A stretch of 64,000 nucleotides of DNA from Streptomyces atratus (lineage in GTDB: Bacteria; Actinomycetota; Actinomycetes; Streptomycetales; Streptomycetaceae). The position numbers were made by a program, and so were the translations under genes. The DNA lies in contig NZ_BMRN01000001.1 of NCBI RefSeq assembly GCF_014648655.1, positions 124,001 through 188,000 of the forward strand, in the 5' to 3' direction. Under the pieces are notes generated by a model that was given only the letters and a program-made list of their open reading frames with translations, had not been told where the DNA came from and made no database searches. Below are positions 1-64,000 of this stretch, piece after piece (position 1 is the stretch's first letter; each line of letters begins with the position of its first letter).

Positions 1-2205
1 GTCCGTGGACGGCGTACCGCTCACGCCGGGCGTGGCCTGGCTGCCCGACGGGCCCGGCGTCACCGCGCTGCCGCCGGATGCCGTGTCTCCGGGGGCCGAG
101 CCGTCCGTCGGCCCGTCGGCCGGGATTCCGTCCCCGCTGTCGTCCTGGCCCGCCGACTCCTCGGTCGTGACACCCGGATTGCCCTGGGCATCGCCGTCAC
201 CGAACGGCGTCCCCAGCACCACCACCGCGCCCAGCACACCGGCCAGGAGGACGCCCACGCCCGCCGCGAGCGGATTGCGCCGGGCCCCGCCCAGCGCTCC
301 GAAACGGCCGCCCCGCGCGCCCGAGGCGGTTGCGGGGGCGCTCTGCCGGGATATCACCGCGGTGACGTCCTCGTACGGCCGTGACAGCGTCTGCGTCACG
401 GCTGCCGTCGGACCGACAGGCGGCGGCACCGGCTCCTCGTACCGCGGGGCCGGCACGTCGTCGCCCACCGGGACAGGTCCGCCGGGCCGCGGGCCGCCGG
501 AGCGGTCCTCGACCAGGGCGAGCGCGCGTCGTCCGGCCACCGCGCCCGACTTGTCGGCGAGCGCCCCGCGCATGCTGATCGAGGTCTCCAGCTCCGCCCT
601 GGCCCGGTCCGGATTGCCGGTGCAGAGTGCGAGGACGCCCAACTCATGGTGGAAGTACGCCTCTTCGGCGACCTCTCCGGCAATCCTGGCCGCCTCCTGG
701 CCGATCCGCAGGGCCCTCTCCCAGGCGCCCCAGTGCAGTCCCGCCGCGAAGGCCGGGGAGGCGCTGCGGGCCAGCAGCACGGCCACGCTGGTCTGCCCCG
801 CCCCGTCGCCGGGGACGAGCTGTGCCATCGCCGCGACGACCGCGTCGGCCTCGGCGGTCGCCCGGGCGGGGCCGACCGAGGGGTGCCCGGCCCACCAGGC
901 GTAGTGCTGGGCCGCCGTCAGGGCCCGGTCGGTGCTGTCCTCGCCGTATCCGGCGGCCTCCAGCTGGGCGAGGACTCCGGCGGCCAGCCGGTAGCGGGGA
1001 CCGGCCGGGGAGAGCAGTCCGCAGCCGGCCAGTTCACCGAGCGCGGCGTCGGCGTGGGTGTCCCCCACGAGCGCCGGCAGATGCGCCTGGTGCGGCACCT
1101 CGCCGCCGAGCGCGACCGCGAAGCGCAGGGTGTCGCGGGCGGGCCCGCTCAGCCGTGACGCGAGCAGTGCGGCGGGCGCCGCGCCCTCGCCGAGGCTGGG
1201 CAGCGGTATGTGGACGCCGTCGACGTCCTCGTCGTGCCCGAAGGGTACGTCGAGGGACCGGCTGTAGAGGCCGCTGTACGCGTCGGGGTCGGTGCGCAGC
1301 ATGTCGCGCTGGCGCAGCAGGGCGCCCGCCTGGACGAAGCGCAGCGGCAGCCCCTCGGATTCGAACCAGAGGTCTCCCGCCCAGTTCGCCTCCTCCTCGG
1401 TGAGCGGACGCTCGACGACCTGCTCCAGCAGGTCGATCGAGGAGCTGCGGCCGAGGCCCCCGAGGAAGACCTCTTCGAGGTGCGAGTCCGGGGTGGGTGC
1501 GGCCACATCCGGAGTCGTCGCGAACAGGAAGGCGCACTCCGGAGTGGCGTCGAGCAGCTCCTCCAGGGCGGCCCCGCCGAATTCCAGGTCGTCGAGTACG
1601 ACGACGGCGCCGATGCTCCGGACCTTTTCGAGGAGACCGGCGCGGTCGGGCCGGTGCAGCCGCGCGTCATGGACGGCCTCGAAGAGCCCGTGGAGCAGGT
1701 CGGTGACGGTCCGCTTGTAGCCGCAGAGCCGTACGACTCCGTCCGGTGCGAGGTCCGCGCAGTCGGCGGCGACGGCGTTCAGCAGTGCCGTACGGCCGGA
1801 TCCGGCCGGTCCGGTGAGCCGCACCGAGCGGCCGCGGGCCAGCAGGCGCGCCAGCCGCTCGCGCTCTTCCGCACGCTCCAGGAGGGGCAGTTGGGGAGCG
1901 GGCGGCCCCGGCGGCACGGGCGGTGCGGTGGCGCGTTCGCGGTCGGCGCGCTCGGCCGCGGTGCGCCGGACCGGCGGGTCCGGCTGCTCCCCCGGCGGGC
2001 ACAGCTCGACCTCGCTGCCGTCGACCGGGTTGACGGTGAGGAGGTAGTCACCCGATATGAGCCGGACGACGCGCGCCTGCTGTGGCGTTTGCTGACCGAA
2101 ATCCGGAGTCAGTGGATCACGTGACGGCCGTCGCCGGCCGGTTCCCTCGTCGAAGCTGTCGTTGTCCCGGCCGTACTCTTCCGGTCCCCGGTGTGTCGGG
2201 TCCAT
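1..2205 (-). CDS. P-loop NTPase with C-terminal membrane anchor (partial)
   Basis: The reading frame is open from an ATG at 2205 to the left edge, 735 codons, so the C-terminus is missing. After a short hydrophilic N-terminus there is a Pro-rich linker and an AAA/NACHT-like NTPase core: Walker A GPAGSGRT near residue 135 and a Walker B-like stretch IGAVVVLDDLEF near residue 195. A helical, probably TPR-like, region follows, then one transmembrane segment near residues 640-665 and a Gly/Ser/Thr/Pro-rich tail that would lie outside the cell. The fold resembles signalling NTPases of actinobacteria; its target is unknown. Gene reality is well supported by the unbroken frame and domain logic; function is inference. 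Confidence 0.8.
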   Translation of the reverse strand, partial: MDPTHRGPEEYGRDNDSFDEGTGRRRPSRDPLTPDFGQQTPQQARVVRLISGDYLLTVNPVDGSEVELCPPGEQPDPPVRRTAAERADRERATAPPVPPGPPAPQLPLLERAEERERLARLLARGRSVRLTGPAGSGRTALLNAVAADCADLAPDGVVRLCGYKRTVTDLLHGLFEAVHDARLHRPDRAGLLEKVRSIGAVVVLDDLEFGGAALEELLDATPECAFLFATTPDVAAPTPDSHLEEVFLGGLGRSSSIDLLEQVVERPLTEEEANWAGDLWFESEGLPLRFVQAGALLRQRDMLRTDPDAYSGLYSRSLDVPFGHDEDVDGVHIPLPSLGEGAAPAALLASRLSGPARDTLRFAVALGGEVPHQAHLPALVGDTHADAALGELAGCGLLSPAGPRYRLAAGVLAQLEAAGYGEDSTDRALTAAQHYAWWAGHPSVGPARATAEADAVVAAMAQLVPGDGAGQTSVAVLLARSASPAFAAGLHWGAWERALRIGQEAARIAGEVAEEAYFHHELGVLALCTGNPDRARAELETSISMRGALADKSGAVAGRRALALVEDRSGGPRPGGPVPVGDDVPAPRYEEPVPPPVGPTAAVTQTLSRPYEDVTAVISRQSAPATASGARGGRFGALGGARRNPLAAGVGVLLAGVLGAVVVLGTPFGDGDAQGNPGVTTEESAGQDDSGDGIPADGPTDGSAPGDTASGGSAVTPGPSGSQATPGVSGTPSTD

Positions 2206-2454
2206 CGCCAAAGCCCCCAGACGCGTCGCGCACGATTGCCCCTCCCGGCCTCGCACGCCCCGCTGTCGCTTCCGGTCCGGTGTCCGCCTGGTGGGTTCGT
2301 CAATCGGCGGACGGCCGAACCCTAGACCGTCGCACAGTGTCCGCGCACAGTCGGGGGGCCACGCCGTCCGAAGCGCACTCTCTCGTGCGGATTGCGCACC
2401 TTCGGCCGCGCCGCACGATCAGGGCCCGTCCACCGGGCCGGGGCCGGGCAGGCC

Positions 2455-2778
2455 CTACACGCGCGGCAGGGAGTCTGCGGCGATTCCGCCCTCGATGGCC
2501 AGAATGCGGTGCAGCCGGGTCGCCACCAGCAGGCGCTGCATCTGCGGCGGCACGCCACGGAGTACCAGCCGTCGTCCCGCACGACCGGCCCGGCGGTGTG
2601 CGCCCATGATGACGCCGAGCCCGGTGGCGTCCCAGGAATCCAGCTCGGTCAGGTCGAGCACCAGGTCGCCGACTCCGTTGTCGAGGGCCGAGTGCAGGAC
2701 CGTACGGGCGTCCGCCGCGCTTCGGACGTCGAGGCGGCCCCCGACGACCAGCTCGGCGTGGTCGCCCCTGATGTGCAT
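2455..2778 (-). CDS. STAS-domain anti-sigma-factor antagonist
   Basis: A 107-residue single STAS domain, the size usual for anti-anti-sigma factors that bind RsbW/SpoIIAB-type kinases and free a sigma factor. The switch-site motif reads DATGLG around residue 50, so the residue before Gly is Thr and the preceding one is Ala, where most relatives have DSSGLG or DSTGLG. Phosphorylation on Thr is therefore expected, if it occurs. The start is ATG with GGGGAG a few bases upstream. No kinase or sigma gene is adjacent, so its partner must be encoded elsewhere. Confidence 0.85.
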   Translation of the reverse strand: MHIRGDHAELVVGGRLDVRSAADARTVLHSALDNGVGDLVLDLTELDSWDATGLGVIMGAHRRAGRAGRRLVLRGVPPQMQRLLVATRLHRILAIEGGIAADSLPRV

Positions 2779-3014
2779 ATGTGCTCCCCGGAATTGCTCC
2801 GTAGCAAGGTTCGTCTGTCTGTTCTGTCTCTGTCACAACTGACTGCGACAGCGACAGGGAAGTTGCCGTCTGTAAGCGAACCGATACCGAATTCACCCCG
2901 TGGAGTGACCAAGGCCCGGCGAGGACCACGCGGATCCACCGATTCCGGGAGACGCCCCCCGGGCCTCCGGGCCTGACCGACGGCAAATCAGGCAAACCGG
3001 AGGACCGAAAACGA

Positions 3015-3863
3015 TCAGTACGTGTAGAAGCCCTGCCCGCTCTTGCGGCCGATGTCACCTGCATCCACCATCCGGCGCATCAGCTCCGGCGCGGCGAACT
3101 TCTCGTCCTGGGACTCGGTGTAGATGTTGCTCGTGGCGTGCAGGAGGATGTCGACCCCGGTCAGGTCAGCCGTGGCCAGGGGGCCCATGGCGTGGCCGAA
3201 GCCCAGCTTGCAGGCGATGTCGATGTCCTCGGCCGTGGCGACGCCCGACTCGTAGAGCTTGGTGGCCTCCACGACGAGCGCCGAGATCAGCCGGGTGGTG
3301 ACGAAGCCGGCCACGTCACGGTTGACGACGATGCAGGTCTTGCCGACGGACTCGGCGAACTCCCGTGCGGTGGCGAGGGTTTCGTCGCTGGTCTTGTAGC
3401 CGCGTACGAGTTCGCAGAGCTGCATCATCGGAACCGGCGAGAAGAAGTGCACACCGACGACGCGCTCGGGACGCTCCGTCACGGCCGCGATCTTGGTGAT
3501 CGGGATCGCGGAGGTGTTGGAGGCGAGGACGGCGTCATCCCGGACGATCTTGTCGAGCGCCCGGAAGATCTCGTGCTTGACCTCGAGCTTCTCGAAGACG
3601 GCCTCGACGACGACATCCGCGTCGGCGACCGCGTCGAGGTCGGTGGTGGTGGTGATGCGGGCCAGCGCGGCATCGGCGTCGGCCGCCCCCAGCTTCCCCT
3701 TGGAGACGAACTTGTCGTACGAGGCCTTGATGCCGTCACGGCCACGGGTCAGGGCCTCGTCGGTGACATCACGCAGCACGACGTCCCAGCCCGCCTGGGC
3801 GGAGACCTGCGCAATACCGGATCCCATGAGTCCGGCTCCGATGACGGCGAGCTTCCTGGCCAC
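3015..3863 (-). CDS. 3-hydroxybutyryl-CoA dehydrogenase
   Basis: Full-length 282-residue 3-hydroxyacyl-CoA dehydrogenase, oxidising or reducing 3-hydroxybutyryl-CoA/acetoacetyl-CoA with NAD(P)(H). The N-terminal Rossmann fold shows GAGLMGSGIAQ at residues 9-19, the catalytic His lies in VVGVHFFSPVPMM near residue 138, and the helical C-terminal domain ends normally. The start is GTG (the first residue is written M), with AAGGGG about 7 bases before it. The gene stands alone. In Streptomyces such enzymes serve butyrate and ethylmalonyl-CoA metabolism. The hbd/fadB label is by family; paralogues make the exact symbol uncertain. Confidence 0.93.
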   Translation of the reverse strand: MARKLAVIGAGLMGSGIAQVSAQAGWDVVLRDVTDEALTRGRDGIKASYDKFVSKGKLGAADADAALARITTTTDLDAVADADVVVEAVFEKLEVKHEIFRALDKIVRDDAVLASNTSAIPITKIAAVTERPERVVGVHFFSPVPMMQLCELVRGYKTSDETLATAREFAESVGKTCIVVNRDVAGFVTTRLISALVVEATKLYESGVATAEDIDIACKLGFGHAMGPLATADLTGVDILLHATSNIYTESQDEKFAAPELMRRMVDAGDIGRKSGQGFYTY

Positions 3864-5100
3864 GTCTGCACCCCTTGGTTTCTGTTCGCCTCTGCAGCTG
3901 GTCCCTGCACGGCCGGTCCTAACGGTTGTTCATATGCTCTCCGGCGGAGATTAGTACCCGTGAGGGGCCTTGGGGTGGCGAAGAGATGCGCGTCACGCCA
4001 TACGTCACGCACATCACATTTCCAGCAGGCGCGTCACCCGGTGGAAGAGTCTTCGGGGCGAGTGCCGTAGCCGTAGCCGTCCGCTCGCTTCAGCATCCGA
4101 AGATGGCGGTGGTGGACACCCTGGACGAGCCCCGAGGCCGTACGGATATTGAAGCGCCCCGTGGCCCGCACAGCCACGCGCCCCATGTGATGGCCCCGGT
4201 ACTTGCCTGACGGAAGAGATGCGGCAACCAGATCCCCGGTGGCATATCCATGGTGCTGCTTCTGCCGGGGGGCGGCGAAGCCGCGGAAAGCCGAACTTGT
4301 CCGGAGTGGTGCGCGCGTAGACGCCGCGTCCGGTCGCGATCACGACCAAAACAGCATTCGGGTGGCTGACCAGGCTTGTGGATTCAGCGAGTTCGCCCAC
4401 GCACAAAGCGTCGAGCGTATGTGTCTTGGGCAGACCGGCATGAGTGGCCGCCCGTGGCGGTCAAGCACGGGCACCCGGTCACCGGCTGTAACTCTTCGGA
4501 CGGTGCCGCCCTCACGGACGGCGTGTACTCCCTCAGCAGCGGACGCGGCTTACGCATTCGCGGCCTCGGGGTGACGCTCCCGGCGCCTGGTGCGGCTGCC
4601 AGGAGTCTCCCCTCGCTCATGTCCGATGCCAGCGCCGTCGGACGACCGCCGACGGGGTCCGCGCCCCGTTTCGTCCCTGCTCCCAGGGTTGTCTGCAGGC
4701 GCAGATTCCAGAGCCTGCCGCTGAGGAAGCACGACAGGGTGGGTGGGCTCGCTCACATCGAACGTAGTCATCGAGGCACCTCTTTGAACTGATGACTTGA
4801 GCTGGTCAACCCGAGCCCGACACCGGCCAGGGCGGCTGAGCTCCGACCGGCAAGGCCGAGGAGCGGTTGACGTCTCACATGACGGACATGCGCCGAGTCG
4901 CTACGGACCCCGCACACCAATTCGTCATATCAAACGAGTGATCACGTCCAGGGTTACGCCCGGCACGACAAATAATCACCTACCGCGGGACGACCGTGCT
5001 GTGCTGTACCGGGTACTGGCCCCGCTCACCTTCGCGCTGTCGGCCGTGACGGTGGGCACACGCGTCTTCCGTAGCGCCGACGCCTAACTAGGCTGGTCAC
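3864..5100. other. Gene-poor 1.2 kb stretch
   Basis: No convincing protein-coding gene covers this stretch. Reading frames here overlap each other on both strands, show no family I recognise, and the base composition is less GC-biased than the neighbours. The only frame with a good ribosome-binding site is the 73-codon one at 4550-4771. The far end (about 4920-5000) is relatively AT-rich and probably holds the promoter of the cobalamin adenosyltransferase gene. It may be the remains of decayed genes. Confidence 0.5.
4550..4771 (-). CDS. Possible small hypothetical protein
   Basis: A 73-codon frame starts with ATG (MTTFDVSEPTHPVVLP...) preceded by AGAGGTG at a workable distance. The second half is rich in Arg, Gly and Ser and looks non-globular, and third-position GC is lower than in the surrounding real genes. 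It could be the surviving 5' end of a decayed gene or a chance frame. I recognise no family. Confidence 0.22.
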   Translation of the reverse strand: MTTFDVSEPTHPVVLPQRQALESAPADNPGSRDETGRGPRRRSSDGAGIGHERGETPGSRTRRRERHPEAANA

Positions 5101-5673
5101 ATGGTCAATCTGACACGTATCTACACCCGTACCGGCGATCAGGGCACCACCGCCCTCGGCGACACGAGCCGGACCGCCAAGACCGATCTGCGGATCTCCG
5201 CGTACGCCGACACCAATGAGGCCAATGCCGTCATCGGTACGGCGATCGCGCTCGGACAGCTCTCCGAGGATGTCGTGAAGGTCCTCGTCCGCGTGCAGAA
5301 CGACCTGTTCGACGTGGGCGCGGATCTGTCGACGCCGGTCGTCGAGGACCCGAAATATCCACCACTGCGGGTCGAGCAGAGTTACGTCGACAAGCTGGAG
5401 GCGGACTGCGACCACTTCCTGGAGCAGCTGGAGAAGCTGCGCAGCTTCATCCTTCCGGGCGGTACGCCGGGGGCGGCGCTGCTGCACCAGGCGTGCACGG
5501 TGGTCCGGCGTGCGGAGCGGTCCACGTGGGCGGCCCTGGAGGTGCACGGTGAGGTGATGAACGCGCTGACGGCGACGTATCTCAACCGCCTCTCCGACCT
5601 GCTGTTCATTCTCGCGAGGACGGCGAACAAGGAGGTCGGCGACGTGCTGTGGGTACCTGGCGGCGAGCGGTAG
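5101..5673 (+). CDS. ATP:cob(I)alamin adenosyltransferase (PduO type)
   Basis: 190 residues, the usual length of PduO-type corrinoid adenosyltransferases, which transfer the 5'-deoxyadenosyl group of ATP to cob(I)alamin to make coenzyme B12. The ATP-binding N-terminal motif IYTRTGDQGTTALGD (residues 6-20) and the helix with VVRRAERSTWAAL near residue 140 are both intact. Streptomyces needs the product for ribonucleotide reductase, methylmalonyl-CoA mutase and related enzymes. The gene is single and ends at a strong hairpin shared with the convergent membrane-protein gene. No cobalamin riboswitch is evident just upstream. Confidence 0.93.
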   Translation: MVNLTRIYTRTGDQGTTALGDTSRTAKTDLRISAYADTNEANAVIGTAIALGQLSEDVVKVLVRVQNDLFDVGADLSTPVVEDPKYPPLRVEQSYVDKLEADCDHFLEQLEKLRSFILPGGTPGAALLHQACTVVRRAERSTWAALEVHGEVMNALTATYLNRLSDLLFILARTANKEVGDVLWVPGGER

Positions 5674-5691
5674 CGGTTGTTGTCATCAAGC

Positions 5692-5724
5692 GCCGGACGG
5701 GCTTGGAGATCAAGCCCGTCCGGC
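5692..5724. terminator. Bidirectional hairpin terminator
   Basis: A 13-bp perfect stem (GCCGGACGGGCTT with its complement) and a 7-base loop lies between two convergent genes. No T-run follows, as is common for Streptomyces terminators. Confidence 0.75.
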
Positions 5725-5727
5725 CTC

Positions 5728-6270
5728 TCAGCGCCCCGCCCTCTCCCGCTTCGGGAACACCGTGTAGCCCCCCGCGATGACCACGTTGATCCCGATCACG
5801 AACAGCATCTTCTGCTGCCACGACTGCAGAGACGTCACATCCCCGGCCCCGCCCACGTACCAGATCGCCGCCTGCAGCAGCGCCAGTGCCGTCACGGCCG
5901 CGACCGTCCACCGCGCCGCGACCCGCCACTCGTGTGCCGCGCGCTCCATGCCGTACTTGGGCGGCTTCACCGGCGGCGGCCCGCCCGCGAAGCGGTGGGC
6001 GACCCGGGCGTCCACCCAGCGGATCGTGGAGTGGCCGAGCCCCACCGTGAAGCCGATGTAGACCGCGGCGAGCCCGTGCTTCCAGTCGGGCTCGGCCCCG
6101 TTCTTCAGGTCGATGGCCGTCACCACCAGCAGCACGACCTCCAGCAGCGGCTCGCACAGCAGCACAGCCGCACCCAGCCGCGGCTTCCTCGCCGGGTACC
6201 GCAGTGCGAGCCCCGCAGCCAGCAGCACCCAGAAGCCGACTTCGCAGAGCACGATCAGCGTGACGATCAC
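5728..6270 (-). CDS. Integral membrane protein, about five TM helices
   Basis: 180 residues from a GTG at 6270, chosen because AAGGAGA lies at the right distance and because the first hydrophobic helix starts at residue 2. Hydrophobic segments appear near residues 2-22, 32-55, 65-82, 118-138 and 150-168, and a Pro/Lys-rich loop (GGPPPVKPPKYG) lies before the fourth. The tail is basic, suggesting a cytoplasmic C-terminus. The frame stays open upstream of the chosen start but has no ribosome-binding site there. I know similar uncharacterised proteins next to this adenosyltransferase gene in Streptomyces; function unknown. Confidence 0.82.
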   Translation of the reverse strand: MIVTLIVLCEVGFWVLLAAGLALRYPARKPRLGAAVLLCEPLLEVVLLVVTAIDLKNGAEPDWKHGLAAVYIGFTVGLGHSTIRWVDARVAHRFAGGPPPVKPPKYGMERAAHEWRVAARWTVAAVTALALLQAAIWYVGGAGDVTSLQSWQQKMLFVIGINVVIAGGYTVFPKRERAGR

Positions 6271-6358
6271 AGCACTTCTCCTTCCGGTCCCTCCCAGTCT
6301 TCGGGCTGCGGCGCCTGGAATCGTCGTCGGCAGTGACGAACCGTGACTGCATACTTCG

Positions 6359-7618
6359 ATGTACTCGCGCCTCGCTCCCGGTGCGGAGGTCCGCAGCGAA
6401 ACCGCCGTGTTGGATAGGAGGGTGCTCTCCTTCGCCCGCCCGCACCGCCACGACGTGCTCATCGCTGCCATCGGTCTCTGCGGCGGTCTGTTCCTGTGGA
6501 TGCTCGGGCTGCACATGCAGGGCAACCGGACCTTCGTCACCCCCTGGATCTCCCTGCTGCCGCTCGCCGTCGTCTCGGCGCTCGAACTGGTACGCAGGAC
6601 CGCCCCGCAGACGGCGCTGGTCATCGGCACGCTCGCCCTGGTCGCGGACCAGTTCACGGTCGGCAATCTGGCCACGGTCATGATGTTCACCGATCTGATG
6701 TACGCGGCCGTGCTGTACGGGACACCGGCCGCCGCCCGCCGCATCCCGGTGACCACCTTCCTGATCACGGTCGCGGTCACCATCGGGTTCCTGGCGTGGT
6801 TCCGCAATCCCCAGGCGCTTTTCAACGGGGTGGTCACCGGAATGGTCTCGTTCCTGCCCGCCATCACGGGGGTCAGCGTCCGCAACCACCGCGACGCCGC
6901 CGAGACCGCCCGCCTGCGCGCCGATCAGACCGCGTTGCTGGCCGAGATGGACCGTACCCAGGCGGTGACCGCCGAGCGCGCCCGGATGGCCCGCGAGCTG
7001 CACGACATGGTGGCGAACCATCTCTCCGCGATCGCCATCCACTCCACCGCCGCCCTCTCCATCGACGACCCCGGCACCTCGCGCGACGCGCTGGGGGTGA
7101 TCCGGGAGAACAGCGTCGACGGTCTCGCCGAGATGCGCCGGCTGATCGGGCTGCTGCGCACCGGTGGCGCCGACCCGGAGCCGAGCGCCTCACCGACGCT
7201 CGCCTCGCTGGACGCACTCGTCGAGCAGACCCGTACGAACGCCGCGTCGAGCGGACTGAGCTGCACCTTCAAGGACACCCGCGGCGAGCGGGGCCCGCTG
7301 CCCGCGCCGGTCGAGCTGGCCACCTACCGGATCGTCCAGGAGTCCCTGACGAACGCGCTCAAGCATGCCGCACCCGGCCCGGTCATGGTACGGCTCGGGC
7401 TGGCCGGGCAACTGCTCACGGTGGAGGTCAGCAGTGCGCTCGACGACCGTCCCGGGCCGCGCGCGCCCGGGTCGGGGGCCGGCCTGGTAGGGATGCGGGA
7501 GCGGGTGGCACTGCTGGGCGGAGAGATCGAGGCGGGTCCGGTGAGCGCCGGCGGCGGGACGAAGATCTGGCGGGTACGGGCCGAACTGCCCGTGGAAGAA
7601 GGGACCGTGAGGGCATGA
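6359..7618 (+). CDS. Sensor histidine kinase, NarL family
   Basis: 419 residues. Several N-terminal membrane helices (about residues 35-180) form the sensor. The HisKA_3 dimerisation motif ARELHDMVANHLSAIAIH near residue 220 contains the phospho-accepting His. The HATPase domain has its N-box near VQESLTNALKHA and a G-box GAGLVGMRERVALLGG. It should phosphorylate the regulator encoded immediately downstream, with which it overlaps by four bases (ATGA). The ATG at 6359 lacks a Shine-Dalgarno but sits about seven bases after a CATACT-like -10 element, so a leaderless mRNA is possible. A GTG start some 45 bases later is the alternative. The signal sensed is not evident. Confidence 0.9.
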   Translation: MYSRLAPGAEVRSETAVLDRRVLSFARPHRHDVLIAAIGLCGGLFLWMLGLHMQGNRTFVTPWISLLPLAVVSALELVRRTAPQTALVIGTLALVADQFTVGNLATVMMFTDLMYAAVLYGTPAAARRIPVTTFLITVAVTIGFLAWFRNPQALFNGVVTGMVSFLPAITGVSVRNHRDAAETARLRADQTALLAEMDRTQAVTAERARMARELHDMVANHLSAIAIHSTAALSIDDPGTSRDALGVIRENSVDGLAEMRRLIGLLRTGGADPEPSASPTLASLDALVEQTRTNAASSGLSCTFKDTRGERGPLPAPVELATYRIVQESLTNALKHAAPGPVMVRLGLAGQLLTVEVSSALDDRPGPRAPGSGAGLVGMRERVALLGGEIEAGPVSAGGGTKIWRVRAELPVEEGTVRA

Positions 7619-8265
7619 CGATCCGGGTTGTGGTCGCCGAGGACCAGTCGGCCGTCCGTGCGGGGCTGGTGCTCATTCTGCGCAGCGCGCCGGACATCGA
7701 GGTCGTCGGCGAGGCCGGGGACGGCGAGGAGGCGGTGCGCCTGGCCCGCGAACTGCGGCCGGATCTGGTGCTGATGGACGTGTCGATGCCGCGTCTCGAC
7801 GGGGTGTCGGCGACCGGGCAGGTGGTGGCCGAAAAGCTTGCGGATGTGCTGGTGTTGACGACGTTCGATCTGGACGAGTACGTCTTCGGCGCGCTGCGGG
7901 CGGGAGCGGCGGGCTTTCTGCTGAAGAACACCGATGCGCACGATCTGCTCGAAGCAGTACGTACGGTGGCGCGCGGCGAGGGGCTGATCGCCCCGGCCGT
8001 GACGCGCCGTCTGATCGCGGAGTTCGCCGGGACCACCCCCGTACGGCCTGCGAACGCACCCGACCCCGCGGTGCTCCATGCACTCACCCGGCGGGAGCGG
8101 GAGGTGCTCGGCTGCCTCGGCGCGGGGCTGTCGAATGCCGAGATCGCGGTACGGCTCTCGATGGCCGAGGCGACCGTCAAGACGCACGTCAGCAGGTTGC
8201 TGGGCAAGCTGGAGCTGCGCAGCCGGGTCCAGGCGGCAGTACTTGCGCAGGAGTTGGGCATCTGA
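7615..8265 (+). CDS. Response regulator, NarL/LuxR type
   Basis: 216 residues: an N-terminal receiver with acidic pair ED near residue 9, phospho-Asp in LVLMDVSMPRLDG (about residue 54) and conserved Thr and Lys (LTTFD, LLKN). It is followed by a LuxR helix-turn-helix (LTRREREVLGCLGAGLSNAEIA, then TVKTHVSRLLGKL). It is translationally coupled to the upstream kinase through ATGA. The pair makes a complete two-component system. Its nearness to the chitinase gene is not evidence of control over it; both partners are full length. Confidence 0.93.
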   Translation: MTIRVVVAEDQSAVRAGLVLILRSAPDIEVVGEAGDGEEAVRLARELRPDLVLMDVSMPRLDGVSATGQVVAEKLADVLVLTTFDLDEYVFGALRAGAAGFLLKNTDAHDLLEAVRTVARGEGLIAPAVTRRLIAEFAGTTPVRPANAPDPAVLHALTRREREVLGCLGAGLSNAEIAVRLSMAEATVKTHVSRLLGKLELRSRVQAAVLAQELGI

Positions 8266-8282
8266 GGTTTAACTCCGAACTT

Positions 8283-8315
8283 TGGTCTGGACCTCTTGAC
8301 GATTGGTCCAGACCT
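8283..8315 (+). promoter_or_regulatory. Chitinase-type 12-bp repeat operator
   Basis: Two near-identical 12-mers, TGGTCTGGACCT at 8283-8294 and TGGTCCAGACCT at 8304-8315, flank and overlap the -35 region. This is the classical repeat found in Streptomyces chitinase promoters. The element is tied in the literature to chitin induction and glucose repression, and it resembles the GlcNAc-responsive DasR sites. Confidence 0.85.
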
Positions 8316-8324
8316 TCCTAATCT
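8296..8324 (+). promoter_or_regulatory. Chitinase promoter (-35/-10)
   Basis: TTGACG (8296-8301) and TAATCT (8319-8324) are separated by 17 bases, a near-ideal vegetative sigma-factor promoter. The second operator repeat lies inside the spacer, so a bound repressor would block polymerase. The predicted transcript leader is roughly 100 bases. Confidence 0.8.
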
Positions 8325-8434
8325 CACCGAGCACACTGCGGTGAGTGCGCCATGACAAGGCGTGCTCAGGGCGGCGCAGGGTTTGCAGTCCACGGACCAC
8401 CCCCGTTTGTCCGGACCTCACCCGAGGAGCACCG

Positions 8435-10312
<1,878 letters not shown>

Positions 10313-10348
10313 CCCCCACTCAGTACCGCGCACAACCCCGGAAAGCAG

Positions 10349-10386
10349 CCGGGGAGACAGGTCCGCCCCCTGTCTCCCCGGTTTTT
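10349..10386 (+). terminator. Rho-independent terminator after chitinase
   Basis: A 13-bp GC-rich stem (CCGGGGAGACAGG with its complement, 7-base loop) is followed by TTTTT. Confidence 0.88.
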
Positions 10387-10433
10387 CGTCGGCTTCGGTA
10401 CGGGCCCGAGGCCACGTCGTACGGCCCTCGGGC

Positions 10434-10880
10434 TCAGGCCACGTTCACCCTCTGGCCGGGCGGAGCCGCCTCCAGCCAGGCGAGGAACCCGGTCAGCGCG
10501 TCCTCGCTCATGGCCAGCTCCAGGCGGGTCCCACGATGGAGACAGCCGAGCACCACGGCGTCGGACAGGAGCGCCAGTTCCTCCTCGCCCTCGGGCAGCC
10601 GACGGGCGACCACCTCGATCGCGGAACGCTCCAGGACCCGGCGCGGGCGGGGAGCGTACGAGAAGACCCGGAACCAGTCGATCCGGTCACCGCTGTACCG
10701 GGCGACCCCGTACACCCAGCCCTTGCCCGAGAGATCGGGTTCCTCCGGCACATTCCATCGCAGGCTGCAGTCGAAGGTCCCACCGGAGCGCTGAATCAGC
10801 CGCCGGCGCAGACCGAAGACGAAGAGACCAACCGCAATCAGTGCGACGACCAGCCCGCCCACCCACAGCGCGAGGAACAT
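10434..10880 (-). CDS. DUF2550 membrane-anchored protein
   Basis: 148 residues from the ATG at 10880, preceded by GAGG at about seven bases; a longer frame from 10937 has no such site. One N-terminal transmembrane helix (about residues 2-24) is followed by a basic stretch and a soluble domain of the DUF2550 type (SGGTFDCSLRWNVPE ... WVYGVARYSGDRIDWFRVFS). Proteins of this family sit next to atpC in many actinobacteria; no function has been shown to my knowledge. It lies downstream of and in line with the atp operon. Confidence 0.88.
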   Translation of the reverse strand: MFLALWVGGLVVALIAVGLFVFGLRRRLIQRSGGTFDCSLRWNVPEEPDLSGKGWVYGVARYSGDRIDWFRVFSYAPRPRRVLERSAIEVVARRLPEGEEELALLSDAVVLGCLHRGTRLELAMSEDALTGFLAWLEAAPPGQRVNVA

Positions 10881-11015
10881 CTCCACCGACCTCCTCGCGT
10901 CGTCGAGTAACGGATACCGCCAGAACCGCACCTGCATCGCCTCAGCCGCGGCACGGTCTGGAGTGGTCTCCAGCTCGGGCCGCGGCTGAGGGTAAAGCTA
11001 CGTTGTCGCGGTGTG

Positions 11016-11390
11016 CTAGCGCACCGCCACCGCACGCAGTCGCACTTCGGCGCGCCGCTCGGAAGCGGCGTCCGTGTCCGACTTCGCACGCTCCAGCGCA
11101 CGCTCGGCGCGCTGGACATCGATCTCGTCCGCCAGCTCGGCGATCTCCGCGAGCAGCGAGAGCTTGTCGTCCGCGAACGAGATGAAACCGCCGTGCACAG
11201 CGGCGACCACGGTCCCGCCATCGCTCGTACGGATCGTCACCGGGCCCGATTCCAGCACACCCAGAAGCGGCTGGTGACCGGGCATGACGCCGATGTCGCC
11301 GGACGTGGTGCGCGCGACGACCAGGTTGGCCTCGCCGGACCAGACACTGCGGTCCGCGGCGACCAGCTCGACGTGCAGCTCAGCAGCCAA
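11016..11390 (-). CDS. atpC: ATP synthase F1 epsilon subunit
   Basis: 124 residues. An N-terminal beta-sandwich domain (GDIGVMPGHQPLLG, residues 30-45) is followed by a short helical hairpin (AERALERAKSDTDA). It regulates and couples F1 rotation in the membrane-bound ATP synthase. The start is TTG at 11390 with GAGGAG six bases upstream. It is the last gene of the atp operon, about 110 bases after atpD. Confidence 0.95.
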   Translation of the reverse strand: MAAELHVELVAADRSVWSGEANLVVARTTSGDIGVMPGHQPLLGVLESGPVTIRTSDGGTVVAAVHGGFISFADDKLSLLAEIAELADEIDVQRAERALERAKSDTDAASERRAEVRLRAVAVR

Positions 11391-11500
11391 GGGTGGCTCC
11401 TCGGGTCACCACCCGGCCGTTCATGCCGGGTGTTGGGTCAATTCTACGGGGCGTGGTGAGGGGGACGGGACGCACCCGCCCCCCTCGGTGAGCCATGGGC

Positions 11501-13857
<2,357 letters not shown>

Positions 13858-13860
13858 CGA

Positions 13861-15432
13861 TCAGCCCTCGCCCAGAAGCTTGCCGTCCGAGGTCTCGAAC
13901 TGCTGCTTGAAGGCGGCGACCGCGTCGGCAATCGCCTGCAGCGTGTCGTCGGACATCTTGGCGCCCTCGGCGATGCTGGTCAGGAGGTCCTTGCGCTCAC
14001 GGCGCAGGTACTCCAGCAGCTCGCTCTCGAAGCGACGGATGTCCTCGACCGGGACGTCGTCCATCTTGCCGTTGGTGCCGGCCCAGATCGAGATGACCTG
14101 CTCCTCGACCGGGTACGGCTGGTACTGCGGCTGCTTCAGCAGCTCGACCATGCGCTTACCGCGCTCCAGCGACGCCTTCGAAGCCGCGTCCAGGTCGGAA
14201 CCGAAGGCGGCGAACGCCTCCAGCTCGCGGTACTGGGCGAGGTCGACACGGAGTCGGCCGGAGACCTGGCGCATGGCCTTGTGCTGGGCGGAGCCACCGA
14301 CACGGGAGACCGAGATACCGACGTTCAGGGCCGGACGCTGGCCGGCGTTGAACAGGTCGGACTCCAGGAAGCACTGGCCGTCGGTGATGGAGATGACGTT
14401 GGTCGGAATGAACGCCGACACGTCGTTCGCCTTGGTCTCGACGATCGGGAGGCCCGTCATCGAACCGGCGCCCATCTCGTCGGAGAGCTTCGCGCAGCGC
14501 TCCAGCAGACGCGAGTGCAGGTAGAAGACGTCGCCCGGGTAGGCCTCGCGGCCCGGCGGACGGCGCAGCAGAAGCGACACGGCGCGGTAGGCGTCGGCCT
14601 GCTTCGAGAGGTCGTCGAAGATGATCAGGACGTGCTTGCCCTGGTACATCCAGTGCTGACCGATGGCCGAACCGGTGTACGGCGCCAGGTACTTGAAGCC
14701 GGCCGGGTCGGACGCCGGGGCGGCGACGATGGTCGTGTACTCGAGCGCGCCGGCCTCTTCCAGGGCACCACGCACGGAGGCGATGGTGGAACCCTTCTGA
14801 CCGATGGCGACGTAGATGCAGCGCACCTGCTTGTTCACGTCGCCCGAGCGCCAGTTGTCGCGCTGGTTGATGATCGTGTCGACGGCCAGAGCGGTCTTAC
14901 CCGTCTGACGGTCACCAATGATCAGCTGACGCTGGCCGCGGCCGATCGGCACCATGGCGTCGACGGCCTTGTAGCCGGTCTGCATCGGCTCGTGCACCGA
15001 CTTACGGACCATGACGCCAGGGGCCTGCAGCTCGAGGGCGCGGCGGCTGTCGGTCGCGATCTCGCCGAGACCGTCGATCGGGTTGCCGAGCGGGTCGACG
15101 ACGCGGCCGAGGTAACCCTCGCCGACGCCGACGGAGAGCACCTCACCGGTGCGCTGCACCGGCTGGCCCTCTTCGATTCCGCTGAACTCGCCGAGAACGA
15201 TCGCACCGATCTCGCGCTCCTCGAGGTTGAGGGCGAGACCGAGGGTTCCGTCCTCGAACTTCAGCAGCTCGTTCGCCATGGCCGAGGGAAGACCCTCGAC
15301 CTTTGCGATGCCGTCGCCGGCAACGCTGACCGTACCGACCTCCTCGCGCGAGGCCGCGTCCGGCTTGTACGACTGGACAAAGTTCTCCAGCGCGTCCCGG
15401 ATCTCCTCCGGCCGGATCGTGAGCTCCGCCAT
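13861..15432 (-). CDS. atpA: ATP synthase F1 alpha subunit
   Basis: 523 residues from [15 protein letters not shown]. The frame stays open upstream, but that part is not conserved and lies in the intergenic region. The P-loop is [13 protein letters not shown] near residue 172, and the ATPase alpha/beta signature ([14 protein letters not shown]) is near 365. It holds the non-catalytic nucleotide sites of F1. A gap of about 140 bases separates it from atpH; it contains a GC-rich inverted sequence and the ribosome-binding site. Confidence 0.97.
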
Positions 15433-15570
15433 CTGGGTTCCCTGCTCTCCTTGTTGGGCCCGAAGTTTCTTAAGGGGGTCTGGGGGCCGACCCCCAGGAA
15501 TCTTCTGCAATTTCTGCACGGCCCAACCGGGCCGCTGGTCTTGCTCTGTTCTGTTGCTGCGCTGCGCTCG

Positions 15571-16386
15571 TCAGCCGGCCATGCGACGGGTCGCCTCGTC
15601 GAGGCGCTCCGCGATGGTGCCGTTGATGACCTCGTCACCGACCCGCACCGAGATCCCGCCGAGGACCGTGGGGTCCACATCGAGATTCAGGTGCATCGGC
15701 CGTCCGTAGATCTTCGCCAGTGCGGCACCGAGACGCTGCTTCTGCTGATCGCTCAGCGGCACTGCCGAGGTGACCACGGCGACCATGCGGTCCCGGCGCT
15801 CCGCGGCAAGCTTGGAGAGGGACTCGAGTCCCGCTTCCAGGCTACGTCCACGCGGCTGGGTGACAAGCCGCACGACGACGCGCTCGGTGGTGGGCCGTGC
15901 CTTGCCGCCGAGCAGGCTGCGCAGCAGCTCGCTCTTGGCGGCGACGGACGCGGACCGGTTGGTGAGCGCGGCGCGCAGCTCCTTGTCGGAGGCGACGATC
16001 CGGCCGAACCGGAACAGCTCGTCCTCGACGTCGTCGAGGTCTCCGCTGCGCTGGGCGGCGGTGAGGTCTGCGGTGTTCGCCAGTTCCTCGACCGAGTCGA
16101 CCAGGTCACGCGACTGCGACCAGCGGGAGCGGACCATGCCGGAGATCAGGTCGACGGTCTCGCCGCCCACCTGACCGCGCAGCAGTCGTCCGGCCAGCTC
16201 GGCCTTGGCCTCGCCGGCCTGCGACGGGTCGGTCAGGACCCGCCGCAGCGATACCTCGCGCTGGAGCAGCGCCGTTACGGCGGCCAGCTCCTCGGCGAGC
16301 TTCGCCGCGTCGACCGACGTGTTGTCGGTCAGCGCGTCGAGACGCTCACGTGCGGCAGCCAGTGCCTCGCGGCTCGCGCCGTTCAT
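15571..16386 (-). CDS. atpH: ATP synthase F1 delta subunit
   Basis: 271 residues, the extended length typical of actinobacteria (E. coli delta is about 177). The C-terminal OSCP domain is recognisable (TSAVPLSDQQKQRLGAAL ... VDPTVLGGISVRVGDEVING). It links F1 to the peripheral b stalk. The start overlaps the atpF stop (ATGA), so the two stalk subunits are translationally coupled. Confidence 0.96.
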   Translation of the reverse strand: MNGASREALAAARERLDALTDNTSVDAAKLAEELAAVTALLQREVSLRRVLTDPSQAGEAKAELAGRLLRGQVGGETVDLISGMVRSRWSQSRDLVDSVEELANTADLTAAQRSGDLDDVEDELFRFGRIVASDKELRAALTNRSASVAAKSELLRSLLGGKARPTTERVVVRLVTQPRGRSLEAGLESLSKLAAERRDRMVAVVTSAVPLSDQQKQRLGAALAKIYGRPMHLNLDVDPTVLGGISVRVGDEVINGTIAERLDEATRRMAG

Positions 16387-16925
16387 CGGACAGCCTCGGC
16401 CTTCGCCTCGAGCTCGTCGAGGAAACGGTCGACGGTGCCGCTCTGCCGGGCGTGGTCCTCGAGGGACTCGCCGACGAGCTTGCCGGCCAGGTCGGTGGCG
16501 AGCTTGCCCACGTCCTGACGCAGCGCGGAAGCCGCGGCCTTGCGGTCGGCCTCGATCTGGGCGTGACCGGCAGCGATGATCTCCTCGCGCTGCCGCTGGC
16601 CTTCCGCCCGCATCTCCTGCAGGATCACGGCACCCTGCTCCTGCGCCTCCTGGCGCAGACGAGCGGCTTCGTGGCGGGCCTCCGCGAGCTGAGCCTTGTA
16701 CTGCTCAAGCACGCTCTGGGCCTCGGTCTGGGCCGCATCGGCCTTCTCGATACCGCCTTCGATGGCCTCGCGGCGCTCTTCCAGAACCTTGTTGATGTTC
16801 GGGAGGAGCTTCTTGGCGAGGAAGCCGAAGACGATGACAAAGGCGATGAAGCCAATGACGAGCTCAGGGATCGGCGGGAGAAGCGGGTTTTCCGTCTCCG
16901 CCGCGAGCTGAACCAGAGGGTTCAC
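16383..16925 (-). CDS. atpF: ATP synthase F0 b subunit
   Basis: 180 residues starting at a GTG. One N-terminal transmembrane helix (LVIGFIAFVIVFGFLAKKLLP, about 22-42) is followed by a long charged coiled coil (EERREAIEGGIEKADAAQTE onward), the peripheral stalk. Position between atpE and atpH is standard. Confidence 0.96.
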   Translation of the reverse strand: MNPLVQLAAETENPLLPPIPELVIGFIAFVIVFGFLAKKLLPNINKVLEERREAIEGGIEKADAAQTEAQSVLEQYKAQLAEARHEAARLRQEAQEQGAVILQEMRAEGQRQREEIIAAGHAQIEADRKAAASALRQDVGKLATDLAGKLVGESLEDHARQSGTVDRFLDELEAKAEAVR

Positions 16926-16962
16926 GTCAGTGCCTTCCGTCGAATGGGCTGTTCGCGACCGG

Positions 16963-17214
16963 TCAGGAGGTCGGGTAGACGAACGGCATGACCAGACCGA
17001 TCAGGGCGAGCGCCTCACAGAAGGCGAAGCCGAGAATCTGGTTGGCGCGGATGAGACCGGCAGCCTCGGGCTGACGGGCGAGCGCCTGGGTGCCGTTACC
17101 GAAGATGATGCCGACGCCGACGCCGGGGCCGATCGCGGCGAGGCCGTAACCGATGGAGCCGAGGTTGCCCTTGATTTCGACGCTGGTGGCGGCGAGGGTC
17201 TGGAGAGCAGACAT
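16963..17214 (-). CDS. atpE: ATP synthase F0 c subunit
   Basis: 83 residues, a two-helix hairpin forming the proton-driven ring. It shows the Gly-rich first helix (AAIGPGVGVGIIFGNG), the polar loop ARQPEA, and the proton-carrying Glu in LGFAFCEALALIG at residue 67. The start at MSALQTL is preceded by GAGAAGGAAGA. The longer open frame upstream overlaps atpB in another frame and is not coding. Confidence 0.96.
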   Translation of the reverse strand: MSALQTLAATSVEIKGNLGSIGYGLAAIGPGVGVGIIFGNGTQALARQPEAAGLIRANQILGFAFCEALALIGLVMPFVYPTS

Positions 17215-17282
17215 GCCGGTTCTTCCTTCTCTTTCTTGGTCCGGTGGGGGTTGGCCACCGGGTGCTTCAGGAGGTGGGGTGC

Positions 17283-18104
17283 TCAGTGGCCCTTGGCGAG
17301 AGCGCCCTGGATGTAGCTGCAGGTCAGCAGGACGAACACATAGGCCTGGACAGCTTGGATGAAGAGCTCGAAGGCGGTCATCACGATGACCATCACGAAC
17401 GAGACACCCGCGTAGGCGATGCCGATGCCGTTGAGCAGGTACCAGCTGGCGATCGTGAAGAGCAGCAGCAGAGTGTGGCCCGCGAACATGTTGGCGAAGA
17501 GCCGGACGGCGTGCGTGAACGGCCTGACGAGCAGGTTCGAGAAGAGCTCGATGGTCATCGAGAGCGGCAGGACCGCGCCGAGACTCTTGTCGTAGCCCGT
17601 GAAGTTCTTGAAGGCTCCGACGAAACCGTGCCTCTTGAAGGTCAGGCTGACCCACAGGACGTACACGATGGCGGCGAGCGCGGCCGGGTACGCGATGATC
17701 GCCGTCACGGGGAACTGGGCGACCGGAATGATGGACCAGAGGTTCATCATCCAGACGAAGAAGAACAGGGAGACCACAAGCGGGACGTACTTCTCGCCCT
17801 CGCGCTTGCCGATCGTCTCGTAGACGACACCTCTGCGTACGAAGTCGTAGCCGGCCTCGGCCACCATCTGCAGCTTGCCCGGAACCAGCTTCGGCTTGGC
17901 GAAAGCCGCCCAGAAGAAGCCGACGATGATGATCGAGCCGAGCAGCGCCAGCAGCATCGTCTTGTTGAAGTACAAGTTGCTGTCCCCGTTGCCCCAGAGG
18001 GGCTCGAACAGGAACGAGTGCAGGCCGGGAGCCGGGAAACCACAACCGGAGAAGATGTGGCAATCGGTCTCGAAGGCGAGCACCTGTGTCGGGTCAGCAC
18101 TCAC
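17283..18104 (-). CDS. atpB: ATP synthase F0 a subunit
   Basis: 273 residues from a GTG at 18104, chosen for AAGGAG about seven bases upstream; an in-frame ATG at 18140 has none. The protein has five to six transmembrane helices. The proton-channel Arg lies in NLLVRPFTHAVRLFANMFAGH near residue 205. It forms the two proton half-channels against the c ring. Confidence 0.95.
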   Translation of the reverse strand: MSADPTQVLAFETDCHIFSGCGFPAPGLHSFLFEPLWGNGDSNLYFNKTMLLALLGSIIIVGFFWAAFAKPKLVPGKLQMVAEAGYDFVRRGVVYETIGKREGEKYVPLVVSLFFFVWMMNLWSIIPVAQFPVTAIIAYPAALAAIVYVLWVSLTFKRHGFVGAFKNFTGYDKSLGAVLPLSMTIELFSNLLVRPFTHAVRLFANMFAGHTLLLLFTIASWYLLNGIGIAYAGVSFVMVIVMTAFELFIQAVQAYVFVLLTCSYIQGALAKGH

Positions 18105-18329
18105 CGCGGGCTCCTTCAGCGTGGCGCATAGGTACGGCAACCTCGTTGTGTCGGCGCGGCGCGCAGCCGCGGTTCGGCACTGGACTGGTGTATCGGATGT
18201 GTGGGCGGCGGTCAGGCATTGAGCCTCGCGATCGAGCAGGCGTCAGCTCACATGCCCGCGCCCGCAGTGCCGCAGTTGGAACCGGACGATAGCAGGGTCG
18301 TGAACCCGCACTTATCCCGCCCCTACCCT

Positions 18330-18767
18330 TCACGACTTCGACCCCGTGTTCTTGGGCTTTTCACCCTTGTCGGCCTCGGGTTCGACGTAAAGGATCTTGG
18401 CCTTCATGTGTGCGCGCGTCTGTGCGGCGATCCACACGAGCGTGGTCGCGACCAACGTGATCGCAAAGGCCTTCGGGTTGAACACCGTGGTGTTCTTGAA
18501 GGCCGCGACGAAGATGAACAGCAACAGGAGCTGTGCCGTGTAGAGCATCAGCCCCATCGCCTGGAACAGCTGCGGGAAGGACTTGGCGGTCCGTTGCAGG
18601 ACCAGGAGTCCGATCCCCATGAAGAGAATCACCACGATCGTCGCGACGACCGCACCCAGGGCTCCCTTGCCGCCGGCCACGCCACCACTGATCGCGGCGG
18701 CAACAGCACCGGCGACGGCGGTGGGTACGGCGGTTTGGAGGAGACTCCGGGCGTCGTTGGACGGCAT
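18330..18767 (-). CDS. atpI: AtpI-like membrane protein
   Basis: 145 residues from MPSNDARS (a 159-residue start at 18809 is possible). Four hydrophobic segments are visible: a small-residue-rich pair at the N-terminus (AVAGAVAAAISGGVAGG, GAVVATIVVILFMGIGLLVLQ), then YTAQLLLLFIFVAAF and AFAITLVATTLVWIAAQTRA. It has a Lys/Glu-rich cytoplasmic tail. It is first in the atp operon, the position of AtpI, thought to help c-ring assembly. The sequence is poorly conserved, so the name rests largely on position. Confidence 0.85.
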   Translation of the reverse strand: MPSNDARSLLQTAVPTAVAGAVAAAISGGVAGGKGALGAVVATIVVILFMGIGLLVLQRTAKSFPQLFQAMGLMLYTAQLLLLFIFVAAFKNTTVFNPKAFAITLVATTLVWIAAQTRAHMKAKILYVEPEADKGEKPKNTGSKS

Positions 18768-18907
18768 GGCGGCAGCTCCGCTTGCAGGGGGTGGGCAGTG
18801 TGTCGTCATGGACGAGCGTAGGCCCGGTCCGAGTCGATGCCTCGGGCCGATGGACCGTGGTACTCAGGTCCTTCAACTCCGTCACCGGGCTTCGTGAACG
18901 GTATCAC

Positions 18908-18936
18908 AAACTATTTGATGAGGTCTTTACCAAGAA
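18908..18936 (-). promoter_or_regulatory. Candidate atp operon promoter
   Basis: On the minus strand TTCTTG (18936-18931) and TAGTTT (18913-18908) are 17 bases apart, in an AT-rich patch that stands out in this GC-rich region, 140 bases upstream of the atpI-like gene. It fits a vegetative sigma-factor promoter; unproven. Confidence 0.45.
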
Positions 18937-19029
18937 AGTGTGCTTGCTGTCACACATGAGGGTGAACGTGCGCGTGTGAGCAAGACAACTCAATACGTTG
19001 TCCGGTAATGCCCCTTGATGACCGAATCG

Positions 19030-20415
19030 TCAGTGCGAGGAATCAGCCTTATCTCTGTCCGAAAAACGCGAACGGGGGCCGATGGCAGTCGCCCCGTTGA
19101 CGCCGGAGACTCCCACGACGACCGGGGCCCGCTCCGGGAGCTCGCGCCCCTCCTGCACCATCTGTGTTTCCAGCGGCCTCTGTTGGGCCTCGTGCGCAGA
19201 TGAGGGTTCCGCCTCGGGCACCTCGCCCTCGCTGCGGCGACGGCGGTAGCGGGGCGGTACGAAGCGTTCCGCCCAGTACGGCGCCCGCGGGGTGAAGCGG
19301 GGCATCAGCAGCAGGACGAGGCCCAGGGCGCTCAGGCCCACGATCACGATCACGATCCATAGGGACGCCGAGTGCACGGAGTAGCCGACCGCGCCGAAGG
19401 CGATCAGGGCCGACCAGAAGTACATGATCAGCACGGACCTGCTGTGCGAGTGGCCGATCTCCAACAATCGGTGGTGCAGATGGCCGCGGTCCGCCGCGAA
19501 CGGCGACTGGCCGTTCCACGTACGCCGCACGATCGCCAGCACCAGGTCGGCGGCCGGGATCGCGATGATCGTCAGCGGCAGCAGCAGCGGGATGAAGACC
19601 GGCAGCATCGCCTGGGTGGCCTCGCGCTCGCTGCCCGCGAAGAGCGTCATCGTGTCCGGGTCGACCCGGCCCGTCACGGAGATCGCCCCGGCCGCGAGCA
19701 CCAGGCCGATCAGCATCGAACCCGAGTCGCCCATGAAGATCCGCGCGGGATGCATGTTGTGCGGCAGGAAGCCCAGGCACATGCCCATCAGGATCGCCGT
19801 GAAGAGCGTCGCCGGGGCCGCCGCCTCGATCATGTGCCCGTACCAGAGCCGGTACGTGTACAGGAAGAACGCGGCGGAGGCGATGCACACCATGCCCGCC
19901 GCGAGACCGTCCAGACCGTCGACGAAGTTGACCGCGTTGATGGTGATGACGACCAGGGCGACCGTGAGCAGCGTGCCCTGCCACTGGGTGAGCGCGACGG
20001 TGCCGACGCCGGGGATCGGCAGCCACAGGATCGTGAGGCCCTGGATGACCATGACCGCGGCGGCGATCATCTGCCCGCCGAGCTTGATCAGGGCGTCGAT
20101 CTCGAACTTGTCGTCCAGGACACCGATCAGCCAGATCAGCGCGGCGCCGGAGAGCAGCGCGCGCGGCTCGTTGGAGAGCTGGAAGACCCAGTCGAGGTTC
20201 TGGAGATGGGCCGCGACGATCAGTCCGGCGCACAGCCCGCCGAACATGGCGATGCCACCGAGCCTCGGTGTCGGTTCTCGGTGGACGTCGCGCGCACGGA
20301 TCGCGGGCATCGCCCCGACCGCGATGGCGAACTTGCGCACCGGGCCGGTCAGCAGATAGGTAACCGCAGCCGTGACACAGAGCGTCAGCAGGTAATCACG
20401 CACGGGCTGCCCCAT
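19030..20415 (-). CDS. Undecaprenyl-phosphate sugar-1-phosphate transferase (MraY/WecA family)
   Basis: 461 residues with about ten or eleven transmembrane helices. Family motifs are intact: PTPRLGGIAMFGG near residue 48, the metal-binding NFVDGLDGLAAG near 160, FMGDSGSMLIG near 225 and the loop RGHLHHRLLEIGHSH near 315. It transfers a sugar phosphate (GlcNAc-1-P by analogy with WecA/TagO) onto the lipid carrier, the first step of wall-polymer assembly. The C-terminal 70 residues are a hydrophilic, poorly conserved tail. A GTG four codons in (VRDYLL) is an equally good start. It lies upstream of the atp operon and downstream of glyA. Confidence 0.9.
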   Translation of the reverse strand: MGQPVRDYLLTLCVTAAVTYLLTGPVRKFAIAVGAMPAIRARDVHREPTPRLGGIAMFGGLCAGLIVAAHLQNLDWVFQLSNEPRALLSGAALIWLIGVLDDKFEIDALIKLGGQMIAAAVMVIQGLTILWLPIPGVGTVALTQWQGTLLTVALVVITINAVNFVDGLDGLAAGMVCIASAAFFLYTYRLWYGHMIEAAAPATLFTAILMGMCLGFLPHNMHPARIFMGDSGSMLIGLVLAAGAISVTGRVDPDTMTLFAGSEREATQAMLPVFIPLLLPLTIIAIPAADLVLAIVRRTWNGQSPFAADRGHLHHRLLEIGHSHSRSVLIMYFWSALIAFGAVGYSVHSASLWIVIVIVGLSALGLVLLLMPRFTPRAPYWAERFVPPRYRRRRSEGEVPEAEPSSAHEAQQRPLETQMVQEGRELPERAPVVVGVSGVNGATAIGPRSRFSDRDKADSSH

Positions 20416-20507
20416 AGATTTCGCCGGCCATCTCAGCCCACACCTTAACTACGTCGGGCTCATGGTTGAGGACACGGAGGCCGGGCCGATGGTTGCACGG
20501 GCCACGT

Positions 20508-21773
20508 CTACCCCGGATAGGGCGGATATTTCCGGGCCAGTTCCTGAACCTCCGCGCGGATGTCGCCCTCCTCACGTACCGCCGCTCCGAAGAGCACGGC
20601 CAGCCGTGCCATGTCGGCGTCGTCCATGCCCTGGGTGGTGACGGCCGCGGTACCGAGTCTGATGCCCCGGGCGTCCCCGTACGGGAGCGCGCAGGTGTCC
20701 AGCACCAGGCCCGCCCCCGCCAGCCGGGTGCGGGCAGTGGGCCCGTCGACACCCAGCGGAGCCGGGTCCGCGACGATCAGGTGGGTGTCCGTGCCGCCCG
20801 TGGTGACCTCGAAGCCCTCGGCCTCCAGACCTGCGGCCAGCACCCGGGCATGGGCCACCACCCGATGGGCGTACGCCGTGAACGCCGGAGTGGCCGCCTC
20901 CCCGAACGCGACGGCCTTCGCGGCGACCGTGTGCATCTGCGCGCCGCCCTGGGTGAACGGGAACACCGCCCGGTCGATCCGCTCAGCCAGCTCCGCACCG
21001 CACAGGATCATCCCGCCGCGCGGACCGCGCAGCACCTTGTGCGTGGTCGCGCAGACCACGTCGGCATACGGGACGGGGCTCGGCGCCGCTCCCCCGGCGA
21101 TCAGCCCCATCGGATGCGCGGCGTCGGCGATGAGATACGCGCCCACCTCGTCGGCGATCTCCCGGAACAGTTCGTAGTCGGGATGGCGGGGGTACGAGAT
21201 CGAGCCGCTGACGATCGCCTTGGGGCGGTGCGCACGGGCCAGGGTGCGCACCTGCTCGTAGTCGATCAGGCCGCTCTCGGAGTCCACCCCGTAACCGACG
21301 AACTCGAACCAGCGGCCGGAGAAGTTGGCGGGCGAGCCGTGGGTGAGATGCCCGCCGTACGGGAGTCCCATCGCGAGCACCGTGTCGCCGGGGCGCAGCA
21401 GGGCCGCGTACGCGGCGAGGACGGCGGAGGAGCCGGAGTGCGCCTGGACATTGGCGTGTTCGGCGCCGAAGAGCGAGGTCGCCCGCCGGCAGGCGATGCG
21501 TTCGGCGGCGTCGGCCTGCTCACAGCCGCCGTGGTAGCGGGCGCCGGGATAGCCCTCGGCGTACTTGTTGGCGAGCGGTGAGCCGAGGGCGGCGAGGACC
21601 GCGGGCGAGGTGAAGTTCTCGGCGGCGATCAGCTGCAGGGTGCTCGACTGCCGGTGCAGCTCCTCCAGCAGCACGGCGGCGATCTCCGGGTCCTCCCGGA
21701 GCAGGGCGCCGTAATCCTGCGGCAGGGCGGCCTGGGCGGCGGAGGTGGGTGCGGCAGGAGTGGTGACCGGCAT
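20508..21773 (-). CDS. glyA: Serine hydroxymethyltransferase
   Basis: 421 residues, PLP-dependent fold type I. The PLP-binding Lys is in ATTHKVLRGPRGG near residue 235. The N-terminal folate-enzyme motif QLIAAENFTSPAVL and the YAEGYPGARYHGG loop are intact. It converts serine and tetrahydrofolate to glycine and methylene-tetrahydrofolate. Streptomyces often carries more than one glyA; this is the copy next to the sua5/prmC/prfA block. No glycine riboswitch is evident upstream. Confidence 0.92.
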   Translation of the reverse strand: MPVTTPAAPTSAAQAALPQDYGALLREDPEIAAVLLEELHRQSSTLQLIAAENFTSPAVLAALGSPLANKYAEGYPGARYHGGCEQADAAERIACRRATSLFGAEHANVQAHSGSSAVLAAYAALLRPGDTVLAMGLPYGGHLTHGSPANFSGRWFEFVGYGVDSESGLIDYEQVRTLARAHRPKAIVSGSISYPRHPDYELFREIADEVGAYLIADAAHPMGLIAGGAAPSPVPYADVVCATTHKVLRGPRGGMILCGAELAERIDRAVFPFTQGGAQMHTVAAKAVAFGEAATPAFTAYAHRVVAHARVLAAGLEAEGFEVTTGGTDTHLIVADPAPLGVDGPTARTRLAGAGLVLDTCALPYGDARGIRLGTAAVTTQGMDDADMARLAVLFGAAVREEGDIRAEVQELARKYPPYPG

Positions 21774-21924
21774 CTGACGGCTCCGGGCCTGGGGAGGGGT
21801 GCGCTGACGTCAGCTCCAATGTAGGCCCGTGACGGGCCCCCTGCCTGCTGTGCGGCGACGCCGTACACCCGTTGGGCCCCCTGGTGCCGGGCCCGTGTGT
21901 ACGGCCGTCAGAGTGGCGCAGGCG

Positions 21925-22566
21925 TCAGTGCGGGGCGGGTACGCCGGTCAGTGCGGTGACGACCGGGTCGAGGGCCTGGTTGATCTCGTCGCCGATGGAC
22001 CGGAAGAACGTGATCGGGGCGCCGTACGGGTCGTACACCTCGTCGGCATCGGCGGTGGGGGCCAGCAGCCAGCCGCGCAGCGCGGCCGCGGCACGCACCA
22101 GTGCGCGGGCGCGCTCGACCACACCCTCGTCGCGCGGGTCGGGCAGCGTGGCAGGGTCTATGGCCCGGACCAGCCGGGTGAATTCCTTGAGAGTGAAGGT
22201 CCGCAGGCCGGCCGAGTGACCCATCGAGATCACTTGTGCCCGGTGGTCGCGGGTGGCGGTGAGCACCAGGTCGGCACGGATCACGTGCTCGTCGAGCAGT
22301 TCCCGGCCGACGAAGCCGGTGGTGTCGGCGCCGAAGTCGGCGAGGACGATCTCGGCATTGGCTTCCATGGGGGCGCCTTCGTGGCCCCAGGTGCCCGCAC
22401 TCTCCACGATCAGTCCGCCTTGACGCGGATCGCCGAGGCGGTCCACCAGGGCGTGCCGGGTCAGCCGCTCGGTGATCGGTGAGCGGCAGACATTGCCGGT
22501 GCTGACGTGGAGGATGCGGAAAGTGTCGGCCTGCCCCGCTATGCCACGCCCCTCAGGGGCGGTCAA
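21925..22566 (-). CDS. Low-molecular-weight protein-tyrosine-phosphatase-like protein lacking the catalytic Cys
   Basis: 213 residues from a TTG at 22566 that overlaps the sua5 stop by four bases (TTGA) and has GAGGTGG upstream. The fold is that of arsenate-reductase/LMW phosphatases. The P-loop reads HVSTGNVCRSP near residue 24; in active enzymes the first residue of the C-x5-R loop is Cys, here Ser (codon AGC), while Arg and the second Cys remain. The acid motif appears as PDPRD near residue 140. Phosphatase activity is therefore doubtful; a binding role is possible. It is coupled to sua5. Confidence 0.85.
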   Translation of the reverse strand: MTAPEGRGIAGQADTFRILHVSTGNVCRSPITERLTRHALVDRLGDPRQGGLIVESAGTWGHEGAPMEANAEIVLADFGADTTGFVGRELLDEHVIRADLVLTATRDHRAQVISMGHSAGLRTFTLKEFTRLVRAIDPATLPDPRDEGVVERARALVRAAAALRGWLLAPTADADEVYDPYGAPITFFRSIGDEINQALDPVVTALTGVPAPH

Positions 22567-23210
22567 TTGGCCACCTCGAGGTCGGGTACCACCTTGCGGA
22601 GTTCCTCGACGGAGAGCGCACCGGCGCGCAGCAGTACGGGGACCTTGCCGGTCACATCGACGATCGACGAGGGCACGATGCCGGGCGTCGGGCCGCCGTC
22701 GAGGTAGACGGAGACGGAGTCGCCGAGCATCTCCTGGGCGGCGTCGCAGTCCTCGGGGGCCGGGTGTCCGGTGAGGTTGGCGCTGGAGACGGCCATCGGG
22801 CCGACCTCGGTGAGCAGCTCGATGGCGACCGGGTGCAGCGGCATCCGGATCGCGACGGTGCCGCGGGTGTCCCCGAGGTCCCACTGCAGCGACGGCTGGT
22901 GCTTGGCGACGAGCGTGAGGGCGCCGGGCCAGAAGGCGTCGACGAGCTCCCAGGCCTGCTCGGAGAAGTCGGTGACCAGTCCGTGCAGGGTGTTCGGGGA
23001 GCCGATCAGGACGGGCGTCGGCATGTTACGACCGCGGCCCTTGGCGTCCAGCAGGTCGGCGACGCCCTCGGAACTGAAGGCGTCCGCACCGATCCCGTAC
23101 ACGGTGTCGGTGGGCAGCACGACCAGTTCGCCGCGGCGGACGGCCGACGCGGCCTCACGCAGACCCGTCGTACGGTCGGTCGCGTCGTTGCAGTCGTATC
23201 GCCGTGCCAT
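22563..23210 (-). CDS. L-threonylcarbamoyladenylate synthase (Sua5/YrdC)
   Basis: 215 residues. The YrdC core shows LVVLPTDTVYGIGADAF near residue 30, KGRGRNMPTPVLIG near 58 and VSSANLTGHPAP near 143. It makes threonylcarbamoyl-AMP for the t6A37 modification of ANN-decoding tRNAs. It has no C-terminal Sua5 domain, so it is closer in size to YrdC/TsaC. It lies 64 bases downstream of prmC and is coupled to the phosphatase-like gene. Confidence 0.93.
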   Translation of the reverse strand: MARRYDCNDATDRTTGLREAASAVRRGELVVLPTDTVYGIGADAFSSEGVADLLDAKGRGRNMPTPVLIGSPNTLHGLVTDFSEQAWELVDAFWPGALTLVAKHQPSLQWDLGDTRGTVAIRMPLHPVAIELLTEVGPMAVSSANLTGHPAPEDCDAAQEMLGDSVSVYLDGGPTPGIVPSSIVDVTGKVPVLLRAGALSVEELRKVVPDLEVAN

Positions 23211-23274
23211 CAGCCGGCCTCCTCAAGCATGTACGGGTATGGCGGGTACGGGTCGTGCGGGTGGTGGCCGCCGG

Positions 23275-24120
23275 TCACGGCATGGCCTTGCGGGCCGTGG
23301 CGAACCGCGGCCGGTTGTTCAGGTCGGGGTGGTCGGCCGCATCGGCCCAGCCGCGTTCCTCCGTGAAGATCCACGGCACCTGGCCGCCCTGGGTGTCGGC
23401 GTGCTCGATGACGACGAGGCCGCCGGGGCGCAGCAGGCGGTGTGCGGTGCGTTCGATGCCGCGGATGGTGTCGAGGCCGTCCTCGCCGGAGAAGAGGGCC
23501 ATCTCCGGGTCGTGGTCACGGGCCTCGGGTGCCACGTACTCCCATTCGGTGAGCGGGATGTACGGAGGGTTGGAGATGACCAGGTCGACCTGACCGTCGA
23601 GCTCGGGAAGGGCCGTGAGCGCGTCTTGGTGGTGGACGGTGACCCGTGACCCCTCGGCGTTCTTCCTGGTCCACTTCACGGCGTCGTCGGAGAGCTCGAC
23701 GGCGTGCACGCGCGAGCGGGGGACCTCCTGCGCCATGGCCAGGGCGATGGCGCCTGATCCGCTGCAGAGGTCGACGATGAGCGGCTCGACGACATCCATC
23801 GCGCGGACGGCGTCTATCGCCCAGCCGACGACCGATTCGGTCTCCGGGCGGGGGACGAAGACGCCGGGGCCGACCTGGAGCTCCAGGTAGCGGAAGAAGG
23901 CGCGACCGGTGATGTGCTGGAGCGGTTCGCGGGCCTCGCGGCGGGCGATGGCCTCCCAGTACCGCGCGTCGAAATCCGCGTCCGGCACATGGTGAAGCTC
24001 GCCCCGCTTGACGCCGTGCACGAACGCGGCGAGCTCCTCCGCGTCGAATCGCGGTGAGGGTACACCGGCGTCGGCCAGCCGCTGGGTGGCCTGGGCCACC
24101 TCGGCGAGCAGCAGGTTCAT
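23275..24120 (-). CDS. prmC: Peptide chain release factor N5-glutamine methyltransferase
   Basis: 281 residues. An N-terminal helical substrate-binding domain is followed by a SAM-dependent methyltransferase core with DLCSGSGAIALAMAQ near residue 115 and the catalytic NPPYIP near 184. It methylates the Gln of the GGQ motif in release factors. It lies 42 bases downstream of prfA, its substrate's gene, which is the usual arrangement. Confidence 0.95.
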   Translation of the reverse strand: MNLLLAEVAQATQRLADAGVPSPRFDAEELAAFVHGVKRGELHHVPDADFDARYWEAIARREAREPLQHITGRAFFRYLELQVGPGVFVPRPETESVVGWAIDAVRAMDVVEPLIVDLCSGSGAIALAMAQEVPRSRVHAVELSDDAVKWTRKNAEGSRVTVHHQDALTALPELDGQVDLVISNPPYIPLTEWEYVAPEARDHDPEMALFSGEDGLDTIRGIERTAHRLLRPGGLVVIEHADTQGGQVPWIFTEERGWADAADHPDLNNRPRFATARKAMP

Positions 24121-24162
24121 CGCGGTTCTCCGTACGGGGTTACGGGCGGGGCGGGCTTGGGC

Positions 24163-25239
24163 TTATGCGGCGGCGAGCTTGGCGGCGGAGTCGGCGTCGA
24201 CACAGGCCTGGATCACGGAATCCAGGTCGCCGTCGAGCACCTGGTCCAAGTTGTACGCCTTGAAGCCGACGCGGTGGTCCGAGATCCGGTTTTCCGGGAA
24301 GTTGTATGTACGGATCTTCTCGGAACGGTCGACCGTACGCACCTGGCTGCGTCGTACGTCCGAAGCTTCCTGCTCGGCGGCCTCCTGGGCGGCCGCGAGC
24401 AGTCGCGAACGCAGGATACGCATGGCCTGCTCCTTGTTCTGGAGCTGGCTCTTCTCGTTCTGGCAGGAGGCGACGACGCCGGTCGGCAGGTGTGTGATGC
24501 GCACTGCCGAGTCCGTGGTGTTGACGGACTGGCCGCCGGGGCCCGAGGAGCGGTAGACGTCGATACGGAGATCGTTGGCGTGGATCTCGACGTCGACCTC
24601 CTCGGCCTCGGGTGTGACGAGCACACCGGCGGCCGAGGTGTGGATACGGCCCTGGGACTCGGTGGACGGCACCCGCTGCACGCGATGCACCCCGCCCTCG
24701 TACTTCAGCCGGGCCCACACGCCCTGGCCGGGCTCTGTGGCGCCGTTGCCGCCCTTGGTCTTCACAGCGACCTGGACGTCCTTGTAGCCGCCGAGCTCGG
24801 ACTCGGTGGAGTCGATGATCTCGGTCTTCCAGCCGACGCGCTCGGCATAGCGCAGATACATCCGCAGCAGATCTCCGGCGAACAGTGCGGACTCGTCGCC
24901 GCCCGCGCCCGCCTTGATCTCCAGGAGCACGTCCTTGTCGTCGCTGGGGTCGCGCGGGACCAGGAGGAGGCGGAGCTTCTCGGTGAGCTCTTCGCGCTGC
25001 TTCTCCAGGTCCTTGACCTCGGCGGCGAAGTCGGGGTCGTCGGCGGCGAGCTCGCGCGCCGTCTCGATGTCCTCCCCGGCCTGCTTCCAGGAGCGGTACG
25101 TGCCGACGATCGGGGTCAGCTCGGCGTAGCGCTTGTTGAGCCTGCGCGCGTTGGCCTGGTCGGCGTGGACCGCCGGGTCCGCGAGCTTCTTCTCGAGATC
25201 GGCCTGTTCACCGATCAGTTCCTCGACGGCCTCGAACAT
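24163..25239 (-). CDS. prfA: Peptide chain release factor 1
   Basis: 358 residues from the ATG at 25239, with AGGAG about ten bases upstream; the open frame beyond it runs into the terminator of rpmE and is not coding. The codon-recognition PxT motif appears as [13 protein letters not shown] near residue 190 and the catalytic loop as [14 protein letters not shown] near 232. It ends translation at UAA and UAG. Confidence 0.96.
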
Positions 25240-25333
25240 TTTCGGGCTCCTGGTTTCTTCACTCAAACGTGCCTGCTGGACGGCGTGATGCTGTCCGGGC
25301 CCGGGTACGGGGACGGCCCGTACCCCGGGCCGG

Positions 25334-25383
25334 AAAAAAACGCCGGTCTCGGCGCCCCCGGGAAGAGGGCGCCGAGAACCGGC
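25334..25383 (-). terminator. Rho-independent terminator after rpmE
   Basis: Reading the minus strand, a long GC-rich stem with a CGGCGCC core and an 8-base loop is followed within a few bases by TTTTTTT. It separates rpmE from prfA. Confidence 0.85.
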
Positions 25384-25394
25384 GCAGTGGCTCG

Positions 25395-25619
25395 CTACTT
25401 GCTGGCGGAGCCGGCAGCCTTGCCGAAGCGGGCCTCGAAGCGGGCCACGCGGCCACCGGTGTCGAGGATCTTCTGCTTGCCCGTGTAGAACGGGTGGCAC
25501 TCGGAGCAGACGTCGGCGCGGATGGTGCCGCCGTCGATGGTGCTCCGGGTCGTGAACGACGCGCCACAGGTGCAGCTGACCTGCGTCTCGACGTACTCGG
25601 GGTGGATGTCGCGCTTCAA
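25395..25619 (-). CDS. rpmE: Ribosomal protein L31 (zinc-binding form)
   Basis: 74 residues. The pairs C16/C18 (SCTCG) and CSECHPFY near residue 38 are all present, so this is the zinc-containing (C+) L31 rather than the zinc-free paralogue induced on zinc starvation. The start is TTG with AGGAGA upstream. It is a single gene with its own terminator. Confidence 0.96.
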
Positions 25620-25761
25620 GGGTTTCTCCTAGGTTCGGGAGGGCGCCGGGTCGTACGCGCGGATTGCGCGTCCGTGAACCGGGGCCGACGTACCAGTCTG
25701 CCAGGACCGGCCGTATCTCCCAAAACCGGGGGCGGGCCGCAACTATTCCCGGCCCGCCCTG

Positions 25762-26865
25762 TCACTGGACGATGCTGCCCGCGACGCCCTTGTCGCCCGC
25801 CGACTTCTCCGTGGCGGAGGCGGGGATGGCCTTGTCGTGCTTGAGCGCCGCCCACACCTGCTGGGCGGATTCCTCCAGCGGTACGACGCGGTTCGGGTCG
25901 GCCGGGTCGTACTGCACGGGCAGGGTGACCATGTGGACGTTCTTCGAGGCGAGCCCCTTGAGGCCGTTCGCGAAGCCGGTGAGCTGCTCGACCGAACCCA
26001 GGTCGGAGTCGGTGGTGATGGCCTTGGTCGCCGTGTTCGCGAGGTCGAAGAGAGTCTTCGGATTCGAGAACACCCCGACGCTCTTGACCTGCTCCATCAG
26101 CGCCTTGATGAACGCCTGCTGGAGCTGGATGCGGCCGAGGTCGCTGCCGTCGCCGACGCTCTTGCGCGTGCGGACGAGGCCCAGCGACTGCTCGCCGTCG
26201 AGCGTGTGGGTGCCGGGTTCCAGATTCAGATGGCTCTTGGGGTCGTTGATCGCCTTGGTGGTGGTGATCTCCACGCCGCCCAGCTCGTCGATGAGCTTCT
26301 TGAAGCCGGTGAAGTCGACTTCGAGGTAGTGGTCCATACGGATGCCGGACATGGACTCGACGGTCTTGACCGCACAGGACGGTCCGCCGACCTCGTACGC
26401 CGTGTTGAACATCGCGCGCTGCTCGCCCGCGACGGGCTGCCCCGTGGTGTCGCTGGTGCAGTCGGGGCGGGTGATGAGGGTGTCGCGCGGGATGGAGACG
26501 ACGGAGGCGCTCTTGTGGCCCTTGTTGATGTGCACGACCATCGCGGTGTCGGAACGGGCCGTGCCCTCGTCGGCGCCGTATTTCGAGTTCGCGCCGGAGC
26601 GGGAGTCCGAGCCGAGTACGAGGATGTCCTCGGAGCCGTTGTCGATGTTGTCGGGGCGGTTCTTTCCGAGCGCCGCGTTGATGTCGACGGCCTTGAGATT
26701 GCCGTTGAGCTTGAAGTAGGCGTATCCGAGCCCGCCGCCGCCGACGACCACGGCACCGGCCAGGGTCCAGGCGGCGATCACCGTCGCCCTGCGGCGACGG
26801 GAAGGCCTCTTCCGGCGTTTGCCGGTGGGGCGTATTCGGCCGCCGCTCCCGCTCTGCTCGGTCAT
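25762..26865 (-). CDS. LytR-CpsA-Psr (LCP) family protein
   Basis: 367 residues from the ATG at 26865, with AAGGAG five bases upstream. A basic cytoplasmic start (KRRKRPSRRRRA) is followed by one transmembrane helix near 28-50 and an extracellular LCP domain. The domain shows LVLGSDSRSG near residue 85, DTAMVVHINKGHKSASVVS around 110 and the Arg-rich VRTRKSVGDGSDLGRIQLQQ near 240. LCP enzymes attach wall teichoic acid-like or other polymers to peptidoglycan. The lipid-linked sugar transferase at 19-20 kb could feed the same pathway; that link is inference. Confidence 0.93.
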   Translation of the reverse strand: MTEQSGSGGRIRPTGKRRKRPSRRRRATVIAAWTLAGAVVVGGGGLGYAYFKLNGNLKAVDINAALGKNRPDNIDNGSEDILVLGSDSRSGANSKYGADEGTARSDTAMVVHINKGHKSASVVSIPRDTLITRPDCTSDTTGQPVAGEQRAMFNTAYEVGGPSCAVKTVESMSGIRMDHYLEVDFTGFKKLIDELGGVEITTTKAINDPKSHLNLEPGTHTLDGEQSLGLVRTRKSVGDGSDLGRIQLQQAFIKALMEQVKSVGVFSNPKTLFDLANTATKAITTDSDLGSVEQLTGFANGLKGLASKNVHMVTLPVQYDPADPNRVVPLEESAQQVWAALKHDKAIPASATEKSAGDKGVAGSIVQ

Positions 26866-27224
26866 CCGTCTCCTTCTGTCGTCAGCTTCTCCCGGCCAGG
26901 GCCTGTCCGGCCCGGATCCGCCGGGCAGGCCCGGTCCCCGCAGCGGTGTTCGGGCACTGGTTTTATCAGCATTTGGCGACTTGTTGCCGCTTCGTACGAC
27001 GTCGCGGCACGAAGAAGGGTTGCACAGCGACCTGTCACGCCCACGTGAGGACAAAAGGGACGCGCGACCTTGATGAACAGCTGGTGATCCCGCGCTCACC
27101 TGCGGTTTCTTGCCAGGTACAGGCATCGTGGTGACTCCTGCCGTCGTGGCGATTGTGTGGCGAAGGTCTCGGATCGGTCGAAAGGTTCGAATCGACTTCG
27201 TCACATTCGCGGGCCCTACGACGC
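26866..27224. other. Intergenic region upstream of the LCP gene
   Basis: About 360 bases with no supported gene. It should contain the LCP promoter; the part around 26950-27110 is comparatively AT-rich. No repeats or hairpins stand out other than the rho terminator at its far end. Confidence 0.5.
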
Positions 27225-27262
27225 AGGGCCGCCCCCGCCACTGGAGTGGCGAGGGCGGCCCT
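27225..27262 (-). terminator. Hairpin terminator after rho
   Basis: An interrupted inverted repeat (AGGGCCGCCC with its complement, then a GCCACT/AGTGGC inner stem) lies 25 bases after the rho stop codon. No T-run follows. Confidence 0.7.
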
Positions 27263-27288
27263 TCGATTCAGCCGATCCGGGTACGACG

Positions 27289-29307
27289 TCAGTCGTTGCC
27301 GTTGCCCGGAGCCGGCGTCGTCTTCTGGATCTGGAGCAGGAACTCCGCGTTGGACTGGGTCTTCTTCATCCGGTCCAGGAGGAGCTCGATCGCCTGCTGC
27401 TGGTCGAGCGCGTGCAGCACCCGGCGCAGCTTCCAGACAATGGCCAACTCGTCACTGCCGAGCAGGATTTCTTCCTTACGGGTGCTGGACGCGTCGACGT
27501 CCACCGCCGGGAAGATGCGCTTGTCCGAGAGCTTCCGGTCGAGCTTGAGCTCCATGTTGCCGGTGCCCTTGAACTCCTCGAAGATCACCTCGTCCATGCG
27601 CGAGCCGGTCTCGACGAGCGCGGTGGCCAGGATGGTCAGCGAACCGCCGTCCTCGATGTTGCGCGCGGCACCGAAGAAGCGCTTCGGCGGGTACAGCGCG
27701 GTCGAGTCGACACCACCGGACAGAATGCGGCCGGATGCCGGGGCCGCGAGGTTGTACGCACGGCCGAGACGGGTGATCGAGTCCAGCAGGACGACCACGT
27801 CGTGCCCCAGCTCGACGAGACGCTTGGCGCGCTCGATGGCCAGCTCGGCGACGGTGGTGTGGTCCTCGGCGGGACGGTCGAAGGTCGAGGAGATGACCTC
27901 GCCCTTCACCGACCGCTGCATGTCGGTGACCTCTTCCGGACGCTCGTCGACCAGGACGACCATCAGGTGGCACTCGGGGCTGTTGACCGTGATCGCGTTG
28001 GCGATCGCCTGCAGGATCATGGTCTTGCCGGTCTTCGGCGGGGCCACGATCAGGCCTCGCTGGCCCTTGCCGATCGGTGCGACCAGGTCGATGATCCGCG
28101 TCGTCAGGACGTTGGAGTCGGTCTCCAGGCGGAGCCTGTCCTGCGGGTAGAGCGGGGTCAGCTTCTGGAACTCCGGGCGTCCGCGGCCGGTTTCGGGCGC
28201 CATGCCGTTGACCGAGTCGAGGCGGACCAGCGCGTTGAACTTCTCGCGACGCTCACCGTCCTTGGGCTGGCGCACCGCACCGGTGACGTGGTCACCCTTG
28301 CGCAGGCCGTTCTTGCGGACCTGGGCGAGCGAGACGTACACGTCGTTCGGGCCCGGCAGGTAGCCGGAGGTCCGGATGAACGCGTAGTTGTCGAGGATGT
28401 CCAGGATGCCCGCGACGGGGATCAGGACGTCGTCGTCGGAGACGGGAACCTCGCTGGCGAAGTCCTCGCGACCACGGCGGCCACGGCGGTCGCGGTAGCG
28501 GCCGCGCCGACCGCGACGACCGCCTGCCTCGTCGTCGTAACCGTCGTCCTGCGGGCCGCCGCCCTGCTGCTGGCCCTGGCGCTGCTGGCGCTGGCCGCCC
28601 TGCTGGCCCTGGCCGCCGCCCTGCTCGTCGCCCTTGCCGCGGCGGTCGCGCTGACGGTCGCGGCGCTCCCCGCGCTCGCCCCGCTCCTGACGGTCGCCCC
28701 GCTGGCCGCGGTCCTGGCGGTCGCCCCGGCGACCCTCGGCCGTGTCGACGGCGACTTCGGCCTTGGCGTCGGTGCGGTCGTCGCTCTTCGGCTCGGCCTG
28801 CGTCTGAGCCTTGGCCTCGGCGGCCGGCTTGCTCTCCGCCTTGGTCTCCGGGCTGCCCGCCTGGGCGGTGGCACGGCGCCGACGGCGCTCACCCGTGGGC
28901 TGGTCGTCGCTGGCCGGCTGGCCGGGGATGTCGATCTGCTGCTGCGCGGCGGCCTTCTCGGCGGGCGCGGCGGCCACGGAGTCGTCCCCGGTGCGCGCCT
29001 TGGAGGTGGCACGGCGCTTCGGCTTGGTCTCGGCATCCGCGGCGGGCGCGGCGGCCTTGGGCGCGGCGGAGCTACCGGCCTGCGCCTCCTTGATGACCTC
29101 GATCAGCTGGCCCTTGCGCATCCGCGCAGTGCCCTTGATGCCGAGGCCGGACGCGACCTGCTGCAGCTCGGCCAGGACCATGCCGTCAAGGCCGGTGCCG
29201 GAGCGGCGGCGCCGTGCGGTGGTGCCAGTGGCAGCACCTTCGGCGGGCGCAGCGCTGTCGACGTTCTTGTCGGCAGTCACGCCCATCAGATCGGTGGTGT
29301 CGCTCAC
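27289..29307 (-). CDS. rho: Transcription termination factor Rho
   Basis: 672 residues from a GTG with GGAAGGA upstream; E. coli Rho has 419. The Rho N-terminal helical domain (near residues 40-85) is interrupted from the RNA-binding fold by some 200 residues rich in Ala, Arg, Gly, Gln and Asp, including many RG repeats, an insertion typical of actinobacteria. The cold-shock-like RNA-binding domain (residues about 300-370) and the ATPase core with Walker A PPKTGKTMIL and a VDERPEEVTDM motif are intact. It ends RNA synthesis at unstructured C-rich transcripts. Confidence 0.96.
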   Translation of the reverse strand: MSDTTDLMGVTADKNVDSAAPAEGAATGTTARRRRSGTGLDGMVLAELQQVASGLGIKGTARMRKGQLIEVIKEAQAGSSAAPKAAAPAADAETKPKRRATSKARTGDDSVAAAPAEKAAAQQQIDIPGQPASDDQPTGERRRRRATAQAGSPETKAESKPAAEAKAQTQAEPKSDDRTDAKAEVAVDTAEGRRGDRQDRGQRGDRQERGERGERRDRQRDRRGKGDEQGGGQGQQGGQRQQRQGQQQGGGPQDDGYDDEAGGRRGRRGRYRDRRGRRGREDFASEVPVSDDDVLIPVAGILDILDNYAFIRTSGYLPGPNDVYVSLAQVRKNGLRKGDHVTGAVRQPKDGERREKFNALVRLDSVNGMAPETGRGRPEFQKLTPLYPQDRLRLETDSNVLTTRIIDLVAPIGKGQRGLIVAPPKTGKTMILQAIANAITVNSPECHLMVVLVDERPEEVTDMQRSVKGEVISSTFDRPAEDHTTVAELAIERAKRLVELGHDVVVLLDSITRLGRAYNLAAPASGRILSGGVDSTALYPPKRFFGAARNIEDGGSLTILATALVETGSRMDEVIFEEFKGTGNMELKLDRKLSDKRIFPAVDVDASSTRKEEILLGSDELAIVWKLRRVLHALDQQQAIELLLDRMKKTQSNAEFLLQIQKTTPAPGNGND

Positions 29308-29700
29308 GAAGGGTCCTTCCCTGGAGCGGACGTCGGCCTTCTGGCTCGGCGACCGGTTGTGCTGTCCGACTGCGGTCTGTGATCTTGCGGATCGCGGACC
29401 GTGCCGGGGCGGTGGTCCGCCGGGTACGGCGGAGAGATGAAGGTGTGCAAGGGTCCGGCGCGAGCATCCCCCTGCTCGGCCCACTCCTGGACAAGCGAGG
29501 GGTGTCGTGCCGGTTCCGGAGCGTGCACGAAACTGCTCAGGCAGGCTGCTCAGGCAGTTGGGGAGGCTCCCGGAAGAATTGGTGGTCCCGGAAAGGGACA
29601 CGAAGCAACGCGCCACATAGACGTCGGTTGCAGACTTGAGGTTAACACTACCGGCTCCAACAAACATTCCCCCTCTCACTCACCGGCAATCACTTCTCGG
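29308..29700. other. Long leader upstream of rho
   Basis: About 390 bases between the rho start and the thrB stop. The frame upstream of rho is open but shows no conserved protein, so I take it as untranslated leader and promoter. Long leaders upstream of rho are often sites of autoregulation in other bacteria; no specific element is identifiable here. Confidence 0.5.
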
Positions 29701-30618
29701 CTACGGGGCGAGCGGCAGCACACTCGCACCCGGGGCGTCGAGAGTGAGCCGATTGGCCGCCCATCCCTCGCCCGCCAGCTGTGCGACCTTGTCGGCCGCA
29801 CCGTCCTCGGCCAGTGCGAGCACCGTCGGCCCGGCACCGGAGATGACTGCGGGGACGCCGTCGGCGCGCAGTCGGTTCACGAGTTCCACGCTCTGCGGCA
29901 TCGCCGGGGCGCGGTACTCCTGGTGCAGCCGGTCCTCGGTGGCGGTGAGCAGCAGTTCGGGGTGTCTGGTCAGGGCCTCGACGAGGAGCGCGGAACGGCC
30001 TGCGTTGAAGGCGGCGTCCACGTGCGGGACCGTGCGCGGCAGCAGTCCGCGGGCAGTCTCGGTCAGGACCGGCTTGCTCGGGACGAAAACCACCGGAACG
30101 ATGGAATCTGCGGGATCCATCCTGATGGCGCGGGCGGAGCCGCCGTCCATCCAGGCAAGTGTGAACCCGCCGAGCAGGCAGGCCGCGACATTGTCGGGGT
30201 GGCCCTCGATCTCGGTGGCGAGCTCCAGCAGCGCGGCGTCGTCGAGCCGGGCGTCACCGCCGGTCGTCACGGCGCGGGCGGCGACGATGCCGGCACAGAT
30301 GGCGGCGGAGGAGGAGCCGAGGCCGCGCCCGTGCGGGATGCGGTTGGCACAGACGATCTCCAGGCCGCGGGGCTGTCCTCCGAGCAGGTCGAAGGCCGTA
30401 CGCAAGGAGCGCACGAGGAGGTGGCTCTCGTCGCGGGGCAGCGTGTCCGCGCCCTCACCCGCGATGTCGATGTGCAGTCCGGAGTCGGCCACGCGGACGA
30501 CGACGTCGTCGTACAGCCCCAGCGACAGGCCGAAGGCGTCGAAACCCGGGCCCAGGTTGGCGCTGGTCGCAGGGACGCGCACCCGGACGGCGGCGGCTCG
30601 GAAGGCGGGACCGGCCAT
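29701..30618 (-). CDS. thrB: Homoserine kinase
   Basis: 305 residues of the GHMP kinase family, with the ATP-binding motif IPHGRGLGSSSAAICAG near residue 95 and the C-terminal motif ISGAGPTVLALAE near 258. It phosphorylates L-homoserine for threonine synthesis. It lies 355 bases downstream of thrC, so it may have its own promoter. Confidence 0.95.
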   Translation of the reverse strand: MAGPAFRAAAVRVRVPATSANLGPGFDAFGLSLGLYDDVVVRVADSGLHIDIAGEGADTLPRDESHLLVRSLRTAFDLLGGQPRGLEIVCANRIPHGRGLGSSSAAICAGIVAARAVTTGGDARLDDAALLELATEIEGHPDNVAACLLGGFTLAWMDGGSARAIRMDPADSIVPVVFVPSKPVLTETARGLLPRTVPHVDAAFNAGRSALLVEALTRHPELLLTATEDRLHQEYRAPAMPQSVELVNRLRADGVPAVISGAGPTVLALAEDGAADKVAQLAGEGWAANRLTLDAPGASVLPLAP

Positions 30619-30973
30619 CGCTTAGACGACTCTCCTTGTGAGACAGCGGGGGTGGTGAAGCGTTTTCTCGATGCTGGCGGGAGGTCGTGGCGGCGGGGAG
30701 TGGGATTCCGGGGAACCCGACGGCCACAACGGCCCTTGCACCGCGGCAGATGCGGCGGGGCGGGTTGCGTACAGCTTATCGAAGGATGGTTCTGTGGCGA
30801 CATAGGGCGCACAGGAGGCGCACGATGCGTGTCGCCCGCCTCCTATGCGCTCTCCGCCCCGAGAAGGGGCGGTTGAGCTGGGTTCCTACCGATAGGCGAA
30901 GGGGGCTCCTGCCGACGGTGCGCCGGGCTCTCACCGACAGCCGAGCCCGGCTCCTGCCGACCGGCCCCAGGGC
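30619..30973. other. Intergenic region between thrC and thrB
   Basis: No supported gene. A small GC hairpin (CCGCCCC/GGGGCGG with a 5-base loop, 30854-30872) and several imperfect GC-rich direct repeats around CTCCTGCCGAC (30909-30960) are visible. It may contain a terminator for thrC and the thrB promoter. Confidence 0.45.
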
Positions 30974-32044
30974 TTACGCGAGGCCCAGCTTCTCGGCAGC
31001 GGTGGCCGCGTCGACCGGGACCGTGACCGGCTGCGGAGCGCCCGCGACAGCCCAGTCGGGGTCCTTGAGCCCGTTGCCGGTGACCGTGCAGACGATCTTC
31101 TGACCCGGGTCGACCTTGCCCTCTTCGGCGGCCTTCAGCAGGCCGGCGACGGACGCGGCCGACGCGGGCTCGACGAAGACGCCCTCCTGGGAGGCCAACA
31201 GCCGGTAGGCAGCCAGAATCTGGCGGTCCGTCACCTCGTCGATGAAACCGCCCGATTCGTCCCGGGCGTCCAGCGCGTACTGCCAGGAGGCCGGGTTACC
31301 GATCCGGATCGCGGTGGCGATGGTCGACGGGTCCTTGACGATCTCGCCGCGGACGATGGGCGCGGAGCCGGAGGCCTGGAAGCCCCACATGCGCGGGGTG
31401 TGCGTGGACATGCTGTCGCCCGCGTACTCCTTGTAACCCTTCCAGTACGCGGTGATGTTGCCCGCGTTGCCGACCGGGAGGACATGGATGTCCGGGGCGT
31501 CGCCGAGCGCGTCGACGATCTCGAACGCAGCGGTCTTCTGGCCCTCGATACGGACCGGGTTGACCGAATTGACCAGCGCCACCGGGTAGTTGTCCGAGAG
31601 CGAGCGGGCCAGCGTCAGGCAGTCGTCGAAATTGCCGTCGACCTGGAGGATCTTGGCGCCGTGCACAAGCGCCTGCCCCATCTTGCCGAGCGCGATCTTG
31701 CCCTGCGGTACGAGGACGGCGCAGACCATGCCGGCCCGCACCGCGTACGCGGCGGCGGAGGCGGAGGTGTTGCCGGTGGAGGCACAGATGACGGCCTGTG
31801 CGCCCTCCTCCTTGGCCCGGGTGATCGCCATCGTCATACCGCGGTCCTTGAACGACCCGGTGGGGTTGGCGCCCTCGACCTTGAGGTGCACCTCGCAGCC
31901 CGTGCGCTCGGAGAGGACCTGAGCGGGGACGAGCGGCGTACCGCCCTCACGAAGCGTGACGACCGGCGTCGTGCTCGTGACCGGAAGGCGGTCCCGGTAC
32001 TCCTCGATGATGCCGCGCCACTGGTGGGTGCCCTTGCTGGTCAT
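30974..32044 (-). CDS. thrC: Threonine synthase
   Basis: 356 residues, PLP fold type II. The PLP Lys is in [18 protein letters not shown] near residue 64, and the phosphate-binding loop is [16 protein letters not shown] near 190. It converts O-phosphohomoserine to threonine. It starts only six bases after the hom stop codon, so the two form an operon. Confidence 0.96.
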
Positions 32045-32050
32045 GGGTCC

Positions 32051-33406
32051 TTACTCCCCTTCAACACGCATGATGCTGGCGACACCGCGCACGGTGTCGA
32101 GCTTGCGCAGCGCTTCGACGGTCGCCGAGAGGGCGGCGTCGGGCGCGCGGTGGGTGACGACGACGAGGGAGGCCTCGCCGCTTCCGCCCGCCCGTCGCCC
32201 GCCGCCACCCTGCTCGATGGCGGCTTCGTCGCCACTGCCTGAATTTCGGCTTTGCTGGCGGACAGTATCGATCGATACGCCCTGTTCGGCGAAGACCGTC
32301 GCGACCTGGGCGAGTACGCCAGGTTTGTCGGCCACGTCGAGGCTGATGTGGTACCGCGTGACGACCTCGCCCATGGGGCTGACCGGCAGACGCGTGTACG
32401 CGGACTCACCGGGACCGGTGGCCTCGCCGAGCTTGTTGCGGCAGACCGCGACCAGGTCACCGAGGACCGCGGAGGCGGTCGGCGAGCCACCGGCGCCGGG
32501 GCCGTAGAACATCAGCTGCCCGGCGGCCTCCGCCTCGACGAAGACCGCGTTGTACGCCTCGCGGACGGAGGCCAGCGGGTGGCTGAGCGGGATCATCGCG
32601 GGGTGCACGCGAGCGGTGACGGACTGTCCGTCGGCGGCACGCTCGCAGATGGCGAGGAGCTTGACGGTGCAGCCCATGCGGCGGGCCGAGGCGATGTCGG
32701 CGGCGGTGACCTCGGTGATGCCCTCACGGTGCACCTCGCCGATCCTCACCCGGGTGTGGAAGGCGATTCCGGCCAGGATCGCGGCCTTGGCGGCGGCGTC
32801 GAAGCCCTCGACGTCGGCGGTCGGGTCGGCCTCGGCGTACCCGAGAGCGGTGGCCTCGTCGAGTGCCTCGGAATAACCGGCGCCGCTGGTGTCCATCCGG
32901 TCGAGGATGAAGTTGGTGGTGCCGTTCACGATGCCGAGGACCCGGTTGACCTTGTCACCGGCGAGGGATTCGCGCAGCGGCCGTACGAGCGGGATGGCGC
33001 CGGCCACGGCGGCCTCGTAGTAGAGGTCCCGGCCGTACTGCTCGGCGGCGGCGTGCAGAGCGGCGCCGTCCTCGGCAAGCAGCGCCTTGTTGGCGGAGAC
33101 GACGCTCGCGCCGTGCTCGAAGGCGGTGGTGATGAGGGTACGGGCGGGCTCGATGCCACCGATGACCTCGATGACCACGTCGATGTCGCCCCGTTTGACC
33201 AGGGCTGTCGCATCGGTGGTGATCAGTGCGGGGTCGATCCCCTCCCGCACCTTGGAGGGCCGGCGCACGGCGACACCGGCGAGCTCGACCGGCGCGCCGA
33301 TGCGCGCGGCGAGGTCGGCGGCGTGCGTCGTCATGATGCGCGCCACCTCTGAGCCGACCACTCCACAGCCCAGCAGCGCCACCTTCAGCGGACGCGTACG
33401 CATCAT
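32051..33406 (-). CDS. hom: Homoserine dehydrogenase
   Basis: 451 residues. The NAD(P)-binding start is LLGCGVVGSEVARIM, the catalytic domain has NGTTNFILDRM near 185 and the Lys-containing substrate site around 205-230, and a C-terminal ACT domain follows. The ACT domain, which usually senses threonine, is interrupted after VRQQSRN by about 24 residues rich in Gly, Ser, Glu and Arg before resuming at ASLVVVTHRAPDAAL. It reduces aspartate semialdehyde to homoserine. It heads hom-thrC and follows lysA by 95 bases. Confidence 0.95.
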   Translation of the reverse strand: MMRTRPLKVALLGCGVVGSEVARIMTTHAADLAARIGAPVELAGVAVRRPSKVREGIDPALITTDATALVKRGDIDVVIEVIGGIEPARTLITTAFEHGASVVSANKALLAEDGAALHAAAEQYGRDLYYEAAVAGAIPLVRPLRESLAGDKVNRVLGIVNGTTNFILDRMDTSGAGYSEALDEATALGYAEADPTADVEGFDAAAKAAILAGIAFHTRVRIGEVHREGITEVTAADIASARRMGCTVKLLAICERAADGQSVTARVHPAMIPLSHPLASVREAYNAVFVEAEAAGQLMFYGPGAGGSPTASAVLGDLVAVCRNKLGEATGPGESAYTRLPVSPMGEVVTRYHISLDVADKPGVLAQVATVFAEQGVSIDTVRQQSRNSGSGDEAAIEQGGGGRRAGGSGEASLVVVTHRAPDAALSATVEALRKLDTVRGVASIMRVEGE

Positions 33407-33501
33407 CCGACCTCGTTTCGTTTACATCTGATGTGTGGACCAGTCTCACTCACCGGACGGGAGTTTCTGTCACTCGTCCGGATCCTGAGACATCTATTTC
33501 A

Positions 33502-34893
33502 TCAGCCGACATCGAGACGCAGGAGATCTTCCTCCGTCTCGCGCCGGACGATCACTCGCGCCTCCCCGTCGCGCACGGCGACGACGGGCGGGCGCAGGGC
33601 ATGGTTGTAGTTGCTCGCCATGGAGCGGCAGTACGCACCGGTGGCGGGCACGGCGATCAGATCGCCCGGGGCCAGGTCGGACGGCAGGAACGCGTCCTTG
33701 ACCACGATGTCGCCGCTCTCGCAGTGCTTGCCGACGACACGCACGAGCATCGGCTCGGCATCGGAGGTGCGCGAGACGAGCGCGACACTGTACTCGGCGT
33801 CGTACAGCGCGGTGCGGATGTTGTCCGACATACCGCCGTCGACGCTGACGTACGTACGCAGCCCCTCCAGGGGCTTGATGGTGCCGACCTCGTACAGCGT
33901 GAACGCGGTGGGGCCGACGATGGCGCGCCCCGGCTCGACGGAGATCCGCGGGGTGGCGAGCCCGGCCGCCTCACACTCACGGGTGACGATGTCGCCGAGC
34001 GCCTTGGCGATCTCGTGCGGCTCGCGCGGGTCGTCCTCGGAGGTGTAGGCGATACCCAGCCCGCCGCCCAGGTCGATCTCGGGCAGCTCGATGCCGTGCT
34101 CGTCGCGCACCTCGGCGAGCAGCTGCACCACGCGCCGGGCGGAGACCTCGAAGCCGGCCATGTCGAAGATCTGCGAGCCGATGTGCGAGTGGATGCCGAT
34201 GAGTTCGAGCCCGTCGAGGGTGAGCGCCCGGCGCACCGCCTCGGCGGCCTGTCCCCCGGCCAGCGCGATCCCGAACTTCTGGTCCTCGTGTGCGGTGGCG
34301 ATGAACTCGTGGGTGTGCGCCTCGACGCCGACGGTCACCCGGATCTGTACGCGCTGCCGCTTGCCGAGCCCCTGCGCGATGTGCGCGACCCGCGCGATCT
34401 CCTGGAAGGAGTCGAGCACGATCCGCCCGACGCCGGCGGTGACCGCCCTCTCGATCTCCGCGACGGTCTTGTTGTTGCCGTGGAAGGCGATGCGCTCGGC
34501 GGGCATCCCGGCATCCAGTGCGCAGGTCAGCTCTCCCCCGGAGCAGACGTCGAGGTTGAGCCCCTCTTCCTTGAGCCAGCGCACGATCGCCCGCGACAGG
34601 AACGCCTTCCCGGCGTAGAACACATCGGCGTCGCGCCCGAAGGCGTCGGCCCAGGCCCGGCAGCGGGCCCGGAAGTCGCTCTCGTCGAGGAAATAGGCGG
34701 GGGTGCCGAACTCCTCGGCCAGTCGCGTCACTTCGATCCCGCCGACGGTGACCGCACCGTCCTCGTTGCGGGCTACGGTACGGGCCCAGACCTTCTCGTC
34801 AAGGACGTTGAGATCGGCGGGCGGGGCCGTGTAGTGCCCCTCCGTCATGACATCGGCGTGACGGGGCCCGGCGGGGTGTGCGGATCGGCTCAT
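33502..34893 (-). CDS. lysA: Diaminopimelate decarboxylase
   Basis: 463 residues, PLP-dependent alanine-racemase fold. The PLP Lys is in [13 protein letters not shown] near residue 93, the Gly-rich phosphate site is [12 protein letters not shown] near 268, and the active-site Cys is in [12 protein letters not shown] near 390. It makes L-lysine from meso-diaminopimelate. The gene is 26 bases downstream of the ArgS-like gene. Confidence 0.95.
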
Positions 34894-34919
34894 CGTGTTG
34901 CTCTGTTCTCTCGGGTCTC

Positions 34920-35915
34920 TCAGAGGACTTCGGGTGCGCTGATGCCGAGCAGGGACAGGCCGCCCGCCAGCACCGTCCCGGCGGCCTCGGCAAGGGCGAG
35001 CCGGGAGCGGTGGGCGACCGAGGGTTTCTCGTCACCGACGGGGAGCGGGGCGGCGCCGTCGTGGAAATCGAAGAAGGCATGTGCGACCGCTTCCAGCTGC
35101 CGGGCGAGCCGGTCGGGCTCCCGGTGGCGGGCGGCGGCGGCGAGCACACCGGGATGGTCGGCGAGGAGTGCACCGAGCACGGGCGCGTCCACACGCTCCT
35201 CGTAGGCGCCGCAGAACCCGAGCTGCTGAGCGTTCCGGCTCAGGGCCCTGGTCCGGGCGTACGCGTACCGCACCCGGAACAACGGATTGCTTTCCTGCTG
35301 CACGAGGAGCTCATCGCTCCCTGTGCACCGGGCCCGGTCGTGCGGGGCCGCCCGCAGCAGTGCCCAGCGCGCGGCGTCACTCCCGAGCCGTGCGAAGAGA
35401 TCGCGGTCCGCGGCGGGCACGGGCACCACATGCAGTGCCTCCCCGTCGGCCGTCCGCGCCCCGACTTCCGCCCCCTGGGACCGGAGCAGCCGCTCGACGG
35501 TCCCGGTGACGACACGGGCGCGCAGTTCCTCGACGGGTACGAAAGAGGCCGTGATGCCGACGAGGGCGTCCCCGTGCCCGTACTCGGTACCGCCCGCCCC
35601 AATGGCGCCGACAAGGGCGGCCAGGCCGTCGTCACCGTCCAGGGTGAAGTTCAGGAACCCGGGCCCGGTGACCTCGACACCACCGATCCCCGGAGTCCCC
35701 TGCACCCGCTCCCGAAGAATCTCGGCCACTTCCCTGGCCGGCAGCGCGGCGGGTCCGGCCAGCTGGAGGGCGACGGCAGTGGCGTAGTCCCCACGACCGC
35801 CCGGCCGTGTCCGCTCCACCCGCACGCGCGCGGGCACGGGCGCGCGCAAGACGTCCTCGTCGACCGCGCGGCGCACGGCGTGCAGCACGGTCCTGGAGAG
35901 ATCGGCGGGGGTCAC
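34920..35915 (-). CDS. nrtL: ArgS-related anticodon-binding protein without catalytic domain
   Basis: 331 residues from a GTG at 35915. The first 110 residues resemble the N-terminal tRNA-elbow domain of arginyl-tRNA synthetase ([16 protein letters not shown]). The last 120 resemble its DALR anticodon-binding domain ([20 protein letters not shown] ... [17 protein letters not shown]). The Rossmann catalytic core with HIGH and KMSKS is replaced by about 100 unrelated residues. It cannot be an aminoacyl-tRNA synthetase. Such proteins sit beside lysA and hom in Streptomyces; the name is from memory and the function unknown. Confidence 0.85.
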
Positions 35916-35970
35916 AGGACAAGCGTATGGGAGGAAGGGGGGCGCCCCGCGACCCGGTTTCGCCATGCGG

Positions 35971-36405
35971 TCACCCCGCGGCGCTCTCCGCTCTCCCGGC
36001 GCCATGTCTGCCGTCGGCCGACGGCGGGTCCCCCCTGTCCGTCAACTGCCGTACGAGCCGCACCAGCTCGCTCGGCTCGAAGGGCTTCGCCAGGAACGCA
36101 TCGACGCCTGCGGCGACCCCGCTGTCCACCTCGTACGGCGTACACGCACTGATGACCGCCACGGGCAGATGTCTGGTCCGCGGATCGGAGCGCAATCTGG
36201 TGGCGGTCTGCAAACCGTCCAGCCGGGGCATCGCGACATCGAGCGTGATCACATCGGGACAGACTCGATGCACCAGATCCAGACACTCGACACCGTCGGC
36301 CGCGGTCACGACCTCGAAGCCCTCAAGCTCAAGATTGACCCTGATCAAATGCCGGATGACCTTGTTGTCGTCGACAACAAGCACGCGGCCACAAGCCCCT
36401 GACAC
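35971..36405 (-). CDS. Receiver-only response regulator
   Basis: 144 residues from a GTG at 36405 (VSGACGRVLVVDD); longer frames exist but are not conserved. Receiver features are complete: acidic pair DD near residue 12, phospho-Asp in VITLDVAMPRLDG near 57, conserved Ser in VISACTPYEVDSG and Lys in FLAKPFEP near 107. There is no output domain, so it must act by protein contact. No kinase gene is nearby. It lies between the ArgS-like gene and the tRNA. Confidence 0.9.
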   Translation of the reverse strand: MSGACGRVLVVDDNKVIRHLIRVNLELEGFEVVTAADGVECLDLVHRVCPDVITLDVAMPRLDGLQTATRLRSDPRTRHLPVAVISACTPYEVDSGVAAGVDAFLAKPFEPSELVRLVRQLTDRGDPPSADGRHGAGRAESAAG

Positions 36406-36623
36406 ACTCCGAGAGTAGGCGGGGCGTAGGGGCTGCGTCCGGGTTTTGCCTATTTCCGACCCCGGACGAGTGGCACAGGGGGTGGCCGGATGCACCCGGG
36501 ACCACCCCTACGGCCCCTCTGGGCGGCCCGTACCGTCGCCTCCGACAGCACGGAAATACCTGTTCACGGACACCCTGTGGAAGCTGGTAGTGTTTCTCCC
36601 GTCGCCGCGTAACGCAGCGATAC

Positions 36624-36695
36624 GCCCCCGTAGCTCAGGGGATAGAGCATCGGCCTCCGGAGCCGTGTGCGCAGGTTCGAATCCTGCCGGGGGCA
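36624..36695 (+). tRNA. tRNA-Arg (CCG)
   Basis: 72 bases folding as a cloverleaf: acceptor GCCCCCG/CGGGGGC with discriminator A, D arm GCTC...GAGC, anticodon loop CTCCGGA (anticodon CCG), and T arm GCAGG TTCGAAT CCTGC. CCA is not encoded. The closing pair of the anticodon stem is a T-T mismatch. It reads CGG codons. Confidence 0.96.
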
Positions 36696-36760
36696 CTTCG
36701 ATTGAAGTGCCTGAAGACCCCGTCATCAGCGGAAACGCTGAGGCCGGGGTCTTCGCGTAT
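36656..36760 (+). repeat. Direct repeat copy 1: tRNA 3' half plus hairpins (putative att site)
   Basis: This copy includes the tRNA-Arg sequence from the anticodon loop onward, a 7-bp hairpin (GCACTTC/GAAGTGC) and the long terminator hairpin. A diverged second copy begins at 37541. The arrangement is that of an integration site at a tRNA 3' end. Confidence 0.75.
36713..36754 (+). terminator. tRNA-Arg terminator hairpin
   Basis: A 10-bp outer stem (GAAGACCCCG/CGGGGTCTTC) encloses an inner stem TCAGCG-GAAA-CGCTGA. It begins 18 bases after the tRNA. Confidence 0.8.
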
Positions 36761-37036
36761 GCGCAGGCATGTGCAGCGCCGAGCGGCCCTGGGGCGGGGT
36801 CTGTGGACTGTTCGTGGACAGGATCTCGGAGTGTCTGCCCAGGTCGAAGCAGCTGCCTCGGGCGCGGGCACAGCCCGGCGTGCCAGTCCCGTTCCAGATC
36901 CGCTGCGTCGAATACGCTGCGAAGACGTTCAACCTGACGTCCTTGATATTGCGTACACACAACGGACTACCGCGCGGCGGCGGCTCTTCACATCGACCCG
37001 GATGGCGCAGCTGCCGAATGCAGGAAGGGGTGTGGC

Positions 37037-37507
37037 ATGAGGTCCCCAGGCGTGCAGCTGCGGGAGATCACCGACGACAACCGGGATGCCGTTCGCGCCC
37101 TCCGCGTCCGACGTCGCCAGAAGCAGTTCGTCGCCTCCGTGTCCAAGTCGCTCAAGGAGGCGACGAAGAAACCGGAGACCAATCCCTGGTACCGCGCCCT
37201 GTACCGCGACGACGAGCCAGTCGGCTTCGTGATGCTGTCGTGGAAACCGCCGGCTGGTCCATACAAGGGGCGGCACTTCATCTGGCGCCTCCTCGTCGAC
37301 AAGCGGTACCAGGGGCGAGGGATCGGCCGAGAGGCGCTCACGCAGATCGCCGCCCTGGTTCGCACGGACGGCGCCACCGAGCTGCTGACCAGCTACGAGC
37401 CCGGCGACGGCGAACCGTGGCCCTTCTATCGGAAGTTCGGGTTCGAGCCCACCGGGGAGATCGACGACGGCGAAATCGTTCTGCGGCTCACCTTTCCCAC
37501 TCGGTGA
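37037..37507 (+). CDS. GNAT-family N-acetyltransferase
   Basis: 156 residues; the ATG follows AGGAAGGGG at a good distance. The acetyl-CoA-binding motif is WRLLVDKRYQGRGIGREAL near residue 90, and the end (WPFYRKFGFEPTGEIDDGE) resembles the spermidine/diamine acetyltransferase subgroup. The substrate cannot be told from sequence. It is the only complete gene between the two copies of the tRNA-derived repeat, so it may be cargo of a former element or have been caught by a duplication. Confidence 0.88.
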   Translation: MRSPGVQLREITDDNRDAVRALRVRRRQKQFVASVSKSLKEATKKPETNPWYRALYRDDEPVGFVMLSWKPPAGPYKGRHFIWRLLVDKRYQGRGIGREALTQIAALVRTDGATELLTSYEPGDGEPWPFYRKFGFEPTGEIDDGEIVLRLTFPTR

Positions 37508-37540
37508 GCTCATGCGGAAAGCGATCGCCCCTGAGGGCTG

Positions 37541-37640
37541 TCCGGAGCCGTGTGCACAGGTTCGAATCCTGCCGGGGCACTTCGCATGAAGTGCCCGAAG
37601 ACCCGCCACCAGCGAAAACGCTGAGGACGGGGTCTTCGCG
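37541..37640 (+). repeat. Direct repeat copy 2: tRNA-Arg 3' half remnant (putative att site)
   Basis: TCCGGAGCCGTGTGCACAGG continues into TTCGAATCCTGCC, matching the tRNA gene with one base changed (G to A). One G is missing in the acceptor strand (GGGG instead of GGGGG). The following GCACTTC/GAAGTGC hairpin and the long hairpin are also kept, with several substitutions. The 5' half of a tRNA is absent, so it is not functional. Confidence 0.8.
37597..37637 (+). terminator. Second copy of the tRNA-type hairpin
   Basis: GAAGACCCG...CGGGGTCTTC with an inner AGCG-AAAA-CGCT stem, a diverged copy of 36713-36754. It may now end transcription of the acetyltransferase gene. Confidence 0.6.
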
Positions 37641-37998
37641 CATGTGCAGGCGGATGCGGCCCGGAGCAGCCGTATGCCGGGGTCCGCGGACAAGCAGTGG
37701 ACGGGACCTTGGAGCATCGCCGCGGGTGAGCCAAGGGATGGGCCAACAGCCCTGAACCACCGGCCCACGGACCAGTCGTTCCGGGAGCTTCTGTGCCCTG
37801 ACACCGAACCGGGGGATCCGCCGTGCCCCGGGAGCTCCGCCGCCACTTCCCCATTGCCCATGACCTCGAAGCGCAGCAGCACCACGGACACGGCCCACAA
37901 CTCCCTTGCGGCGCCCTGCCATGTCCATATCTCGGCAATACCACCCAGATTCCTGAATGCCGCAGAGCCATGCTCCCGCCCTCCGGTTGAATGACCGT

Positions 37999-39681
37999 GT
38001 GGCACGGAACACGGGATTCGACAAGAACGACCTGCGCGCGCTGGCCGGTCCGCGCTCCTTCGAGCGAGGCCAGGGATACGTGGATGCGGTGACCGCCATG
38101 GAAGTGGGCGACGGCTGGATCACTGCCACGGTTCATGGGACGGACGCGTACGCGGTGGAGTTGTCCCTCGGCGGACCCGGCAGGCTGGGTGGGGAGTGCG
38201 ACTGCCCGTACGGCATGGAAGGCAACTTCTGCAAGCACCTGGTCGCACTCGGCCTGACCGCTCTTGCCGAGGCGGCTGCGCTGCCGCGGCAGCGCAGCCG
38301 AGCCCGGAGTCGTGCGCAGAAACTGGACGTGTGGCTGGCCGGACTGTCCAGGGACGAACTCCTCGCCCTTGTCCGGGAACAGATCGCCGAGGACCGGCAG
38401 GTACGCCGCCGCCTGGAACTGCGGGCGGCGAGCGCCCGCGGAGACCTGGCCGAGGTCCGTACCCGGATCCGTGAGCTCCTCGACATCACTCCCTTCGCGC
38501 GGTACGGATACGTGGAGTACGCCGATGCCCGCGCGTACGGCGAACAAGCCGCGCAGGCGGTGTCCGCGATCACCGCCCTGACTTCCACCGGGCGGGCCGA
38601 GGACGCGATCCATCTGTCGCGGGAGGCGATGCGGCAGCTGAGCGAGGTGCAGGACGGCATCGACGACTCCGACGGGCAGCTGAGCGAGGTCGGGGCCGCT
38701 CTCGCCGAAGCCCATCTCGACGCATGCCGTACGGCTCGTCCGGACCCGGACGAGACCGGGCGGTGGCTGGTCCGGCACGTGCTCAGTGACCTGGACGACC
38801 TGACCGGCATCGACCCGCTCGACTACGCGGATGTCCTCGGAGAGCAAGGCATGGTCACCGTACGGCAGCTGGCTGTCGAGGCATGGCGCGGCAACCGCAC
38901 CGGGTGGGCGGAGAAGTACCTGCTGGAGCGGCTGGCCAAGGCGGGCAACGACGTGGACACAGTGGTCGCCGTTCACGCGGCGGACCTCGCACACGACGGC
39001 AGCACCCACCTGGTCGTCGCCCGCGAGCTGGACACCGCGGGCCGTCCCGACGAGTCCCTCCGGTGGGCGGAGCGCGGCATCGAGGAAGCGTCCGGCCCCG
39101 GCACTCCCGATATCGCCCTGGTGGACTACCTCTGCGACCGTTACACCCGCGCGGATCGACTCTCCGACGCCGTCGCCCTGCGCCGCGACACCCTCGCCGC
39201 CCGCCGTTCCCTGGCCACGTACCAGCAATTGCGCACGGCGGCGCAGGCAGCCGGCTGCTGGCAGGCGGAACGTGAGCGAGCTCTGGCACTCCTGCGCGCC
39301 GACGCACAGCAGCGGCAGCCGTCCTGGTACGGCGGGCCGGCCCTGATCGACGCCCTGCTCGACGACGAGGACATCGCTGCCGCCTGGCAGGCCGCGGCCG
39401 AGACCGGCGCCCACGACCGGCAGTGGCTCGCCCTCGCCGACCAGGCACGCGCCTCTCGTCCCTCCGACGCGCTCCGCGTCTACCTGCGCCTGGCCGAACC
39501 TCTCACGAAGCAGACCGGCAACACGGTCTACGAGCAACTGACGAGCATGCTGTTGAACATCCGCGACTGCCACCGCCGCCTGGGCACCGAGGACGAGTTC
39601 CAGTCGTACGTCGCTGCCCTGCGAGCCACCCAGAGGCGCAAGCGGAATCTCATGCGCCTCCTCGACCGGCACGGCATGTGA
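37999..39681 (+). CDS. SWIM zinc-finger protein with helical repeats
   Basis: 560 residues from a GTG at 37999, chosen because the conserved part (TGFDKNDLRALAGPRSFERG) starts just after; a frame from 37957 is possible. A SWIM zinc finger, CDCPYGMEGNFCKHLVAL, lies at residues 65-82. The rest is helical and repeat-like (about 100-555), similar to SWIM proteins of actinobacteria whose partner genes often include SNF2 helicases, though none is present here. SWIM domains bind DNA or protein. Function unknown. It is the first gene beyond the tRNA-derived repeat. Confidence 0.85.
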   Translation: MARNTGFDKNDLRALAGPRSFERGQGYVDAVTAMEVGDGWITATVHGTDAYAVELSLGGPGRLGGECDCPYGMEGNFCKHLVALGLTALAEAAALPRQRSRARSRAQKLDVWLAGLSRDELLALVREQIAEDRQVRRRLELRAASARGDLAEVRTRIRELLDITPFARYGYVEYADARAYGEQAAQAVSAITALTSTGRAEDAIHLSREAMRQLSEVQDGIDDSDGQLSEVGAALAEAHLDACRTARPDPDETGRWLVRHVLSDLDDLTGIDPLDYADVLGEQGMVTVRQLAVEAWRGNRTGWAEKYLLERLAKAGNDVDTVVAVHAADLAHDGSTHLVVARELDTAGRPDESLRWAERGIEEASGPGTPDIALVDYLCDRYTRADRLSDAVALRRDTLAARRSLATYQQLRTAAQAAGCWQAERERALALLRADAQQRQPSWYGGPALIDALLDDEDIAAAWQAAAETGAHDRQWLALADQARASRPSDALRVYLRLAEPLTKQTGNTVYEQLTSMLLNIRDCHRRLGTEDEFQSYVAALRATQRRKRNLMRLLDRHGM

Positions 39682-39842
39682 TCGCGCAGAGCGAGGGCCC
39701 GGGAGGCCGCACGAATGCCTGTGGGCACGGAGGACGGCGTACCGCAGTCCGATGCGGTGGTACGCCGATACCCTCACGGGACTTGTGAGTGGAGTACCGG
39801 ACCGACGGACGAGTGGCCGGCGGCCGGCCCGCGCCGTGCGGC

Positions 39843-40220
39843 CTACGGATCCATGTCCTCCGGGCCGCCGGAACCGATCTGCTCCGCTCGCAGTGCCAGG
39901 TCCTGCAGGACGTCGGCGGAGGTCACGTCCGTCTGCCCGGAGTCGTGCACCTGGGCCAGCATCGCAAAGGCCAGGGTGAAGGCGCCGACCAGTTGCTCCA
40001 CCGCGCCGCCGACCTCCCGGCCGACCAGCACCGCGACCTCTTCGATCGAGGCGTCCTCGGGGATCGTGATCCGGGGCATCGTCTCGTTCAGGAGCGCGGT
40101 CACCACGCTCGAATCGGTTTCCACATCGTCGCGGTCCACGTTCTCTTCGAGGAGCCGGCGGATCTCGCCCGCCTCCGTGAGGATTCCCACCACACGCTTC
40201 ACCACTTCGCTCTGCTCCAT
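39843..40220 (-). CDS. Hypothetical protein, acidic, 125 residues
   Basis: Starts with ATG (MEQSEVVKRVVGILTEAG). Composition is strongly acidic and predicted helical, with no membrane segment and no family I recognise. It stands alone, convergent with the SWIM-protein gene. Codon use is normal for the genome, which supports a real gene; the antisense frame across it has no sensible product. Confidence 0.65.
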   Translation of the reverse strand: MEQSEVVKRVVGILTEAGEIRRLLEENVDRDDVETDSSVVTALLNETMPRITIPEDASIEEVAVLVGREVGGAVEQLVGAFTLAFAMLAQVHDSGQTDVTSADVLQDLALRAEQIGSGGPEDMDP

Positions 40221-40381
40221 CCAGTGAGCATAGGCGCGGAGCCGTGCGGCCGGTGATCAGTCGGCCTTTCACGCGTTCGCGCCACCATCGGTCCGGGTGC
40301 GGACCGGGGAACCGTACGCAGCCGCTGGAGGCCTCGGCCGTATACGGTGACCGGCCACCAGTCTTCGGACAAAGGGCCCTC

Positions 40382-40582
40382 ATGGACGCGGCGTTGACCG
40401 CGTTAGTCGCTGTGATCGGCGCAGCGTTCTACCTGCTGCCGTCGCTGATCGCCTTCAACCGGAGCAGCGGGGACCGGTGGTTGGTCCTGGTCGTCAATGT
40501 TGTCTTCGGCGCCACTCTCGTGGGCCGGGTTCTGGCCCTCTGTCCGGCTCTGCGCAAGCCCAGGGTGTCCGCCGCGGCGTGA
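40382..40582 (+). CDS. Small membrane protein, superinfection-immunity-like
   Basis: 66 residues from an ATG with AAAGGG about six bases upstream. Two hydrophobic helices surround a short motif, LLPSLIAFNRSSGDRWLVLVVN, which resembles the Imm_superinfect family (phage T4 Imm-like proteins), where a YxxPtxiA.....h....i...N pattern is typical. Many bacterial members are of unknown role, so phage exclusion is only a hypothesis. The longer upstream frame lacks conservation. Confidence 0.65.
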   Translation: MDAALTALVAVIGAAFYLLPSLIAFNRSSGDRWLVLVVNVVFGATLVGRVLALCPALRKPRVSAAA

Positions 40583-40708
40583 TGTCCGTGCTCGCGAGCC
40601 GGATGGCGGGCCCAGGCGGCTCAGTCGGCCGGTGCGGTCGGGGGTGTCCGGGGCGGACATCTCGGGGCCCGCTCCGGCCCGGATTCGTACGCGACCTATC
40701 GTGACGCC

Positions 40709-41122
40709 ATGCATACGACATCCACAGTTCGACGCATCGGTAAGGCGCTGGTCGTGACCGTGATTTCCGCCGCCCTGTCCCATCTCTTACTGTCCGACGG
40801 CCTGTCGCTGTCCCAGTGGCAGCAGGCGGCGACGAATGTGGGCGGTGATCTCGGGGGGTCCGGGGACACCGCGTTCTCGGCGGCGGTCGTCAACACGATG
40901 CTGGCCATGCCCGCCGTGCTGTGGGTGGGCATGCGTCTGCTGCGGGAGCGTCGCGTGTATCTGATCGTGGCTGTCGGCACCGTCGGCTGGTTCTTCACCG
41001 TCGGCCATTTCATCGATCAGCTCAGCGACCGGCCGAGCACGGTGATGCCGCTCGGGCCCCTGGCGCTGTTCATCGCCGTCACCGCCCTGTCCTCTGTCGT
41101 CCTCCGGCCGCGGAGCGAGTGA
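40709..41122 (+). CDS. Hypothetical membrane protein
   Basis: 137 residues, three to four hydrophobic segments (about residues 12-32, 60-76, 83-102 and 113-131). No recognised family. The upstream region has no strong ribosome-binding site. Codon use is normal. It may form a unit with the small membrane protein 130 bases upstream. Confidence 0.6.
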   Translation: MHTTSTVRRIGKALVVTVISAALSHLLLSDGLSLSQWQQAATNVGGDLGGSGDTAFSAAVVNTMLAMPAVLWVGMRLLRERRVYLIVAVGTVGWFFTVGHFIDQLSDRPSTVMPLGPLALFIAVTALSSVVLRPRSE

Positions 41123-41134
41123 ATTCGGGCGCCG

Positions 41135-41300
41135 TCACTCGTCCTGCGCTGCCTGGGCGAGTTCCCGGCGCTTGCGCGTGCGTATCCTCCTGTAGCGCCG
41201 GACCGATCCGCCCGGGGCCGACTCGTCGCGACCAGGCCGACGGTCGTACGCGAGGTATCCCAGCCGTTCGGACAGGAAACGCACCTGGGGCGGTGCCTTC
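41135..41300 (-). pseudogene. Possible gene relic (3' end only)
   Basis: The minus strand encodes about 50 residues, ending in SVRRYRRIRTRKRRELAQAA and a stop, that read like the tail of a real protein (preceded by VRFLSERLGYLAYDRR). No start or upstream part can be found; the frame degenerates further up. I cannot name the parent family. Confidence 0.25.
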
Positions 41301-41481
41301 CTCCACGCTCAGCTCGGCCCGTTGGGGACAGCGCGACAGGATCCGCTGCTCGACGGTCCTGTTGAGAACGTGCCCATCCCGCACGGCGACTGGGGTAGCA
41401 CGGTCCGACGCCGACCGGCCTTCGGTCCCCCATGGTCAAAGCAGGTCTTGGTGTCTCTTGTCGAGCGAACCACCGACGCGT

Positions 41482-43023
41482 TCAGAGACGTCCGCACAGC
41501 CCTCGGTGATAGCGGACGTGATCCTCATTGATGACGTGGTCGGCGTGACGCTTGAGCTGGTACTCAACAGCGCCATCCGAATTGCGTCGCACCGCCCATG
41601 TCTCGTCGATGTATATGGCAAGTCGGTCGAACTCGACGTGGTGGTTGGGGCAGAGGCTAAGGAGATTGGAGAGTTCATCGGGCCCGCCGTGCGGGTCGCC
41701 GATCCCCCTGATGTGCGCCGCCTCGCTGTAGTAGCTGAACTGAGTTGCCACCCGTTTACCGCACACCTGGCACTCGTGCGTGTACATCGTCTTGAGCGTC
41801 TCGACGATCTCCCGGTTGCGCTCAGGCCGCGATGAGGTCACATCCCGGCGTGCCACCGGGCCACCTCGTTCACCGTCGGGGTTGTGCCCGCTGGCGCTCG
41901 CGTAGCCGGCGAGGCCCACACGCCCGAGCAACGCATCTCGGTCGACGTCCTCGAAGTACTTGGAACACAACAAGCCGACAGCCTCGGCCCGGGCCAGTGA
42001 TTTCCTCAGGATCCTTGCCGCATCCCGCGTGAGGCCGGCACGAGCACCCGCCGCTCCCAGGGCCGCCGATGTCGGTTTGAACTCCTCGCTGCCCACTCCC
42101 TCGACGTCCCACAACCCGCTGCTGCGCAGATGCCAGAAAGGGTACTCGGGAGTGATCCGTGAGTCCGGCAGACCGAAATCCTTCAAAAGGGGGCCCATCT
42201 CGTTCTTGAAGGTCTCCCAGTCCACAACTCGGTCTCTCCCCTCGGCCAGACGGCCGACGGCCCACAACAGCGTGAGGGGCTTGTGGCGAGACGGGCGCTG
42301 TTTCTGAGAGTGCGTGTTCAAGGTTGCGAGAGCCCGGAACAGGTCATCACGTCGCAGCTTCTTGGGCGCCGGGGTCAGCTCCTCTGCGACGGGCGCAGCA
42401 GCCTCCCCCTGCCCCGGGCTCTCCAAGTTCTCAAGCACGTCCAGGAAGCGGAGTCGGTCCTCAGCGCGGACGAGAGTCAGACTGCGCAGCGAGGGGCCGA
42501 GCCCCAGCCCTCTGAGGACGGGCTCCGCCGGCACGTTGAACTCGGCCACATCCCCCAACGCCATGATGTGTTCCCACGTCCTCTGGGAATCATCCGCGCC
42601 CCAGATCGCCTGGGCCAAGGGACGGTTGCGAAACAAGCCAAGAATCCTGGCCCTGGCAACGAACTGCTTATCGGCGTAGAACAGCAGCTCATCGCCGATC
42701 CTGCAGTCGCGCAGTGCGGTTACCTTGGCGGACTTGGCGCGCATGTCGGGCGTCGCCCCCCAGAGCCGCGCCAAGCCATCCGGGAAGATGCGCCTGAGTT
42801 CTTCGGCATCAGCGCCGAGAGCACTCTCGTACGTCGATTCCGAAAGGTCGACGCCGACGCGAACGGAGTGGTTGAAGTGCTGGGGCCCCCGCACTCGCGC
42901 GGTGCCCCGCGGCTGCAGCACCCATTGGATCTCACGCGCCTCGCCCGTGGACCTGCCACCGTCCGGATTGCCTGCCTGCTCATCCCCTGCGCCCGGCAGC
43001 GGGCCACAGTCCCCTGTTTTCAT
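41482..43023 (-). CDS. Putative modification-dependent (type IV) restriction endonuclease, sulfur-binding-like domain plus HNH
   Basis: 513 residues from the ATG at 43023; the frame is open further upstream, and later GTG starts are possible since conservation seems to begin at FNHSVRVGVDL. Domains in order: an EVE/SRA-like modified-base-binding domain (about 70-190), a domain with RHKPLTLLWAVGR near 255 and YPFWHLRSSGLWDV near 305, which is the signature of phosphorothioate-DNA-binding (SBD) domains, and a C-terminal HNH nuclease (CQVCGKR, AAHIRG, LLSLCPNHHVEFDRL). The architecture resembles ScoMcrA. It should cut incoming DNA carrying foreign modification. Divergent from pglW. Confidence 0.85.
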   Translation of the reverse strand: MKTGDCGPLPGAGDEQAGNPDGGRSTGEAREIQWVLQPRGTARVRGPQHFNHSVRVGVDLSESTYESALGADAEELRRIFPDGLARLWGATPDMRAKSAKVTALRDCRIGDELLFYADKQFVARARILGLFRNRPLAQAIWGADDSQRTWEHIMALGDVAEFNVPAEPVLRGLGLGPSLRSLTLVRAEDRLRFLDVLENLESPGQGEAAAPVAEELTPAPKKLRRDDLFRALATLNTHSQKQRPSRHKPLTLLWAVGRLAEGRDRVVDWETFKNEMGPLLKDFGLPDSRITPEYPFWHLRSSGLWDVEGVGSEEFKPTSAALGAAGARAGLTRDAARILRKSLARAEAVGLLCSKYFEDVDRDALLGRVGLAGYASASGHNPDGERGGPVARRDVTSSRPERNREIVETLKTMYTHECQVCGKRVATQFSYYSEAAHIRGIGDPHGGPDELSNLLSLCPNHHVEFDRLAIYIDETWAVRRNSDGAVEYQLKRHADHVINEDHVRYHRGLCGRL

Positions 43024-43260
43024 GATTGTCAGATTAGCCACTTGGACTGACAGCCGACCTTCACCCGGTGTGGACCCGTCGATCTTCCGTGTGCAGCCAG
43101 AGCCGACCGACACGGCTCTCAGCGCTGACAGATCTCTATTTCCTTCCGCTCCGATGGTGCCTCGTCCGTCACACCCAGCCGTTACGATCGAGGAGTCAGC
43201 CGATTGAGCGAAACGGCCGACATGCGAAAAATCAGGATGAAAGCAAGGCGGGGACGGCGT

Positions 43261-46200
43261 ATGCGGGAAGGCCGCTGGGAAACGGTCACGGATTCCGAGT
43301 TCCCGCATGAGCGTCGTGGCCTTGAAGCCATCCGCACGGAGCTTCCTGACAACGATCCGTGGCGCGCCTGGTCGAACTTCACGTTCACGGCGAACACCGG
43401 TCACGTCCGGGAAGTGGACCTGCTGGTGATCGCTCCCGGCGGCGTCTTCCTGATCGAGCTGAAGGACTGGCACGGCTCTCTGGACTCCCGCAACGGAACC
43501 TGGTTGCAGACCCAGCCCAGGGGGCGGCAGATCGCGCACGGCAACCCGCTGCACCTGGCGAACAAGAAGGCCAAGGAGCTGGCCTCGCTGCTGGAGCCGG
43601 AGCTGAACGGTGAGCGGGTGTGGGTCTCGGAGGCGGTCTGCTTCACCGACTCCTCACTGAAGGTCCGGCTCCCCGCTCATGACCAGCACGGTGTCCATAC
43701 CGTCCCGCGACTCATCAAGATGCTGAAGGAGCCCCCGCACTTCGAGCAGCGGCGGATCGATGCCCCGCGCTCGCGGAGGATCGCTGCGGCTCTGGGCCGG
43801 GTCGGCATCGCGCGCAGTGACGCGGAGTACAAGGTCGGCCCGTACCTGTTGCACCGGAAGTCGTTCGACTCCGGCCCCACGTGGGCGGACTACCTGGCCC
43901 GGCACAGCGATCTGCCGGAGGCTGCCCGGATCCGCGTCTATCTGCGTGAGCGCGGCTCGGACGCCGGACTGCGGGCCTCGGTGGAGCATGCGGCTCGACG
44001 CGAGGCCGCGGTGTTGCGGCGCTTCCGGCACCCGGGTGTGGTGCAGCTCAAGCAGTACGACCCGTCCGGGCATTCGGCCGGCCCTGCGTTGATCTTCGAC
44101 TACGACCCGAGGACGCTGCGGCTGGATGAGTATCTGGCGCAGTACGGAGAGAAGCTGGACATCCTCAGCCGGATGGCGCTGGTGCGTCAGCTGGCCGAGA
44201 CGGTGCGTTCGGCGCACAGCAGGCGTATCTATCACCGCAGCCTGGCCGCGCGTGCGATCCATCTGATGCCGCGTGCCCGGGGCGGCGCGGCCGGGGCGGA
44301 CAGCGAGGACGCCGGCTGGCTCAGCCCGTATCTGCAGATCTCCGACTGGCAGGTCGCCGTCCAACGCGGTTCCGAGCACGGTGGCCAGAGCGCCGGGGAC
44401 CGGCTGGCACCGACGACGTTCTCGCGGGCCGGCGCACACATCGCCGAGGGTGCGGACCCGTATCTCGCTCCCGAGCTGACCGCGCTCAAGGCCGATCCGG
44501 TCGCTCTGGATGTGTACGGCCTCGGCGTACTCACCTACCTGCTGGCCACCGGTAAGGCACCCGCGGCCAGCCAGGCCGAACTACTGGCCCGCTTCGAGGC
44601 GGGCGAGGGGCTGCGGCCGAGCGCGGTGGTCGACGGTCTTTCGGAGTACATCGACGAGCTGGTGCAGGCGGCCACCGCGTACAGCGTCTCCGACCGGCTG
44701 TCCTCGGTGGACGACTTCCTGGAAATGCTGGAGGTCGTCGAGGAGGAACTGACCGAGCCCGCTCCCGCCGAGCCCGCACCGGCGCCTGTCCCCGAGAAGA
44801 ACCCGTTGGACGCGGTCGCGGGCGACGTGCTGGCGGGCCGCTGGGAGGTGAAGCGCCGGCTGGGTACGGGCTCGACGAGCCGCGCGTTCCTGGTACGGGA
44901 TCTTTCGGCCGGGCCGGAGGTCCGCCTCTCGAAGTCACTCGCGGTGCTGAAGGTGGCGCTCTCCGGCAGCAGGAATAACGTGCTGGTACGTGAGGCCGAG
45001 GTGATGAGTCGGCTGCGCCCCGATTCGCGCATCATCCGGCTGATCGAGCCGGAGCCGCAGCGCATAGCGGAGCGCACGGTCCTCGTCATGGAGTACGTGG
45101 GCGACGAGCGCGCAGCCGAGGTCGAGCCCGCAGCACCCGGCACGACGAAGAATCGGCGGCGCGAGGAAACCGTCGCCCGACAGCTGCGCGAGTTCGGCCG
45201 CCTGTCGGTGGACCAGCTGGAGGCGTACGGGGATTACCTGTTCGGCGCGGTGGACTTCCTTGAGGGGGAGGGCGTCTGGCACCGCGACATCAAGCCGGAC
45301 AACATCGCGATCCGGATCCGCCCGAACCGCACCCGCGAGCTGGTGCTGATCGACTTCTCCCTCGCCGGGTATCCGGTACAGGAGACCGGCGCGGGTACGG
45401 ACGGCTACCTGGACCCCTTCATCGGCACGCTCACGGACCGCTCGGTGTACGACGCGCATGCCGAACGGTACGCCGTGGCGGCCACGCTCCACGAGATGGC
45501 TTCGCGCGAGCTGCCGGTGTGGGGCGACGGCCGGGTGTCCGCGCGCCAGACCGACCCGGAGCTGGAGCCGTACCCGAAGATCGCGGTGGATGCTTTCGAT
45601 CCGGCGGTGAAGGACGGTCTGCTGGCCTTCTTCCGCAAGGCCCTGCACCGGGACGCGTCCCAGCGCTTCCGCGATCTCAAGCCGATGCGCGATGCCTGGA
45701 AGAAGATCTTCCTGGCGATGGACGAGGCCAAGCCCTCGTCACGGCGCTCACGTCACGCGGTTGCCGCCGAAGTGGAAGCGGCGGCCCCGGCGCCGGGTGC
45801 CGCGATCGCGGACGCCGAGGCGGAGACCGCCGAGCAGCAGCGCGACCGGCAGGCCGCCCAGGCGGACCGTTCGACTCCGGTGTCGGCTTCGGGTCTGAGC
45901 CCGGCGGCCGAGTCGTTCGTCTACGGGCTGCGCGTCAATACGGTCGGCGAGCTGCTCGACTACAGCCAGCGCCAGCTCGTGAACGCTCCCGGCCTCGGTG
46001 CGAAGACACGCAAGGAAGTCCTGGGCCGGATCAAGGAATGGCGCCAGCGGCTCGCCGAGCGCCCGGCCGCTCCCCTCACTCCCGAGGGCCGCAAGGAGGC
46101 GAAGGCCGAACTCTCGGCCGCCGAAGCAGCGGTCGCGGGTGCCATGTCCGAGGCCGGCGGCGGAGGTTCGCTGCCGGAACGTGCCCTGCGCAGCGTCAGC

Positions 46201-47961
46201 CTGGACACCCTGGCGACCGTCTTCGTACCGGAGCTGAAGAAGGACGGGTCGAACCGCAACGAGTGCGAGATGGTCCGGCTGCTGCTGCGCCTGCCCAATG
46301 AGCACGGCGAGCTGCCCACCGAGGTCGGTGTCTGGCCGAAGCAGAAGGATGTCGCGGACGCGCTCGGCCTGTCGGCGGGCCGTATCCCGCAGATGCTGAA
46401 GACCCAGCGCACCCGCTGGAAGAAACATCCGACGGTACGGGCGCTGCGCGCCGAGATCCTGGAACTGCTGTATTCCATGGGCCGGCTCGCGTCGGCCGCG
46501 GAGATCGCGGACGCCCTCGCTGTGCGCCGCGGCACCCAGCTCCAGGAGCGCGAGCAGCGCCGGGCACTGGCCCTGGCCGCGGTCCGCGCGGTGGTGGAGG
46601 TCGAGCAACTCGTCCCGCAGGAGGGCGAGTTCCGGCACGCTCCGAACCGGGACGCGGCCGACGAGGGCATGGGTGCGGGGCTGCTGGCTCTGGAGGTCGG
46701 CGAGGAAGACGCACCTCAGACTCCGTCGGCACCGGGTCTGCTGGACTACGCACAGCGGCTGGGACGGGTCGCGGACCGGCTGGCGAAACTGGACACACTG
46801 CCGACCGCGGCGACGGTTCTCGCCGAGCTGAGCGCGATCTCCGCGCCGAGCGGGGTCGTGGAGTGGGACGAGCGCCGCCTGGCGGAGGTCGCGGCAGCGG
46901 CAGCGCGGAACGCGGCGGCGACACCCCGGCTGGAGATATATCCACGGAATCTTCCGCTGGTACGGGCGCTGCGGCTGACCCAGGCCGGGCTGGTCCGCAT
47001 GATTCCCGGCGTGGCGGAGGCCGACCAGCCGGGGCTGACCGGCGCCGATGTGCACGAGCGGGTACGGGCACGTTTCCCGGAGCTGTTGAACGAGCGCGGC
47101 GGACACGCGCTGCCGACCGGCGGCCGGCTGACAAAGGCGTTGCAGGAGGCCGGATTCGACCTGGTGCTGTCCACCCGCGAGCACCCCCGCACGCTGCGAT
47201 ACCTGCCGCGGAAGACAAACCTTGCGTCGAGCTTCCTCTCCTCGGACGGAAAGCGGCAGGCGACCGGCACGATCGCCGCACGCCGCTATTCCGACGATCC
47301 GCAGCTCGCGGGCGCGGTCGCGGCGGAGGAACGTCTGCTGTCCTCGGCCCGGCGGGACGGATTCCGGGTCCTGACGGTACGGACGGGTCTGGCACACCAT
47401 GCGGTACGGGAGTTGGCGGGCGACCGGTTCGACGCCGGGGTGGTCTCGGTGACCGAGCTGTTCCTGGGCGCCCTCCACGAATTGGTCGACGCCCGTCCGA
47501 AGCCGACCTGGGAGACGATCCTGCGGGCGGATGTGGCCCCGCCGGGTTCGAAGGGCGCGATGAAGTTCGCCGAGTACGCGCGCACGGCATGGGGCGCGGT
47601 GGAACCCCGGGTGGGCGAGCTGCTGTCGGCCCCGGGGCCCAAGGCGCCGGTGCTGCTCACGGACGCGGGGGTGCTTGCCCGTTACGACGCGATGGGCATC
47701 CTGGAACGGCTGGCCGAGCGGGCGAGGAACGGCGGGCGAGGCCTGTGGCTGCTGTGCCCGCAGAGCGACCCGGCACGCCCGCCGCGGTTGGGCGCGACGG
47801 CTGTGCCGTATCAGGCGGGGCTGGGTGAATGGGTGGCCCTGCCGGACTCGTGGGCGTCGAACGCCCACCGGGCCGACGAGCTGAAATTGCAGGGCAGGCG
47901 AATCGCTCTGCCGACGACTACGGCTACGCCGACTGCGACAAGGGGAGAAGACCAGAAGTGA
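43261..47961 (+). CDS. pglW: Pgl/BREX type 2 serine/threonine kinase PglW
   Basis: 1566 residues from the ATG at 43261 (MREGRW, the start I recall for the family, GGGGA six bases upstream). A TTG at 43204 with GAGGAG eight bases before it and an ATG at 43222 are serious alternatives. Order: NERD nuclease-related domain (EVDLLVIAPGGVFLIELK, residues 51-68), a degenerate kinase (about 190-500, HRSLAAR in place of HRD.K), an intact kinase with LGTGSTSRAFLV near 533, HRDIKPDN near 674 and DFS instead of DFG near 697, a helix-hairpin-helix region like the RNA polymerase alpha C-terminal domain (about 880-930), and a long C-terminal region. It overlaps pglX by four bases. Confidence 0.93.
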   Translation: MREGRWETVTDSEFPHERRGLEAIRTELPDNDPWRAWSNFTFTANTGHVREVDLLVIAPGGVFLIELKDWHGSLDSRNGTWLQTQPRGRQIAHGNPLHLANKKAKELASLLEPELNGERVWVSEAVCFTDSSLKVRLPAHDQHGVHTVPRLIKMLKEPPHFEQRRIDAPRSRRIAAALGRVGIARSDAEYKVGPYLLHRKSFDSGPTWADYLARHSDLPEAARIRVYLRERGSDAGLRASVEHAARREAAVLRRFRHPGVVQLKQYDPSGHSAGPALIFDYDPRTLRLDEYLAQYGEKLDILSRMALVRQLAETVRSAHSRRIYHRSLAARAIHLMPRARGGAAGADSEDAGWLSPYLQISDWQVAVQRGSEHGGQSAGDRLAPTTFSRAGAHIAEGADPYLAPELTALKADPVALDVYGLGVLTYLLATGKAPAASQAELLARFEAGEGLRPSAVVDGLSEYIDELVQAATAYSVSDRLSSVDDFLEMLEVVEEELTEPAPAEPAPAPVPEKNPLDAVAGDVLAGRWEVKRRLGTGSTSRAFLVRDLSAGPEVRLSKSLAVLKVALSGSRNNVLVREAEVMSRLRPDSRIIRLIEPEPQRIAERTVLVMEYVGDERAAEVEPAAPGTTKNRRREETVARQLREFGRLSVDQLEAYGDYLFGAVDFLEGEGVWHRDIKPDNIAIRIRPNRTRELVLIDFSLAGYPVQETGAGTDGYLDPFIGTLTDRSVYDAHAERYAVAATLHEMASRELPVWGDGRVSARQTDPELEPYPKIAVDAFDPAVKDGLLAFFRKALHRDASQRFRDLKPMRDAWKKIFLAMDEAKPSSRRSRHAVAAEVEAAAPAPGAAIADAEAETAEQQRDRQAAQADRSTPVSASGLSPAAESFVYGLRVNTVGELLDYSQRQLVNAPGLGAKTRKEVLGRIKEWRQRLAERPAAPLTPEGRKEAKAELSAAEAAVAGAMSEAGGGGSLPERALRSVSLDTLATVFVPELKKDGSNRNECEMVRLLLRLPNEHGELPTEVGVWPKQKDVADALGLSAGRIPQMLKTQRTRWKKHPTVRALRAEILELLYSMGRLASAAEIADALAVRRGTQLQEREQRRALALAAVRAVVEVEQLVPQEGEFRHAPNRDAADEGMGAGLLALEVGEEDAPQTPSAPGLLDYAQRLGRVADRLAKLDTLPTAATVLAELSAISAPSGVVEWDERRLAEVAAAAARNAAATPRLEIYPRNLPLVRALRLTQAGLVRMIPGVAEADQPGLTGADVHERVRARFPELLNERGGHALPTGGRLTKALQEAGFDLVLSTREHPRTLRYLPRKTNLASSFLSSDGKRQATGTIAARRYSDDPQLAGAVAAEERLLSSARRDGFRVLTVRTGLAHHAVRELAGDRFDAGVVSVTELFLGALHELVDARPKPTWETILRADVAPPGSKGAMKFAEYARTAWGAVEPRVGELLSAPGPKAPVLLTDAGVLARYDAMGILERLAERARNGGRGLWLLCPQSDPARPPRLGATAVPYQAGLGEWVALPDSWASNAHRADELKLQGRRIALPTTTATPTATRGEDQK

Positions 47962-50900
47962 TCGACCGCACGGCGTTGAAGACGGACCTGATCAAGCAGG
48001 TCAAGGCGGTCGAGGTGGACCTCGGCAAGCAGGTCGCGGAGGGCGAGAAGGTCCTCAAGCCGCTGCGCACGGAGTACGCGAAGACGTGCAAGGCAGTTGC
48101 CTCGCCGGACGAGGCCCCGAAGTGGGGAGCCTGGCTGGAGGGTCGGCTGGCGGAGCTTTCGGCGGACCAGGCGGATGCCGTGGAGGCGGCGGAGGCGGTC
48201 GCGGGCCGGCTGCGGGCGGAGTACGACGAGGCACGGGGCCTGGGCCGTACAGCGGCGACGTGGAACGCGTGGCTGGACGAGCGCGTCACGCAGGTCGCGG
48301 TGGCGTGGGTGCTGGGCACGGTGTTCGTCCGCTTCTGCGAGGACAACCGCCTGATCCCGGACCCGTACCTGACGGGCCCGGAGCAGGAGCGCCGCGACCT
48401 CGCGGAGGCACGGTACGCCCAGTACGTGGAGGAGACCGAGGACCCCACGTACCGGGGCTGGCTGCTGCGCGCCTTCGACGAGCTGGGCGCCGGCCAGGCG
48501 GGCAAGCTGTTGTTCCGCCAGGACCGCAATCCGCTGTACCAGATCCCGCTGTCGCACGACGGGGCGCGGGCACTGGTGGAGTTCTGGCGGGAGCGTCGGG
48601 AAGCCCAGGAGTGCGAGGGGAGCGAGGACGGAGCGCTGCTCCTGGTCCACGACTTCACAGACCCGCTGAACGAGGACGGTACGGAGGGGTGGGACACCCG
48701 CTTCCTGGGTGACCTGTACCAGGACCTGTCGGAGGCGGCGCGGAAGACGTACGCGCTGCTCCAGACCCCGGAGTTCGTGGAGGAGTTCATCCTCGACCGG
48801 ACGATGGACCCGGTGGTCCGGGAAATGGGCGGCCGGTTCAACGAGCTGAAAATGATCGACCCGACGTGCGGCTCAGGCCACTTCGTGCTGGGCGCGTTCC
48901 GGCGGCTGGTGCGGCTGTCGGCGGAACGCCAGCCGGGACGCGATCGGCATGAGCGCGTACGGGACGCGCTGAACTCGGTGCACGGCGTGGACATCAACCC
49001 GTTCGCGGTGGCCATCGCGCGGTTCCGGTTGCTGCTTGCGGCCATGGCTGCGGCGAATGTGCGGACGCTGGCTGATGCGGGGCGGTATGACTGGCCGATC
49101 CACTTGGCGGTGGGCGACTCGCTGATTCAGGACCGACAGCAGGAGCTGGAGCTGATCAGCCTGGAGTCGGGGAAGCGGCTGGTTGATTTCGCTTACGCGA
49201 CGGAGGACCTGGATGACTATCCGGGAATTCTGGACCGGGGGCGGTATGACGTGGTGGTGGGGAACCCGCCTTACATCACTGTCAAGGATAAGAAGCTGAA
49301 TGCACTGTATCGAGATCTGTACGCATCCTGCGGGGGAACATACGCCTTGTCCGTTCCATTCGCTGAGAGGTTTTTTCAGCTGGCAAGGATAGGAGGGATC
49401 GACGGCCGCGGGTACGGCATGGTTGGCCAGATCACCGCAAGCTCTTTCATGAAGCGAGAGTTCGGCATTAAGCTGGTTGAAGAATACTTCGCACATAAGG
49501 CCGAGTTGACAGAAGTAATCGATACATCAGGAGCCTATATTCCAGGGCATGGGACGCCAACGGTCATCCTTGTGGGACGGCGTAGGTCAGGCAGCGGGCG
49601 CGTGTCAACAATTCGTACGGTACGAAGCGTTCAAGGTGAGCCCTGGACTCCAGAAAATGCAAAAGATGGTCTCGTATGGAGGGCCATTGTTGACCAGATC
49701 GACGAACCTGATTCGGCTAGTCGGTGGGTATCCACAGGAGACCTGGACAGGCAGCGCTACTTCGGTCATCACCCTTGGATTCTTTCTGACGGCGGGCTGG
49801 AGGTAGTTGAGAAGCTCGCAGACTCCAACTCGCTCCGCTTGCGAAGCGCAATCAATCCCCCCATCGGACGAGCTGTTCGGGTTGGAGCGGATGCAGCATA
49901 TCTTCGCCCTCTGCGAATGGTTAACAGAACGCCAGCTGCTAGCAAAGGCCTGCGCCCTTTCATGACCGGCGAGGTCGTGCGGGATTGGCAAGCAGAGCCG
50001 GAAGAAGCAATCTGGTTTCCCTATGCCCCAGCCCTTGCAGTGGATGATCTAGCATACGAGCTGTGGCCAATGCGTCGACTGCTGGAAGCCCGCGGCACCT
50101 TCCAGGGAGACATGTCGGCAGCCGGTCTGCATTGGTGGGACTACATGCAGTACACGGCATCGGCGTACAAGACGCCACTCTCACTCACTTTCGCTTTCGT
50201 GGCTACGCACAATCACTTCGCCCTAGACCGTGGCGGGAAGGTCTTCAACCGCTCTGCACCTGTAATCAAACTGCGCGAAGGAGCAAGCGAGGAGGAACAC
50301 CTTCAATTGGTGGCACTACTCAACAGTTCGACTGCGTGTTTCTGGCTTAAGCAGGCAAGCCACAACATGGGCAGCACTGTAGACGCAAAGGGTGCCCGGC
50401 AAAGCACCCTCCCTTTTGAAGATTTCTTCCAGTTCAACGGCACCCCCATGGGGGATTTCCCTCTTCCAGCTGCCTATCCCACCACTCTGGCACCGAAACT
50501 TGATGCTCTGGCTCAGGAGTTCGCCGCTACAAGCCCATCAACCGCAACCACCGTTGAAGCACAGGCCCCCACAGCCAACGTCCTCCGGGAAGCCAGCATC
50601 AAATGGCTCTCCATCCGCGCCAAGATGATCGCCCTCCAAGAGGAGCTGGACTGGCAGATCTATTCCCTCTACAAGCTGCACTCCGAAGACCTACGCGCCC
50701 CCGAATCCGAGGTCCCTGAAATTGCCCTCGGCGAGCGAGCGTTCGAGATTGTGCTTGCTCGACGAGTAGAGAAGGGCGAGGCATCCGGCGAGTGGTTTAA
50801 GCGGCACGGTTCCACGCCCATCACCGAGATGCCCGACCACTGGTCCGACGCCTACAAGGCCGTCGTCCAGAAGCGCATCGATGTCATCGAGTCGTCCCGA

Positions 50901-51740
50901 GCCATCGGCATGGTGGAGCGGCCTGAATACAAGCGACGCTGGGCCACCGAGGGTTGGGACGTGTTCCAGGAGCGGGCCCTCAAGTCGTGGTTGCTCGACC
51001 GCATAGAAAACCGCGATCTCTGGTTCCAGGATGGGCAGCCGACCCTCCTCACTCGCACCCAGCTCACCAGCGCCCTCGCTCTCGACGAGGACTTCGTGTC
51101 CGTCGCCGAGCTGTACGCGCCCCGCAAGGAGTTGGCGACCGTCGTCGCCGAACTCCTCGCGGACGAGCATGTGCCGTTCCTCCCCGCCCTCCGCTACAAG
51201 CCTTCCGGCTTGAAGAAGCGCGCCGACTGGGAGCACGTCTGGGAGCTTCAGCGCGAGGAGGACGCAGCCCCGGACGAGCCGGCCAAGCGGAAGATCCGGG
51301 ACGCCATCCCCGTACCGCCGAAGTACACCTCGGCCGACTTCCTCAAGCCGTCCTACTGGCGGGCTCGCGGCAAGCTGGACGTTCCGAAGGAGCGGTTCAT
51401 CTCCTACGCGACGGGCGCATTCTCGGGCGTCCCCGACCTGTTCGGCTGGGCAGGCTGGGATCACCGGGAGCAGGCGCAGGCGCTGACCACGTACTTCACC
51501 AACGATGACGGGCTGTCCTCCGAGGAAATGGTTCCGCTCCTCGCGGGCCTGCTCGAACTTCAGCCCTGGCTCAGCCAGTGGCACAACGAGTTCGACCCGC
51601 TGTACAGCGGTACGCCCGCTGCCTTCTTCGCCGGTTACCGTTCCGCCCAGCAGGGCGAGCACGGACTGACGGACGAAGACCTGCGCGCCTGGCGCCCCGC
51701 CCCGGCCGCCCGTCGCGGTCGGCGCCCGGCAGGCGGCTGA
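47958..51740 (+). CDS. pglX: Pgl/BREX type 2 adenine-specific DNA methyltransferase PglX
   Basis: 1260 residues from a GTG that overlaps the pglW stop (GTGA) and follows GGGGAGAAG. The N6-adenine methyltransferase motif I (DPTCGSGHFVLGAF) is at residues 301-314 and motif IV (NPPY) near 436. In Pgl, PglX marks DNA, and in S. coelicolor it is reported toxic without PglZ. Between about 49270 and 50560 (residues about 437-867, the segment after NPPY where target recognition would lie) GC falls to roughly 45-55% in the lines I counted, against about 70% in flanking lines. No homopolymer run longer than six is seen. Confidence 0.94.
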   Translation: MIDRTALKTDLIKQVKAVEVDLGKQVAEGEKVLKPLRTEYAKTCKAVASPDEAPKWGAWLEGRLAELSADQADAVEAAEAVAGRLRAEYDEARGLGRTAATWNAWLDERVTQVAVAWVLGTVFVRFCEDNRLIPDPYLTGPEQERRDLAEARYAQYVEETEDPTYRGWLLRAFDELGAGQAGKLLFRQDRNPLYQIPLSHDGARALVEFWRERREAQECEGSEDGALLLVHDFTDPLNEDGTEGWDTRFLGDLYQDLSEAARKTYALLQTPEFVEEFILDRTMDPVVREMGGRFNELKMIDPTCGSGHFVLGAFRRLVRLSAERQPGRDRHERVRDALNSVHGVDINPFAVAIARFRLLLAAMAAANVRTLADAGRYDWPIHLAVGDSLIQDRQQELELISLESGKRLVDFAYATEDLDDYPGILDRGRYDVVVGNPPYITVKDKKLNALYRDLYASCGGTYALSVPFAERFFQLARIGGIDGRGYGMVGQITASSFMKREFGIKLVEEYFAHKAELTEVIDTSGAYIPGHGTPTVILVGRRRSGSGRVSTIRTVRSVQGEPWTPENAKDGLVWRAIVDQIDEPDSASRWVSTGDLDRQRYFGHHPWILSDGGLEVVEKLADSNSLRLRSAINPPIGRAVRVGADAAYLRPLRMVNRTPAASKGLRPFMTGEVVRDWQAEPEEAIWFPYAPALAVDDLAYELWPMRRLLEARGTFQGDMSAAGLHWWDYMQYTASAYKTPLSLTFAFVATHNHFALDRGGKVFNRSAPVIKLREGASEEEHLQLVALLNSSTACFWLKQASHNMGSTVDAKGARQSTLPFEDFFQFNGTPMGDFPLPAAYPTTLAPKLDALAQEFAATSPSTATTVEAQAPTANVLREASIKWLSIRAKMIALQEELDWQIYSLYKLHSEDLRAPESEVPEIALGERAFEIVLARRVEKGEASGEWFKRHGSTPITEMPDHWSDAYKAVVQKRIDVIESSRAIGMVERPEYKRRWATEGWDVFQERALKSWLLDRIENRDLWFQDGQPTLLTRTQLTSALALDEDFVSVAELYAPRKELATVVAELLADEHVPFLPALRYKPSGLKKRADWEHVWELQREEDAAPDEPAKRKIRDAIPVPPKYTSADFLKPSYWRARGKLDVPKERFISYATGAFSGVPDLFGWAGWDHREQAQALTTYFTNDDGLSSEEMVPLLAGLLELQPWLSQWHNEFDPLYSGTPAAFFAGYRSAQQGEHGLTDEDLRAWRPAPAARRGRRPAGG

Positions 51741-51757
51741 GGGATCGCGTCCGCGTA

Positions 51758-51797
51758 TACGGCGTACAGGTCAGACCGACATGACCTGTACGTCGTA
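51758..51797. terminator. Bidirectional terminator hairpin between pglX and vapC-like gene
   Basis: A 16-bp stem with one G-T pair (TACGGCGTACAGGTCA against TGACCTGTACGTCGTA) and an 8-base loop overlaps the end of the PIN-domain gene and begins 17 bases after the pglX stop. Confidence 0.75.
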
Positions 51798-52145
51798 CTT
51801 CGGGATCCAGCGGTTCCGGGTGACCAGCACCATCCCTTCGGCCTGCGCCTGCGCGATCAATATCCGGTCGAAGGGATCGGTGTGCACCATCGGCAGTCGG
51901 CCTGCCCGTACCCCGTGTGCGGCCGTGATGGGCAGGCCCCTGAATTGGAGATCACGTACCTGCTCGGCCAGGTCTCCAGGCCCTTCGAACCTGCCGAGGA
52001 ACTGCTTGACGGTGATCTCCCACGGTGAGACCGCGCTGACGTACACAGCAGGTTCGGTGTCCAGTAGTTCCTTGAACGATGGGGACAGTCGCGGCGAGTC
52101 GTCGAGCCACCACATGACCACGCGCGTATCGAGCAGAAGTCGCAT
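51771..52145 (-). CDS. PIN-domain toxin, VapC-like
   Basis: 124 residues (MRLLLDTRVVMWWLDD). PIN-domain acidic residues are present: D6, Glu in SPWEITVK near 43 and Asp in HTDPFDRILIAQA near 91-94. VapC-type toxins are RNases that cleave tRNA or rRNA. The ATG overlaps the antitoxin stop (TGATG). The last codons form half of the terminator hairpin shared with pglX. Confidence 0.88.
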   Translation of the reverse strand: MRLLLDTRVVMWWLDDSPRLSPSFKELLDTEPAVYVSAVSPWEITVKQFLGRFEGPGDLAEQVRDLQFRGLPITAAHGVRAGRLPMVHTDPFDRILIAQAQAEGMVLVTRNRWIPKYDVQVMSV

Positions 52146-52399
52146 CAACGCATCCCAAGCGCGTCAGCCACCGAGGCGGGCGCATCGTCGAAGTTGGCGG
52201 GGATGTGGACACGCCCTCGGAGCGAGCCTCGGCCGGGCCGCTGCACCTTCGGCCGTGCGGGCAGCATCCTCGCCACCGGCTCGCCCGCCCTGCTGATCAC
52301 GACCACATCGCCGCCGACCATCTGCATCAGGGTTCCCGGAAATCGCGGCCTGGCGTGGTGGGCGTAGTGCTGACGGAACCTCTTCCATAGCACCTTCAC
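52145..52399 (-). CDS. Phd/VapB-like antitoxin
   Basis: 84 residues from a GTG that overlaps the stop of the upstream ATPase gene (GTGA). The motif GGDVVVISRAGEPVARMLPA (residues 33-52) is the conserved core of Phd/YefM-type antitoxins. The N-terminal third (KRFRQHYAHHARPRFPG) diverges from the usual DNA-binding half, so autoregulation may be altered. It directly precedes the PIN toxin gene. Confidence 0.78.
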   Translation of the reverse strand: MKVLWKRFRQHYAHHARPRFPGTLMQMVGGDVVVISRAGEPVARMLPARPKVQRPGRGSLRGRVHIPANFDDAPASVADALGMR

Positions 52400-53070
52400 G
52401 ATGAGATCACCGGACTGACCACGGGTTGAACCCGACTCTCGGCAAACTCTGTTGTCCGCACGGTCAGCGGCTCCGCAGCATCCAGACGCAAGGCCGGACC
52501 ACCGTTGTCCAGGACGATGATGACTGCCAGCCCTCCCGATGCGTACCGCTCGCTCCGGACCGCACGGACCGTGCGCCAGGCGCCCCAGGCGCGTACGCAC
52601 TGACCGGGCCGGACGGTTACCGCCGCGATCTCTACCTCTGCGGGCGCGGGATCGATACCGGGTGCCAGCAACTCCGCCCATACGGTCTTCCCGATCCCGG
52701 CCCGGCGTTCGTCCACGCCCCAGCGATGGGCCAGGGCCTCGACGAGCAGGAGTCCGCGCCCGCCTTTGTCCAGCTCACCCGGCCGCTGCACCTCCGGCCG
52801 GCCAGCCCCGGCGTCGCTCACCTCCAGGCGCAACAGTTCGCCCCTCCCCCGGCACTCGATGCGTACGCCCACCAGCCGGTCCCCGGGCACGGGTGCCTGT
52901 AGCGCATTGGTCACCAGCTCCGAGAACACCAACTCGCCGTCTTCTGCGGCTGCTCGACCAGCGCGCCACTCCCCGAGCTTGGCTCGCAGCGCTGCTCGCG
53001 CCCTGGGCACGCTACTGCGGCAGCGAGTCAGCCGGAAGCTGACTTCGCGGAAGTCGGAATGCTCTGCCAT
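52396..53070 (-). CDS. RsbW-like ATP-binding protein with C-terminal extension
   Basis: 224 residues from an ATG with AAGGAG upstream. Residues 1-140 form a HATPase domain of the anti-sigma-factor kinase type (FSELVTNALQAP as N-box, VSDAGAGRPEVQ as G1-box, GGRGLLLVEALAHRWGV as G2-box). The last 80 residues form a small beta-rich domain seen in Streptomyces proteins of this kind. Such ATPases accompany XRE-DUF5753 and DUF397 genes in whiJ/abaA-like clusters, and those genes lie divergent, 186 bases away. It is unusual in being translationally coupled to a toxin-antitoxin pair. Confidence 0.85.
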   Translation of the reverse strand: MAEHSDFREVSFRLTRCRSSVPRARAALRAKLGEWRAGRAAAEDGELVFSELVTNALQAPVPGDRLVGVRIECRGRGELLRLEVSDAGAGRPEVQRPGELDKGGRGLLLVEALAHRWGVDERRAGIGKTVWAELLAPGIDPAPAEVEIAAVTVRPGQCVRAWGAWRTVRAVRSERYASGGLAVIIVLDNGGPALRLDAAEPLTVRTTEFAESRVQPVVSPVISS

Positions 53071-53256
53071 GACGCTCCTTGAAGGTCGGCGTGTTGAAGC
53101 AAGTGGCTGACCAGAACGTGCTGTTGGTCGGCTCGCCACTCACAGCGTGCCCGTACACTTCGTACTCGCGCAACGTTGAATGGATTCCCATCGCTCAATT
53201 CACTCGTTCGTGCATCCGGGGCGCGATAGCCCTCTGCGACTGGTAAGGAGTGACGT

Positions 53257-54129
53257 ATGCCATCCGTGAAACCATCCACCGTCCTGGGCCGCCAACTCGG
53301 CGACGAACTACGCCGCTTCCGCGAGAAAGCAGGTCTCTCCACCGCCGAGGCAGCCGAGGTTCTCGACTGCACCAAGGGCAAGATCAGTCGCATCGAGAAC
53401 GGTCATGTCCCTGTCCGCACACCGGATCTGGTCGCCCTGATACATGCGTATGACGTGTCGGACCCGGAGGCTCGCGACCGCCTTGCGTCGCTTGCCCGCA
53501 CAGCCAACCGTCGCCGCCGTGAAGGCTGGTGGCACCAGTACGGTTCGGTACTCGCTGACACGTATCGCGACTACAACGAGATGGAGACGATCTGCGACAG
53601 CATCAAGACGTTCCAGGTGCAGCTAATCCCCGGACTCCTCCAGACGCCGGAGTACGGAAGGGCCGTAACCGTCGCATCCCGCGCTTGGCAAACCGCAGAG
53701 GAGATCGACCGGTTCGTACAGGTGCGACTGGCCCGGCAGGAACGTCTGGCTGGCGATGATCCTTTGGAACTCTGGGCCGTGCTTGCGGAGGGAGTGCTCC
53801 ACCAGCAGGTCGGAGGACAGACCGTTATGCACGACCAATTGGAGCACGTGGCCAACCTCGCTGAGCAACCCAACATCACTGTTCAGGTACTGCCGTTCTC
53901 CCGTGGAGCGCACCCAGGTATGTTCGGTCCGTACCTGCTGCTGAGCTTTCCGCGGGTGTCAGCGCTCGATCTCGTACTGACGGAGACTCCAACCGGCAAC
54001 ATCTGGATGGAACGGGAGTCCGAGGTCGCTCAATACCGCGATCTCTTCGACGACGCTCGTACCTCTGCGTTGCCGCCAACGGAATCACTCAGCCTGATCC
54101 GACGCATCGCCAAGGAGCACAGACCATGA
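53257..54129 (+). CDS. XRE-family regulator with DUF5753 domain
   Basis: 290 residues; ATG with AAGGAG upstream. An N-terminal helix-turn-helix (LRRFREKAGLSTAEAAEVLD, then GKISRIENG, residues 12-50) is followed by DUF5753 (about 100-285). This is the WhiJ-like regulator type, abundant in Streptomyces and often paired with a small DUF397 protein that overlaps by ATGA, as here. Base composition is somewhat less GC-rich than the pgl genes. It may control the neighbouring genes; unproven. Confidence 0.93.
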   Translation: MPSVKPSTVLGRQLGDELRRFREKAGLSTAEAAEVLDCTKGKISRIENGHVPVRTPDLVALIHAYDVSDPEARDRLASLARTANRRRREGWWHQYGSVLADTYRDYNEMETICDSIKTFQVQLIPGLLQTPEYGRAVTVASRAWQTAEEIDRFVQVRLARQERLAGDDPLELWAVLAEGVLHQQVGGQTVMHDQLEHVANLAEQPNITVQVLPFSRGAHPGMFGPYLLLSFPRVSALDLVLTETPTGNIWMERESEVAQYRDLFDDARTSALPPTESLSLIRRIAKEHRP

Positions 54130-54329
54130 CCCAGGACCGCCTCACCCTGCCCGACCTTGCGGGAACTGCCTGGCGCGTCAGCAGCTTCAGCGGAGGGCAG
54201 GGGGAGTGCGTCGAGGTAGGCCACAACATCCCCCACCTCGTCCCCGTCCGCGACAGCAAGCGCCCCACCGGCCCTGTGATCGCCTTCAGTCCCGACGCCT
54301 GGCACACGTTCATCAGCGATCTGGGCTGA
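54126..54329 (+). CDS. DUF397 protein
   Basis: 67 residues, the whole of one DUF397 domain (WRVSSFSGGQGECVEVGHN ... VRDSKRPTGPVIAFSPDAW). It starts within the stop of the XRE gene (ATGA) with AAGGAG upstream. DUF397 proteins are the small partners of WhiJ-like regulators and are thought to modulate DNA binding by them. Confidence 0.92.
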   Translation: MTQDRLTLPDLAGTAWRVSSFSGGQGECVEVGHNIPHLVPVRDSKRPTGPVIAFSPDAWHTFISDLG

Positions 54330-54462
54330 ATCAACCGCACTGAGGGGCAGGCGCCCCTGGTCCCCCCTGGACAGGGCCGCCCCACGACGCACCCGCGGCC
54401 CCGCCCCGGTCCCCCGTGCCACCCAGTAGCACACCGCGCCACAACCCGCGTACCGTGGCCCC

Positions 54463-54732
54463 ATGAGCGCTCAGCCAGAGATCACCCAGCGCGATCTCCG
54501 TAACCGGTCCAAAGAGATCATGGACGCCGTCCAGGGCGGGCAGTCGTTCACCGTGACCCGGGACGGGCACCAGATCGGTGAGCTGATTCCGTTGCGGCGA
54601 CGCCGGAGGTTCGTCCCGCGCGAGGAGTTCGCCGGCATGTCCCGTACCGCTCCGGATATCTCGCTGGACGCCTTCCGTGCCGATCAGGACCGTACGGCCG
54701 AGCAGGGAACGGACGACCCCTATGCCCGCTGA
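54463..54732 (+). CDS. Phd/YefM-type antitoxin
   Basis: 89 residues. The N-terminal half has the Phd pattern (ITQRDLRNRSKEIMDAVQGG then FTVTRDGHQIGELIPL). The C-terminal half is acidic and would wrap the toxin. It overlaps the following PIN-domain gene by 11 bases. Confidence 0.9.
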   Translation: MSAQPEITQRDLRNRSKEIMDAVQGGQSFTVTRDGHQIGELIPLRRRRRFVPREEFAGMSRTAPDISLDAFRADQDRTAEQGTDDPYAR

Positions 54733-55207
54733 GCCCGGCATGACGCCGTCGCCCGTCGCGTTCCGGCAGGGGCTGCTCGACACCAACATCATGATCCTTC
54801 GCAGGTGGATCGACCCTGCCGAGCTGCCCGCCGAGATGGCGATCAGCTCCATCACCCTGGCCGAGCTCTCCGCCGGGCCGCACGAGGTCCGGCGGAACGA
54901 GGAGCAGTCCGACTACGACGAGCACGCCGAGCGGGCCAGGAGGCTCGATGTGCTCCAGCGGGCGGAGAACGAATTCGATCCCATCCCGTTCGGTGTGGAA
55001 GCCGCCCGTATCTACGGCAGGGTCTGCGCCGCCGTGATCGGCATGGGCCGCAAGCCGAGGCGTCGCATCGCGGATCTGATGATCGCGGCTGTCGCCGTCG
55101 CCGAGGAGCTTCCCCTGTTCACCACCAACCCGGACGACTTCAAGGGGCTGGACGGTCTCCTCACCGTGGTACCGGTCACGCGACCCAAGATTCTCCACGA
55201 TCGGTGA
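54722..55207 (+). CDS. PIN-domain toxin, VapC-like (second)
   Basis: 161 residues from the ATG at 54722 (an ATG 18 bases later is possible). PIN residues: Asp in LLDTNIMI near 20, Glu in SITLAELS near 47, and Asp in RRIADLMIAA and TNPDDF. This is a predicted RNase toxin, co-transcribed with its antitoxin. It ends 115 bases before pglY and on the same strand, so transcription may continue into pglY. Confidence 0.9.
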   Translation: MPAEPGMTPSPVAFRQGLLDTNIMILRRWIDPAELPAEMAISSITLAELSAGPHEVRRNEEQSDYDEHAERARRLDVLQRAENEFDPIPFGVEAARIYGRVCAAVIGMGRKPRRRIADLMIAAVAVAEELPLFTTNPDDFKGLDGLLTVVPVTRPKILHDR

Positions 55208-55322
55208 CGCGACAGCGATAGCGCCCAGCCGGGCGGGAGGCTCGCGAAAGCCGCCTCTGACCAGTCCCTCGTACCATGCATGTCCGAGGGAAAGACGGAA
55301 TGGAACGGAAGCAGTAGACCTC

Positions 55323-58300
55323 ATGGCCCCCAACGCGTCCCAAGCCCCTCTCCTCCGCGACGTCATCGACATCAAGACGTCGATCTCCACCTCCGACTTT
55401 GTTCTGAAGCTCGCCGAGGCGGTCAGCGAGGAGGGCACGGCCCTCGCACTGCGGGACTACGTCGTGACCGAGCGGCTGCTGGAGAACTTCGACGAGGCGC
55501 TCGGCCTGATCAAGGCGGCGCTCGACGGGCACACCTCGAAGGCCGCGTATCTGCACGGTTCGTTCGGTTCCGGTAAGTCGCACTTCATGGCTGTGCTGCA
55601 CGCCCTCCTGCGTGGGGACCCGTCGGCGCGGGCCCGCGCCGACTTCGATTCCGTGCTCGGCAAGCACGAGTGGCTGGATGGTGAGCGCAAGAAGTTCCTG
55701 CTGGTGCCGTACCACATGCTCGGGGCGAAGTCCCTGGAGCAGCGGGTGCTCGGCGGGTACGTCAGTCATGTCAAGGCGCTGCACTCGGACGCGCCGACGC
55801 CGCAGGTGTACCGGACCGACTCCCTCTTCGAGGACATCCGCTCGCACCGGCAGCGGATGGGCGACGAGAAGTTCATCGAAGGACTCGCGGGTGCGGACAC
55901 GGGCACCGCTTCCCCGGATTACGAGGACGGTGACGACGACTGGGGCGAGCCGTTCGCCTGGACGTCGGAGCTGCTTTCCAAGGCGCTCGCCGCCGAGGAG
56001 CTGGACGGCGGCGAGGTCAATCTGGACCTGGTCAATCCGAGTACGCCGGCCGAGCTGCGGGCCAAGCTGGTGCATGACGCGAGTGCCACCTGGTTCCCCG
56101 GGTTTGCCCGCAACGCAGCCGAGGACGAACACGGTTTCATCTCGCTGGACGCCGGTCTCGCGGTGATCGCCGAACATGCGAAGTCGCTCGGCTACCACGG
56201 GCTGATCCTCTTCATGGACGAGCTGATCCTGTGGCTCGCCAACCGTGTCCACGACCAGAAGTTCGTCTCCCGTGAAGCGGACAAGATCACGAACTTCGTG
56301 GAGGGCGCCGACTCACGGCGGGCCGTCCCGATCGTGTCGTTCATCGCGCGCCAGCGCGACCTGCGCGAGCTGGTCGGTGAGGAGATCTCCGGCGCCGCCG
56401 AGGCCGCCATCCAGGACAGCCTCCGGCTCGCCTCCGGCCGCTTCGACACGATCACCCTGGAGGACCGCAACCTTCCCCAGATCGCCCACGCCCGGCTCCT
56501 CAAGCCGAAGGACGCCGAAGCCGCCGCCAAGCTGGATGCCGCCTTCGCCAAGGTCAAGCGGGTCGGGCCACAGGTGTGGGACGTACTGCTGGGGTCGGAC
56601 GAGGGGACGACCGGGGCGGACGAGGAGTCGTTCCGGCTGACGTATCCGTTCACGCCCGCGTTCATGGACACTCTGGTCCACATCTCCTCCGCGCTCCAGC
56701 GTTCCCGTACCGGTCTGAAGCTCATGGGCCAGCTGCTGGCCGACCATCGGGACGACGCGACGCTGGAGAATCTGATCCCGCTCGGCGATCTGTACCCGGT
56801 GATCGCGGACGGTGGCGACAAGCCGTTCGTGGACAGTCTGAAGGTGGAGTTCCAGGCCGCGGACAAGCTGTACCGCGCCAAGCTGCGGCCGCACCTCCTG
56901 GCCACGTACGAGATCACCGAGGAGGACATCGAGCGCTACCGGCACCGGCGCGAATCGGTCACCGATCCGCAGCTCGCCAACCGGTGCAAGGGCTTCATCG
57001 GTGACGACCGGCTCATGTGCACCCTGCTGCTGTCCGCCCTTGCGCCGAGTGTGCCCGCCCTGCGGGACCTCACGATCCGGCGGCTCGGCGCGCTCAACCA
57101 CGGTTCGGTGCTGTCGCCGATTCCCGGCGCCGAGGTCGGCGTCATCAAGGCGAAGGTCGACGAGTGGGCGTCGCGCTTCGCCGAGATCAAGGCGACCGGC
57201 ACCGGTACCAACGCCGGTGTACGGCTCGAACTGGCCGGGGTGGACGTCGACTCCGTGATCGCCAACGCCGAAGTCAACAACAGCCGGCCCAACCGCCGTG
57301 CCCTCGCCAAACGGCTGCTCGCCGAGGAGCTGGGGCTGTCGCTCCAGGAGCGGCTGGTCGCGGACGAGCTGCCGCTCGTCTGGCGCGGGTCGAACCGGAC
57401 GGTGGAAGTCGTCTTCGGCAATGTCGCCGACCCCGACGAGCTGCCCGACCACGAGTTCTCCCCCAGCCAGGACGGGCTGTGGCGCCTGGTCATCGACCTG
57501 CCCTACGACGAGGGCGAGTACGGGCCGATCGAGGACGCCAACCGCATGCGTGAACTGCGCGCGCTGCCCGGTGTCCACCCCCGTACCGTCGCCTGGATTC
57601 CGACGCATCTGTCGGCCGCCCGGTTCAAGGACTTCCAGCGGCTGGTCGTCATCGACTACACGCTGGCCGACCAGCGGCGCTTCGACACGATGTACGCGCG
57701 GCATCTCAACGCCGACAACCGGGCCCGTGCCAAGGTGCTGCTCGAAGGGCAGCGCGAGGCGCTCAAGAAGACGGTGAAGGCCGCGTTCAAGCAGGCGTAC
57801 GGCTGCGCGGAGAAGAAGCCGACCGATGTCGACGTGTCGTTCGAGGACCACTTCGAGCCGCTGCCGAACGTTGCCGAGCTGCGGGTGTCCGTCGGGATGA
57901 CCGTGCACGCGGCGGTCCGGCACATCGCGGACAAGCTGCTGACGCACCAGTTCCCCGCCCATCCCGACCTGGACCCGCAGAACACCGGTACCGCCGTCCG
58001 GCCGGCCGATGCCCGTACCGTCTTCGGACACATCAGGGCAGCCGCGGAAGCCGGTGACCGGCAGGCAGAGATCCCGGCCAAGGACCGTGCGGTGATGCAG
58101 CGTGTCGCGGCTCCGCTCGGACTCGGCCGGCAGAAGGAGGCGTACTTCCGGCTGTCGGGCCGCTGGGTGGACCACTTCGGGCTCCAGGCACGCAACGAGG
58201 GCGGGCCGGGTGACCTCAGCGTCGTCCAGCTCACCGAGTGGCTGGACCGGCCCGAGCCGATGGGGCTCGACCCCTTCCTCGCCAACCTGGTCATCGCGTC

Positions 58301-59255
58301 CTACGCGGAGATGGACGACCGGGTGTGGGTGCAGGGCGGGGCGCTGCTGGACCCGGCGCCCGAGCCGTCGGCCGTCAAGCCTCAGTACGCGCTGCGCTCG
58401 CAGCCGCTGCCGGACGAGGAGGTCTGGGAAGAGGCGGGGAAGCGGTTCTGGGACATCTTCGGCGAACGGCCGCCGACGCTGCGCCGCGGCAGGATGGTCG
58501 GCCAGTTCGCGCGGCAGATCAGCCGCCAGGCCCATGCCTACCAGCCGCGCGCAGCCGATCTCGTGCAGGAACTGGAGAGGCGCTCCGTCGTACTCGGTCT
58601 CGACGGGGCGGACGAAACGGGCAGGCTCGCGATCGCCCGGCGCTCGCGCGATCTGCTCGATGAACTGGTCGGACTGGACAGCGGCGCGGCAAGCGGTTCG
58701 GCCGGTGCCAAGCAGATCATCACCGCCTTCGCGTCGTTCGACCTCGGCGAGGTGTCGGCCGGGCGGTACGGCGCTTCGATCAAGCAGGCCGAAATTGTCA
58801 CCACCGCGCTGGTCGGAGCGGCATGGGACATGTTCAAGCTCGCCCCGAAGTACGGTGCCCAGGGCCGGGCGGTGCTGGAGGAGCTGCGTGGAGCCGCGCA
58901 GGCCGATCAGCGCACCACCAAGCTGGAGGACGCGCTCCAGAACGCGCGGGTCTCGATCGTGGCCGTGATCGACCGGAGCGACACGGAGAGCGTTCCGCCG
59001 GTGGCGCCCACACCTGCCACCGCGCCCACGTACAACAACCCGGCCGGCACGCCCAACGACGTCGATCTGAACACCGAGACCAGCCGGCCCCCCGTGCCGA
59101 CCACTCATCCGGCCACGGGCCGCGCCCCGAGGCGTTCGGGCGGTGGCCGGACGACAGCTGCGCGGGCGATCGCCGAACTCCAGGCCGAACTGGCCGGACT
59201 GTCGGCGGCGGAGCCCGACGCGACGATCGAAATCAGCTGGCGAGTCGTGGAATGA
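55323..59255 (+). CDS. pglY: Pgl/BREX type 2 ATPase PglY
   Basis: 1310 residues. Walker [10 protein letters not shown] lies at residues 79-87 and a Walker B-like [15 protein letters not shown] near 293. The rest of the large protein has no other motif I can name, apart from a Pro/Thr-rich linker near 1225-1270 and a helical C-terminal end. PglY (BrxC/PglY family) is the ATPase essential to Pgl/BREX. The ATG at 55323 is preceded only by a weak purine stretch. It ends ten bases before the pglZ start. Confidence 0.94.
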
Positions 59256-59265
59256 GGCGCGTGAA

Positions 59266-62238
59266 GTGAGTACGGCGACGAGCGCGAACGCGTCCACGGA
59301 GACTGCCACGAGCGCGGTGCGGCTCAACAGGGCCACCGTGAAGCAGTATCTGGCGTCGCAGTCCGGCCTTCGGGCCGGCAAGCGCCGGGTGGTGCTGCTG
59401 AGAGCCGCACCGGTGTGGGACGGACCTGCCGAACTGAGCTGGGGCGAGCCCTGGCAGGCGGTCGTCAAGGCCGCGCCGTCGCCCCTGGCCGTGCACGAAC
59501 TGGTCCTGGCCCACCAGGACCGGTCGGCCACAGGTCCCGAGGTGCTGGTGGTGCTGACCGATCAGGAAGAGGCGGAACTCGGCCCCGATCTTCTGGCCAA
59601 GGCGCACAAGCAGCGCGTGAACGCCGTCAACACCTGGGACGTCGTCCGCGAGGCGTTCGGGGCGGTCGACACCGACAGCAGGCTCTTCAAGGAGAACTGG
59701 GCCGCCGAGTCGCTGCTCGATGCCACACCGCCCGGCGGGTGGCCGCAGCTGGCCGGCGGCATACTGACCCGGCGTAAATCGCTCACCGCCCTCGCCCTGC
59801 GAAGGCTGGGTATCGGACGGTACGATCCCGACCGCGATCAGCACGTGTCCTTCCCGGAGTTCGCCACCGGACCGGGCGCGGGCACCGACCCCGGTTCCGG
59901 GGGCCTCGTCGCGGGCACTGCCGCGAACGGTGACGGACTCGACGTACACACACTGCTGCGGTGGTCCCTGACACCCGGCGGTCCGGAGCGTCTGCTGTCG
60001 CTGCGGACAGCCGAGCGGAACGGGCTGACGCGTTTCCTCGGTGAGGAGGACCAGACCGGACGTGCCGGACAAGCGCTGCTCGCGCTCGTCGGCGCGGAGC
60101 ACGGGCCCGACGCCGTGGCGTTCGGTCTCGTCTGCGCCGCTCTGTGGGGACACGCCGATGCGACGGCGGACGCGGAGGACTACCGGGCCAGGGGGCGGGC
60201 CGAGCGTTGGTTCGGGGAAGAGCCGCCCGCGCGGGGTGAGGCGCTGGATGCCCTCGCGGCCGCCTTCGGCCGGAGCTGCGAGAGCTTCGTCTCCGGGCTC
60301 CTGCTGACCGGACGGACCGGTCAGGACGAGGTGGCGGCGGCCGCGCGCCGGCAGAGCGGCGCCGCTCTCGACCGGGCTGCTTCCCTCGTTCGGCAGTTCG
60401 GTGCGGAACGGGCGGCCCGGACAAGTCCCGTACTGCTGGAGGGCCTTGAGGCACGGTTCAGCGAGGTGGGCAGAGCGCTGTCGTCGGGGGACGCCGGGGT
60501 GACAGCGCAGGCAGTGGGCGCACTCGACGAACACCGGCAGGCCGTGGACCCCGATGCCCGGACGCGTATCGAGCGGGCGAAGATGGCCCAGCGACTGACT
60601 CAGTGGCTCGCAAGTGGGCCGGTGGCGGAGTGCGAAACCGTCGCGTCCGGCGTCGGGCGTCATGTCGCGGAGACCGGCTGGGTGGATCTGGCGCTGGAGC
60701 ACATCGAGGCGGGGGGCGACCCCGATGCCACCCTGAGGTCTGCCTACGACACGCTGTGCACCTCAGTGCGGGCCGAGCGGCGCGAGATCGACCGGCACTT
60801 CGCCAAGGCACTCGCCACCTGGACGGCGAACGGCACCGATCCCGGTTCGATGCTCACGGTCGAGACCTTCCTGCCCACCGTTGTCGCGCCCGTCGTGAAG
60901 GCCAAAGGGCGGCGCGTTCTGCTGCTCGTCCTGGACGGGATGAGTGCGGCGATCGCCGCTGAGCTGGGCGAGGAGCTGCGTGAGCACTGGGTCGAGTACG
61001 ACCCGGTACCGAAGGCCAAGGACTCCCCGCAGCGCCGCGGTATGGCTGCGGCGCTGCCCACCGTCACATCGGTCTCACGGACCTCACTCTTCGCCGCCCG
61101 GCTGATGACGGGCACACAGGCGGATGAGAAGCGGCTCTTCCCGAACCACCGATTCTGGGGCGGCGAGAGTGTGGCGGTGTTCCACAAGGATGATCTGAGG
61201 GGCGAGAGCAGCGGTGACCCGGTCGGTCCGGAGCTGCACGACGCACTGGTCGGGGACCGTACCCATGTCGCGGTGGTGCTCAACACGATCGACGACCGTC
61301 TCGCCAAGGAGCAGAAGCTCGGGGACGGCGCCTGGCGGCTCGGCGAGATAGGGCGGTTGCGGCAACTGCTCCGGCTCGCCGCCGGGCAGGGGCGTGCGGT
61401 GATCCTGGTCAGCGATCACGGCCACGTCATCGACAGGCACGGTGTGAAGATCGATGCGTCGGGTGTGCGGTCGGCCAGGCACCGGAGCGTCGAGGGCGCC
61501 CTTCAGGAATCGGAGATCGTGCTCTCGGGACCGCGTGTCGTCGCACCGGAGTCCGGTGACGAGATCGTGGCCCTGTGGGACGCCGACTCGCGATACACCG
61601 CTCAGAGGGCCGGCTACCACGGCGGAGCGGCTCCGGCCGAGTTCACCATTCCGGTGCTGGCCTTTCTGCCCTTCGGTGCCGAGCCGCCGCACGGCTGGCG
61701 GGAGCTGGGCAGTCAGCAGCCACCGTGGTGGTCGCTCACGCCCCGACCGGCAGAGCCGTCGCACTCCGCTGCGGCCGACATCGCCGCGCCGAAGAAGCCG
61801 TCCAAGCGTGCGAAGGCCGACGCCGTATTCGCCCGGAGTCATGAATCGCTCTTCGATGTGGTGCTGGCACCCGTCGCCGAGGAGCCCCGGGCGGACAGTG
61901 CGATGGTCTCCGTCGAACTGAGGTTGCCGGACGACGCCCTGGTCACGGCTCTGTTCGCGTCCGAACTTTTCGAGACGCAAGTGAAGGTGCTGGGCCGCAA
62001 ACCGAATCTGGCACAGGTGGAGAAGGCCGTCCGCGCGCTGCTGGATGCGGGAGGCACTCTTCCGGTGACCGCGCTCGCCCAGCGTGCGGGTGTACGCGCC
62101 AGTGGGGCGGACGGCTTCGGAGCCGTACTGCGGCAACTGCTGAACTACGACAGCGCACAGGTACTGGAGAACCTGCCTGATGGCCGGACGCTTCGGCTCG
62201 ACAAGGAACTGCTGCGAGAACAGTTCGGGTTGGGGTAG
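59266..62238 (+). CDS. pglZ: Pgl/BREX type 2 alkaline-phosphatase-like protein PglZ
   Basis: 990 residues from a GTG with GAGG eight bases upstream; upstream codons in this frame overlap pglY and are not coding. The PglZ domain shows metal-site motifs [11 protein letters not shown] near residue 550, the presumed nucleophile region [12 protein letters not shown] near 597 and [12 protein letters not shown] near 716. PglZ is the signature protein of BREX and Pgl; in S. coelicolor it offsets PglX toxicity. The gene ends at a hairpin shared with the convergent gene. Confidence 0.94.
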
Positions 62239-62244
62239 GAACCT

Positions 62245-62276
62245 CGGGCCGGGCTGTCGTACGGCAGCCCGGCCCG
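62245..62276. terminator. Bidirectional hairpin after pglZ
   Basis: A perfect 12-bp stem (CGGGCCGGGCTG with its complement) and 8-base loop lies between convergent genes. Confidence 0.8.
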
Positions 62277-62286
62277 GTGGACGGCC

Positions 62287-63351
62287 TCAGGTGATCTGAC
62301 GGAGCAGTCCGACGAATTCACGGAGCTCATCGGAGAGTTTCACAGTCAGCGGCTCCGCGTCGAAGTGCGCGATGCTGTTGCGGATTTCACGCACACGGTC
62401 GAGCTGACGCACGAACTGTCCCCGGTCGACTCCCGGCCAGCCGAGTGCCTTCCAGTTCTCGTCCGAGAGAGAGCGGAGCGTCGGGTTCTGCTGATCGCCG
62501 TCCAGCAGCTTCACGTAGCCGTTGAACATCAGGTCGCTGATCAGTCCCGTCTTCTTTGCTGCCGAGGGCCCCTGCACGGCGCGGATGGCGTCCGCGTCGA
62601 GCTTCGCCCCGAGACACTTCCGGAGCCGGGACTCGATCTCCCCCACGACGAAAAAGGGCCAAGCCGTCGTGCCGAACCGGTCAGTGATGTCGGCCGCCGT
62701 CACGATTCCGCAGAACGTGCCGTTGTTGGCCCGGACCAGCAGATAGTCGTCGTCGCTGACTCGGGGCAACAGCGTGAAGAAGTCGTGGCGCACATCGACG
62801 ACCGGAGCGTCCTCGACCATGGCCTCCGCCAGGACGGCGGCGGACGTGGTCTCGTACACCTTCGCCACCGAGCTCCAGGTGACGACACCGTGCAATGTCG
62901 ACCCGCCTTCAATCACAGGAATCTGGGAGTACTTCTTCGTCCGCATGAGGTACGTGACCTCCGTCAGCGCCGTATCCGGTGTCACGGAGAACAGGCCACC
63001 CACCGCGGAGGGGATGTCCCCGATACGCAGGGGCCTCGCCGGCAGCCCGCCAGAAGGTAGCTCCTCGGCGTCGTCGGCCGTCTCGTCATCGGCGTCCTCG
63101 GCCGACTCCTGAGGGGCCGCTTGCTGCCACGGCACCATGTGGATGTCGGCGCGGTTGTTGCAGTTGGCGAAGTACGGCAGCGTGGCGAGGCCGACGTCCT
63201 TGAGCGCCTGCTCGACACGCGGCACGGTCAGATCGTTGCGCAGGCGCGTACCGAACATGGCCATGAGTTCCAGGACGGGAATCTGCTTGCCCTTGAGGGC
63301 GAGGAGCTGTTCCTCGGTGGGATTCTGCAGCACCATCGCACTCACACCCAT
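62287..63351 (-). CDS. CBS-domain protein with C-terminal HEPN-like domain
   Basis: 354 residues. Residues 1-90 are a helical N-terminal part; then come two CBS motifs (ALTEVTYLMRTKKYSQIPVI near 132, and a less regular DDYLLVRANNGTFCGIVTAADI near 205), which in other proteins bind adenosine nucleotides. A helical C-terminal domain follows with VREIRNSIAHF near 330. RNSIAH fits the Rx4-6H active motif of HEPN RNases; the assignment is inference. The ATG overlaps the end of the DUF262 gene by ten bases, so the two proteins are made together. Not a known core BREX gene. Confidence 0.8.
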   Translation of the reverse strand: MGVSAMVLQNPTEEQLLALKGKQIPVLELMAMFGTRLRNDLTVPRVEQALKDVGLATLPYFANCNNRADIHMVPWQQAAPQESAEDADDETADDAEELPSGGLPARPLRIGDIPSAVGGLFSVTPDTALTEVTYLMRTKKYSQIPVIEGGSTLHGVVTWSSVAKVYETTSAAVLAEAMVEDAPVVDVRHDFFTLLPRVSDDDYLLVRANNGTFCGIVTAADITDRFGTTAWPFFVVGEIESRLRKCLGAKLDADAIRAVQGPSAAKKTGLISDLMFNGYVKLLDGDQQNPTLRSLSDENWKALGWPGVDRGQFVRQLDRVREIRNSIAHFDAEPLTVKLSDELREFVGLLRQIT

Positions 63352-64000
63352 TCCGTCGCGTCACGGAAGACGGTGCGCTTACCCATGGCAGCCCTGACCA
63401 GATCGCGGAGCTGCTTCGCCCGGTTCTCGTAGAAACGGACGAAGTCCCCCTCCTTCAGGGCATCCACGTCGACGAGGTGGGTGGCCACGACATCCTCGAA
63501 CCATTCGGGGCGCATACCCGATTCGAGCGAGAGCGTCTTGAGATAAGCACCGGGCGGACCGGACATGCTCTTGCTGGCCCGGAGCGACAGCGGGGTTTTG
63601 TTGACGATCGACGTGGCATACCGGGCCCAGGTGGGCTCGTTCCTGGCGATCCACGCCTTGGGGAAGATCAGCCGTACGTCGACCGCGTGCTCCACCAATT
63701 GCGCCGGAGCGAGAGGGCTGTCGGTGAAATACCAGTCCACCGCCCCTTGCTTGATGAGCAGAGCGTAGATCCCCTTGTAGGCGGCGCTGTTGCGAGTCGT
63801 CAGGGTGTCCAGTCGGTCATCGAGAAAGGCCGCCTCGCTGACCGTGTCGGGGGCCGCCTGGTCCTCACCGCGAATCCAGTCGATCAGCTGCTCGACATCC
63901 CTGGTGAAACGCGTTTCCAGCGAACCGCCGTACATCTCGCCGAGCACGCCGCACCAGTACCACTGACTGATGCGCTCGTCGGCGCCCGGGGTGTCCGTCT
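63342..64000 (-). CDS. DUF262 (GmrSD-like) protein, C-terminal part (partial)
   Basis: 219 codons are visible and the frame runs off the right edge, so the N-terminal DUF262 NTPase domain is outside. What is seen is the typical C-terminal part: QWYWCGVLGEMYGGSLETRF, then a DUF1524/HNH-like segment RLIFPKAWIARNEP and SIVNKTPLSLRASKSMSG...YLKTL. In nuclease-active relatives the first segment is usually HHIFPK; here the His pair reads RL. GmrSD-type enzymes cut modified phage DNA. Convergent to pglZ and coupled to the CBS/HEPN gene. Confidence 0.82.
   Translation of the reverse strand, partial: TDTPGADERISQWYWCGVLGEMYGGSLETRFTRDVEQLIDWIRGEDQAAPDTVSEAAFLDDRLDTLTTRNSAAYKGIYALLIKQGAVDWYFTDSPLAPAQLVEHAVDVRLIFPKAWIARNEPTWARYATSIVNKTPLSLRASKSMSGPPGAYLKTLSLESGMRPEWFEDVVATHLVDVDALKEGDFVRFYENRAKQLRDLVRAAMGKRTVFRDATEWV

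Follow-up and report, generated by a model that had tools for sequence, protein, structure and literature searches.

How much of a defence system does this Streptomyces atratus locus encode, a four-gene Pgl core or a whole type 2 BREX, and what else does it carry? In the field, both the backup used when the BREX effector is blocked and the killing agent of type 2 systems are regarded as open questions (PMC12839542; here and below, articles are cited from the portions of their text that were available). The window, that is the whole stretch of DNA analysed, is 64,000 nucleotides long (bases 124001-188000 of its contig), and the locus was followed past its end. Features are listed in Table 1.

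Table 1. Features of the BREX locus and its antisense cassette. Positions are on the window scale unless prefixed by L025.
Feature	Position	Strand	Remarks
pglW	43204..47961	+	NERD domain, pseudokinase, active-looking Ser/Thr kinase, C-terminal half
pglX	47958..51740	+	BREX-2 adenine-specific DNA methyltransferase
hypervariable pglX stretch	49629..50678	+	residues 501-850 from base 48129; GC 0.56-0.61
PIN-domain (VapC-like) gene	51771..52148	-	PF01850, 43 bits
HATPase_c_2 protein gene	52423..53070	-	PF13581, 47.8 bits
XRE-DUF5753 regulator + DUF397 gene	53257..54329	+	PF19054, 191 bits; PF04149, 69 bits
second PIN-domain gene	54677..55207	+	PF01850, 41.6 bits
pglY	55323..59255	+	BREX-2 ATPase, BrxC relative
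pglZ	59266..62238	+	alkaline-phosphatase-fold protein
inverted repeat	62245..62276	.	perfect 12-bp hairpin at the convergent pglZ / CBS-HEPN junction
CBS-HEPN gene (DS-11-like)	62287..63351	-	354 aa; downstream cassette gene; NF053863
DUF262/GmrSD_N gene	63342..64000; whole gene L025:1342-3213 (to 65213)	-	623 aa; degenerate HNH
brxD	L025:3300-4634 (65300-66634)	+	past the window end; 655 bits, cut-off 350
brxHI	L025:4631-6790 (66631-68790)	+	PADLOC PDLC02503, 1067 bits

A complete type 2 BREX locus

The preliminary description had proposed intact pglW, pglX, pglY and pglZ genes. All four were open where it had placed them and scored far above the curated BREX-2 cut-offs of NCBIfam: 1681 bits for pglW (NF033442, cut-off 990), 1678 bits for pglX (NF033451, cut-off 400), 2191 bits for pglY (NF047891, cut-off 1700) and 910 bits for pglZ (NF033446, cut-off 200). 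PADLOC gave the same four-gene assignment, so that the two sources concur on Pgl/BREX type 2. The key motifs claimed for the proteins were all recovered in the translations. In PglW, where Pfam places NERD at residues 36-148 and Pkinase at 547-822, the first kinase reads HRS and is missing the catalytic Asp, and the second carries VWHRDIKPDN and IDFS. DPTCGSGHF and NPPY were both found in PglX, GSFGSGKSH in PglY and SDHGH in PglZ.

The genes form two coupled pairs with unrelated genes between them, as had been suggested. Read by eye, the probable start codons are GTG 47958 for pglX, which overlaps the stop of pglW, and GTG 59266 for pglZ, 10 nt past pglY; the longest-ORF starts of these two genes (47829 and 59143) are mechanical. 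The pairs are 3.6 kb apart, and one of the spacer proteins, that with the HATPase_c_2 domain, has a match in 13 of the 15 named Streptomyces loci considered below. This arrangement and the motifs are those of S. coelicolor Pgl, where the two pgl operons lie 6 kbp apart (PMC4365076). The nearest named relatives agree with the assignment of the DNA to Streptomyces. The 'island' of the preliminary description would be a conjecture: neither an integrase nor an att site was noticed among the features annotated, and a search with flanking proteins in 26 genomes, that of the window included, left no empty site defined.

The window itself contains neither brxD nor brxHI, as had been stated, but this does not make it a system without them. 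Both genes lie directly downstream, 1.3 kb (brxD) and 2.6 kb (brxHI) from the window end, and the impression of a four-gene core arose because the window edge cuts before them. The brxD profile match spans contig bases 189336-190592, within the ORF of Table 1, and the start of brxHI overlaps the end of brxD. Among the NCBIfam matches listed for BrxHI there were other helicase models only, all below cut-off. A BREX system lacking brxD and brxHI is ruled out by the scores of the two genes (Table 1), and the locus carries a full type 2 BREX of six genes, pglW, pglX, pglY, pglZ, brxD and brxHI. Such a content is ordinary: most type 2 loci include brxD and brxHI, and BrxHI, BrxD and PglW are retained in 91%, 88% and about 80%, respectively, of 1309 type 2 taxa (PMC12839542).

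Variation in PglX

We compared PglX with its two nearest relatives, L010 and L011, whose available pglX sequences begin after the gene start, in blocks of 50 residues counted from base 48129. Identity was 20-66% over residues 501-850 and 84-98% outside them, with the exception of residues 301-500 against L011 (60-74%). The GC content of pglX, taken in 300-nt steps, was 0.55-0.61 between 49029 and 50828 and 0.65-0.74 beyond that interval. The variable stretch is a probable target recognition domain, and the resemblance of the profile to that of an exchanged recognition domain suggests that the sites marked by the strains probably differ. At the sequence level, the comparison with L011 also shows that divergence is not limited to one domain.

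In S. coelicolor, pglX is subject to phase variation by a G8 tract (PMC4365076). Here, in contrast, no run of G or C of at least 8 occurs in the window, pglX included, and phase variation through such a tract was rejected for this gene. Among 45 pglX stretches, a run of at least 7 was present in two (G7 in L004 and C8 in L072).

An antisense cassette between pglZ and brxD

At the pglZ-brxD junction, two genes lie on the opposite strand, encoding a DUF262 protein and a CBS-HEPN protein. The window end severs this cassette, which was missed in the preliminary description. The two ORFs overlap, the DUF262 gene coming first, and the DUF262 ORF stands head to head with brxD, 86 bp away. The hairpin between pglZ and the cassette is a possible two-way terminator for both; simple scans of L025:200-3400 returned no promoters or terminators. 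The edge of the hairpin coincides with the end coordinate, 62276, of the earlier annotation.

The CBS-HEPN protein matched positions 2-305 of the 305 in the NCBIfam DS-11 model (NF053863) at 239 bits, below the cut-off of 260, and had no match in PADLOC. Relatives of it also occur in Kitasatospora. Its C-terminus carries R324-N-x3-H329, invariant in 21 of 21 aligned proteins; on the basis of this motif and of the DS-11 model, it is likely a HEPN domain. The structure was predicted with a mean pLDDT of 81 and a pTM of 0.47, and CBS proteins were among the matches listed in a fold search with this model.

The DUF262 protein matched PF03235 (GmrSD_N/DUF262) at 94.7 bits. Its PADLOC matches were partial only, the best being to the candidate families PDC-M55C (70 bits), HEC-05 (51 bits) and NsnA (39 bits), and neither cassette gene matched PD-T4-2 in PADLOC at E 0.001. 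The sole PDB fold match of its model at E <= 0.001 was BrxU (7p9m, E 3.6e-8), with a weak model (mean pLDDT 72, N-terminal fold weak) and an alignment of TM 0.38 and rmsd 12; the profile match to BrxU had an E of 0.0029. DGQQR (106-110) and T63, which aligns with S42 of BrxU, were invariant in 21 of 21 proteins. In BrxU, defence is abolished by S42A, Q101A and R102A in the NTP part and by D474A and H475A in the HNH part (PMC8565348). The retention of DGQQR therefore suggests that the cassette protein binds NTP. An active DUF1524 HNH of the DHIYP type was not found in it, nor a GmrSD_C match; the corresponding region reads DVRLIFPK, against the DIHHIFPQ type of relatives that have no CBS-HEPN partner.

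We somewhat favour the interpretation that the six-gene BREX is accompanied by the cassette as a predicted backup, in which DUF262 would be the sensor, driven by NTP hydrolysis, and CBS-HEPN the RNase. Judging from the protein families, the BREX part would block phage that is unmodified and methylate adenines at the site that the variable domain of PglX recognises. The DUF262 protein would act as an NTP-driven sensor of infection, perhaps of modified DNA, as BrxU and SspE do (PMC10952713), with its own nuclease replaced in trans by HEPN. The CBS pair may read an adenine nucleotide and tune HEPN, and DUF262 would license CBS-HEPN. RNA cleavage would then halt phage growth once BREX has been evaded, for example by modified DNA, in the way that BrxU works beside type 1 BREX. 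Such a second layer, if present, would stop phages that escape BREX.

Recurrence of the slot

At the protein level, the DUF262/CBS-HEPN pair occupied the pglZ-brxD slot in 27 distinct loci, and the order and strand of the embedded cassettes were identical in every case seen. Among named loci, 22 were fetched by PglZ and 21 were used, one 3.2-kb contig (L007) being dropped. All 15 Streptomyces loci carried the cassette antisense in the slot, and in all six others, from Microtetraspora, Spongiactinospora, Nonomuraea (three) and Micromonospora, it was absent and pglZ adjoined brxD; this set is biased to the clade of the window, because it was drawn by likeness to the window's PglZ.

For an even draw of the genus, 199 genomes were surveyed. 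PglZ scored above the cut-off in 42 of them, at 44 loci (the two pieces of G198 counted as one). The cassette was present at 12 loci (in G152 with brxD on another contig), an AbiU/AIPR gene at four (AbiU at 607-619 bits in 4 of 4 tested) and other content at three, namely a PASTA protein (L056), a small unknown protein and a cassette remnant (G080). The junction was closed (35-200 bp) at 23 loci, and two were uninformative (G184, with brxD elsewhere, and G057, truncated). The slot thus also hosts genes that are not known as defence genes.

In a survey of the class (345 genomes), 34 loci outside the genus had PglZ above the cut-off, 32 of them with brxD alongside (G386:C7 and G354 had no brxD on the contig and were left out). 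A further row of the analysis, G528, in two fragments, was set aside. The junction was closed at 29 of the 32 (14-124 bp); one measured 409 bp and two about 960 bp without a recognisable gene, and none of the 32 held a DUF262 match at E 1e-30. Within the genus, the class draw added three cassettes (G361, G370, G413). In G465 the slot is occupied by a 666-aa antisense gene with no Pfam or PADLOC match, and extra genes lie next to the cassette at L048, L049, L050 and L055. Decay of the cassette was uncommon: besides the G080 remnant, the one case seen was G150, in which an in-frame TGA interrupts the CBS-HEPN match.

These counts bear on a second interpretation, to which we give real but lesser weight, namely that the cassette is an independent passenger, a separate defence system that sits where insertion is tolerated and is functionally unconnected with BREX. 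It would account for the empty slot at 23 of the 44 genus loci, for the AbiU, PASTA and unknown proteins found there instead, and for ten loci at which the same pair occurs without BREX genes in the examined stretch; the pair would therefore not need BREX. The constant order and strand of embedded cassettes argue against a mere passenger, as do the rarity of decay and the 86-bp head-to-head arrangement with brxD, which means that regulation may be shared.

History and selection

In a quick tree of PglZ and PglY, the cassette-bearing cores formed two groups, with closed and AbiU loci beside the second; a single clade of these cores was marginal (AU p 0.054). In the trees of the cassette genes, the free-standing pair L030 grouped with the second set (support 98/96 and 94/86), and a single clade of embedded cassettes was not rejected for either gene (AU p 0.237 and 0.241). 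The trees would fit a single entry followed by losses as well as two separate entries. These three one-clade tests do not establish that the cassette was inserted many times independently.

The dN/dS ratio of both cassette genes was 0.07-0.15 in five locus pairs; that of pglY and pglZ was 0.12-0.28 and that of brxD and brxHI 0.04-0.09. In the pair L048/L049, the value for CBS-HEPN (0.149) exceeded that for pglY (0.119). Such low ratios point to purifying selection and therefore to maintenance of the cassette as protein.

HNH loss and the CBS-HEPN partner

Relatives of the DUF262 protein were collected by a class-wide search, which at E <= 1e-30 matched 26 of the 345 genomes, together with the loci of the genus. 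A protein was counted as partnered when a CBS-HEPN profile match (E 1e-5) lay within 1.5 kb of its gene. L022 and L065, which share their contigs with L066 and L013, and L047, whose DUF262 gene is cut by the contig end, were not counted; L020, outside the automatic HNH pattern, was scored from the alignment. The HNH His directly before I/V-F-P was kept in none of the 37 partnered proteins (27 in BREX and the ten at loci without BREX genes in the examined stretch) and in all 15 partnerless ones, 14 of which had the whole motif. The exception, L110 (G321), has an in-frame stop; its His before IFP is kept, R stands at the first His and TN is missing. L112 is a split gene with the motif intact, and in L093, which is partnered, the first His only remains. 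The motif of cassette proteins is mostly D-V/I-R-x-I/V-F-P, against D-I-H-H-I-F-P in the relatives. A weak, sub-cut-off match to Pfam GmrSD_C was obtained for 5 of 7 partnerless and 0 of 7 partnered proteins tested.

In a quick DUF262 tree, with the HNH columns included and L110 and L112 left out, the partnerless and partnered groups (13 and 22 rows) were parted by a branch with an SH-aLRT of 100. Since the split falls on one branch, it represents a single event in the history of the family, and the proteins counted are not independent trials. Many independent losses of HNH are unsupported by this tree, in which the HNH columns were kept.

A broader proposal, which we advance tentatively and hold to be somewhat short of probable, is that the pglZ-brxD junction is an exchangeable effector slot whose main occupant is a new two-gene system formed by nuclease swap. 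An HNH-dead DUF262 sensor of the BrxU/GmrSD type would work with a trans-acting CBS-HEPN RNase, and restriction of modified DNA would have given way to RNA cleavage backing BREX. The cassette would be a candidate example of how the exchange of a partner turns an enzyme that cuts DNA into one that cuts RNA. Since proteins with a live HNH and no partner can be set against those with a dead HNH and CBS-HEPN as natural comparison groups, the backup-effector idea is testable.

The same pairing could be taken for a toxin-antitoxin module, in which CBS-HEPN would be a toxic RNase neutralised by DUF262 until infection upsets the balance. The overlap of the ORFs at the window locus with the DUF262 gene first, the invariant HEPN motif and the decay of HNH, which deprives DUF262 of its own nuclease, would suit such a module. 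We nevertheless think it unlikely: an invariant DGQQR would be superfluous for a plain binding antitoxin, the CBS pair is already a built-in switch, and CBS-HEPN genes without a nearby DUF262 match occur at L033-L045. That DUF262 continues to cut DNA as a type IV enzyme by means of other residues, with CBS-HEPN only as regulator, is very improbable: the FPK-W and NKT residues around the HNH region are conserved in cassette proteins, but the equivalent of BrxU H475, essential there (PMC8565348), is missing in 37 of 37 partnered proteins, and the invariant residues sit in HEPN instead.

Relation to known systems

BREX-2 is already known; the cassette in the pglZ-brxD slot seems undescribed in the literature found. 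In the available text of articles on BREX, DUF262/GmrSD, CBS-HEPN, DS-11 and PD-T4-2, no description of the cassette or the slot was found, and the main text of PMC12839542, which, for BREX at large, reports nearby backup nucleases such as GmrSD, HNH and HEPN, contains no match for CBS, DUF262, AIPR or AbiU and does not mention the cassette. The cassette recurs in one slot in the very genus in which Pgl was discovered.

The preferred reading, with the cassette as backup to BREX, draws on two systems in particular. BrxU (PMC8565348, PDB 7p9m) is likewise a DUF262 protein within a BREX locus, there of type 1; it shares DGQQR and is the best fold match. The cassette protein differs from it in lacking the HNH catalytic His, in being antisense within a type 2 locus and in apparently drawing its nuclease from a second gene. 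DS-11, which defends E. coli and for this needs both CBS Y157 and the HEPN residues (PMC13092281), has the same CBS pair and, by motif, the same C-terminal HEPN R-x4-H, over nearly the full model length. The cassette protein, in contrast, scores below the curated cut-off, is paired with DUF262 and is embedded in BREX; because DS-11 has been described as consisting of a single protein, the DUF262 partner need not be its sensor.

Among more distant parallels, PMC3710099 (2013) described HEPN-CBS fusions and HEPN associated with ParB/DUF262 and an HNH (DUF2081) domain, and noted that a few Pgl operons include HEPN of the pEK499_p136 and RloC families; its available text holds neither a pair of CBS-HEPN with HNH-dead DUF262 nor a fixed pglZ-brxD slot. 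PD-T4-2 is listed with both DUF262 and HEPN in PMC10952713, the available text of which, however, lists neither CBS nor BREX for it. In four other genomes of the genus it is AbiU/AIPR that sits between pglZ and brxD, but as one gene on the sense strand with an unrelated sequence.

Variable contents of the pglZ-brxD slot and the CBS-HEPN family

We found that the junction occupied in the S. atratus locus by the antisense DUF262/CBS-HEPN cassette holds other genes elsewhere. In four fetched loci belonging to another BREX-2 clade (L060, L062, L063 and L064), it carries an AbiU/AIPR gene of 581-582 aa on the sense strand. In genome G182 the gap is filled by a 174-aa protein for which Pfam and PADLOC searches gave no match; by eye, the protein appears GIY-YIG-like.

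CBS-HEPN proteins were also detected in two loci (L033 and L037) with no BREX or DUF262 match nearby. Since their N-terminal parts differ, with a RAMA domain in one and a PDC-S02 match in the other, these sequences hint that a single predicted RNase may be equipped with interchangeable sensors. The subtilase-type gene located after brxHI in S. atratus has a relative (83%) in genome G116, where a CBS-HEPN fragment (L045) lies at a distance of about 4 kb; this locus is perhaps a decayed BREX site.

Features of the window and of the fetched loci
Feature	Location	Strand	Remarks
L31-Actinobacteria ribosomal protein leader	window 25642-25688	-	58 bits
574-aa protein	window 37957-39681	+	no Pfam match
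HNH gene	window 41482-42834	-	divergent from pglW; PF13391 HNH_2
pglX stretch	window 49629-50678
Two PIN-domain (VapC-like) genes flanking HATPase/XRE-DUF5753/DUF397 set	window 51771-55207		pglX-pglY spacer
174-aa protein	L051:4172-4696	+	unnamed
CBS-HEPN protein	L033:4740-6155	-
CBS-HEPN protein	L037:5596-7182	+
CBS-HEPN fragment	L045:5984-6295

Other genes in and around the BREX locus

The HNH gene showed a weak likeness to the phosphorothioate-DNA restriction enzymes of NF045808 (104.5 bits, below the cut-off of 180), and its product is a possible type IV enzyme adjoining BREX. The tabulated pglX stretch, divergent and GC-poor compared with the remainder of the gene, is probably the recognition domain. 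In the pglX-pglY spacer, each PIN-domain gene is accompanied by a small antitoxin-like ORF, as judged by eye. HATPase and XRE matches recur in 13 of the 15 named Streptomyces loci, and XRE/DUF397 matches lie between pglW and pglX in L072 and L074. The 574-aa protein is present in four of the 26 genomes searched, including that of S. atratus itself.
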